41,960 bases of DNA, taken from contig CADAEJ010000021.1 in assembly GCA_902786965.1 (NCBI GenBank), forward strand, positions 1 through 41,960, written 5' to 3'. This DNA is from an uncultured Ruminococcus sp. (GTDB taxonomy: Bacteria; Bacillota; Clostridia; Oscillospirales; Ruminococcaceae). Below the pieces are notes generated by a model, which saw only the letters and a list, made by a program, of their open reading frames with translations, searched no databases and was not told the origin of the DNA. Positions 1-41,960 of this stretch are shown here, one piece after another; positions within the stretch are counted from its first letter, which is position 1; each line of letters opens with the position of its first letter. The translations under genes were made by a program, and so were the position numbers.

Positions 1-2438
1 GCCGATGCCTGCTCGACCTCGCTAATCTCTGCATCCTCCTCGTGCTCGGTGCGTGTGAAGGCAACTACCTTGCCGTCCTCACTTACGCGCATAAGACGAA
101 CACCCTTTGAATATCTGCCCATAATGCTGATATCGCAGGCTCTTATTCTTATAACAACGCCGTCGGTGGATATCATAATGATATCGTCCTCATCGTCAAC
201 GACCTTTATGCCGCAGACTCCGCCGTTTTTGTAGTTCATCATACCGAAGCCGCCGCGTCTTTGTATGCGGTAGTTTTCAAGCGCAACACGTCTGCCAAGA
301 CCGTTTTCCGCAACGGTAAGCACAGCCGCACCGTCACGCACTCTCGCCATTGAAACAACATAGTCGCCGTCACGCAGCTTGATTGCCTTTACGCCGTGAG
401 CTGTTCTTGACATCTCTCTGATGTCCGTTTCATTGACTCTGATAGCGTAGCCGTTGTGGGTAGCAATGATAAGCTGGTTCTTGCCGCTTGTCATTCTTAC
501 GCCCTCTATCTCGTCGCCCTCGTCAAGTCCGATAGCGCGCAGACCGTTCTTTCTGACGTTCTTATACGATGAAAGCGGTGTCCTCTTTATCTTGCCGTTT
601 TTGGTCACCATAACGATGAACCTGCCGTCCTCAAAGGAGTCGGTCTTTATCATCGCAGCTATCTTCTCGTCATTTTCAAGCGGAAGGATGTTGACGATAT
701 TTGTACCTCTTGATGCCTTTGAGCCCTCAGGCAGCTCGTAGCATTTGAGCTTGTACATAATACCCTTGTTGGAGATGAACAGCATAAAGTCATGCGTTGA
801 GCAGGTATACATCTCCTCAACGTAGTCGTCCTCGCGCTGCTTCATACCCGTAACGCCCTTGCCTCCGCGCTTCTGAGCGTGGTACTCGCTTATCGGCGTT
901 CTCTTGATATATCCGCCCTTGGTGTAGGTGACAAAGCTCTCTTCCTCGGGGATAAGATCCTCTATATCTACCTCGCCGCTGACGTTTTCAATTCTCGTTC
1001 TTCTCTCGTCACCGAACTTCTCCTGGATAGCCTCGACCTCCTCGATGATGATATCAAGCACTCTCTGATGATTTGCAAGTATATCTTCAAGGTCGGCGAT
1101 CTTTATCTTCAGCTCTGCCAACTCGTCAAGCAGTTTCTGACGCTCCATACCCGTCAGCTTGCCAAGTGTCATATTAACGATGTGGTCAGCCTGCACTTCG
1201 GTAAGGTCAAAGCGGTCCATAAGTCTTTGCTTACCTTCGGCAATAGTCTTTGAAGAACGCAGTATCTCAACTACCTCGTCGATATTGTCAAGGGCGATGA
1301 CCAGACCCTGCAGGATATGCTCTCTTTCCTTGGCTTTTTTCAGATCAAACTGTGTACGTCTTCTGATAACGTCCACCTGGAAATCAATGTACTGCTCAAG
1401 GCACTCTTTGAGTGTAAGTATCTTGGGTATGCCGTTCACAAGCGCGAGCATATTCACGCCGACGGTATCCTGAAGCTGTGTGTAAGAGAACAGCTTGTTC
1501 AGCACTACCTGCGGATTTGCGTCCTTTTTGAGCTTGATAACGATACGCATACCGTCCTTGCCCGACTCGTCGTTGAGGTCGTGTATGCCGTCTATTCTCT
1601 TGTCTTTCACAAGGTCAGCGATAGAAACGCAAAGTCTTGCCTTATTGACCATATACGGTATCTCGGTAACTATGATGCAGTTTCTGCCGTTTATTTCCTC
1701 GATAGAGGTCTGTGAGCGCAGGGTTATCTTGCCCTTGCCCGTTGCATAAGCGGCTCTTATGCCTGCTCTGCCCATGATGATACCGCCCGTCGGGAAGTCA
1801 GGTCCCTTAACGTGCTCCATCAGCTCGTCAAGCGAGCAGTCCGGGTTTTTCATCACGCACTTCATACCCTCGATTATCTCGTGCAGATTGTGCGGCGGGA
1901 TATTTGTAGCCATACCTACGGCGATACCTGTTGAGCCGTTGCAAAGCAGGTTAGGGAATCTCGACGGCAGAACAACAGGCTCTTTGAGTCTGTCATCGTA
2001 GTTTGACTGGAAATCAACAGTGTTTTTGTTGATGTCGGTGAGCATATTCATCGACATCTTCGCCATTTTAGCCTCTGTGTAACGGTAAGCAGCCGGCGGG
2101 TCACCGTCTACGGAACCGAAGTTTCCGTGACCGTCAACGAGCGGGTAGCGAAGCGAGAAGCTCTGTGCAAGACGCACGAGCGCATCGTAAACGGACGCAT
2201 CACCGTGAGGGTGATACTTACCAAGTACCGAACCTACGGTATCTGCGCACTTTCTGTACGGCTGGTCTGGAGTAAGTCCGTTTTCGTACATAGTGTAAAG
2301 GATACGTCTGTGTACAGGCTTCAAGCCGTCTCTTACGTCAGGAAGCGCTCTGGAAACGATTACTGCCATAGAATACTGGATAAACGATTCTTTCATTATC
2401 CTTTCGACATCTGTGTCAATAACATTGTAGTCGCTCAA
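1..2438 (-). CDS. gyrA: DNA gyrase subunit A (3' end cut by window edge)
   Basis: GyrA breaks and rejoins DNA in the A2B2 gyrase that introduces negative supercoils. About 812 codons are visible; the stop lies beyond position 1, in the acidic C-terminal tail. The breakage-reunion domain carries the catalytic tyrosine in AAYRYTE (Tyr120), the quinolone-region motif [10 protein letters not shown] (residues 76-85), and a GyrA box QKRGGKG that opens the DNA-wrapping beta-pinwheel and distinguishes gyrase from topoisomerase IV. The start is TTG at 2436-2438: an in-frame TGA lies three codons upstream (positions 2445-2447), so no earlier start is possible, and a GGAG (2449-2452) sits about 10 nt before it. 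The residue equivalent to E. coli Ser83 is Ala81. gyrB lies upstream on the same strand with one membrane gene between them. Identification is certain. Confidence 0.97.
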
Positions 2439-2483
2439 AAAATTTCAACTCCATTCTTCCGGCTTTTGCGGAAAATATATAGA

Positions 2484-3161
2484 TCATTTATTATCTGTGA
2501 TAAGGTGATATCCCTCGGCAAGCTCGCCCGTCATCTTGTCGCGCAGTATCTGCTGCTGCTGCTCGGTCATAAGGCGCTTGCAAAGCACATAAAAAGTTTC
2601 CTTTTCAAGTATCACTATGAACATCTCGTCATTCTCGATGACCTCAACGGTATCGTTATTGATGTCGCTGTTGTCGCCAAGATGTACGCGGCGCGGCTTT
2701 ACGGGAACGTAGTCCTCTGCCTGCTTTTCCTCCTCACTGACAAGCGTTTCGATAGTGAAACCGCTTTCATACAGCGTGAACCTGTACTTGTCGTCCTCAA
2801 GATTTTTAAGCGCCTTGACGAGATATTTTCTTATTCTGTAGCTGTTGTACCAGGTCAGCAGTATCGCCGTTATGCTTATAGCGAGCAGAACATAATTCAG
2901 ATAGCCGCCCGGGTACTTGATTATCGAAACGATAAACGCCGCCGCGACCACCGAAAACGCCGCTGTGACCTTCCAGTTGTGAGGATAAACGAACTTTTTC
3001 TGATATGCCCTGAAAGCCCTGTCCTCCTCGTCATTTTTCACATCGTAGTCAAGCACGAGCATAGGCTTTTCGGAAAAGCTGTCAGCCTCTGCCTGCGCCT
3101 GTTTTTCGTATTCTTCAAGCTCTTTCTCCTCAAAGCTCTTGAAATCGTTTTTCTCCGCCAT
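2484..3161 (-). CDS. Two-TM membrane protein, YcxB-like
   Basis: A 225-residue protein between gyrB and gyrA. The first 60 residues are charged and Glu/Lys-rich. Two hydrophobic segments follow (about residues 65-83 and 87-104, WKVTAAFSVVAAAFIVSII and YLNYVLLAISITAILLTWY). The cytosolic C-terminal part has the pattern RFTLYESGF, then an acidic linker, then MFIVILEKETFYVLCKR, which resembles the YcxB-like domain (two TMs followed by a PH-like beta domain). Function is unknown. It is probably co-transcribed with gyrB (68-nt gap) and gyrA (45-nt gap). The family assignment rests on layout and motif resemblance only. Confidence 0.7.
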   Translation of the reverse strand: MAEKNDFKSFEEKELEEYEKQAQAEADSFSEKPMLVLDYDVKNDEEDRAFRAYQKKFVYPHNWKVTAAFSVVAAAFIVSIIKYPGGYLNYVLLAISITAILLTWYNSYRIRKYLVKALKNLEDDKYRFTLYESGFTIETLVSEEEKQAEDYVPVKPRRVHLGDNSDINNDTVEVIENDEMFIVILEKETFYVLCKRLMTEQQQQILRDKMTGELAEGYHLITDNK

Positions 3162-3229
3162 AATTTTAAAAATACCTTTCCTTGTTTGTTAAAAACAATA
3201 TGGTGTATATATATCGCCTGATATACGCG

Positions 3230-5471
<2,242 letters not shown>

Positions 5472-5472
<1 letters not shown>

Positions 5473-6617
5473 CAGTCCTTCTTTTCCTTTCGCTTGTGAG
5501 TTTTTATCCTTCCGCCCTCGATGTTGTAAAGCCTGCCGTGCTTGTTTTTCTCAAACTGTATATTCTTATCACAGCAGGTGATGAAAACCTGCATACCGTC
5601 GATTTTTGAAAGCACGAATCTCTGCCTGAACTCGTCAAGCTCACTCAATACATCGTCAAGCAGAATAACGGGCGCATCATCTGTTTCCTGTTTCAGAATG
5701 TACGCCTGTGCAAGCTTGAGTATCAGCGCACAGGATCTGTGCTGTCCCTGCGAGGCATAATCTCTGCACGGCATACCGTTTATTTTTGTGATGATGTCAT
5801 CACGGTGTATGCCTTTCATAGTAAAGCCCGCCCTGATGTCCTCATCGGTATTGTTTTTTATCACCTGCAAATATTCTCTTGCAAGGTCGCCTGCAAAATC
5901 CTTTCTGCCCTCAAGCTTTGAAAAAACTGTCGAATAGTAGCTTATCTCCAGCTTTTCCTTGCCCTGCGATATCTCGCTGTACAGCTTTGAAACGTTATTT
6001 GCAAGCTTTTTTGTGTAGTTGTATCTCAAAAGTGAGATGTACGAGCCAAGCTGTGCAAGCTGTATATCCCAGCCGTCAAGCTCGTCGCGTGAGCTTCTGC
6101 CAAACGCTATATTTTTCAAAAGCGCGTTGCGGTGCTCGATTATCCTTTCGTACTTTGCGCAGATGTTTGAGTAGTTGTTCTTTATCTGGCTCACGCACAG
6201 GTCTAAAAACTGCCGTCTGTTATCGGGCGAGCCTTTTGATATCTCAAGGTCTTCCGGAGTAAACACCACGCAGTCGAGCTGACCGAACAGCTTTGCAGGA
6301 TTTTTGACCTTTATGCCGTTGAGAAAAAGCTCTTTTTCCTTGAGGTTGCTCTTGTTCATGCAGTATCTCACGACCTGTTCACGAAAGCTGTCATTAAAGC
6401 TTACCTCGATGAACATTGACTCGCGGTCAACATCTATCATGCCCTTGTCCTTTGTACTGCGAAAGGACCTCACGCCCGTACAAAGCCATACCGCCTCGAT
6501 AAGATTTGTTTTTCCCTGCGCATTTTTTCCCCAGAAGATGTTTATCTCCTCGTGGGGAGTGATATCTATCTTTTTCAGGTTTTTGAAACCGTCAACGCAA
6601 ATTTTCGTTATATACAT
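5472..6617 (-). CDS. recF: DNA replication and repair protein RecF
   Basis: A 381-residue SMC-like ATPase that binds gapped or single-strand/double-strand junction DNA and helps load RecA with RecO and RecR. The Walker A is GKNAQGKT (residues 30-37), the ABC signature region is YASQGQHRS, and the Walker B is VILLDDVLSELD. Length is normal for the family. It is encoded downstream of dnaN and the S4 gene with a 9-nt gap, and overlaps remB by one nucleotide. The start ATG at 6615-6617 matches the family N-terminus (MYITKICVDGFKNL). Confidence 0.96.
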
Positions 6618-6626
6618 ATATCCTGA

Positions 6627-6848
6627 TCAATTAGTGACAAGTATCTCCGTGTCGATCTCATCTATCTGCACCTTATCGCCCGGGCGTATCTTCTTGCCGC
6701 GCATCGTGCAGACCTCACCGCCGACCTTTATTCTCTCCTCGGCGATTATCTCCTTTGCGATACCTCCCGTTTCGACCACTCCTGCGAATTTCAGCAGTGA
6801 ATCGAGCTTGATAAAATCGGTATGTATCTTTATCTCAACTGTTTTCAT
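6627..6848 (-). CDS. yaaA: S4-domain RNA-binding protein (YaaA-like)
   Basis: A 73-residue protein that is a single S4 RNA-binding fold ([34 protein letters not shown]). It matches in size and position the YaaA family encoded between dnaN and recF in Firmicutes. S4 domains usually bind structured RNA, often rRNA; the specific role of YaaA is not established. It starts 4 nt after the dnaN stop, so it is almost certainly co-translated with dnaN. Confidence 0.9.
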
Positions 6849-6852
6849 AAGA

Positions 6853-7971
6853 TCAATCCTTTGGCAGTCTTACAGGCAGAACGAGGTAGGTGTATTTATC
6901 TCTTGCATTATCATCGCACGAAACTATCTTCATAGGCAACAGACTGCCGTTCATCTGAAGCTTTACCCTTTCATCGTCAATTACCTTCAGCGGATCGAGC
7001 AGATACTTGCACTTAAAGCCTATCTCGATAACAGGACCCGTTATAACTGCACTTATCTCGTCTGATATCTTATTTCCGACTGTGGTTTTGCAGTTGATCT
7101 TAAGTGTATTGTTTTCAAAGTAGCATCTTACAGGTGAAGGCGCTCTGTCGTTGATGATGAGCATCGTTCTTTCAAGTGTTGCGATAAGCTGTTTTCTGTC
7201 AACAGTTACCTCTGTTTTGCTCTCTGTCGGTATAGCCGATCTGTACGGGTGGAACTCACCCTCAAGCAGTCTTGAATATACCATATATCCGTTTATTTTA
7301 AAGATGATATGTTTAAGTGTCGGGCAAAGCTCCGCCAAGTCCTCCTCGTTGTCTGAAAGCAGATCTGTGACCTTTGAGAGAGTAACGGCAGGCACTACGA
7401 ACTTCTTTTCGCCGTCATACTTGATAGGCTCGCTTCTTACAGCAAGTCTGTATCCGTCGATAGCTGCAAGTGTGAGCTTGCCGCCCTGTATCTCGAAAAG
7501 CTCGCCCTTGAGGATAGGCTTCATATCTGTAACTGCGACTGCAAAGACAGACTGCTCTATCATATTTTTAAGTATCGGCTGCGAAACGCATATGCTGTCA
7601 TCTGAATTTACTGTCGGCAGCTCGGGGTACTCGTCTGAATTCTGTGCAACGAGGTTAAAGGTCGTAACACCGCTTGATATAGTTACCTGATAGTTGCTTG
7701 ATATCTCGATAAGCACGATATTTTCATCAAGCTTTCGCAGCATATTTGAGAAAAGTCCCGCATCAATGATGCACTGTCCCGAATCGGAGCTTTCAACGCT
7801 GATAGTTGTCCTTATGCCTATCTCCATATTGTAGCCCGTAAGCTCAAGGTTTTCCTTGTCAAGCCGCAGCTTCATTCCCGAAAGCGCAGGGAACGGAGCC
7901 TTTTCGCTGATAGCCTTTGAAACATTGCTTACAGCATCAATAAGCGTTTTCTTTTCACAAGTGAATTTCAT
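6853..7971 (-). CDS. dnaN: DNA polymerase III beta subunit (sliding clamp)
   Basis: The ring-shaped clamp that tethers DNA polymerase III to DNA. It has 372 residues in the three repeated clamp domains; family landmarks are ALSGMKLR near residue 29, [10 protein letters not shown] near 170, and the C-terminal LVLPVRL of the hydrophobic partner-binding groove region. The start ATG (7969-7971) is preceded by GAAAGGAAG. Immediately upstream lie a structured repeat (7998-8140) and then the putative origin, so the repeat hairpins would fall in the dnaN leader if transcription starts upstream of them. Confidence 0.97.
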
Positions 7972-7997
7972 TGATAGTTCTTCCTTTCATTATATAA

Positions 7998-8140
7998 TTG
8001 GGGAAAACCCTTTTGGAGAAGGGTTATTCCCCAAACCCCTTTCCTAAACCTTTTATTGCTTTTTCGCCATTTTGGGACAAGCCCCAAAATAACGAAAAAG
8101 TAGTAGGAGTCTAAAAAAGAGTTCAGAGTATAGCATTTCT
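7998..8140 (-). repeat. Structured interspersed repeat, copy A (dnaN leader)
   Basis: The element holds two hairpins. Hairpin 1 (7998-8034) pairs TTGGGG/CCCCAA and AACCC/GGGTT around loop TTTTGGAGAA. Hairpin 2 (8059-8100) has outer arms CTTTTTCG/CGAAAAAG enclosing inner arms ATTTTGGG and CCCAAAAT. Between them is CCTAAACCTTTTATTG. The same architecture recurs at 27691-28012 and 31118-31265 with altered inner-stem sequence but kept pairing. The element points along the dnaN strand, ending 26 nt before its start codon. It contains no transposase and no conserved ORF. Confidence 0.85.
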
Positions 8141-8635
8141 GCATAAGAATTATCATCAATCATTTAATGAGAAGAAAAAACTTTCAATAATTTCAATCAT
8201 AAAATGATTACCTTGATAATTACTTGTTTTAAACAATCAAGCTCTGTGGTGAGAGAAAAAAAATTTACTGTTGTTAACCATCTAACTAATAATTTTTTAG
8301 TATCAGTATTAGAGTACGCTGAAAATGTTGATTGCTGTGCAAAGCGCGGTTTATCGGCACCTTGCGAACTAATTATTTTGATGTATTCAGGTTGATAATT
8401 TGTTGAATAAGTTGATTGATATTTTCGTGTTGCATTGTTTAAAAAATTGTTTGTTGAAAGTTAAAACAATTGTGCAAAATTGAGCACGAAGTTTTATTTT
8501 TTGACTTTTTTCGTACGCGAGCAAATGTTAAAAACGTTTATTATTCTGCACAGCGTATGCTTTATCAGTCTTTTCAGAAAAGTAATTTATGTTGAAAAGT
8601 CTGTTGAAAAAGTTTAAAAGTCTTAAAATTTGGAT
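8141..8635. other. Putative oriC (dnaA-dnaN spacer)
   Basis: A gene-free, very AT-rich spacer between dnaA and dnaN, the usual place of a Firmicutes origin or part of one. It holds same-orientation TGTTGAAAA-type sites, at 8401-8409 (TGTTGAATA), 8452-8460 (TGTTGAAAG), 8590-8598 and 8602-8610 (both TGTTGAAAA), plus GGTTGATAA at 8390-8398. Read on the other strand these are TTTTCAACA-like, two or three changes from the canonical DnaA box TTATCCACA, which I do not find here. A short open frame at 8204-8395 has no recognisable product. The origin assignment is inferred from position, AT content and repeated motif. Confidence 0.65.
8590..8610 (-). promoter_or_regulatory. Paired DnaA-box-like sites near dnaA 3' end
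   Basis: Two exact copies of TGTTGAAAA (minus strand TTTTCAACA) start 12 bp apart, 26 bp beyond the dnaA stop codon. Similar single sites lie at 8401-8409 and 8452-8460, and another at 10135-10143 in the dnaA promoter. Same orientation and spacing near one helical turn fit a DnaA-binding array; binding itself is inferred. Confidence 0.5.
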
Positions 8636-9991
8636 TTAATTGCTGCGCAGGTTTTTGATTATATCGTCAACGTTATCCTTGAGCGCTTTATTGGTATTTA
8701 GCAGCTGGTCTATCTCGTTATAGTGTATCGTCATAGTCGAGTGGTTCTTGTTGAGCGCTTCGCCTATCTGGGTGAATGTCATACCCTTGACGTTTTTCAT
8801 AACGTAGATAGTGATCTTTCTTGCAAGTGAGATCTTTGCCTGTCTGTTCTTTGAGAGGATATCCTCTGCGGTAACATCAAATGCGTCAGCCACATCGCCG
8901 ATTATCCTGTCAACAGTTATCTCGGCAGGGTGATTTTCTATCATTATCTCCTTGATGACCTTCTGAGCCATAGCGATAGTCGGCTGTTCGTTGGTATACA
9001 TCGTAAGGGCTTTTATCTTCTTGACAGTACCCTCTATCTGACGCACGTTGCTCTTTATCTTCTCTGCGATTATCCTCGTCACGCTGTCGGAAAGGTGAAG
9101 GTCGAGCCTGTCCGCCTTGTTTCTGATGATAGCCATTCTTGTTTCAAGATCCGGCGGTGTGATATCGACCTGCATACCGTTTGAAAGCCTTGACTGTATC
9201 CTGTCCTGCAGCTTTGATATCTTTGACGGGTGTATATCCGAGGTCAGCACAATCTGCTTGCCTGCATTGTAAAGCTCGTTGAATGTGTGGAAAAATTCCT
9301 CCTGCATTCTTTCCTTTCCCGCTATCGTCTGTATATCGTCTACCAGCAGAAAATCAGCATTTCTGTACTTGTCGTGGAACTTTACCGTTTCCTTTGTTTC
9401 GATAGCCTTTACAAGCTCGTTGATGAACGATTCGCCCGTTGTGTAGACTATTTTAAGCTCGGGATTGTTTTTTCTTACATCGTACTCGATAGCTTTCATA
9501 AGGTGCGTTTTGCCAAGTCCCGAATCGCCGTAGATAAGCAGGGGATTGAAAAGCATCGTATTGAAATCCTGCTGCTCGGTATTGTTGTTGTATCTGTTTG
9601 CAACGGTCTTTGCAAAAGCAAATGCAAGCTTGTTGGACTCGCCCTGCACGAAGTTGTCAAAGGTGAGCAGGTTGGTAAGGTTGTCCGAATACTTTGCGGG
9701 AGTTACGCTCACGTTCTGCGCATCAGGCTCCTCCTCCTTGCTCTTGACAAGTATCTTTACCTCAACATCAAAGCCCATGACCTCTCTGAAAGCCTCGTGG
9801 ATTATCTTGCCGTAGTTATTCTCGGTCGTGGTCTTTGTAAATTCGGAATCAGCAAGCAGATAGGCGGTGTTGTTCTCAAACTTGTACGGTTCAAGAATTT
9901 TTATCCACCTGTTGTATCCGGGCTCGCTGACCGTTTTATAGTCGTGGCAGTATTTCAGTACCTCCAGAAATACGTCATTGAAGCTGTCCAT
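8636..9991 (-). CDS. dnaA: Chromosomal replication initiator DnaA
   Basis: A 451-residue AAA+ initiator that binds origin boxes and melts DNA. Domain I spans about residues 1-85, followed by a short variable domain II. The AAA+ module has Walker A GDSGLGKTH (155-163) and Walker B LLVDD (215-219). Domain IV has the helix-turn-helix signature region EALNKNHSTMTIHYNEI (411-427). The usual motif there is GGRDHST/DHTT; here Asp is replaced by Asn416 and the preceding loop is one residue shorter. Residues aligned with E. coli Arg399 (in SKNRQ) and Arg407 (in LARK) are kept. The start ATG follows GGAGG with 9 nt spacing. The gene is transcribed toward dnaN from a promoter at 10121-10149. Confidence 0.97.
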   Translation of the reverse strand: MDSFNDVFLEVLKYCHDYKTVSEPGYNRWIKILEPYKFENNTAYLLADSEFTKTTTENNYGKIIHEAFREVMGFDVEVKILVKSKEEEPDAQNVSVTPAKYSDNLTNLLTFDNFVQGESNKLAFAFAKTVANRYNNNTEQQDFNTMLFNPLLIYGDSGLGKTHLMKAIEYDVRKNNPELKIVYTTGESFINELVKAIETKETVKFHDKYRNADFLLVDDIQTIAGKERMQEEFFHTFNELYNAGKQIVLTSDIHPSKISKLQDRIQSRLSNGMQVDITPPDLETRMAIIRNKADRLDLHLSDSVTRIIAEKIKSNVRQIEGTVKKIKALTMYTNEQPTIAMAQKVIKEIMIENHPAEITVDRIIGDVADAFDVTAEDILSKNRQAKISLARKITIYVMKNVKGMTFTQIGEALNKNHSTMTIHYNEIDQLLNTNKALKDNVDDIIKNLRSN

Positions 9992-10355
9992 TCATTTATT
10001 CCTCCATAATAGCCAAAAATGCTTGATTTTTCGATATTCCGACCCTTTTTTGCATACACACTTTTTGTATCTGAAAAATAACAGATTTTAACAAAAGGGC
10101 ATACTGCTCAATTCTAAATAATTATACCACAAACTGTTGAGAATTTCAAGCGTATATATATAATAAATAGTATTTTTTTTAAAAGGGTAGGGAGCATCTG
10201 AAAAAGTACCAAATAAGCTGATTTTTCGATGTTTGAGATCAAGATGTAGTATTTATAACAATTTGATTATCGTCAGTACACAAAAAGTTTAAGAAAATCT
10301 GCACAAAAACCCTTTTGAAAGCTATGCATTTGGTAAAAAAACTTGAAAAAAGGTC
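9992..10355. other. AT-rich dnaA/rpmH spacer
   Basis: A gene-free stretch between divergent dnaA and rpmH. It holds the dnaA promoter, a TA-rich tract (10152-10186) that could serve as an easily melted region, and two copies of TGATTTTTCGAT (10024-10035 and 10219-10230) about 195 bp apart. No ORF or RNA gene is recognisable. Confidence 0.6.
10121..10149 (-). promoter_or_regulatory. dnaA promoter with overlapping DnaA-box-like site
   Basis: On the minus strand, -35 TTGAAA (10144-10149) and -10 TATAAT (10121-10126) are separated by 17 bp. The spacer contains TTCTCAACA (10135-10143), a relative of the TTTTCAACA sites in the dnaA-dnaN spacer. DnaA bound there would block RNA polymerase, consistent with the autoregulation known for dnaA in other bacteria. 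Confidence 0.7.
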
Positions 10356-10385
10356 TTGACAAATGACTATGAAATAAGCTATAAT
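10356..10385 (+). promoter_or_regulatory. rpmH promoter
   Basis: Consensus -35 TTGACA (10356-10361), 18-bp spacer, and perfect -10 TATAAT (10380-10385). Transcription would start near 10392, giving a leader of about 110 nt before rpmH. Confidence 0.85.
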
Positions 10386-10416
10386 GTAAAATTACAAGGG
10401 CTATGTCAAGAATTAT

Positions 10417-10452
10417 CACTTGTCAGTCCGCATAATAAAGACTGACAAAGTG
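10417..10452 (+). promoter_or_regulatory. Strong hairpin in the rpmH leader
   Basis: CACTTGTCAGTC (10417-10428) pairs with GACTGACAAAGTG (10440-10452), giving a 12-bp stem with one bulged base and an 11-nt loop. There is no T tract after it, so it is not an intrinsic terminator. It may stabilise the mRNA or be a feedback site. Confidence 0.6.
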
Positions 10453-10504
10453 GTATTTGTGTAAATATTGCTTGGAAAGGTCAATGGAAGGAGGATGAAC
10501 TATT

Positions 10505-10639
10505 ATGTTGAGAACATACCAGCCTAAGAAGCTTCACAGACAGAAGGTTCACGGTTTCAGAAAGAGAATGGCAACTGCTAACGGCAGAAAGGTACTTGCA
10601 AGAAGAAGAGCAAAGGGCAGAGCAAGACTCAGCTACTGA
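10505..10639 (+). CDS. rpmH: 50S ribosomal protein L34
   Basis: A 44-codon gene whose product begins [20 protein letters not shown] and ends AKGRARLSY, the standard L34 sequence of the large ribosomal subunit. The ribosome-binding site AAGGAGG lies at 10488-10494, 10 nt upstream of the ATG. Divergent rpmH next to dnaA is a hallmark of the bacterial origin region. It is too short for many gene finders but unmistakable. Confidence 0.98.
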
Positions 10640-10659
10640 TAACTTGCATAGTGTGCAGC

Positions 10660-10685
10660 GTCGTCCGCCGATAATGGCGGAGGAC
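10660..10685 (+). other. GC-rich hairpin after rpmH
   Basis: GTCGTCCGCC and GGCGGAGGAC form a 10-bp stem with one mismatch about 20 nt after the rpmH stop. No T tract follows, so it is more likely a processing or stability element than a terminator. Confidence 0.5.
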
Positions 10686-10777
10686 ATCAACTGCCGCGGC
10701 GAAAGAGAAAATGCCGCAGCTTTAAGAGGGGTAAATTATCGGTGAACTTTATTTTAAAGGCGCTTTCCCCTTATGAC

Positions 10778-10829
10778 CGACCTTTACCATTCAAAAAGAT
10801 TGAAGGGTATAAGGTCGTTTTTAGTTTTT
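10778..10829 (+). terminator. Intrinsic terminator/attenuator between rpmH and rnpA
   Basis: An imperfect stem, CGACCTTTACCATTC (10778-10792) against GAAGGGTATAAGGTCG (10802-10817), is followed by TTTTTAGTTTTT. It would reduce read-through from the strong rpmH promoter into rnpA, fitting the low need for RNase P protein compared with L34. Confidence 0.65.
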
Positions 10830-10863
10830 GGTCACATCAGATGAGAAATAAGAAGTAAGAGAT

Positions 10864-11220
10864 ATGTTATTTACAACTGTCCTGAAGGACAACAGCGGTT
10901 TTACGCGCTGTTACAGAAAAGGCAGACGTGTCGGCTGTGATTGGCTGTGCGTACATTTTTTCCCGAATAATATGCCTTTTTCAAGGCTTGGTATAACCGC
11001 AGGCAAAAAGCTTGGCAACGCCGTTGTGCGCAACAGAGTAAAGCGCATAATAAGGGCGGCTTACCGCCAGAGCGAGCAGAGTCTGCCGATAGGCTTTGAT
11101 CTTGTCTTTGTGGGCAGAAACGGCATACAGGACAAAACAAGCTGTGATGTGTGCAGGTTTATCGAAAACCGACTGGTAAAAGAAATGGACAAGCCGTTTG
11201 TCCGCAGTAATAAGAAATGA
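10864..11220 (+). CDS. rnpA: Ribonuclease P protein component
   Basis: The basic protein cofactor (118 residues) that helps RNase P RNA bind pre-tRNA leaders. The RNR signature is clear in GNAVVRNRVKRIIRAAYR (about residues 52-69), preceded by RLGITAGKK. It lies between rpmH and yidD as in most bacteria. Its last four bases overlap the yidD start (ATGA). The start ATG at 10864 gives the normal family length. Confidence 0.96.
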   Translation: MLFTTVLKDNSGFTRCYRKGRRVGCDWLCVHFFPNNMPFSRLGITAGKKLGNAVVRNRVKRIIRAAYRQSEQSLPIGFDLVFVGRNGIQDKTSCDVCRFIENRLVKEMDKPFVRSNKK

Positions 11221-11474
11221 AATATATAGCTTTATTCTTTGTAAAGATCTATCAGAAGTTCATAAGTCCGCTGTTTCCCGCGCAGTGCAAATATTACCCG
11301 AGCTGTTCGGCGTACAGTGCGCAGGCGTTCAAAAAGCACGGCTTTTTCAAGGGACTGCTTTTGAGCGTGTGGAGGCTCCTGCGGTGCAATCCGTGGAGCA
11401 GCGGCGGCGTTGACTACGTTCCCGACAAGCTGAGCAGGGACTATTTCAGAATAAAGAAAAAAGCTGTTAAGTAA
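11217..11474 (+). CDS. yidD: Membrane protein insertion efficiency factor YidD
   Basis: An 85-residue membrane-associated protein with an amphipathic N-terminus (ALFFVKIYQKFISP) and the family core CKYYPSCSAYS, then LLRCNPWSSGGVDYVP, containing the three conserved cysteines. YidD assists YidC-dependent insertion of membrane proteins. It overlaps rnpA by four bases and precedes yidC, the conserved gene order. Confidence 0.96.
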   Translation: MKYIALFFVKIYQKFISPLFPAQCKYYPSCSAYSAQAFKKHGFFKGLLLSVWRLLRCNPWSSGGVDYVPDKLSRDYFRIKKKAVK

Positions 11475-11501
11475 GGAAATAAAGCATATTATCATGCATT
11501 G

Positions 11502-11528
11502 TGTGCAGCGTTATAAAGCATCTGCACA
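11502..11528 (+). other. Small hairpin in the yidD-yidC gap
   Basis: TGTGCAG (11502-11508) and CTGCACA (11522-11528) form a 7-bp stem. The preceding sequence TGCATTGTGTGCAGCGT nearly repeats TGCATAGTGTGCAGCGT found just after rpmH (10645-10661). Significance is unknown. Confidence 0.4.
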
Positions 11529-11558
11529 GATTAAAGGAAAGTAAAACGGAGGACAATA

Positions 11559-13130
11559 ATGAGTATTATAGCTATCCCTTTAGGGTGGATAATGAAGGGC
11601 TTGTACTATGTTGTTAAAAACTATGGTATAGCGCTTTTACTGTTTACGTTCGTAACAAGACTTATAGTTTTTCCGCTGGCGATAAAGCAGCAGAAAAGCA
11701 CGGCGAAGATGGCACTTCTTACGCCGGAGCTTGAAAAGATAAAGAAAAAGTACGGCAAAAATCAGCAGAAGATGCAGGAAGAGCAGATGGCTCTTTACGC
11801 AAAAACGGGCATAAACCCGATGGCAAGCTGTCTGCCGATGATAGTTACTATGGTGATACTGTTCGCACTTATCCCTATCATCTACGGACCGCTGACGTAC
11901 ATCTCAAATGCCGATAAGGACGAGCTGAACAACTCAAATAACCTTATCGCGGGTTTGTATGTCGTTTCAAGCGATATGCACAGCGATAAGAATATCGAGT
12001 ACATCGACAAGGAGATAGAAAAGCTCTCGCTTTCAGACAGCGAAAAGGACGATGTAAAGAAAAAGACCGTTTTTGAAAAATACCTGTTTATGTATGAGAA
12101 AAACGGCAAGAACGAGGACGAGGCTTATCAGGAGTTCTCAAAGTATTTTCTTGATGAGGATAACTGCAAGAACGCTGCAAAGAGCTTAAAGGACGAGGAT
12201 AAACAAGTAAACAGGATACTTGAGGCTATCAAAAAGCATCCCGATATAGACTCGTTTATGCTCAACGAGGAGTATATCTCAAAGAACCTCGTTACCTCGC
12301 GCCCCGAGCTTATGACATTCTCTTTCGTCAACAAGGACGGCGGAGTGTATGCAGACGTACTGCCTGATTCGGTAGTAAGTGCTGCAAAGGATATCGACTA
12401 CAAGAGCTTCGGTCTTGATATGGGCGTTATCCCGTCATTCAAGAATATGACCTGGATTATCCCGTTTGCTTCGTTCATTCTCCAGATAGCAGTTACTATC
12501 GTTTCACAGATCTTCCAGAAAAAGAACAACCCTGCCGCTGCAAAGGCTATGGGTATGGGTATGAAGATAACCTTTATCATCCTGCCTGTGTTCTCGCTGT
12601 GGATCGGTTTCAGCTATCCTTCGGGACTGGGTCTGTACTGGTGCTATTCATCACTGTTTGCACTGCTGCAAACGATAGTTCTCAATGTGATCTACAATCC
12701 TGCAAAGGTTCAGGCTATGGTCGAGGCAGAGCTTGAAAAGAACAAAAAGAACGGCAAAAAGTCAATGTTTGCTAAAATGGCAGAGCAGAATCTCGAAAGA
12801 ATGGGCGGTGCGCCTGCTTCTTCCGATGATGATGACGAGGATACCGATGAGAAAAAGCTCTCCAAGGCTGAAAAAGCTGCCGAGGATCGCCGCCGTATCG
12901 CTGCCGCAAGAAAGCGTATGGCTGAAAAATACGGCGAGGAGTATCAGGAGTTCGCTGACGAGGAGGAAGAGGAAAAGCCAAAGCAGCCTCAAAGCGGCAA
13001 GAAGAAAAAGAATAAGAATAAAAACAATAACAATGGCGGCAATAAGAGCGAAAATGCCGATAATAACGATAATTCCGAAAGTGACGAGCCTGCCGAGGCA
13101 GAGCAGGATACCGACGCAGAGGAAGAATAA
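11559..13130 (+). CDS. yidC: Membrane protein insertase YidC/Oxa1
   Basis: A 523-residue insertase that folds membrane proteins with or without SecYEG. The conserved membrane arginine is Arg34 (VTRLIVFPL). The cytoplasmic helical hairpin spans about 48-85, TM2 91-110, TM3 about 298-320, and TM4-5 include YPSGLGLYW. There is no lipobox cysteine, unlike many bacilli. Between TM2 and TM3 is a hydrophilic insertion of about 180 residues (115-295), much longer than usual, with many Asp, Lys and Glu. The C-terminal tail is strongly basic (KKKKNKNKNNNN), then acidic, and likely contacts ribosomes or RNA. The GGAGG upstream is well placed. jag follows. Confidence 0.95.
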   Translation: MSIIAIPLGWIMKGLYYVVKNYGIALLLFTFVTRLIVFPLAIKQQKSTAKMALLTPELEKIKKKYGKNQQKMQEEQMALYAKTGINPMASCLPMIVTMVILFALIPIIYGPLTYISNADKDELNNSNNLIAGLYVVSSDMHSDKNIEYIDKEIEKLSLSDSEKDDVKKKTVFEKYLFMYEKNGKNEDEAYQEFSKYFLDEDNCKNAAKSLKDEDKQVNRILEAIKKHPDIDSFMLNEEYISKNLVTSRPELMTFSFVNKDGGVYADVLPDSVVSAAKDIDYKSFGLDMGVIPSFKNMTWIIPFASFILQIAVTIVSQIFQKKNNPAAAKAMGMGMKITFIILPVFSLWIGFSYPSGLGLYWCYSSLFALLQTIVLNVIYNPAKVQAMVEAELEKNKKNGKKSMFAKMAEQNLERMGGAPASSDDDDEDTDEKKLSKAEKAAEDRRRIAAARKRMAEKYGEEYQEFADEEEEEKPKQPQSGKKKKNKNKNNNNGGNKSENADNNDNSESDEPAEAEQDTDAEEE

Positions 13131-13247
13131 TATGCATCAAATGCACACTATCGGAGCCGCATTTTGACGAGAGAGCCGCAAGGATCTGCCGCGGCAAAGG
13201 CTTCCGTAACATATAGTGAATTATTTATCGAGAGGAGTAAGGTAAAA

Positions 13248-14042
13248 GTGAAAGAGATTTTTACCGCAGCAAGTGTAGAAGAAGCAAAGCAGCTTGCAGC
13301 ACAGCAGTTTGGCACAAGTGAAGACAAGATAACCTTTAATGTGCTTGAAGAGCCTAAAAAGGGACTTTTCGGAAAAGTAAAGGGAGAGGCAAAGGTTGAA
13401 GCAGAATACAGCGAAACAAAGACCGATATAGCTGTTAAGTATATCAAGAGCGTGCTTGAGGCTATGCAGATAGCCAATGCGTCCGTAGTGGCAGCAGAAA
13501 ACGAGGACGGCGCTGTTATAGAGATAGGCGGCGACGGCTTTGAGGATATGCTTGGCAAAAAGGGCGAGCTGCTTGACTCACTTCAGTATCTTGCATCGCT
13601 GGTGTGCAATAAGGTCGATAAGGAGTATTTCAGGATATCTACCGACTGCAACGGCTTCAGAGAGAGAAGAAAGGCACAGCTTGAAGAGCTTGCAAGAAAG
13701 ATCGCAAATAACGTAAAGAAAAACGGCAGAAGCTCCGCGCTTGAGCCGATGAATCCATATGAAAGACGCATCGTTCACGCCGCTGTTTCCGAGATAGAGG
13801 GCGTTACAAGTCAGTCAAAGGGTGAGGAGCCGTACAGAAAGGTGATCATCTCCTCAACAAACCCAAGAAAGTTTGACGACAGGGGCGGCTTCAAGAGAGG
13901 CGGCAGAGGCAGAAGAAACGGCGGCAGAGGCGGCCGCTCAAAGGGCTTTGATATCACCACAAGCTTTGAAAAGGACTACAAAAAGCCAAAGCCTGAGGAT
14001 TCAATGAAAGGCGCAGGTCTTTATTCCAAAATAGAGTTCTGA
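13248..14042 (+). CDS. jag: Jag/KhpB RNA-binding protein
   Basis: A 264-residue protein with a Jag_N domain (KEIFTAASVEEAKQLA), a KH domain (IGGDGFEDMLGKKGELL, where the usual GxxG is altered) and an R3H domain (FRERRKAQLEELA to NPYERRIVHAAV). In other Firmicutes, KhpB/Jag binds small RNAs and affects elongation and division. The start is GTG at 13248, preceded by GAGGAG 10 nt upstream and matching the family N-terminus; an open extension back to 13164 has no such site. A Gly/Arg-rich segment (GGFKRGGRGRRNGGRGGR) follows the R3H domain. The usual mnmE-mnmG-rsmG genes do not follow. Confidence 0.94.
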   Translation: MKEIFTAASVEEAKQLAAQQFGTSEDKITFNVLEEPKKGLFGKVKGEAKVEAEYSETKTDIAVKYIKSVLEAMQIANASVVAAENEDGAVIEIGGDGFEDMLGKKGELLDSLQYLASLVCNKVDKEYFRISTDCNGFRERRKAQLEELARKIANNVKKNGRSSALEPMNPYERRIVHAAVSEIEGVTSQSKGEEPYRKVIISSTNPRKFDDRGGFKRGGRGRRNGGRGGRSKGFDITTSFEKDYKKPKPEDSMKGAGLYSKIEF

Positions 14043-14049
14043 TAAATGT

Positions 14050-14081
14050 GAGCTGTTGCAGAAATGCAGCAGCTCTTTTTT
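14050..14081 (+). terminator. Intrinsic terminator after jag
   Basis: GAGCTGTTGCA pairs with TGCAGCAGCTC around a GAAA loop, followed by TTTTTTATTT. It ends the rpmH-jag cluster. Confidence 0.92.
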
Positions 14082-14116
14082 ATTTCTTACATTTTATCTA
14101 TTATCACCGAAAGCCG

Positions 14117-14145
14117 TTGACAAATTAACAATATTGTTGTAAAAT
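14117..14145 (+). promoter_or_regulatory. Promoter for the phosphorylase gene
   Basis: -35 TTGACA (14117-14122), a 17-bp spacer, and -10 TAAAAT (14140-14145). It starts a new transcription unit after the jag terminator. Confidence 0.75.
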
Positions 14146-14267
14146 ATATATTAGCAAATTGTCTTTAAAATATTATCGAGTTGTAAGTTTTGCACAAAGC
14201 GCGGCTGTACTTTTGCTGCGCAATACCAAAAACGAAAATCAAATCCACAACGAAAGGAAGAGTTTAT

Positions 14268-15092
14268 ATGTACGATTACGAAAGACTTGAACAGTATGCG
14301 GAGAAGATCAGCACAAAGATAGGCTTTCAGCCAAAGGTAGGTCTTGTGCTTGGCACGGGACTTGGCGATATGGCAGAGAAGATCGAGACGGTCTACGAGG
14401 TGCCATTTACCTCTTTGAACGGTTTTCCCGTGTCCACGGTCGAGGGTCACGTCGGGCATTTTCTGTTCGGCTATATGGAGGACGTGCCTATCGTTTGTAT
14501 GCAGGGCAGAGTCCATTATTACGAGGGCTACTCAATGGAGGACGTTGTGCTGCCGATAAGATTTATGGCTACCATGGGCGTTGAGAGCATTATCCTCACA
14601 AACGCTGCGGGAGGCATCAATAAAGATTTCAACGTAGGTGATATCATGGTCATCACCGACCATATCTCCTCGTTTGTGCCAAATCCTCTGATAGGCAAGA
14701 ACGTTGACCACTTCGGTGTAAGATTCCCCGATATGTCAAATATCTACGACAAGCAGATGAGAGAGACCTTTGTCAACGTTGCAAAGCAGAACGGTATCCC
14801 CGTAAGAGAGGGCGTTTATATCCAGTTTACAGGTCCGTCGTTTGAGTCGCCTGCGGAGATAAGGATGGCTGCGGCGCTCGGTGCTGACGCAGTAGGTATG
14901 TCTACCGCCTGCGAGGCTATTGCTGCACGTCACGCAAAGGTAAAGGTGTGCGGACTTTCCTACATCTCAAATGCCGCTGCGGGACTTTCCGATAAGGAGC
15001 TTTCACACGAGGATGTCCGCTGGGCATCAAAATTCAGCGCGGAGAATGTTGAAAAAATGCTGCGCGGATATTTCAGGAGCATCAAAGAATGA
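14268..15092 (+). CDS. punA: Purine-nucleoside phosphorylase (trimeric type)
   Basis: Cleaves purine ribo- and deoxyribonucleosides with phosphate to the base and sugar-1-phosphate in purine salvage. The 274-residue product has the family landmarks GLVLGTGLGD (phosphate site), GRVHYYEGY, LTNAAGGI, FTGPSFESPAEIR and GADAVGMST, followed by SYISNAAAG with the base-contacting Asn. The start ATG at 14268 has AAGGAAG 8-9 nt upstream; an in-frame extension upstream has no ribosome site. It overlaps the following fumarase-like gene by four bases (ATGA), so the two are translated together. Confidence 0.94.
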   Translation: MYDYERLEQYAEKISTKIGFQPKVGLVLGTGLGDMAEKIETVYEVPFTSLNGFPVSTVEGHVGHFLFGYMEDVPIVCMQGRVHYYEGYSMEDVVLPIRFMATMGVESIILTNAAGGINKDFNVGDIMVITDHISSFVPNPLIGKNVDHFGVRFPDMSNIYDKQMRETFVNVAKQNGIPVREGVYIQFTGPSFESPAEIRMAAALGADAVGMSTACEAIAARHAKVKVCGLSYISNAAAGLSDKELSHEDVRWASKFSAENVEKMLRGYFRSIKE

Positions 15093-15931
15093 GAGAGATA
15101 GACGTCAGCAGTGTAAAACAGCTCGTAAAAGAGCTTTGTATAAAGGCAAATCTGTATCTGCCGAAGGATATGGAGGACTGTATCCGCAAATGTGCGCAGC
15201 TTGAGCGCTCTCCCGTAGGAAAAAACGTGTTTGGCGACATAATCGACAACATAAACGTTGCCCGCGAGCAGACTATCCCTATCTGTCAGGATACGGGTAT
15301 GGCGATAATCTTTATGGAGGTCGGGCAGGACGTTCACTTTGTGGGCGGCGACATAAACGAGGCGCTCAACGATGGCGTTTCGCAGGGCTATATCGAGGGC
15401 AGACTGCGCTGCTCGATAGTTTCCGACCCGCTTGAAAGGGTCAACACGGGCGATAACACTCCGCCTGTGGTGCATCTTAAATTCGTAAGCGGCGATAAGG
15501 TGAAGATAACCGTTGCGCCAAAGGGCTTTGGCAGCGAGAATATGTCGCAGCTTAAAATGATGACCCCGAGCGTTACGCAGGACGAGATAGTTGACTGGGT
15601 TGTCGGCGCTGTGGCAAAGGCAGGCTCGAACCCCTGCCCGCCGATAGTTATAGGCGTAGGCATAGGCGGTGACTTTGAAAAGTGCGCATACCTCGCTAAA
15701 AAGGCGCTTTGCAGAGATGTTACAGTAAGAAACCCCAAGCCGCTTTATGCGCAGCTTGAGGCAAAAATGCTTGAAAAGATAAACAGGCTCGGCATCGGTC
15801 CGCAGGGCTTCGGCGGCACGCAGACCTGCCTTGCGGTGAACATTGAACAGGCACCTACGCACATAGCAGGCCTGCCCGTTTCGGTGAATGTCGGCTGCCA
15901 CGTTACCCGCCACGCAAGCGGCGAAATTTAG
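15089..15931 (+). CDS. Class I fumarate hydratase / tartrate dehydratase, alpha subunit
   Basis: A 280-residue iron-sulfur hydro-lyase alpha chain. It carries ICQDTGMAIIFM, GSNPCPPIVIGVGIGG and the C-terminal GCHVTRHASGEI; the cysteines in the first two and in GCHVTRHA are the expected [4Fe-4S] ligands. In two-subunit enzymes the beta chain usually follows immediately, but here the next gene is a convergent symporter whose 3' end overlaps this one by 29 bp. The substrate (fumarate or tartrate) cannot be decided from the alpha chain. It is coupled to the phosphorylase gene through an ATGA overlap. Confidence 0.88.
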   Translation: MREIDVSSVKQLVKELCIKANLYLPKDMEDCIRKCAQLERSPVGKNVFGDIIDNINVAREQTIPICQDTGMAIIFMEVGQDVHFVGGDINEALNDGVSQGYIEGRLRCSIVSDPLERVNTGDNTPPVVHLKFVSGDKVKITVAPKGFGSENMSQLKMMTPSVTQDEIVDWVVGAVAKAGSNPCPPIVIGVGIGGDFEKCAYLAKKALCRDVTVRNPKPLYAQLEAKMLEKINRLGIGPQGFGGTQTCLAVNIEQAPTHIAGLPVSVNVGCHVTRHASGEI

Positions 15932-17237
15932 GCGCGCACACCTGCTTTGACAGCATAAGCACGCAGATAATGTTCGGCAGCGCCATAAGGGCATTGAAAA
16001 TATCGCTTATCTCCCAGACCGTCTGCATAGGGAACTGCGAACCAAGATATGCGCACAGCAGGTAGATAAGCTTGTAGATTAAGGTTTTTTCGGGGAAAAG
16101 ACAGGCAAATGCGCTTTCCCCGATGAAAAACCAGCCCGTGAGGGTGCATAGGGAAAACAGCGTAAGGCAAAGGCTGACAAACAGCTTTCCTGCGCTGCCG
16201 AGAAAGACGCTGTACGCATCTGAAACGGTGAGCGTGTAGTCGCTGCGTGAAAAGTCCGCACCCGAAACGATTATCACAAGCGCGGTGACGGTGCATATCA
16301 CCATCGTGTCGATAAACACCTCAGACATCGCAAGCTTGCCCTGCATTTGCGCAGAAATATCCTCGCAGCTTGAATGTACAGCGCAGGTAGAGCCAAGCCC
16401 CGCCTCGTGAGAGAACGCGCCGCGGCGCAGGCCATTCACGCAGACCTTTGTGAAAAACCAGCCGAACGTTCCGCCTGCACACGCCTTTACCGAAAAAGCG
16501 TCCTTGAAAATATCTGCAAGGGCGTTTAAAGTCTTTAAGGGCGACAAAAGCAGCAGCGCGGCACTTGTGAGGATAAAAAGCAGCGCAGCGAACGGCACGG
16601 CTTTTTCGCAGATGCGCGCGCAGCGTGAGGTATCGCTGACGGCAAGTGCGCAAAATACCACGACCGCGAGCGAGCAAAACCAATACGGCAAGCCAAAGCC
16701 GCCTGATGCGGCACTTGCTGCTGATGACGACTGAGCCATATTGCCCATACCCAGCGAGGCAAGCACGCAGAAAAGCGCGTAGCACACCGCAGGGATCTTC
16801 CCGATGGTGCGGATATAGCAAAACGCGCCGCTGCCCTTTCTGCCTTGTTGTGAAAGCTTTGAGTGCTTTGCGGCAAGAAAGTTTTCACAATAGGACAGAG
16901 CCATTCCGATAAGGGCGCTTACCCACATCCAGAAAATGCAGCCCTTACCGCCGACGCAAAGTGCGCAGGCAACTCCCGTTACCGAGCCTGTGCCGACAGT
17001 AGCGGCAAGCGCTGTGGAAAAGCTCTGAAACCGTGATATCCCGCGTGAGCTTTTACGCGGAGCTTTGAGCATACCTATGACCTCGCCGAAAAGGCGGAAA
17101 ATGTGCAATTGAGCGAAGTGCAGGCGAAAAGACAGAAAAATACCGCCTGCAAGCATAAGAACAAGGACAGGGACTCCCCAGATAAATTCGTTTACAGTGC
17201 TTATCGAGCAATAAACGGATATAATAGTATTGTTCAA
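15903..17237 (-). CDS. AGCS-family alanine/glycine:cation symporter
   Basis: A 444-residue inner-membrane transporter with about ten hydrophobic segments that imports alanine or glycine with Na+ or H+. Signatures are FQSFSTALAATVGTGSVTGVA near residue 70 and RRGAFSHEAGLGS near 280, diagnostic of the AGCS (SLC-like LeuT-fold) family. The start is TTG at 17235-17237 with GAGGTGAT just upstream; no in-frame ATG fits as well. Its 3' end runs 29 bp into the convergent fumarase alpha gene, and the last residues (PKFRRLRGG) are read from that overlap. No shared terminator is visible between the two. Confidence 0.92.
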   Translation of the reverse strand: MNNTIISVYCSISTVNEFIWGVPVLVLMLAGGIFLSFRLHFAQLHIFRLFGEVIGMLKAPRKSSRGISRFQSFSTALAATVGTGSVTGVACALCVGGKGCIFWMWVSALIGMALSYCENFLAAKHSKLSQQGRKGSGAFCYIRTIGKIPAVCYALFCVLASLGMGNMAQSSSAASAASGGFGLPYWFCSLAVVVFCALAVSDTSRCARICEKAVPFAALLFILTSAALLLLSPLKTLNALADIFKDAFSVKACAGGTFGWFFTKVCVNGLRRGAFSHEAGLGSTCAVHSSCEDISAQMQGKLAMSEVFIDTMVICTVTALVIIVSGADFSRSDYTLTVSDAYSVFLGSAGKLFVSLCLTLFSLCTLTGWFFIGESAFACLFPEKTLIYKLIYLLCAYLGSQFPMQTVWEISDIFNALMALPNIICVLMLSKQVCAPKFRRLRGG

Positions 17238-17303
17238 GGTATCACCTCAAATCATCTATATGACGGGCGAGCCTTGATAATTCAGCTTTGAGGAGATTTT
17301 ACT

Positions 17304-17780
17304 ATGGATTCCCCAAAATGCTGCCGTGCGTGCAGACGCACGGTACTGTGGTTTTTTCTGTTTGCTTTCGGGCTTGAGGCTGGCTTCAAGAGCCTGCTGC
17401 GCGCGATAAGCGGTTATGTGGCACAGAATATCCTTATCATCGCGGATATGACCTTTGCATCGCTGCTTATACTTGCGGTCATAGTTTTCCCGATATATGT
17501 GCTTGTGGCAAAGTACGAGATAACGCAGCGCGATGTCAAGCTGCGCAAGGGCTTTTTCATAATCTCGCACCAGTATGTGCCTTTAAGCTCGGTGACGAGC
17601 GTTACAACGGTGACAACTCCCTTGAGCGTGCTGACGGGGTTCAACTTTGTTGTACTCAACTGCCCGGGGTCAAAGAGCATCATGCCTTTCTTGACAAGGC
17701 GGCAGGCGCGCGAGATATCCGAGATAGTCAACGCAGCGATAAAAAGCCGCATCGAAAGCTGCGGAGGTGACGGCGAATGA
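17304..17780 (+). CDS. Bacterial PH-domain membrane protein (YdbS-like)
   Basis: A 158-residue protein with two hydrophobic segments (about residues 13-30 and 42-66), then a bPH2-type domain: YEITQRDVKLRKGFF and the motif YVPLSSVTSVTTVTTPLS. It overlaps the next gene by four bases (ATGA). The YdbS/YdbT pair in Bacillus has the same arrangement and has been linked to envelope stress and antimicrobial resistance; the function here is unknown. GAGGAG precedes the ATG. Confidence 0.82.
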   Translation: MDSPKCCRACRRTVLWFFLFAFGLEAGFKSLLRAISGYVAQNILIIADMTFASLLILAVIVFPIYVLVAKYEITQRDVKLRKGFFIISHQYVPLSSVTSVTTVTTPLSVLTGFNFVVLNCPGSKSIMPFLTRRQAREISEIVNAAIKSRIESCGGDGE

Positions 17781-19285
17781 ACGGCACTCATGATAAAAAG
17801 CTTACCCAGCGTGCAAGGGAGTTTTTATCCTTCCGCCAGCACCCGATAAAGATAGTCAGGTACATGGCAAAGTATCTGTGGCTGCTTTTGCTGTCGCTTG
17901 CAAAGTATCTTATCGCCTCGCATTTTGATATAAAAAGCTGGATAGAGGCGAACTGGTTTGACCTTGTTATCCTGCTGGTGATATTGGGCTTTGCGTTTAT
18001 ACGCTGGATAATGGTGTATTTTGAGCTTGGAAAGGACAGGATAATCACCCACACGGGTTTTCTGGGAATGACCAAAACGGTCGTTTACTTTGATGATATC
18101 ACAACGCTGTCGCTGTCACAGGGAGCGATATCATATCTTTTGCGCAGCTGTGCGGTTTATATCGAGACCGATGCGGACTGTGTGCAGGCTACCGACATAC
18201 GCATCGACCTTACAAAGTCAAAGGCGATGGAGATATACCATATCATTTCACAAAAGGCAAAGACACAGCCGGGCTTTGTTTTCAAGTCGCCCAAAAAGCA
18301 GATGGTGCTGTTTTCGTTCCTGTTCACATCAGCGATATCGGGAACAGCCGTGCTGCTGACGGTGCTTTATCAGGCGTATCTTATCACCGACAGGGAGTTC
18401 GACAGGCGCGTTATAAGTCGTGTAAACTCGCAGATACATCAGATAGAGGATTCAAGCATCTGGATATACTTTCTTGCAGCAGGGCTGCTGATAGGCTTTA
18501 TCTGGCTGATGTCGTTCATATCAAATCTGCTGCGCCACTGGGATTTCACATGCAAGCGCGGAAAGAACTATCTTCGCATACACAGCGGCAAGGGTGCGCG
18601 CAGGCATCATCTTCTGCGGCGAAAGTATATGAACTACCTTGATTTTACGCAGACGTTCCTTATGCGTATGTTCAGGATATGCTCCGTTGAGGTCAGCTGT
18701 ACAGGCTACGGCAAGCGCTGGAAGGAGATAAGCGCGCTTATCCCGATAACGACCACAAAGGACGCTGTGCAGAGCGCAAAGCTTATCGCGCCCGAGTTTT
18801 CGCTGTGCAAGCCGCAGGTGAAAACGAGCAAGGCGTGTATGCCCGGATTTATCGTGCTGCCCGCACTGGCGGCTGTGGCTGCGATACTGCTGGGGATAGT
18901 GATGCAGAACCTTTTCCCGCTGCGCAGACAGCAGATAATCTTCATTGAGATAATGCTCGCGCTGCCGTTCATCTGGCTGACTATCGTGAAGTGCGAGGCG
19001 GCTGTGACGACCTCTATGGGCTTTGACGGCGAAAATGTGACGCTTTCCTACTGCCGCTGGTACACCTTCCACAAGGTCGCGCTAAAGCGCGGCAACATCA
19101 CCAAAGTCACGATAAGAAGAAATCCGCTGGCGAGAATGTTCGGTACCTGCACGGTGGTCATATACACCACAGGCGAGGACTCGCGCAAGCACCTGATCGG
19201 CGGCGTGAATTATAAAAATACACTCAGGATACTCAAAGAAAAAGGTTTCAGCTTTATCGCCGATAAAGCTACCGACAGCGAATAA
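17777..19285 (+). CDS. Large bacterial PH-domain membrane protein (YdbT-like)
   Basis: A 502-residue partner of the preceding protein. It has repeated units of paired TM helices followed by bPH2 domains: TMs near 35-80, a PH unit with LGKDRIITHTGFLG and YFDDITTLSLSQG, TMs near 175-200 and 230-255, a second PH unit with KNYLRIHSGKGARRHHLLRRKYMN (given only as a landmark region), TMs near 355-400, and a third unit ending in GGVNYKNTLRIL. This fits the YdbT/PF03703 multi-domain family. Its position before cheA may imply co-expression (32-nt gap), but no functional link is established. Confidence 0.82.
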   Translation: MNGTHDKKLTQRAREFLSFRQHPIKIVRYMAKYLWLLLLSLAKYLIASHFDIKSWIEANWFDLVILLVILGFAFIRWIMVYFELGKDRIITHTGFLGMTKTVVYFDDITTLSLSQGAISYLLRSCAVYIETDADCVQATDIRIDLTKSKAMEIYHIISQKAKTQPGFVFKSPKKQMVLFSFLFTSAISGTAVLLTVLYQAYLITDREFDRRVISRVNSQIHQIEDSSIWIYFLAAGLLIGFIWLMSFISNLLRHWDFTCKRGKNYLRIHSGKGARRHHLLRRKYMNYLDFTQTFLMRMFRICSVEVSCTGYGKRWKEISALIPITTTKDAVQSAKLIAPEFSLCKPQVKTSKACMPGFIVLPALAAVAAILLGIVMQNLFPLRRQQIIFIEIMLALPFIWLTIVKCEAAVTTSMGFDGENVTLSYCRWYTFHKVALKRGNITKVTIRRNPLARMFGTCTVVIYTTGEDSRKHLIGGVNYKNTLRILKEKGFSFIADKATDSE

Positions 19286-19317
19286 GATTTTGATTTTTTC
19301 GGAAAGGATAGACTGTT

Positions 19318-21405
19318 ATGCCGAAATTTGAAGCCGGAATGGAAAGCATGCTGGATATGTTCGTGTTTGAAACGGGCGATCTGCTCGAAAAGCTCGATGA
19401 TATCCTTATGCGCACCGAACAGGAGGATACCATCGGCACGGAGGACATCAACGAGATCTTCCGCACGATGCACACAATAAAAGGCTCTGCGTCGATGATG
19501 GGCTTGCAGAATATGTCTACCCTTGCGCACGCGGTGGAGGATTTGTTCTACATCATCCGTGATGATCCCGAGGTAAAGTACGATAAGCCCGGCTTGTACG
19601 AGCTTTTGTTTGCAAGCTCGGACAACCTGAAAAATGAACTTGACAACATACAGGACGATGATATCCCCCTGACCGATTTTACCGAGCTGGAGGGCAAAAT
19701 ACACGCATTTGCGGCGCAGATGAAGGGCGAGAGCGCACCTGCGCAAAGCTCCGCGCAGGCATCGGGCGGTGAGGATATCTCGCATCTTTTCCCCGATGAC
19801 GAGGACGAAACGATACTCACATACAGGGTGACGTATCAGGAGAACTGTGCAATGCCTTCGGCTCGCGGTTTTGTGCTTTTGCGAAACCTCGGTCAGATAG
19901 CCGAAGTCTGCTCGACAATGCCGCCCGACCTTGACGATGACAACGCAGATGACGAGATAAAGGCGCACGGACTTATCATCAAGCTGATAACCGATGATGC
20001 GAAAAAGGTCCTTGAATATCTTGAGGACGGCATAAATGTTGAAAAGGCGGAGCAGCTGCACAAGCCGGATAAGTCCGCACAGGCGGCAAAGCCCGCACCT
20101 GCGGCAGCACCGACGCCACAGCAGGCAGAAAAGGCTGTTGAGCAGGCAAAGGCAGAACAGGCTCCCAAGCAGCCTGCCAAGCAGGCACCAAAAAAGCCTG
20201 CGGAAAAGCACGAGCAGAGCCTTATCACAGTAAATCTTGAAAAGCTCGATCACCTGCTTGACCTTGTGGCAGAGATAGTCATAACGCAGGGAAGCGTCAC
20301 ATCAAGCCCCGACCTGAAAGGCTTGGGCGTTGACCTTGACCGTTTCAACAAGTCTGCGCGCGAGCTTAAAAAGCTGACGGACGAGCTTCAGGACTCGGTA
20401 ATGAGCATACGAATGGTGCCCATTTCGACAGCTTTCCAGAAGATGAACAGAGTCGTGCGCGATATGAACCAGAAGCTTGGAAAGGGCGTAACGCTGGAGT
20501 TTGAGGGCGAGGATACCGAGGTAGACAAGAGCATTGTCGATATACTCAACGACCCGCTTATGCACATAACGAGGAACGCGGTCGATCATGGCATCGAGCT
20601 GCCCGAGGAAAGAGCAGCCGCAGGCAAGACCGAGCCGCCGACCGTGACCCTTTCGGCAGGTTATGATTCGGGAGAGGTAGTTATCTCCTGCCGCGATAAC
20701 GGCGCAGGTATGGACAGAGCTAAAATACTTGCAAAGGCGAAAAAGAACGGCTTGCTCACCAAGCCCGAGAACGAATACACCGACAAGGAAGTATACGCAT
20801 TTACCATAGCAGCGGGCTTTTCCACCAACGAGCAGATAACCGAGTATTCGGGGCGCGGCGTGGGAATGGACGTTGTTAAAAAGAACATCGAAAAGGTCGG
20901 CGGCAAGCTGCTTGTCGATTCCGAGTTCGGTGTCGGCTCGGTGTTCACCATACGCATACCGCTTTCGCTGTCCATTATTGACGTTCTGAGCGTGCAGGTG
21001 GGCGAAAACAGCCTATCCGTGCCGATAAGCTCGGTGCGCGAGGCATTCTCCTGCAAGGCGGAAAGCTACATTTTAGACCCCGACGGCAACGAGTTCATAA
21101 TGCTGCGCGGAATGTGTCTGCCGCTGATAAGGCTGAGCAAGCATTTCGGCATACCAAGTGAGGTAGAAGATGTTGAAAAGGGCATAATGCTCTACTGTAT
21201 GGAGCAGAACACGGGCGCTGTGCTTTTTGCCGACAGCATAATCTCCGACCAGCAGATAGTTGTAAAGCCGTTTTCACCGCTGCTTGCGGACTATCCGCTT
21301 AAAGAGGCAGGAATGAGCGGCTGCTCTATACTCGGCGACGGAACGATAACCATCGCCCTTGACGTTAACGAGATCATCAAGCCGTTTATCAGAAGCGGCA
21401 AATAA
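19318..21405 (+). CDS. cheA: Chemotaxis histidine kinase CheA
   Basis: A 695-residue signalling kinase. P1/Hpt carries the phospho-accepting His52 in FRTMHTIKGSASMMG. A P2-like response-regulator docking domain spans about 165-245, then an Ala/Pro/Lys/Gln-rich linker to about 300. P3 dimerisation is about 300-365 (NLEKLDHLLDLVAEIV). The HATPase has the N box HITRNAVDHGIE, G1 CRDNGAGMD and GFSTNEQITEYSGRGVGMD. A CheW-like P5 ends the protein. All catalytic motifs are intact, so it should be active. Only cheW accompanies it; no cheY, cheB, cheR or receptor gene is in the window. Confidence 0.95.
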   Translation: MPKFEAGMESMLDMFVFETGDLLEKLDDILMRTEQEDTIGTEDINEIFRTMHTIKGSASMMGLQNMSTLAHAVEDLFYIIRDDPEVKYDKPGLYELLFASSDNLKNELDNIQDDDIPLTDFTELEGKIHAFAAQMKGESAPAQSSAQASGGEDISHLFPDDEDETILTYRVTYQENCAMPSARGFVLLRNLGQIAEVCSTMPPDLDDDNADDEIKAHGLIIKLITDDAKKVLEYLEDGINVEKAEQLHKPDKSAQAAKPAPAAAPTPQQAEKAVEQAKAEQAPKQPAKQAPKKPAEKHEQSLITVNLEKLDHLLDLVAEIVITQGSVTSSPDLKGLGVDLDRFNKSARELKKLTDELQDSVMSIRMVPISTAFQKMNRVVRDMNQKLGKGVTLEFEGEDTEVDKSIVDILNDPLMHITRNAVDHGIELPEERAAAGKTEPPTVTLSAGYDSGEVVISCRDNGAGMDRAKILAKAKKNGLLTKPENEYTDKEVYAFTIAAGFSTNEQITEYSGRGVGMDVVKKNIEKVGGKLLVDSEFGVGSVFTIRIPLSLSIIDVLSVQVGENSLSVPISSVREAFSCKAESYILDPDGNEFIMLRGMCLPLIRLSKHFGIPSEVEDVEKGIMLYCMEQNTGAVLFADSIISDQQIVVKPFSPLLADYPLKEAGMSGCSILGDGTITIALDVNEIIKPFIRSGK

Positions 21406-21425
21406 CGCGGAAAGGAGAGGTGCAA

Positions 21426-21872
21426 ATGCCTTTGAGCGAAAAAGACGAACAGTTTGAGCAAAACGGCGGAAAGATACTCTCTTTTTATGCCGACAACAAG
21501 TTCTATGCGTTTTTTATCACCGATGTCACCGACATCATCGAGATACCCGAGATAACCTATGTGCCGACTCTCCCCGCGTACATAAAGGGACTTATGAACC
21601 ACCGCGGCAAAGCTATCCCCGTGATAGATTTTGCAATGCGAATGGCGCTGCCTAAGCCCGTGTACAGCGACCGCAGCTGCGTTATCGTGGTCGAGATAGG
21701 AGATCTTCAGGCGGGCATAATGGTCGACAGGGTATCCGATGTTGAGGATATCCTGCCCGAGATGATAGCGCGCTCGCCGATCTCAGACGGAACGGTAAGG
21801 TTCTTTATCTCGGCAAACAAAAAGCGCATTTCTCTGCTTGACCCCGAGAAGCTCGTGAGGGACAAGCGGTAA
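21426..21872 (+). CDS. cheW: Chemotaxis adaptor CheW
   Basis: A 148-residue adaptor that couples receptors to CheA. It is a single CheW domain: ILSFYADNKFYAFFITDVTDIIEI, YIKGLMNHRGKAIPVIDF, and GIMVDRVSDVEDI, with the conserved N-H-RG stretch. The start ATG at 21426 follows AAGGAG by 8 nt; an in-frame GTG at 21420 lies inside that ribosome site. It lies 20 nt after cheA and is surely co-transcribed. Confidence 0.94.
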   Translation: MPLSEKDEQFEQNGGKILSFYADNKFYAFFITDVTDIIEIPEITYVPTLPAYIKGLMNHRGKAIPVIDFAMRMALPKPVYSDRSCVIVVEIGDLQAGIMVDRVSDVEDILPEMIARSPISDGTVRFFISANKKRISLLDPEKLVRDKR

Positions 21873-21901
21873 ACTCTTTGAAAGGAGCAGGTTTTGAGCG
21901 A

Positions 21902-22945
21902 ATGAAGTACGAAGTGAACGATCCCGTAAGACTGACAGATGACGGCAGAGCGATACTTGCCATAGACCAGACGCTTTTGCCGGGCCGCGTAGCATACATA
22001 CGCCTTGAAACGCCCGAGCAGATGTATGATGCGATAAAGCTTCTTCAGGTGCGCGGTGCATCGTGCATAGGCATTTTTGCTGCGTATGCGATGTTTATAC
22101 AGGCAAAGGTGTTTGCGCAGATCAGCAGCGACAAGGAGCAATTTTATCAGCAGCTTCACCGTTTTGCGAAGTATCTTTCCGCGGCTATGCCGTCGGTAGT
22201 GGACTTGTCGTGGGCGCTCAAGCGTATGGAAAGGATCGCTGCAAATAATATGCGCCGCAGCTTTGATACTATCATCGAGGCTATGCGCCGCGAGGCTGTT
22301 CAGATACACGAGCAGAACATACAGACCTGTTCGGCTATCGCAAACTACGGACTTACGCTGATAAATGACGGTGACGGGATACTTACCTACTGCAACGCGG
22401 GTGCGCTCGCGTCATCGCGCTACGGTACGGCACTCGGACCTGTTCTGCTTGGCGCGGAAAAGAAAATGGACATCAAGGCGTACGTCTGCGAAACAAGACC
22501 TATGCTGCAGGGCTCGCGGCTTACTGCGTACGAGCTTGTGAATGCGGGCGTTGATACAACGCTTATCTGCGACAATATGGCGGCGCAGGTCATGAAAGAG
22601 GGACGCATCAAGGCTTGCTTTGTCGGTGCGGACAGAGTCGCAAAAAACGGCGACACGGCGAACAAGGTCGGTACCTACGCACTTGCTATCCTTGCAAGAA
22701 CGTTCAGGATACCATTTTATGTTTTCTGCCCGACATCGACTATCGACGTAAGATGTGATGACGGCTCGAAAATTGATATCATCGAGCGTGACGGCTGCGA
22801 GATCAAGACGGAGTATTTCAAATCGCCCGTCGCACCGCTTGAGGTCAAGTGCTATAACCCATCCTTTGATATAACTCCCGCGCGGCTCATCACAGCTATC
22901 ATTACCGAGGACGGCATAAACTATCCGCCGTTTGATTTTACCTGA
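21902..22945 (+). CDS. mtnA: S-methyl-5-thioribose-1-phosphate isomerase
   Basis: A 347-residue aldose-ketose isomerase of the eIF2B-like fold; in methionine salvage it converts methylthioribose-1-phosphate to methylthioribulose-1-phosphate. Seen motifs are VRGASCIGI, TYCNAGALASSRYGTALGP with the catalytic-type Cys, the Asp in ICDNMAAQVM, and VGADRVAKNGDTANKVGTY. The start ATG at 21902 gives the standard N-terminus; AAAGGAG lies rather far upstream (14 nt). Other methionine-salvage genes are absent nearby, and some family members act on other pentose-1-phosphates, so the substrate is probable rather than proven. Confidence 0.88.
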   Translation: MKYEVNDPVRLTDDGRAILAIDQTLLPGRVAYIRLETPEQMYDAIKLLQVRGASCIGIFAAYAMFIQAKVFAQISSDKEQFYQQLHRFAKYLSAAMPSVVDLSWALKRMERIAANNMRRSFDTIIEAMRREAVQIHEQNIQTCSAIANYGLTLINDGDGILTYCNAGALASSRYGTALGPVLLGAEKKMDIKAYVCETRPMLQGSRLTAYELVNAGVDTTLICDNMAAQVMKEGRIKACFVGADRVAKNGDTANKVGTYALAILARTFRIPFYVFCPTSTIDVRCDDGSKIDIIERDGCEIKTEYFKSPVAPLEVKCYNPSFDITPARLITAIITEDGINYPPFDFT

Positions 22946-23001
22946 TACGCCTGTGAATAAAAGTGTCATCGGGTGCAACAATAAATAAAAAAGGAGAACT
23001 T

Positions 23002-23304
23002 ATGGCAGGTTCGGTTTTTGAGCGCATTTACGAGGTCGTAAAGAGGATACCTTACGGCAGGGTAGCGACCTACGGACAGATAGCGGCAATGGCGGGCAAT
23101 CCCCGCTGGGCGCGCGTAGTCGGCTACGCTCTGCACGCAAACCCCGACCCCGAGCACATCCCTTGCTTTCGTGTTGTCAACCGAAACGGCGAGGTATCAA
23201 AGGCATTTGTGTTTGGCGGCGAAAACGCGCAGATACGGCTTTTGCAGGCAGACGGGATAGATGTAAAAGATGGCAAAGTTGATTTATCCAAATATCAATG
23301 GTAA
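23002..23304 (+). CDS. Alkyltransferase-like DNA-binding protein (MGMT family)
   Basis: A 100-residue protein equal to the C-terminal DNA-binding half of O6-alkylguanine-DNA alkyltransferase: YEVVKRIPYGRVATYGQIA with the helix-turn-helix, and RVVGYALHANPDP. The active-site motif, normally PCHRV, reads PCFRVVN, keeping the cysteine but replacing the catalytic-relay histidine with phenylalanine. Classical ATL proteins instead replace the cysteine with Trp or Ala. It probably recognises alkylated guanine and recruits repair, with repair by itself doubtful. AAAGGAG lies 8 nt upstream. The gene ends one base before the shared terminator. Confidence 0.88.
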   Translation: MAGSVFERIYEVVKRIPYGRVATYGQIAAMAGNPRWARVVGYALHANPDPEHIPCFRVVNRNGEVSKAFVFGGENAQIRLLQADGIDVKDGKVDLSKYQW

Positions 23305-23305
23305 C

Positions 23306-23334
23306 AAAAAAGAGACCGCTCAGGTCTCTTTTTA
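23306..23334. terminator. Bidirectional terminator
   Basis: AAAAAGAGACC and GGTCTCTTTTT flank a 5-nt loop; the T tract works in both directions. It serves the alkyltransferase-like gene (plus) and the lipoprotein gene (minus), whose stop codon (23332-23334) lies within it. Confidence 0.92.
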
Positions 23335-24942
23335 TTTGCTTTCCTCCGAAGTTTCGGGTAAAGGGAAAAGCTTGTGATACAGCTTATAAAGCTCATCATT
23401 TTTGCTTACTGTCGCACGGTATATCATACCGTCATCAAGAAGATATTCACATACCGACCCTATCGAAGCACAGATACCGACTTTTTTGCCGCTTTTGAGC
23501 GTTATGATAAAATCATTCGGACCGCCGCCGGCATAGTCGTTAGGGCGCTCGCTGCCTCGGACAAGCTCTATTTCTTTTATGATATCAAGCAGCTCGTCTG
23601 TCTGATCGTCTGTCAGTTCCTTGGTTCCCCCAAAGTAGCTGTTTGCACAGCAGCTTTCAATGTCATCTTTGCTTATATCCTCATACGGACGGAAGAACTT
23701 GCCGCTGTCTCTATCGACCAGCTTGAAATGAAAGACCGTAGGTGTCTGCTTTTCTTCTTTGCCGCTGATGCAGCTTATGTTCAGGATATATCTGTATTCG
23801 CCTGCCTTGAAATGATACGAATAATCGTATCTGTCAAACGCAAACGGGTGATAAACGTATTCGTTCAGGCTTTGCCTGTGTGCCTGACTGCTGTCATTTT
23901 TGTTCGGGATAACATACCACTCGCCGTCCTTTTTGACCTCAAGCGTGTTTGCGGCGCTTTCCTCGTAATAAACATATTTATCATCGCCAAATATATCATA
24001 GAAACTCAAAGCTAACTGAATTCTTATAAAGTCTGTCGGAAACTCTCCGTTATCGGCTTCTATCTTCATTTTTTCGGGGTTTTCGATATCTGTATACCTG
24101 CTTTTTTCAACAGCAGCATTATTTTGCACACTGTCATATAGCTCTTTAAGCTCGTTTGTCTTGTTGTCGACAGATTGATAAACAAAACCGTTTATGATGA
24201 TCTCATCATTATTTGGCATAATATGTATTCGTATTTTTTCGCCGTTTTTCAGCTGTATCTCAAAGTATTCACCGCCGCCGAGATAGTCGTTGCTTCTTAC
24301 CTTGCTGTCGTTTTTCAGCTTTATCCTGCGCACTGTCTCCAGCAGCTTTTGTGTCTGCTTATCGTTCAGCTTTGTATTAGTCCACATATCCGTCGCTATA
24401 CAGGATCCTATATCGTCAGCCGAAATATCCCCGAAGGGATAGCTGTCAAACAGCCTGAAATAATAGATAATAAGCGATTCCTCGGAATCGCCTTCGGCAG
24501 TTATCGGCATAATGTATCTGTACTCGCCCGCCTCAAAGTCATAATCAAAATCGCTCTTGTAGAAGGTTAAGTTGGTTTTGAAATTCCTGTTGAGTACCCA
24601 GCCGGCTGCTTTCCAGGATTCTTTTTTGTACGCCAGCTTATACCACTCGCCGTCCTTTTTGACCTCAAGGGAATTATCACCGCCCTCGCCGTAGAAATAT
24701 TGCTTATCGCTGTTGCACACCACAGTAAAGGATATTTCATCAATATCCTTGGGGAAATAACCGTCCTCTGCCTCGTCCTGCCCTGATCTGTCTGTCATCT
24801 GCACAAAATCGGCAGCCTTGGGCGAGGAATATCTGCTCTTTTCAAGCTTAGCGCTGCCCTTCTCCCAGCCGTTATCCTCACAGGCGGTGAGCAAAGAAAT
24901 GCCCAGAACAAAAGCAGTCAGTATCTTCAGAAGTCTGTTCAT
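23332..24942 (-). CDS. Putative lipoprotein with two tandem copies of an Ig-like plus alpha/beta module
   Basis: A 536-residue secreted lipoprotein: signal peptide MNRLLKILTAFVLGISLLTAC with the lipobox LTAC (modified Cys21). The mature part is an internal duplication. Each half has LEVKKDGEWY, then AGEYRYI, a pattern resembling the Big_14 bacterial Ig-like domain, then a second unit with (L)NDKQTQKLL or TDDQTDELL, a basic stretch, NDYxGGG and a C-terminal LYDSV/LYHKL. Half 1 spans about residues 60-285, half 2 about 295-525. The ATG at 24942 fits the signal peptide; upstream codons add a non-signal extension. It is probably cell-surface anchored. Function is unknown. Confidence 0.85.
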   Translation of the reverse strand: MNRLLKILTAFVLGISLLTACEDNGWEKGSAKLEKSRYSSPKAADFVQMTDRSGQDEAEDGYFPKDIDEISFTVVCNSDKQYFYGEGGDNSLEVKKDGEWYKLAYKKESWKAAGWVLNRNFKTNLTFYKSDFDYDFEAGEYRYIMPITAEGDSEESLIIYYFRLFDSYPFGDISADDIGSCIATDMWTNTKLNDKQTQKLLETVRRIKLKNDSKVRSNDYLGGGEYFEIQLKNGEKIRIHIMPNNDEIIINGFVYQSVDNKTNELKELYDSVQNNAAVEKSRYTDIENPEKMKIEADNGEFPTDFIRIQLALSFYDIFGDDKYVYYEESAANTLEVKKDGEWYVIPNKNDSSQAHRQSLNEYVYHPFAFDRYDYSYHFKAGEYRYILNISCISGKEEKQTPTVFHFKLVDRDSGKFFRPYEDISKDDIESCCANSYFGGTKELTDDQTDELLDIIKEIELVRGSERPNDYAGGGPNDFIITLKSGKKVGICASIGSVCEYLLDDGMIYRATVSKNDELYKLYHKLFPLPETSEESK

Positions 24943-25009
24943 ACGCACGCCCCCTTTTAACGCCTCTACAAAGAATACGTTCCGGCAAGCCGTTTTTGTG
25001 CGCAGCGTG

Positions 25010-25050
25010 TAAAAAATTGTAAGCCTGCACAATTTGCACTGCGCAGGCTT
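25010..25050 (-). terminator. Terminator of the L,D-transpeptidase gene
   Basis: On the minus strand AAGCCTGC and GCAGGCTT form a stem with a 14-nt loop, followed by ACAATTTTTT. It lies 40 nt after the stop of the 25090-25893 gene. Confidence 0.75.
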
Positions 25051-25089
25051 GTATTATTTCCACAAGAACTATTTTTTGGCGGCAGCAGT

Positions 25090-25893
25090 TTAAACTCCCT
25101 TTTCGACGTAGTATTTTTTCACCTCGTCAAAATTTATGCCCAGCTTGTCGGCTTTGTCAATGGTTATTTTGCAGCCGTTTCTGACCTTTTGCATTATCAG
25201 CTTCATCATCGGCTCGCTGACTGCAACGCAGCCGCCCGTATAAGGCTTTGCAAGACCTGTGCAGTGGAAGAAGAAGCAGGAGCCTTTCTGCGGTATGCAC
25301 TCCTTGTTGTAGCCCATATTCAGACAATATCTGTATTCGTACTTGTAATCAACGATATGCTCGCACTCGTCGGGGTCAAGACCGGGAACGTCCTTGATGT
25401 TGACGAACTCGTTGAAGTGCATACCCTCGCGGTTGTCGCCTGACCAGTAATGGTCCTCGGTGACCTTTGTGTACTCCATCTGACAGCCGGGGTCGTCTGC
25501 GATACCGAAAGCCTTGTCGATAGTGAATGTGCCTGTCGGAGTTATAGCGTGGTCACAGTCTGCATTCCCCATACCCTCAAGACCTGTATATCCGGGTGTC
25601 TCAAGCAGCATCTGCCACTTGCCGTCCTTGTTCTTTTCGTGCATACTTATATACGCTGTTGTATCGCCGACACCCGCAACGACGATCAGCTGATCTGCGT
25701 CCTTGACAGCGTCAAGTTTTGTCAGCCAATCGGGCGAGTCAACTACCGTCTGTTCGGTGATATACAGATCGTTTGTATCAGTCTTGCTGTCGGATATTGA
25801 ACTCGTATCCGCTTTTGAGCTTGAATCGCCGCACGCGGTCAGCATGCTTATGCACAATACCGCAGATGTTAAAATGCTTGCAATTTTTTTCAT
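25090..25893 (-). CDS. L,D-transpeptidase (YkuD-type) lipoprotein
   Basis: A 267-residue exported lipoprotein: MKKIASILTSAVLCISMLTACG with lipobox LTAC. After a Ser/Asp-rich linker comes a YkuD-like catalytic domain: DHAITPTGTFTIDKAFG, then HYWSGDNREGMHFNEF, and the active-site block FFFHCTGLAKPYTGGCVAVS with the nucleophile Cys in GGCVAV and a preceding His. Such enzymes make 3-3 cross-links in peptidoglycan or attach proteins to it. AAGGAGG precedes the ATG. It lies 15 nt after hisC on the same strand and may share its transcript. Confidence 0.88.
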   Translation of the reverse strand: MKKIASILTSAVLCISMLTACGDSSSKADTSSISDSKTDTNDLYITEQTVVDSPDWLTKLDAVKDADQLIVVAGVGDTTAYISMHEKNKDGKWQMLLETPGYTGLEGMGNADCDHAITPTGTFTIDKAFGIADDPGCQMEYTKVTEDHYWSGDNREGMHFNEFVNIKDVPGLDPDECEHIVDYKYEYRYCLNMGYNKECIPQKGSCFFFHCTGLAKPYTGGCVAVSEPMMKLIMQKVRNGCKITIDKADKLGINFDEVKKYYVEKGV

Positions 25894-25908
25894 ATTTTCC
25901 TCCTTATT

Positions 25909-26982
25909 TTATTTGCCCATAAATGCTTTTATCTGCGTTATCATCTGCGCCATTTCGTCATCCGTTCCGATGGTGATGCGCAGGCGGTCGTCGATTCTCG
26001 GTTTGTTGAAAAATCTGATGAAGATGCCCTTTTCGCGAAGGTACTCAAAGATCTCCTTTGCGCTGTACCTTGGGTGAGTCACAAACAGAAAATTCGTCTG
26101 GCTTTGCGGGACATCAAACCCAAGCTCTTTGAGCTGCTGTGCGGTGTTTTCGCGCGTTGCGATGATCTTTTTCAGCGTGCTTTGGAAATACTCCTCGTCC
26201 GCAACGCTTGCCACGCCCGTTTCGATAGACAGCCTGTTGACAGGGTAGGAGTTGTACGAATCCTTGACGGCGAGCATATACTTGATAAGCTCGGCGTTCC
26301 CGTAAGCCTCGCCTATGCGCATACCTGCCATAGAGCGCGATTTTGAGAACGTGTGCGTGATAAGCAGATTGTCGTATTGATTTATCATATCAAGGCAGTC
26401 GATGCCGCTTTGTGCAAAGTCAACATACGTCTGGTCAACGATAACTATGCAGTCCTTGTTGTGTTCAAGCACATCCCGCACGAACTCTCTGCTTTCCGCA
26501 AGAGATGTCGGAGCATTGGGGTTTGCAAAAACGACACCGCCGTTGCCCTCTCCGTAAAGGCTTTGCGCGCTTATGTGAAAGTCCTCATCAACGGGAACTG
26601 TCCTGCTCGGTATCTTTAAAAGCTCGCACCACACGGGGTAGAACGAGTAGGTGATGTCGGGGTAAACTATGGGCTTATCGCTGTTGAAAAACGCGCGGAA
26701 AGCCGTTGCGAGAACGTCGTCCGAGCCGTTTGAAACGAACACGTTGTCCACGCTCAAGCCCGCCCTTTTCGCAAGCGCCTCACGCAGAGGGCCTGCATCC
26801 GCACTCGGATAGCGGCGCATATCCTCGGGCTTGTAGCCGTCAAGTATCTCCCGCACCTTTGGTGACGGCGGATAAGCATTCTCGTTAGCGTTAAGCTTGA
26901 TGATGTTATCGCTCTTTGGCTGTTCGCCCGCAACGTAGGGTGTAATGTTTATAAGATTTTTTCTCCAAAGCTGTTCGCTCAT
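25909..26982 (-). CDS. hisC: Histidinol-phosphate aminotransferase
   Basis: A 357-residue PLP enzyme of aminotransferase family I that converts imidazole-acetol phosphate to histidinol phosphate; many HisC proteins also serve Tyr/Phe synthesis. Landmarks are KLNANENAYPPSP, FVSNGSDDVLA, VVFANPNAPTSL, and the PLP lysine in THTFSKSRSMAGMRIG. The C-terminal LRITIGTDDEM with the conserved Arg is typical. It stands apart from other his genes, so it may be a dispersed his gene or a HisC-like paralogue. GAGGTAT precedes the ATG. Confidence 0.9.
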   Translation of the reverse strand: MSEQLWRKNLINITPYVAGEQPKSDNIIKLNANENAYPPSPKVREILDGYKPEDMRRYPSADAGPLREALAKRAGLSVDNVFVSNGSDDVLATAFRAFFNSDKPIVYPDITYSFYPVWCELLKIPSRTVPVDEDFHISAQSLYGEGNGGVVFANPNAPTSLAESREFVRDVLEHNKDCIVIVDQTYVDFAQSGIDCLDMINQYDNLLITHTFSKSRSMAGMRIGEAYGNAELIKYMLAVKDSYNSYPVNRLSIETGVASVADEEYFQSTLKKIIATRENTAQQLKELGFDVPQSQTNFLFVTHPRYSAKEIFEYLREKGIFIRFFNKPRIDDRLRITIGTDDEMAQMITQIKAFMGK

Positions 26983-27005
26983 TTTTTATACCTCATTTGT
27001 GATGC

Positions 27006-27233
27006 TTATTTTGTTACGTCTGTATCGATTATCATTTTTTTGCAGCCCTCGCAGAAATGCGCAGGTATCGTGAAAGTCGAAAGACCGACCTTTGCCGCGG
27101 TGACTTTGCACGAGCCGCCCATTTTGTCAAACATTGACGCTTTCTTTTCGCCCTCTTTCCAGCTAACGCCCTGGCGTGCATCGCCCGAAAGGATACCCTC
27201 TTTCATTTCCTTTTTGCAGTAAGGACACTCCAT
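27006..27233 (-). CDS. Small zinc-ribbon protein (PF20097-like)
   Basis: A 75-residue protein with two CxxC pairs, MECPYCKKEM at the start and HFCEGCKKMIID near the end, separated by a beta-rich segment with SGDARQGVSWKEGEK. This layout matches the PF20097 (DUF6487) family of small zinc-binding proteins of unknown function. AGGAGA precedes the ATG. A strong promoter and an 8-bp inverted repeat lie directly upstream, so the gene appears individually controlled. Confidence 0.82.
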   Translation of the reverse strand: MECPYCKKEMKEGILSGDARQGVSWKEGEKKASMFDKMGGSCKVTAAKVGLSTFTIPAHFCEGCKKMIIDTDVTK

Positions 27234-27265
27234 TGTTATCTCTCCTATGAATATCTTTGACTTTA

Positions 27266-27295
27266 TCGTGGTAAAGTGCTACTATGCTACCACGA
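27266..27295 (-). promoter_or_regulatory. Operator-like inverted repeat
   Basis: TCGTGGTA (27266-27273) and TACCACGA (27288-27295) are perfect 8-bp inverted arms with a 14-bp spacer; inside is a direct repeat TGCTAC-TA-TGCTAC. It lies just downstream of the -10 of the 27301-27329 promoter, a usual repressor position. It could alternatively fold in the 5' leader. Confidence 0.6.
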
Positions 27296-27300
27296 CAAAC

Positions 27301-27329
27301 AGTATAACACACTTACCCTGTTTTGTCAA
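27301..27329 (-). promoter_or_regulatory. Promoter of the zinc-ribbon gene
   Basis: On the minus strand, -35 TTGACA (27324-27329), 17-bp spacer, and -10 TATACT (27301-27306). The -35 overlaps the stop codon of the preceding gene. Confidence 0.8.
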
Positions 27330-27700
27330 GCCTGTTTTTTACCTGTTCTGATAAAGTCTATCAGCTTTTCTATGTCGTCAAACTCGTCGTAATCGCCTAT
27401 TATCCCCTCGCGGTGATAGACGATACCCGCTTTTTCGTTTCTCTCAAGGCAGTCAAGCAGAGCCTCTTTTCCGTATCTGCGCACAAATTCGGTAAAGCCT
27501 GCGGCTTTGGGTGTTTTGACAAACAGTCCCTTTTTGCAGTTGCTTTCGCCGCACTCATAGCAGGCAGTTATGCCCTTTGCGATACAGCATTTTCTGTTTT
27601 CGCACCATTGCGCGTCCTTGCACCAGTCAAGCTCCATAAAACCGTCTTCACCGCAGCCCTTGCATTTCACGTTCTCGCTGCACAGGCAGTTTCGGCACAA
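27326..27700 (-). CDS. Cysteine-rich DUF3795-like protein, 5' end replaced by repeat
   Basis: An up to 124-residue cysteine-rich protein with CKGCGEDGFMELDWCKDA, CENRKCCIAKGITACYEC and the later FVRRYGKEALLDCLE and GIVYHREGIIGDYD. It resembles the DUF3795 family of small metal-binding-type proteins, function unknown. The only upstream start is a TTG (27698-27700) lying inside the hairpin of a structured repeat; native-looking sequence begins at about 27690. No ribosome site precedes that TTG. The usual family N-terminus (a further cysteine-bearing segment) is missing, so the gene was probably truncated when the repeat arrived; it may be a pseudogene. Confidence 0.6.
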   Translation of the reverse strand: MCRNCLCSENVKCKGCGEDGFMELDWCKDAQWCENRKCCIAKGITACYECGESNCKKGLFVKTPKAAGFTEFVRRYGKEALLDCLERNEKAGIVYHREGIIGDYDEFDDIEKLIDFIRTGKKQA

Positions 27701-28012
27701 GGTGTCTGCGACACCTTATCCCGAAAAAGTAGTAGAGTTCAGAAAAAAGAGTTTGAGAGAAAACGCTCCCAAGAGAATATCCACAGCTACACGATATGCA
27801 TACTGCGGTAAATCCGAATTTGTCGGGGTACGCTTGTCGAGCAGCTGGGGGAAACCCTTTTGGAGAAGGGTTCTCCCCCAGACCCCCTTCCTAAACCTTT
27901 TAATGCTTTTTCGGCACAAGGTGTCTGCGACACCTTATCCCGAAAAAGTAGTAGAGGGTTCAAAAAGAGAGTTTGAGGAAAAACTTTTCCCAAGAGAATA
28001 TCCACAGTTGCT
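27691..28012 (-). repeat. Structured interspersed repeat, copies B1 and B2 in tandem
   Basis: B1 (27691 to about 27840) keeps the hairpin AAGGTGTC/GACACCTT with outer arms, of which one is shortened to TTCGG at the junction with the cysteine-rich gene, and the tail ending AAGAGAATATCCACAG. B2 (27845-28012) is complete: hairpin 1 CTGGGGG/CCCCCAG plus AACCC/GGGTT (27845-27881), hairpin 2 (27906-27948) CTTTTTCGG/CCGAAAAAG around AAGGTGTC/GACACCTT, then the same tail. Both point along the minus strand, toward the downstream cysteine-rich gene. The inner stem differs in sequence from copies A and C. Confidence 0.85.
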
Positions 28013-28147
28013 TGGCAGGTATACCACGGCAAATGCGGATTTATTTGCACATACTTATAGATGTGTACCCGAAGGGGTTTGGGGGCGAACGGAAAGCCCC
28101 CAAATAAAATGCGCCCCGCGCGGCAAATTCTGATTTGTCTTATTAGG
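28013..28147. repeat. Decayed repeat remnants
   Basis: Following B2, sequence such as TACCACGGCAAATGCGGAT and CGCGGCAAATTCTGATTTGTC echoes TACTGCGGTAAATCCGAAT in B1 (27801-27819). A further hairpin TTGGGGGC/GCCCCCAA lies near 28078-28102. No gene is apparent; this looks like worn repeat copies. Confidence 0.5.
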
Positions 28148-28762
28148 TCATGCTTCGTACTCACGCACTCTCAGCTTTATGCCCACACTGTCTGCAATAG
28201 CCTGCGACTTGGCGATCTCCTCCTCGCCGATTACGTCAACAACGGTCAGCATCGTGTTGGGAACATACTCCTTGACCTGCTTTGCGAATTTGAGCATTTC
28301 CTCAAAGCAGTTCACGCCCTTGAAGGAAGGACGGGTAACAGCGTCGTAAGCCTCGGCGGTCGATGCGTTAAGGCTTATCGAAACGGTGTCCACAAGCCCT
28401 TTCAGCTCGGGTGCTATCTCGCGCTTGTTGATAAGGTTGCCAAGACCGTTGGTGTTCAAACGTATCGGCGTGCGGCAGATACCTCTGATAAACAGCGCGG
28501 TGGATTTAAGTATCTCAAACTCGCAGGTCGGCTCGCCGTAGCCGCAGAAGATTATCTCCTCGTAGCTGTCCAGCCTGCGCTTCATAAGGTCGGCCGCGAC
28601 CTCTGCCGCATTTGGCTGATGCTCAAGCCACAACGGGTCCGAGCCGTATGCGCCGTCACCGTTGTTTCTTATGCAGAAGGTGCAGTTGCACGGGCATTTG
28701 TTGGTTATGTTGAGATACAGCTTGTTTCCTATCTCATATGAAATGTTCATTGCTTTTTGCAT
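28148..28762 (-). CDS. TatD-linked radical SAM protein
   Basis: A 204-residue radical SAM enzyme with the CX3CX2C cluster motif in NITNKCPCNCTFCIRN (about residue 20-35), followed by the SAM-binding IFCGYGEPTCEFEIL and NTNGLGNLINKR. It matches the small radical SAM family encoded near TatD nucleases; the reaction is unknown. The start ATG at 28762 has GGAAAGGGA upstream; a second ATG at 28750 is possible. No tatD gene is present in this window. It lies 79 nt after the next radical SAM gene on the same strand. Confidence 0.85.
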   Translation of the reverse strand: MQKAMNISYEIGNKLYLNITNKCPCNCTFCIRNNGDGAYGSDPLWLEHQPNAAEVAADLMKRRLDSYEEIIFCGYGEPTCEFEILKSTALFIRGICRTPIRLNTNGLGNLINKREIAPELKGLVDTVSISLNASTAEAYDAVTRPSFKGVNCFEEMLKFAKQVKEYVPNTMLTVVDVIGEEEIAKSQAIADSVGIKLRVREYEA

Positions 28763-28841
28763 ATCTATCGTCCCTTTCCTTGAAAGAGCAAGCCTTCCGT
28801 GTTCAGCTATTATTATATCACCTTGCAGGTGCGGTGTCAAA

Positions 28842-29795
28842 TCACCCTGCGAACTTTATTCCCTGATAAGAATTGCGCCTGCCAAGCTCTTTGTCTATCT
28901 CGTTCATCACGCAGAATTTTTTCAGGCTCCAAAGCGGCGCGATAAGCTCATTCCTTGCGCCGTCACCCGTTACGCGCTGTATTATCAGCTCTTTGGGCAG
29001 CAGCTCTATCTGGTCGCAAACGGTGTCCACATATTCGCGCATCGACAGCGTTTCAAACTCGCCGCGGCTGTACATTTGTGCAAGCTCGGTGTCTTTCAGA
29101 ACGTGCAGCAGGTGTATTTTTATGCTGTGCAGATCAAGCCTTGAAAGCTGCCTTGCAGTTTCAAGCATCATATCGTGAGTTTCGTGCGGCAGCCCGTTGA
29201 TGATATGCACGCACACGTTTACGCCGTTTTTCCGCAGCAGTTCATACCCCTTGAGAAAATCCGCAAACGTGTGGCAGCGGTTCATCGCAAGGGCTGTTTC
29301 ATCGTGGACTGTCTGCAAGCCAAGCTCAACGGTGAGATAGGTTTTCTGTGCGATCTCGCCGAGCAGCGCGGCATTTTCCTCGCTGATGCAGTCAGCTCTC
29401 GTGGCGATGCTCAAGCCTGCGCAGTTTTCAACGGAAAGCGCGGTCTCGTACATCTCGCGCAGCCTCTCAACAGGCGCGTAGGTGTTCGAGCCCGCCTGAA
29501 AATAGGGGATATACAGTCCCTCCGACCACTTTTCGTTCATTCTCGCCCTGACGCTTTCAAACTGCGTGCGTATGTCGTCACACGGGTCGCCCGCGAACTC
29601 GCCGCTGAGATACGCCGAGCAGAATTTGCACCCCCCGATGCCCTTTGTGCCGTCGCGGTTGGGGCAGCCAAGGTCAACATTGAGAGGTATCTTCATCACC
29701 TTTTTGCCGAAACGGCTGCGCAGGTAATAATTGTATGTGTGATAGCGCTTGTTGTCGTGTGAAAACTCAAACGGATTATCTGTGATAGTGTTCAT
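28842..29795 (-). CDS. YhcC-type radical SAM protein (TIGR01212)
   Basis: A 317-residue radical SAM/Elp3-like protein. The N-terminus RYHTYNYYLRSRFGKKVMKI and the cluster motif LGCPNRDGTKGIGGCKFC (CX11CX2C spacing) are typical of the YhcC/TIGR01212 family. AGSNTYAPVERL and VELGLQTVHDETA follow. The biochemical role is not established. The start ATG at 29795 has GGGAGAA at proper spacing; codons upstream extend into AT-rich leader without a ribosome site. Confidence 0.9.
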   Translation of the reverse strand: MNTITDNPFEFSHDNKRYHTYNYYLRSRFGKKVMKIPLNVDLGCPNRDGTKGIGGCKFCSAYLSGEFAGDPCDDIRTQFESVRARMNEKWSEGLYIPYFQAGSNTYAPVERLREMYETALSVENCAGLSIATRADCISEENAALLGEIAQKTYLTVELGLQTVHDETALAMNRCHTFADFLKGYELLRKNGVNVCVHIINGLPHETHDMMLETARQLSRLDLHSIKIHLLHVLKDTELAQMYSRGEFETLSMREYVDTVCDQIELLPKELIIQRVTGDGARNELIAPLWSLKKFCVMNEIDKELGRRNSYQGIKFAG

Positions 29796-29991
29796 AGTGT
29801 TCTCCCGATAATTGCAAAACTGTAAATGCACGATTAAAAAACCGCGCAGAAATTTATGCACAAACAATTGCTCTGTATAAATATCTAAATAATCATCAGC
29901 CTGACCTTAACCGATTTTAACATATTTCACAAAAATACGCAAGCATATTTATTTACAAATTCTAAATTTTAATAAAATTTATTCAAAAACC

Positions 29992-30020
29992 TTTTCAAAC
30001 GCTTGCAAATGTGTTATAAT
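29992..30020 (+). promoter_or_regulatory. Promoter of the epimerase gene
   Basis: -10 TATAAT (30015-30020) with a weak -35 TTTTCA (29992-29997) and 17-bp spacing. The surrounding 29796-30063 spacer is AT-rich and shows no gene. Confidence 0.6.
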
Positions 30021-30072
30021 TATCAAGTAGATATGCGATTTTCTATACATCGCAGCGAAAGGAGTGACAGCA

Positions 30073-31002
30073 ATGGCAACAGTATTTGTTACCGGCGTCA
30101 GCGGAATGATCGGAAAGATCGTTGTTGCAAGTCTGCTGACAAAGAAACATAAAGTTATCGGTACAGACAGCAAACCATGCAACCTTGAGGGCGTAGACCC
30201 CAACTTCCAGTTTATACAGACAGAGATAACCAACAAAGCAGGTATTTCACAGCTGTTTGCAGACAACAAGATAGATTTCCTTGTACACCTTGCAAACACC
30301 GCAGATAATGACTTTGACGCATTTATTTCCGATAAGGAGATGAAGCAGAGCAAGCTTACGGACAAATATCTGTACGATATCGCTGTTAAGGCAGGCTGCA
30401 CAAGCATCCTGATACTGTCCACCACACAGGTCTACGGTATCCAGAAGGGCAGAGATCCTATCAGAGAGACCGCACCTGACAAGGCTATTTCCAACTATAC
30501 CAGCATGAAGCTCGACAGCGAAAAGGCTCTGATGAAGGCTACAAAGAAGTCAAAGACTGTGCCTGTCATCGCAAGAGTTGCGCCGATATATACCGGCGAG
30601 TTCACGCAGAATATGCACCAGAGAGTGTTTGATACAAAGGAAAACGTGGCTTACATCTACAAAGAGGGTGAGTACGGTTATTCGTTCTGCAATCTATACA
30701 ATCTGGTCGATTTTATCAACGGCATCATCAATATCCCCGAGGGCAGATACGAGGGTATCTACAATATCGCGGATACGAGAATGATAACTGCCGCCGAGAT
30801 AATCGAGTACGAAAAGAAAAAGTACCGCATAGGCGCAGTTATACAGAAAAACCCCAACATCGTGCTTTCGGTAAACAAGGGACAGATGAAGACCGATTAC
30901 AGATATTTCGACCCGACATTCACTTTCTACAACTGGAATATCGACAACACCAAGGCGAGAAGGATATCTACGTTCCGCTGGAATCTGTCAAATACAAAGT
31001 AA
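30073..31002 (+). CDS. NAD(P)-dependent epimerase/dehydratase (extended SDR)
   Basis: A 309-residue Rossmann protein with the nucleotide motif GVSGMIGK (residues 7-14) and catalytic-type YxxxK in NYTSMK. LSTTQVYGIQKG and APIYTG fit extended SDR sugar-nucleotide epimerases/dehydratases, but substrate residues cannot be read. The start ATG at 30073 has AAAGGAG 8 nt upstream. It is a single-gene unit, with its own promoter and terminator. Confidence 0.85.
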   Translation: MATVFVTGVSGMIGKIVVASLLTKKHKVIGTDSKPCNLEGVDPNFQFIQTEITNKAGISQLFADNKIDFLVHLANTADNDFDAFISDKEMKQSKLTDKYLYDIAVKAGCTSILILSTTQVYGIQKGRDPIRETAPDKAISNYTSMKLDSEKALMKATKKSKTVPVIARVAPIYTGEFTQNMHQRVFDTKENVAYIYKEGEYGYSFCNLYNLVDFINGIINIPEGRYEGIYNIADTRMITAAEIIEYEKKKYRIGAVIQKNPNIVLSVNKGQMKTDYRYFDPTFTFYNWNIDNTKARRISTFRWNLSNTK

Positions 31003-31023
31003 ATATTTAAAGAAATACTTTAT

Positions 31024-31062
31024 TCAGCCATATGGAAGATTATTCGTATGGCTGATTTTTTC
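31024..31062 (+). terminator. Terminator of the epimerase gene
   Basis: TCAGCCATA (31024-31032) pairs with TATGGCTGA (31047-31055), followed by TTTTTTCTTTT. Confidence 0.9.
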
Positions 31063-31117
31063 TTTTCAAAAACAACAAAATGTTGCAAATATTTATTAGC
31101 CTATTAGCTGTGTAAGC

Positions 31118-31265
31118 TCTCTTTGGAGAGTTTTTTCTCAAACTCTTTTTCTGAACTCTACTACTTTTTCGTTATTGGGGTGGTAAACCCCAATGGCGAA
31201 AAAGCAATAAAAGGTTTAGGAAGGGGGTCTGGGGGAGAACCCTTCTCGAAAAGGGTTTCCCCCAG
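31118..31265 (+). repeat. Structured interspersed repeat, copy C
   Basis: Inverted relative to copies A and B on the map but in the same sense as its downstream gene. A small hairpin CTCTC/GAGAG (31118-31131) is followed by CTCAAACTC and the conserved ACTCTACTACTTTTTCG. Hairpin 2 (31164-31204) has inner arms ATTGGGG/CCCCAAT, then AATAAAAGGTTTAGGAAGG, and hairpin 1 (31229-31265) CTGGGGG/CCCCCAG with AACCC/GGGTT. It ends 180 nt before the aminotransferase start. Confidence 0.85.
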
Positions 31266-31379
31266 CTATTCGCTTATGAACATTTTGCATTTGAATTATT
31301 GAATTTGCCCATAATCGCAGGAGAAAATCCCTTGACTTCGTGTAAAAAGCAGAAAATTTGCAGGAATGGCACTTTTGAC

Positions 31380-31408
31380 TTGCAAAAAACGGAGAAGTAG
31401 AGTAAAAT
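31380..31408 (+). promoter_or_regulatory. Promoter of the aminotransferase gene
   Basis: -35 TTGCAA (31380-31385), 17-bp spacer, -10 TAAAAT (31403-31408). It lies downstream of repeat copy C, so a transcript from here would not contain the repeat. Confidence 0.55.
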
Positions 31409-31445
31409 GTAATATCGGAAGATATTATTATTGGAGGATACTGCT

Positions 31446-32726
31446 ATGGAGTTATCAAAAATGTCAAGAGCAGAGCTTGAAGCCTTTAAGAACGAGGCAC
31501 AGGCAAAATATGATGAATACAAGGCGAGAGGACTTTCGCTGAATATGGCAAGGGGCAAGCCCTCTGCCGAGCAGCTTGACCTTACCGAAGGGCTGCTGAC
31601 AACCGTTGTAAAGTCGTCTGACTGCATTGCAGATGACGGCACAGACTGCCGCAACTATGGCGTTGTGGACGGTCTGCCCGAGGCAAAGGCGCTGTTTGCA
31701 CCAATGCTCAACGTTACAAACGATCAGCTTATACTCGGCGGCTCGTCAAGCCTGAATATGATGTACGATACTATCGCAAAGTTCCTGCTTTTCGGCGTAA
31801 ACAAAGACGCAAAGCCGTGGAAGGATCAGGGCAGGCTGAAGTGGCTGTGTCCGTGTCCGGGATATGACAGACATTTCCTCGTTACCGAGTCATTCGGCTT
31901 TGAGATGATAAATATCCCCATGAACGCTGACGGTCCCGATATGGATATGATAGAAAAGCTCGCAGCACAGGACGAGAGCATCAAGGGCGTGTGGTGCGTG
32001 CCGATGTACGGCAACCCTACGGGCATCACTTTCTCGGACGAGGTAGTCAAGCGCTTTGCAAATATGAAAACAAAGGCTGACGATTTCCGCATCTTCTGGG
32101 ATAACGCATACTGCGTCCACCACCTCAGCGACGATCACGATGTCCTGCTTGACCTGCTTGCAGAGTGTGAAAAGGCAGGCAACCCCGACAGAGCGATCGA
32201 GTTCGCATCGACCTCAAAGATATCCTACGCGGGTGCAGGCGTTGCAATGATGGCATCAAGCAAGGCGAATATCGACTACATCAAGTCACTTCTGACCGTG
32301 CAGACGATAGGTCCCGATAAGATAAACCAGCTCCGCCACGTTAAGTTCTTCAAGAACTTTGAGGGCTTGAAGGAGCATATGAAAAAGCATCAGGCGCTGC
32401 TCGCACCGAGATTTGCGGCTGTGCTTGACGGTCTTGATAAGGAAATTGCGCCTTACGGCATCGGAAGCTGGACAAAGCCAAACGGCGGTTACTTCATCAG
32501 CTTTAATGCGATGAACGGCTGTGCAAAGCGCATTGTAGAGCTTTGCAAGGAGGCAGGCGTTGTGCTGACAGGTGCAGGCGCTACCTTCCCGTACAAGAAA
32601 GACCCTGATGACAGCAATATCAGGATCGCGCCGTCATATCCGCCCGTTGACGAGCTCAAGCTTGCGGTCGAGATATTCACGACTGCGGTAAAGCTTGCAA
32701 GCGCAGAGAAACTCCTCAACTCGTAG
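31446..32726 (+). CDS. Class I aminotransferase (PF12897-like aspartate aminotransferase)
   Basis: A 426-residue PLP enzyme. The N-terminus LSLNMARGKPSAEQLDLTEGL, GGSSSLNMMYDTI, VPMYGNPTGITFSD, IFWDNAYCVHHL and the PLP lysine in STSKISYAGAGVAMMAS match the PF12897 branch, whose characterised members act as aspartate aminotransferases. The exact donor cannot be read from sequence. The start ATG has GGAGG 7 nt upstream. It is followed by an efficient terminator. Confidence 0.88.
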   Translation: MELSKMSRAELEAFKNEAQAKYDEYKARGLSLNMARGKPSAEQLDLTEGLLTTVVKSSDCIADDGTDCRNYGVVDGLPEAKALFAPMLNVTNDQLILGGSSSLNMMYDTIAKFLLFGVNKDAKPWKDQGRLKWLCPCPGYDRHFLVTESFGFEMINIPMNADGPDMDMIEKLAAQDESIKGVWCVPMYGNPTGITFSDEVVKRFANMKTKADDFRIFWDNAYCVHHLSDDHDVLLDLLAECEKAGNPDRAIEFASTSKISYAGAGVAMMASSKANIDYIKSLLTVQTIGPDKINQLRHVKFFKNFEGLKEHMKKHQALLAPRFAAVLDGLDKEIAPYGIGSWTKPNGGYFISFNAMNGCAKRIVELCKEAGVVLTGAGATFPYKKDPDDSNIRIAPSYPPVDELKLAVEIFTTAVKLASAEKLLNS

Positions 32727-32745
32727 TTGTAAAATAGCAAAAAAG

Positions 32746-32776
32746 GAAACCCGATCTTTTAAAAAGGTCGGGTTTT
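32746..32776 (+). terminator. Terminator of the aminotransferase gene
   Basis: AAACCCGA and TCGGGTTT arms extended by CTTTT/AAAAG form a stem, followed by TTTTCT, 20 nt after the stop. Confidence 0.85.
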
Positions 32777-32805
32777 CTGCTATGCTGTAAAATCGGTCAA
32801 CACAC

Positions 32806-32833
32806 AAAAAAGCGAGGCATTGCCCCGCTTTTT
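32806..32833 (-). terminator. Terminator of glyQS
   Basis: On the minus strand AAAAAGCGGGGC and GCCTCGCTTTTTT form a stem with a 3-nt loop and one G-U pair, ending in a T tract 12 nt after the glyQS stop. It can also work on the plus strand. Confidence 0.88.
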
Positions 32834-32844
32834 AGGTATCTCAA

Positions 32845-34230
32845 TTAAAACTCTATCTTCTTTTCGATGTAAGCGGTAAGATCCTCTATCCTGATCCTTT
32901 CCTGCTCCATAGTATCTCTGTCACGAACGGTCACGCAGCCGTCATCGACCGACTCGAAATCGTAGGTGATGCAGAGGGGAGTACCGATCTCGTCCTGTCT
33001 TCTGTAACGCTTGCCGATAGAGCCTGTTTCGTCATAGTCAACGCAGAACTTTTTAGCCAGCATATCATAGACCTCGCCAGCCTGCTCGGAGAGCTTCTTT
33101 GAAAGCGGCAGAACGCAAGCCTTGTACGGTGCAAGCGCAGGGTGGAAGCGCATAACTGTTCTTACATCGGGCTTATCCTCGGTGCCGAGGTTCTCCTCGT
33201 CGTATGCCTCAACAAGAACGGTCAGGAACAGTCTTTCAACGCCGAGTGACGGCTCGATAACGTAAGGAACGTATCTTTCGTTAGTCTCGGGGTCGAAGTA
33301 GTCAAGAGTCTTTCCGCTGGTGTTGATGTGCTGTGTGAGGTCGTAGTCTGTTCTGTCTGCAACGCCCCACAGCTCGCCCCAGCCGAATGGGAACAGGTAC
33401 TCAAAATCGGTAGTAGCCTTGGAGTAGAAGCAAAGCTCCTCTGCGGAGTGGTCACGCAGACGCAGGTTTTTCTCTTTGATGTTGAGTGAAAGCAGGAAGT
33501 TCTTGCAAAAGCTTCTCCAGTACTCAAACCATTCAAGATCGGTGCCGGGCTTGCAGAAGAACTCAAGCTCCATCTGCTCGAACTCACGCACGCGGAAGAT
33601 GAAGTTGCCCGGAGTGATCTCGTTTCTGAAAGACTTGCCGACCTGTGCAACGCCGAACGGTACCTTTCTTCTGGTCGTTCTCTGGATATTTGCAAAGTTT
33701 ACGAAGATGCCCTGTGCTGTTTCGGGGCGCAGGTAAAGCTCTGCCTTTGAGTCCTCGGTAACGCCCTGGAAGGTCTTGAACATAAGGTTGAACTGTCTGA
33801 TGTCGGTAAAGTTGTGCTTGCCGCAGCTCGGGCAGGGGATATTCTTTTCCTTGATGTAATCCATCATCTGCTCGTTTGACCAGCCTGCAACGTTTGTGCC
33901 GTCAAAGTCCTCGATAAGATTGTCTGCTCTGTGTCTTGTCTTACACTCCTTGCAGTCCATAAGAGGATCGGAGAAACCGCCGAGGTGACCTGATGCCACC
34001 CATGTCTGCGGGTTCATAAGTATCGCAGAATCAAGACCTACGTTGTACTTGTTCTCCTGAATGAATTTCTTTCTCCACGCTGCCTTGATGTTGGTCTTGA
34101 GCTCAACGCCAAGCGGACCGTAGTCCCAGGTGTTTGCAAGTCCGCCGTATATCTCGCTGCCCGGATATACAAAGCCTCTGCCCTTGCAAAGTGCAACGAT
34201 CTTGTCCATTGTCTTTTCGGAATTGTTCAT
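32845..34230 (-). CDS. glyQS: Glycyl-tRNA synthetase (homodimeric type)
   Basis: Charges tRNA-Gly with glycine. It has 461 residues, the length of the alpha2 class II enzyme. Seen are [23 protein letters not shown] (landmark at the N-terminus, motif region), the zinc-type [11 protein letters not shown] and CPSCGKHNF, motif 2 [19 protein letters not shown]-like [13 protein letters not shown], and motif 3 GVERLF. The C-terminal anticodon-binding domain is complete. AAGGAG precedes the ATG. There is no T-box leader; it starts 39 nt after proA and is probably the last gene of that transcript. Confidence 0.96.
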
Positions 34231-34269
34231 TTTTCATTCTCCTTACAAAATGTATTTAAAGTTAATAGG

Positions 34270-35523
34270 TCACTCTCTTATCTGTCCGTCGCCTGTAACG
34301 AGGTACTTTGTGGTAGTCATTTCGGTAAGCCCCATAGGACCGCGCGCGTGCAGCTTCTGGGTCGAGATGCCTATCTCTGCGCCAAGACCGAACATATCGC
34401 CGTCGGTGAATCTTGTCGAGCAGTTTACATAAACCGCTGCCGCGTCAACGCGCTTTTGGAACTCGGTGGCTGCGAAAAGGCTCTCGGTAACGATGCACTC
34501 GGAATGTCCTGTTGAATACTTCTCGATATGCTCCAGCGCCTGTGCAAAGTCGTCAACGACTCTTATCGCGATGATGTAATCAAGGAACTCGGTCGCATAG
34601 TCGTCCTCGTCAGCGGGCGTAACGTTATCTCTGCCGAGGATATATGCGGTTATCTCGTCGCCGCGTATCTCGACATTATGCTCGTCAAGACGGGCTTTGA
34701 GCATCGGCAGGAACTTCTCCGCAACGCTTTTGTGTACAAGGCAGGTCTCGACCGCGTTGCACACGCTCGGTCTTGAGGTCTTGCCGTTATCGACGATATC
34801 CACCGCCATTTTCAGGTCAGCCGACTGGTCAACGTAAACGTGGCAGTTGCCTGTTCCCGTTTCGATAACGGGGATAGTCGCGTTCTGTACGACAGCCTGT
34901 ATCAGCCTTGCGCCGCCGCGCGGTATAAGCAGGTCGATATAGCCGTTTGCCTTCATCATCTCGACCGCAAGCTCTCTGTCGGTGTCGCTTACGAGCTGGA
35001 TTATATCCGCATCGAGTCCTGCGCAGCTTACAGCCTTGCGCATAAGCTCGACAAGTATCATATTTGAGTTGATAGCCTCCTTGCCTCCGCGCAGTATACA
35101 GCAGTTACCGCTTTTAAGGCAAAGTATAGCCGCATCGACCGTAACATTCGGGCGCGCCTCGTAGATTATGCCGATAACGCCAATCGGAACGCGCACCTTT
35201 CTGATGCTCATACCGTTTGGTCTGACCGAGCCTGAAACTACCTCGCCGATAGGGTCTGCAAGTGCGGCGAGCTTTTCGCAGGCCTGCGCCATACCCTCTA
35301 TCCTGTCCTCCGACAGCGAGAGCCTGTCGATAAGCGACTCGCTCATTTTGCGCGCGCGCGCGTTTTCGATGTCGATATTATTTGCCTCGATTATCTCCGC
35401 TTTGCAGCGGCGCAGAACGAAAGCTATCTCAAGCAGCGCATCATTTTTCTCCATTGTGGAGGCTGTTGCTATCCTGCCCTTGCAAGCCTTTGCCTTCATT
35501 CCCAAGTCCTGAATATAGCCCAT
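34270..35523 (-). CDS. proA: Gamma-glutamyl phosphate reductase
   Basis: The second step of proline synthesis, NADPH reduction of glutamyl-5-phosphate to glutamate semialdehyde. The 417-residue aldehyde-dehydrogenase-fold protein has VRVPIGVIGIIYEARPNVT, GGKEAINSN, LLIPRGGARLI, and the catalytic Cys in SRPSVCNAVETCLV. AGGAGG is close before the ATG. It lies 17 nt after proB. proC is not in the window. Confidence 0.96.
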   Translation of the reverse strand: MGYIQDLGMKAKACKGRIATASTMEKNDALLEIAFVLRRCKAEIIEANNIDIENARARKMSESLIDRLSLSEDRIEGMAQACEKLAALADPIGEVVSGSVRPNGMSIRKVRVPIGVIGIIYEARPNVTVDAAILCLKSGNCCILRGGKEAINSNMILVELMRKAVSCAGLDADIIQLVSDTDRELAVEMMKANGYIDLLIPRGGARLIQAVVQNATIPVIETGTGNCHVYVDQSADLKMAVDIVDNGKTSRPSVCNAVETCLVHKSVAEKFLPMLKARLDEHNVEIRGDEITAYILGRDNVTPADEDDYATEFLDYIIAIRVVDDFAQALEHIEKYSTGHSECIVTESLFAATEFQKRVDAAAVYVNCSTRFTDGDMFGLGAEIGISTQKLHARGPMGLTEMTTTKYLVTGDGQIRE

Positions 35524-35540
35524 ATGATTCCCTCCTGTTG

Positions 35541-36344
35541 CTAAACCTGTGTTGTACCTGCCTGGAACACCGTGCCTACGGGTTTATTCTCAAACACGCC
35601 GTAGAGGTTGTCGGGGTGCCTGCCGTTGATTATCACAAGGTCGATGCCTGCGGCATTTGCGATCTCCGCAGCCCTTATCTTCGTAGCCATTCCGCCCGAG
35701 CCGAACTTTGAGCCCGCACCGCCCGCAACGGCGATGATGTCATCTGTTATCTCCTGTACAACAGGGATAAGCTGTGCGTCGTCGTTCTTTTTGGGGTCTT
35801 TGTCGAAAAGTCCGTCAATATCGGACATTATTATCAGCAGATCCGCATTTGAAATGACCGCAACATTTGCCGCCAGCGAGTCATTCTCGCCCATTTCAAG
35901 CTCCAGCTCGTCGATAGCCACCGTGTCATTTTCGTTGACAACAGGGATAACGCGGCTTTGGATAAGCCTTGTCAGCGCGTTCTGAACGTTGCGCTTCCTG
36001 TCCTCCATAAGCACGAACTTTGTAAGCAGCAGCTGTGCCACGGTCAGTCCGTACTCGCCGAACAGCTTGTCATACATATACATCAGCTCGCACTGACCGA
36101 CAGCCGCGCAAGCCTGTTTTGTCGGTGTGTCCTTCGGTCTTTCGGCAAGTCCGAGCTTGCCTGCGCCGAGTCCCACCGCACCGCTTGAAACAAGGATTAT
36201 CTCCTTGCCCTCGTTCTGCAGGTCGGAAAGTATCTTTACCAGCTTTTCGACACGCCTGATATTCAGTCTGCCTGTTTTGTGGTGGGTAAGCGTTGATGTG
36301 CCTATCTTCACCACGACTCTTTTCTTTTTACTCATATCTATCAT
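35541..36344 (-). CDS. proB: Glutamate 5-kinase (short form)
   Basis: The first and feedback-controlled step of proline synthesis. It has 267 residues comprising the amino-acid kinase domain only: VVVKIGTSTLTH, ILVSSGAVGLGAGKLG, VNENDTVA, LIIMSDIDGLF and GSGGMATKIRAAE. The C-terminal PUA domain of E. coli ProB is absent, as in many Clostridia. The start is uncertain: ATG 36344 or ATG 36335 are both possible and neither has a clear ribosome site. Confidence 0.93.
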   Translation of the reverse strand: MIDMSKKKRVVVKIGTSTLTHHKTGRLNIRRVEKLVKILSDLQNEGKEIILVSSGAVGLGAGKLGLAERPKDTPTKQACAAVGQCELMYMYDKLFGEYGLTVAQLLLTKFVLMEDRKRNVQNALTRLIQSRVIPVVNENDTVAIDELELEMGENDSLAANVAVISNADLLIIMSDIDGLFDKDPKKNDDAQLIPVVQEITDDIIAVAGGAGSKFGSGGMATKIRAAEIANAAGIDLVIINGRHPDNLYGVFENKPVGTVFQAGTTQV

Positions 36345-36382
36345 TTTTTTCACCAACTGTTCTTTTTTCTTTTTGTTCCTGT

Positions 36383-36400
36383 GATAGATCGGGATCTATC
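36383..36400 (-). other. Perfect 8-bp palindrome between GNAT gene and proB
   Basis: GATAGATC-GG-GATCTATC overlaps the stop of the GNAT gene. No T tract follows on the minus strand, so it is not a classical terminator; it may be a processing site or operator. Confidence 0.4.
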
Positions 36401-36845
36401 TTTCCATTTTTACCTCTGTTGTGCCTGCCTCGGTTTTCTTTATATCCGTAAGGTGGAAACCGTGTGCTTCATAAAACCTGACAGCATCGGTATTCTTCTC
36501 TATGACCCACAGGAAATCGACAGGGTAGTTTTCTTTTGCATATTCAATAAGACGGGAACCAACACCCTGACCCTGAAAGAAATAGTCGACATACAGTTCA
36601 ACGATCTCGTTTTTTTCTATACGGATCAGTCCTTTAACAAATCCGTCATCGTAAACAAGAATGTTATCAAGTATTGCTGGCTCTTTATATTTTTCTGCGA
36701 CAGAAAGGACCTGAAGCTCCCCGAATGAATACTCATCATTCCGAAAGATGGGGCGGTACTTTATTCTTTTTACAAACACGAGGATCTCGGCTATTCTTGA
36801 TATATCCTTCGGTGCAGCTTTTCTGATCGTTTCAGTAATATCCAT
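36396..36845 (-). CDS. GNAT-family N-acetyltransferase
   Basis: A 149-residue single GNAT fold. IRKAAPKDISRIAEI begins it, the acetyl-CoA loop is FQGQGVGSRL, and NTDAVRFYEAHGFHL closes the fold. The substrate is unknown. The start ATG follows a weak CGGGGGTC and lies 13 nt after the dehydrogenase stop. Confidence 0.88.
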   Translation of the reverse strand: MDITETIRKAAPKDISRIAEILVFVKRIKYRPIFRNDEYSFGELQVLSVAEKYKEPAILDNILVYDDGFVKGLIRIEKNEIVELYVDYFFQGQGVGSRLIEYAKENYPVDFLWVIEKNTDAVRFYEAHGFHLTDIKKTEAGTTEVKMER

Positions 36846-36858
36846 GACCCCCGATCTG

Positions 36859-37812
36859 TTATTTATTTACCACGTTCTGCGGTTTGCCGTCGATATAGCA
36901 CTTGATATTCTCTGCCACGATTTTCAGCAGTCTTTCTCTTGTCTGTTTCGGTGCCCACGCGATATGCGGGGTTATGGTGCAGTTCTTGCAGTCACGCAGC
37001 GCACAGCCTTCCTGCATCGGCTCGTTTGTCAGCACGTCGATCCCTGCGCCTGCGATACGTCCGCTGTTGAGCGCATCTGCAAGGTCACGCTCGTTGATAA
37101 CGCCGCCGCGCGATGTGTTGACAAGATACACGCTCTTTTTCATCTTCGCGATAGTATCCTTGTTGATAAGCTCTCTCGTCTGCTCGGTAAGAGGGCAGTG
37201 CAGAGTGATAACATCTGACCTTTCAAGCACCTCGTCAAGCGAGCAAGCCTTTGCATTTTCGTCCACCCTTGCGGGAGTCCTCGTGTACGCAAGCACGTTC
37301 ATACCGAAAGCCCTTGCTATCTGCGCGACCTTTTTTCCGATGTCGCCGTAGCCGATAATGCCCAGCGTCATACCATCAAGCTCAAAGGTAGGTATGCCGA
37401 AGTAGGAGAACAGCTTGTAGTTCACCCACGCGCCGCCGTCAACAGCGTCCGCATACTCGCGTATTTTGTTGAAATGATTGAGTATCAGCGCAAAGGTATG
37501 CTGTGCAACCGAGTTGGTCGAATACGCAGGGACGTTGCAGACTACCGCGCCGTGACGTGTCGCCGCCTGCGTGTCAACATTGTTGTACCCCGTTGCGAAA
37601 AGCCCGACGTATTTAAGGTTTTTGCACCTTGAAAAGACCTCCTCGGTGATAAGGCACTTGTTGCAGATGACCGCATCTGCATCGCCTATCTTGTCTGCTA
37701 TCTCGTCATTTGGTGTAAAGCCGTACACGCTGCATTCCCCGAGGTTTGTGATGCACTCGAGCGAAACGTCATTGCGCGATACCGTTTCGGAATCAAGTAT
37801 CACTATTTTCAT
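36859..37812 (-). CDS. D-2-hydroxyacid dehydrogenase
   Basis: A 317-residue NAD-dependent dehydrogenase of the D-isomer family (glycerate, hydroxypyruvate or similar). Motifs: GYNNVDTQAA, GIIGYGDIGKKVA (NAD-binding), the catalytic Arg in NTSRGG, and TPHIAWAP with the catalytic His. The start ATG at 37812 lies within the last 20 bases of the preceding small membrane gene. The exact substrate is not decidable here. Confidence 0.9.
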   Translation of the reverse strand: MKIVILDSETVSRNDVSLECITNLGECSVYGFTPNDEIADKIGDADAVICNKCLITEEVFSRCKNLKYVGLFATGYNNVDTQAATRHGAVVCNVPAYSTNSVAQHTFALILNHFNKIREYADAVDGGAWVNYKLFSYFGIPTFELDGMTLGIIGYGDIGKKVAQIARAFGMNVLAYTRTPARVDENAKACSLDEVLERSDVITLHCPLTEQTRELINKDTIAKMKKSVYLVNTSRGGVINERDLADALNSGRIAGAGIDVLTNEPMQEGCALRDCKNCTITPHIAWAPKQTRERLLKIVAENIKCYIDGKPQNVVNK

Positions 37813-38137
37813 CAGTTTCACCCTCTGCCTCTGCAACTGCCTCTGCTGCAACTGCCGCTGCGGCTTTTCTCTTTTTGCTTTGCAGCACCGCGAAAACTAT
37901 CGCCGCGCCAAGCAGCAAGCCCTCGATGACGGCAAGTATGACGACCGCCTTTGAATCGTTGAAAAACTGCATCATCAGCGTTGCGTCTACTGCAAGCATC
38001 ATAAATATGTAGTGCGGCGATTTTTTTCTGTATATTTCAAGTGCGTAAACAATCGTAGCTATAATGCAGAAGATAAGGTGCGCCTTGAACGGCAGCGGCA
38101 CATAGACGTTCTGCATCTGGTCGTTTGCAAAAATCAT
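37793..38137 (-). CDS. Small membrane protein with Ala/Glu-rich tail
   Basis: A 114-residue protein with three hydrophobic segments (about residues 18-36, 42-60, 65-87) and a basic then Ala/Glu-rich cytosolic tail (SKKRKAAAAVAAEAVAEAEG). I recognise no family. AAAGGAAG precedes the ATG at 38137. It overlaps the dehydrogenase start by 20 bases, and a good promoter lies upstream (38173-38201), so it probably heads the cluster that continues to proBA and glyQS. Confidence 0.75.
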   Translation of the reverse strand: MIFANDQMQNVYVPLPFKAHLIFCIIATIVYALEIYRKKSPHYIFMMLAVDATLMMQFFNDSKAVVILAVIEGLLLGAAIVFAVLQSKKRKAAAAVAAEAVAEAEGETDENSDT

Positions 38138-38172
38138 TTCAATCTTCCTTTCGGGGAAATATCTATCGTAAT

Positions 38173-38201
38173 ATTATACCATAATAAAAAGCATTTTTCA
38201 A
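38173..38201 (-). promoter_or_regulatory. Promoter of the 38137-32845 cluster
   Basis: On the minus strand, -35 TTGAAA (38196-38201), 17-bp spacer, and -10 TATAAT (38173-38178). Confidence 0.8.
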
Positions 38202-38228
38202 TACCCGCGTGCAAATTTTAAATAACTG

Positions 38229-38257
38229 TTGAAAAGCGTGCAAAAGTGTGCTATACT
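38229..38257 (+). promoter_or_regulatory. Promoter of the degV gene
   Basis: -35 TTGAAA (38229-38234), 17-bp spacer, and -10 TATACT (38252-38257). The two divergent promoters are only 27 bp apart. Confidence 0.8.
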
Positions 38258-38297
38258 GACGTTGAAAATCATTTGCAAGACCGAAAGGAGAGGTTTT

Positions 38298-39149
38298 ATG
38301 ATAAAGGTATTTTCAGACAGCACTTGTGACCTTTCAGACGAGCTGTTAAAGCGCTATGACATCACGCTGCTGCCGCTTTACATCATTCTTGGCGACAAGC
38401 AGTACAAGGACAGGGTGAACATCACCCCACAGGATATTTTCAAATGGTCTGACGAGCATAAGACCACTCCGAAGACGGCGGCGGCATCGCTTGATGACAT
38501 TGTGGAGAAGATAAAGCCCGTGCTTGATGCAGGCGACGAGATAGTTGTGTTTTCGATATCGCTTGAGATGTCCAATATGGGCAACGTGATAAGGCTCGCG
38601 GCGCAGTCGCTCGATGCGCAGGACAGGGTGCATTATATCGACTCACGCAATCTGTCAACGGGCATAGGTCACCTTGTTATCGAGGCGGCTGTAATGGCGC
38701 AGCAGGGCAAAAGCGCGCAGGAGATAGTGGACGCGGTACAAAAGCTGATACCGCGCGTGAGGGCAAGCTTTGTGGTGGATACCCTGACCTACCTGCACCG
38801 CGGCGGGCGCTGCGGCGGACTTGCGGCGCTTGCGGGCAGTGTTCTGCGGCTGCACCCTAAGATACACGTTAAAGACGGCGTTATGGGCGCAGGCAAGAAA
38901 TACCGCGGAAAGTACAGCGATATTATCCTTAACTACGCAAAGGAAATGGAGGAGGAGCTGCTGCGGGCAAAGCCTGACAGAGTTTTTGTCACCCACCCGC
39001 CGTGTGACCGCAAGGTAGTGGATTCGGTGTGCGAATACCTCAAAGGGCTGAACCATTTTGCAGAGGTGCTTGATACCGAGGCAGGCGGAGTTATATCCTC
39101 GCACTGCGGACCGGGCACTCTCGGCGTACTGTACATTGAGGGAGAATGA
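38298..39149 (+). CDS. DegV family fatty-acid-binding protein
   Basis: A 283-residue DegV/FakB-like protein: MIKVFSDSTCDLSDELL, the lipid-contact segment PKTAAASLDDI (from the family TSQPS-type position), FSISLEMSNMGNV, YIDSRNLSTGIG and VVDTLTYLHRGGRCG. Relatives bind fatty acids and present them to the kinase FakA for phosphorylation. AAAGGAGAGG lies at good distance before the ATG. Its stop overlaps a possible start of the next gene. Confidence 0.92.
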   Translation: MIKVFSDSTCDLSDELLKRYDITLLPLYIILGDKQYKDRVNITPQDIFKWSDEHKTTPKTAAASLDDIVEKIKPVLDAGDEIVVFSISLEMSNMGNVIRLAAQSLDAQDRVHYIDSRNLSTGIGHLVIEAAVMAQQGKSAQEIVDAVQKLIPRVRASFVVDTLTYLHRGGRCGGLAALAGSVLRLHPKIHVKDGVMGAGKKYRGKYSDIILNYAKEMEEELLRAKPDRVFVTHPPCDRKVVDSVCEYLKGLNHFAEVLDTEAGGVISSHCGPGTLGVLYIEGE

Positions 39150-39169
39150 CGTTTGAGGAGTTGTTTATA

Positions 39170-40174
39170 ATGCTATACAAACTTAACAAAGAAAAAAACA
39201 AAGATAAATACACCAAAGTTAAGCGTGTTACACTTGCCGAAATTGGTTGGAAAGAAAAAGATCTTGAAAGGCTAATTTCTGCAAACATTTTTGATTTTAT
39301 TTCATCTAATGACTTGATGACTTTATTTACTGAGCGCCCACGTCAAGAAGAGCCGGATATACTTGCTCTTGATAAAAATGGTGAACTCTATGTCTTTGAG
39401 TTAAAGCGATGGTCTGGTAAGCAGGAAAATTTATTACAAGTTCTTCGTTACGGTCAGTTGTTTGGAAATAGCACATACGAAGACCTTAATAGCCTTTTTC
39501 ATAAGGAACATAAGACCGAGCAAGAGTTATCGGCATATCACGCTTCATATTTTTTTGGTGATTGTGAAAAAAAGATACCAGAAAAACAGTTTAATAATAA
39601 ACAGCACTTTATAGTTGTTACAAATGGTTTAGACCAACCAACTGTTGAAGCTATTGTTTATTGGAAACGTATGGGGATAAGCATATCTGCTATTGTATAT
39701 TGGGTTTTTGAGGTATTTGAAGAATACTATATTGAGTTTAATACATACTCCCAAATTGAAGATTATCTTGAATATGAAAACAATTATTATGTTGTCAATA
39801 CCGATTACAGTAATTGCATAGAGCATCACAAAGCTATGCTTGAAGAACATAAAGCAGCAGCCTACAATGATGGCTGGAAAGAAAAAATAAAAAAACTACA
39901 AAAAGGAGATACAGTTTTTCTATATCAAAGTGGCATTGGTATCGTTGCATATGGAAATGCTGATGGTGTTTTAAAAAAAGCTGACGAAGGTGAAAAAATC
40001 GAATATGAATACTATATGCACCTGACTGATTTTAAGATAATGAAAAAACCAATATCTGCTGCGGAGATGAAGGAAATTGCTCAATGTGGATTTAATTTTA
40101 GACAAACAATGTTTGCTATCTCTGAAGCAGCAGCACAAAAATTATTAGAAAACATTGATAGTATCAAAAGCTGA
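39170..40174 (+). CDS. NucS/DUF91-like PD-(D/E)XK nuclease with PUA/EVE-like C-terminal domain
   Basis: A 334-residue protein. The N-terminal half has the DUF91/NucS-type catalytic core: EEPDILALD then ELYVFELKRW (Asp63, Glu77, Lys79) and QVLRYGQLF. The C-terminal part (from about residue 230) reads GWKEKIKKLQKGDTVFLYQS, then GIGIVAYGNADG, the pattern of a PUA/EVE-like domain of the kind that senses modified bases. The gene is visibly AT-rich compared with its neighbours, with AAA/AAT/TTT codons, suggesting recent acquisition. The start ATG at 39170 has GAGGAG 12 nt upstream; an earlier ATG at 39146 overlaps the degV stop but its SD is too close. Function is inferred: possible modification-dependent restriction. 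Confidence 0.75.
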   Translation: MLYKLNKEKNKDKYTKVKRVTLAEIGWKEKDLERLISANIFDFISSNDLMTLFTERPRQEEPDILALDKNGELYVFELKRWSGKQENLLQVLRYGQLFGNSTYEDLNSLFHKEHKTEQELSAYHASYFFGDCEKKIPEKQFNNKQHFIVVTNGLDQPTVEAIVYWKRMGISISAIVYWVFEVFEEYYIEFNTYSQIEDYLEYENNYYVVNTDYSNCIEHHKAMLEEHKAAAYNDGWKEKIKKLQKGDTVFLYQSGIGIVAYGNADGVLKKADEGEKIEYEYYMHLTDFKIMKKPISAAEMKEIAQCGFNFRQTMFAISEAAAQKLLENIDSIKS

Positions 40175-40192
40175 CCTTTCTTTTTTATATTT

Positions 40193-40231
40193 GAATGCAA
40201 AAAGCCGCACTCTCGTTTTTGAGAATGCGGC
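40193..40231 (-). terminator. Terminator of groEL
   Basis: On the minus strand GCCGCATTCTC and GAGAGTGCGGC form a stem with one mismatch and a short A-rich loop, followed by TTTTTGC. It lies 28 nt after the groEL stop and may also end the convergent nuclease gene. Confidence 0.85.
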
Positions 40232-40258
40232 AATTGTTTTATTTATGCACGCGGCTTA

Positions 40259-41959
<1,701 letters not shown>

Positions 41960-41960
41960 C

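Follow-up and report, generated by a model that had tools for sequence, protein, structure and literature searches.

Repeated hairpins in a Ruminococcus genome as probable mobile non-coding inserts whose end sites also bound single-gene cassettes

Introduction

What are the near-palindromic hairpins that recur beside genes on one contig of an uncultured Ruminococcus sp., and do they serve these genes as RNA or move as DNA? The stretch analysed, here called the window, covers positions 1 to 41,960 of the forward strand of contig CADAEJ010000021.1 (GCA_902786965.1). A first-pass annotation had described three copies with covarying stems, always aimed at the downstream gene, and proposed either an RNA element or a mobile hairpin. 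Judged from sequence, the repeats look like mobile non-coding inserts with end sites common to single-gene cassettes, and they probably belong, as non-coding cassettes, to an integron-like system that is dispersed over the genomes of Ruminococcus and related genera.

Results

Hairpin copies in the window and in the genus

The hairpin module is nearly palindromic, and its arms CTTTTTCG/CGAAAAAG are common to the window copies, Table 1. The shared arms enclose differing stems in the three variable tip hairpins, as first described, and the basal pairs of the adjacent hairpin also change together (TTGGGG/CCCCAA against CTGGGGG/CCCCCAG). The region 27691-28012, formerly taken as a single copy, does contain the repeat; it consists of a half copy plus a full-length module that belongs to a composite ending at 28137. 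This composite is the largest copy, and the 14-bp quasi-palindromic site YAAATCNGNATTTR both bounds and divides it. The full copy folds far better than its shuffled versions, with z-scores of -7.5 and -8.4 on the two strands and none of 200 shuffles as good. No Rfam match was found within the window at the gathering threshold.

Table 1. Hairpin modules, sites and neighbouring genes in the window.
Feature	Position	Strand	Remark
dnaN (beta clamp)	6853..7971	-	Pfam
Hairpin module copy 1 (left arm, core, tip hairpin, part of right arm)	7999..8123	+	between dnaA and dnaN
Variable tip hairpin of copy 1	8059..8100	+	
dnaA	8636..9991	-	Pfam
Cysteine-rich ORF	27326..27700	-	no Pfam match; mechanical 5' end overlaps half copy
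Half copy (tip hairpin and right arm only)	27690..27789	+	
Full-length hairpin module, site at either end	27809..28043	+	
Site TAAATCCGAATTTG, forward	27809..27822	+	
Variable tip hairpin of full copy	27906..27948	+	
Internal site CAAATGCGGATTTA	28030..28043	-	minus strand reads TAAATCCGCATTTG
Second non-coding module of composite	28044..28123	+	includes CCCGAAGGGG
Outer site CAAATTCTGATTTG	28124..28137	-	closes 329-nt composite
Radical SAM gene	28148..28840	-	Pfam; end 11 nt from composite
NAD-dependent epimerase gene	30064..31002	+	Pfam
Hairpin module copy 3	31118..31265	-	reversed relative to other copies
Variable tip hairpin of copy 3	31164..31205	-	
Aspartate aminotransferase-type gene	31431..32726	+	Pfam

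The module has 47 matches in its own genome and is present in 18 of 29 genomes from the genus, its own included. Its members are short, non-coding and numerous and carry terminal inverted repeats, as MITEs do. The suggestion of a mobile hairpin of the MITE/REP kind is borne out by these dozens of copies, whose exact ends recur and whose presence varies from site to site. At the dnaA-dnaN site a full copy is absent in seven aligned congeners, with a remnant of about 20 nt recognised by eye in one.

Orientation and covariation

All three window copies have the same sense as the next gene, which starts beside the left arm. This part of the earlier claim stands, but the rule does not extend to the wider set. 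In the own genome the gene beside the left arm ends there in 22 of the 32 copies scored and starts there in 9, with no gene in one; for loci of other genomes the counts are 33, 18 and one out of 52. Genes were called by a home-made hexamer model, two copies per set overlap a called gene, and the counts exclude copies whose flanks are duplicates as well as matches no longer than 40 nt. Since orientation is mixed and is not constant from species to species even at one orthologous position, the hairpins are not leaders aimed at genes.

For the analysis of covariation, 42 of 72 distinct copies were aligned, the others being palindromic matches on the reverse strand, near-copies or too divergent. 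The covarying stems are real: 134 cells have two-sided changes compared with a shuffled mean of 34 (0/500 shuffles; 13 of 28 pairs). Among the 1176 cells, 17 are unpaired and none has a one-sided change to another standard pair (G-U). Replacement or copying of whole hairpins as DNA explains this pattern no less well than RNA selection does, and is the reading that we favour; changes on both arms do not prove, as had been argued, that structure is selected. If this is right, even strong covariation on both sides of multicopy hairpins may come from DNA-level replacement, which is a warning against reading it as RNA selection.

The 14-bp site and its interiors

The site YAAATCNGNATTTR was compared with a reversed-pattern control, giving 77:0 in the own genome, 125:0 in G028, 110:1 in G016, 86:0 in G022 and 43:0 in G006. 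At one orthologous intergenic position, L090, the end sites are common to six species and the interiors differ. There are at least four kinds of interior, the one in G021 being inverted relative to that in G006. The left junction falls at the identical base in G006, G000, G008 and G022, and the right junction in G006, G018, G000, G008, G021 and G022; the complete interior was read in G006 only, the remaining junctions lying near contig ends.

Hand-set rules, which removed internal sites and chance pairs, kept 27 of 45 site pairs. None of these 27 elements has a target duplication beyond a possible TA, found at both ends in 23. G016 contains nine copies of 116-200 bp with the same ends, and no long autonomous element with these ends was found among the site places listed in G000, G006 and G016. 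Viral contigs gave 47 matches to a 19-base core pattern and none to a strict promoter pattern; plasmid matches came only from the two plasmids of R. albus 7, and phages gave one partial match.

Gene cassettes in repeated platforms

Congeners, R. albus 7 among them, carry a repeated platform in which these sites enclose a single promoterless gene; a consensus promoter lies upstream of the slot and a hairpin downstream. The cassette reads site, ORF, stop, site, with the sites inverted at the two ends. Among the 49 complete platform units, 41 carry TTGACR-16..18-TATAAT (40 with a 17-nt spacer) and 44 have one main sense ORF, which fills at least 75% of the slot in 42. A Shine-Dalgarno-like motif precedes the chosen start in 25 of these 44 ORFs. 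The cargo is varied and rich in small enzymes.

In the own genome, the platform slots L316 and L352 hold non-coding modules instead of a gene, a module containing CCCGAAGGGG occurring in L316 as well as in the window composite. Platforms are single slots at many loci and do not form a tandem array of cassettes at one locus. There are 27 platform matches in G023 and, among those listed, 21 distinct ones in R. albus 7 (DSM 20455). No empty platform was recognised with the strict pattern, seven hits being judged non-platform by the matched letters. At locus L385, no empty site was seen: one genome has 998 nt between the flanks and six have the left flank only.

The same cassette can lie in dissimilar platforms. 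Between L314 and L423, which belong to two genera, the cassettes agree at 293/301 positions (97%), the platforms at 62/117 (53%) and the terminator sides at 44/88; the outer flanks are unrelated and identity breaks at the sites. Pairs with the same cargo are few, nine in all, of which one is orthologous, two have one partner in common and one (L345/L385) is a move of the whole unit, platform included. In the pair L346/L374 the terminator side is common to both. Coding constraint could slow the divergence of cassettes in the weaker pairs.

Terminator-like flanks

Platforms tend to sit in the loops of terminator-like stem-loops. In the flank tests 36 of the 49 units were usable, the other 13 lacking outer motifs or flank length or being duplicates. 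The flanks pair with a stem score of at least 10 in 25 of the 36, against 7.5% of mismatched pairs (0/2000 permutations). To the right, TTTT occurs in 24 of the 36 units against 7 for AAAA, and to the left AAAA in 23 against 2 for TTTT; only 10 of the 36 scored positive for a T-rich run that follows the right arm immediately, and the arms found often include the A/T runs. Where R. albus 7 carries a unit, the uninterrupted terminator-like stem-loop is present in G003 and G005 (locus L381) and in G003, G005, G014 and G025 (locus L383).

The A-type hairpins of distant congeners have pairing flanks at all nine loci tested (mean 20.8 against 7.9; 0/5000 permutations), L063 and L079 being left out as their contigs end inside the element. 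For the site-bounded elements of the window's clade, 26 of which entered this test, a position between pairing flanks is not supported (permutations at least as good: 1680/2000 untrimmed, 227/2000 trimmed).

Candidates for a moving enzyme

No Pfam recombinase was found in the cassette cargo examined, and no integrase or transposase could be linked to the system. An IS1182-type transposase (PF13751) is present in nine of the 29 genomes. Its 20 loci, from 26 listed matches, lack the end motif and gave one promoter-like match, using an outer-motif pattern that recovers no more than 14 of 20 platform loci already known; matching ends thus did not turn up for PF13751, the transposase family searched. 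The enzyme showed no link to the units, and neither the own genome nor the platform-rich G023 has it. Slot L388 contains an IS1595-type transposase, identified by eye, which seems to belong to an IS that interrupts a GNAT gene.

Discussion

We propose that the 14-bp site, inverted at the ends, would bound a mobile unit. In many congeners this unit would be one promoterless gene between platform promoter and hairpin, and in the own genome this slot can hold a palindromic hairpin module instead, as can two sites that stand free of a platform. A putative enzyme might recognise the site, or the structure into which it folds, and move the cassettes; the hairpin modules would be non-coding parasites that use this machinery too. 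Insertion or replacement aimed at loops, one hairpin going into another, could then make nested palindromes and apparent compensatory changes. The full scheme, a gene-capture system with promoter-site-hairpin platforms in terminator loops, a putative recombinase that exchanges single-gene cassettes and self-spreading non-coding hairpins as parasites of the cassettes, is put forward tentatively, at somewhat less than even confidence.

An ordinary MITE family would explain the sites as terminal inverted repeats, with the transposase elsewhere or lost and the gene-bearing versions as mobile insertion cassettes. The inverted 14-bp ends, the TA at both ends of most elements, the nine short copies in G016 and the absence of a transposase inside the elements all agree with it. 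However, no further target duplication is seen, the cassettes of 49 units all occupy the same fixed place behind the promoter and before the hairpin, and unchanged ends enclose differing interiors in six species, so we find this explanation unlikely. Exchange might also need no dedicated enzyme, if homologous recombination between repeated platforms or modules swaps their interiors, as has been proposed for minimal mobile elements. The large number of platforms and modules and their likeness speak for this, as does the sequence shared beyond the cassette in L345/L385 and L346/L374. Against it, the identity of 97% within the L314/L423 cassette drops at either bounding site to about 50%, whereas such exchange would usually carry flanking platform sequence, and we regard it as improbable.

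Least probable is that the hairpins act as structured RNA, be it a leader, a processing site or a terminator, and that selection maintains the pairing of this RNA. The very stable fold, the strong covariation and the common sense of the window copies would suit such a role, but orientation is mixed with no conserved sense relative to the neighbouring gene, interiors differ or are inverted at one orthologous site, the 134 two-sided cells stand against no one-sided G-U change, Rfam has no match in the window, and seven aligned congeners lack a full copy between dnaA and dnaN. The RNA leader, one of the options first offered, was dropped on these grounds.

Integron cassettes are promoterless single ORFs with short sites and varied cargo, placed downstream of a resident promoter. 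The cassette system proposed here has the same architecture in 44 of 49 units, its short sites being putative recombination sites. It departs from integrons in that single slots are dispersed where integrons have one array, 14-bp inverted sites stand at both ends in place of one attC, and no integrase was found in the slots examined. A search of titles and abstract openings in the open-access literature, which takes in neither subscription papers nor preprints, gave no description of such a system.

In neisserial intergenic mosaic elements (NIME, dRS3/RS), as described in PMC3898611, the short quasi-palindromic repeat dRS3, ATTCCC(N8)GGGAAT, punctuates diverse intergenic modules, much as the site does here. 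The site differs in sequence from dRS3, gene cassettes with a promoter and hairpin platform occur here, and no filamentous phage link was found. Correia elements (PMC3898611) resemble the modules in being short, transposase-less and multicopy with inverted ends; the modules differ in that interiors vary between fixed ends, the ends are shared with gene cassettes and no target duplication is demonstrated. IS1272 inserts at palindromic targets by stem-loop replacement without ordinary target duplication (PMC5678879), a likeness to the palindrome-tied insertion suggested here, whereas our units contain no transposase and IS1182-type genes are not linked to them.

If the integron-like reading is true, rumen and gut Clostridia swap genes at places spread throughout the genome, where each gene taken up finds a consensus promoter waiting. 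Cassette activity is directly testable in R. albus 7, since it is a named strain and has 21 distinct platform matches among those listed.

The hairpin module and its end sites

The hairpins and arms described by the first-pass annotation are found in the window sequence, where neighbouring hairpins belong to one nearly palindromic module. The list of copies needed revision: the positions hold, but the middle stretch contains two copies, a right half and a full module, and copy three has minus-strand orientation (Table). The two strands of the full copy fold with energies of -75 and -86 kcal/mol (z -7.5 and -8.4), and none of 200 shuffles folds as well. An Rfam search of the window returned no families at gathering score.

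The full copy is delimited by TAAATCCGAATTTG and CAAATGCGGATTTA, followed by a second module as far as CAAATTCTGATTTG at 28137. This 14-bp site, with the pattern YAAATCNGNATTTR, is far more frequent than its reversed control in the window's own genome (77:0), G028 (125:0), G016 (110:1), G022 (86:0), G006 (43:0), G018 (33:0) and G008 (28:0); counts in the remaining 22 genomes are 1-19 versus 0-2. Target duplications were absent from 27 site-bounded elements, whose flanks, read outward, show a weak consensus TCTTAT, with TA at both ends in 23. Nine elements of 116-200 bp in G016 have the site ends of the hairpin module and a different interior. The interior of these nine (L080-L087, L089) is unrelated and rich in GTGAATAGTGAA-like repeats, and one element in G000 (L335) resembles them.

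Module matches in the own genome (2.61 Mb, 125 contigs) number 47. Many of them lie where contigs end, which makes the repeat a probable cause of breaks in the assembly. Matches occur in 18 of the 29 genus genomes, the own genome included. Searching named species genomes with the exact core pattern gave 85 stretches; the matches listed (80 of 85) come from MAGs of uncultured Clostridiales or Clostridia and of Ruminococcus sp., and from Ruminococcus sp. FC2018. In four G000 copies the left-arm loop carries a chain of small perfect hairpins, about 110-130 nt long.

Table. Coordinates of the repeat copies and other features.
Feature	Sequence	Positions	Strand
Hairpin module, first copy	window	7999-8123	+
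Hairpin module, right half	window	27690-27789	
Hairpin module, full copy	window	27809-28043	
Composite with second module (329 nt)	window	27809-28137	
Hairpin module, third copy	window	31118-31265	-
Exact 48-nt tandem duplication	window	40609-40704	
Predicted gene with the duplication	window	40259-41959	-
Copy with hairpin chain	G000 C2	17109-17365	
Copy with hairpin chain	G000 C39	2542-2788	
Copy with hairpin chain	G000 C58	23040-23324	
Copy with hairpin chain	G000 C61	16701-16983	
L388, locus with interrupted cassette gene	R. albus 7 C5	1374200-1377200	

Gene cassettes in a repeated platform

In R. albus 7 (G002) and others, inverted site pairs enclose single genes in the order TAAATCGGAATTTA, ORF, stop, TAAATTCTGATTTA, the stop in some cases being the TAA of the next site. 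Many of these cassettes lie in a repeated platform consisting of a hairpin (GCCATAGTA...TACTATGGC), a promoter (TTGACA-17-TATAAT), the slot and a GCCCCGAAG...CTTCGGGGC hairpin. This platform has matches in 23 of the 29 genomes of the genus. R. albus 7 has 35 matches, at no fewer than 21 distinct places among the matches listed, since some are a hairpin counted on both strands; its plasmid records match at identical coordinates, and one of its cassette ORFs is annotated "hypothetical protein". Across the family the platform is found in 19 of 197 genomes (three from the own genus) and 12 of 125 genera, some at 96-97% identity; contamination of MAGs may contribute to these numbers.

Among the fetched loci 49 units are complete, 41 with the strict promoter. 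A single main sense ORF, defined as having 50 aa or more, exceeding every antisense ORF in length and beginning within 80 nt, is present in 44; it covers at least 75% of the slot in 42 of these and has a Shine-Dalgarno-like motif in 25. L316 (non-coding), L388 (an IS in a GNAT gene), L395, L409 and L418 make up the remaining five. In L388 a transposase gene, IS1595-type by eye, splits a GNAT-like cassette gene inside the platform.

Pfam was run on 35 of the 44 unit ORFs (all others but L351 are near-copies of these) and on some outside the 49. Matches include GNAT acetyltransferases, S66 peptidases, PfkB, HD, ACT, APH-type phosphotransferase, dCTP deaminase, ApbA, a uridine-kinase-family match, WapI immunity and DUF3784; many scanned ORFs have no match, and no recombinase was found among them. 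The cassette ends of R. albus 7 L376, L381, L385 and L391 are extended or doubled, with TAAACC preceding the 5' site, GGTTTA following the 3' site or just one of the two, and look as if one site had inserted into another.

Platforms tend to lie between pairing flanks. After trimming 14 nt of common end sequence, the outer flanks pair with each other (score at least 10) in 25 of 36 usable units, compared with 7.5% of mismatched pairs (0/2000 permutations). TTTT is found to the right in 24/36 and to the left in 2/36, AAAA in 7/36 and 23/36, respectively; a T-rich run immediately follows the scored right arm in only 10/36. At two loci R. albus 7 carries its unit in the loop of a terminator-like stem-loop, followed by T residues, that is uninterrupted in G003 and G005 (L381) or in G003, G005, G014 and G025 (L383). 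A-type hairpin elements of distant congeners have pairing flanks in 9/9 tested, some with arm sequence in common, so part of the stem may be the element's own. Among site-bounded elements in the clade of the window, the 26 scored show no such pairing flanks.

Differing interiors between fixed ends

In the own genome L316 (C5) has a complete platform with non-coding modules in the slot, L352 (C64) a platform followed by site, F module, site and hairpin module to the contig end, and L348 (C7) a platform with a cassette for an 81-residue protein. Hairpin modules and genes thus use one kind of slot.

Nine pairs among the 49 units have the same cargo. For L314 (G009) and L423 (G203, a different genus) the cassettes agree at 293/301, the platforms at 62/117 (BLAST: 79% over 53 nt) and the terminator sides at 44/88; outer flanks are unrelated and identity breaks at the sites. 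L322/L381 give 865/877 against 96/113 and 59/81, and L346/L374 276/277 against 91/116, with a common terminator side. The cassette-platform gap is smaller in L366/L397 (914/1024, 85/114), L363/L387 (505/571, 93/115) and L362/L411 (550/583, 98/113). L345/L385 is a whole-unit move (512/533, 111/113), and L346/L348 is an orthologous pair.

Between dnaA and dnaN the module is present in 0/7 aligned congeners; G028 (L102) has, by eye, a decayed left-arm remnant of about 20 nt at the place of the first window copy. At L090 the left junction falls on one identical base in G006, G000, G008 and G022, and the right junction likewise in G006, G018, G000, G008, G021 and G022, around at least four kinds of interior. 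G006 has an F module left and a hairpin right, as does G018 as far as read; G021 has the reverse. In G000, G008 and G022 different modules occupy one end or both, and the G028 sequence there is unlike these and lacks the site. With several junctions close to contig ends, the complete interior is read in G006 only. At L091, G006 has a hairpin-type module and G018 a different one.

Orientation, covariation and possible mechanism

The hairpin module is not aimed at genes; it is found more often next to gene ends. All three window copies have a gene starting at the element on the left-arm side, and the first-pass annotation took the family to be always aimed at the downstream gene. This did not extend further: beside the left arm, the own genome has a gene start in 9, a gene end in 22 and no called gene in 1 of 32 scored copies, many with a single flank because the contig ends there, and the other genomes' loci have 18 starts and 33 ends of 52. 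Where both neighbours were called in the latter, tandem arrangements number 14 versus 13, convergent 12 and divergent 2. Genes in these counts come from a home-made hexamer caller.

Covarying stems had also been read as selection for structure. The two-sided changes are real: in an alignment of 42 of 72 distinct copies they occupy 134 cells (shuffled mean 34, 0/500 shuffles) and 13 of 28 pairs, with 17/1176 cells unpaired. However, they do not prove RNA selection. One-sided changes to another standard pair occur in 0 cells of this alignment, hence there are no G-U intermediates; 12 of 14 left-arm hairpin pairs are invariant and the tip hairpin changes wholesale between copies. Such a pattern is expected under replacement or copying of whole DNA hairpins.

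We infer that site-bounded cassettes are moved by an enzyme, possibly through a folded intermediate and perhaps still today. The window hairpins would then be non-coding cassettes, and insertion of hairpin into hairpin would give nested palindromes. To our knowledge, the closest architecture is that of integrons for the gene cassettes and that of NIMEs (PMC3898611) for the intergenic modules; both fit incompletely. IS1272-like stem-loop replacement (PMC5678879) is an attractive model; against it count IS1182-type genes in only 9/29 genomes and end motifs at 0/20 loci examined.

Elsewhere in the window, the tandem duplication listed in the Table gives an in-frame 16-residue repeat in the predicted gene.
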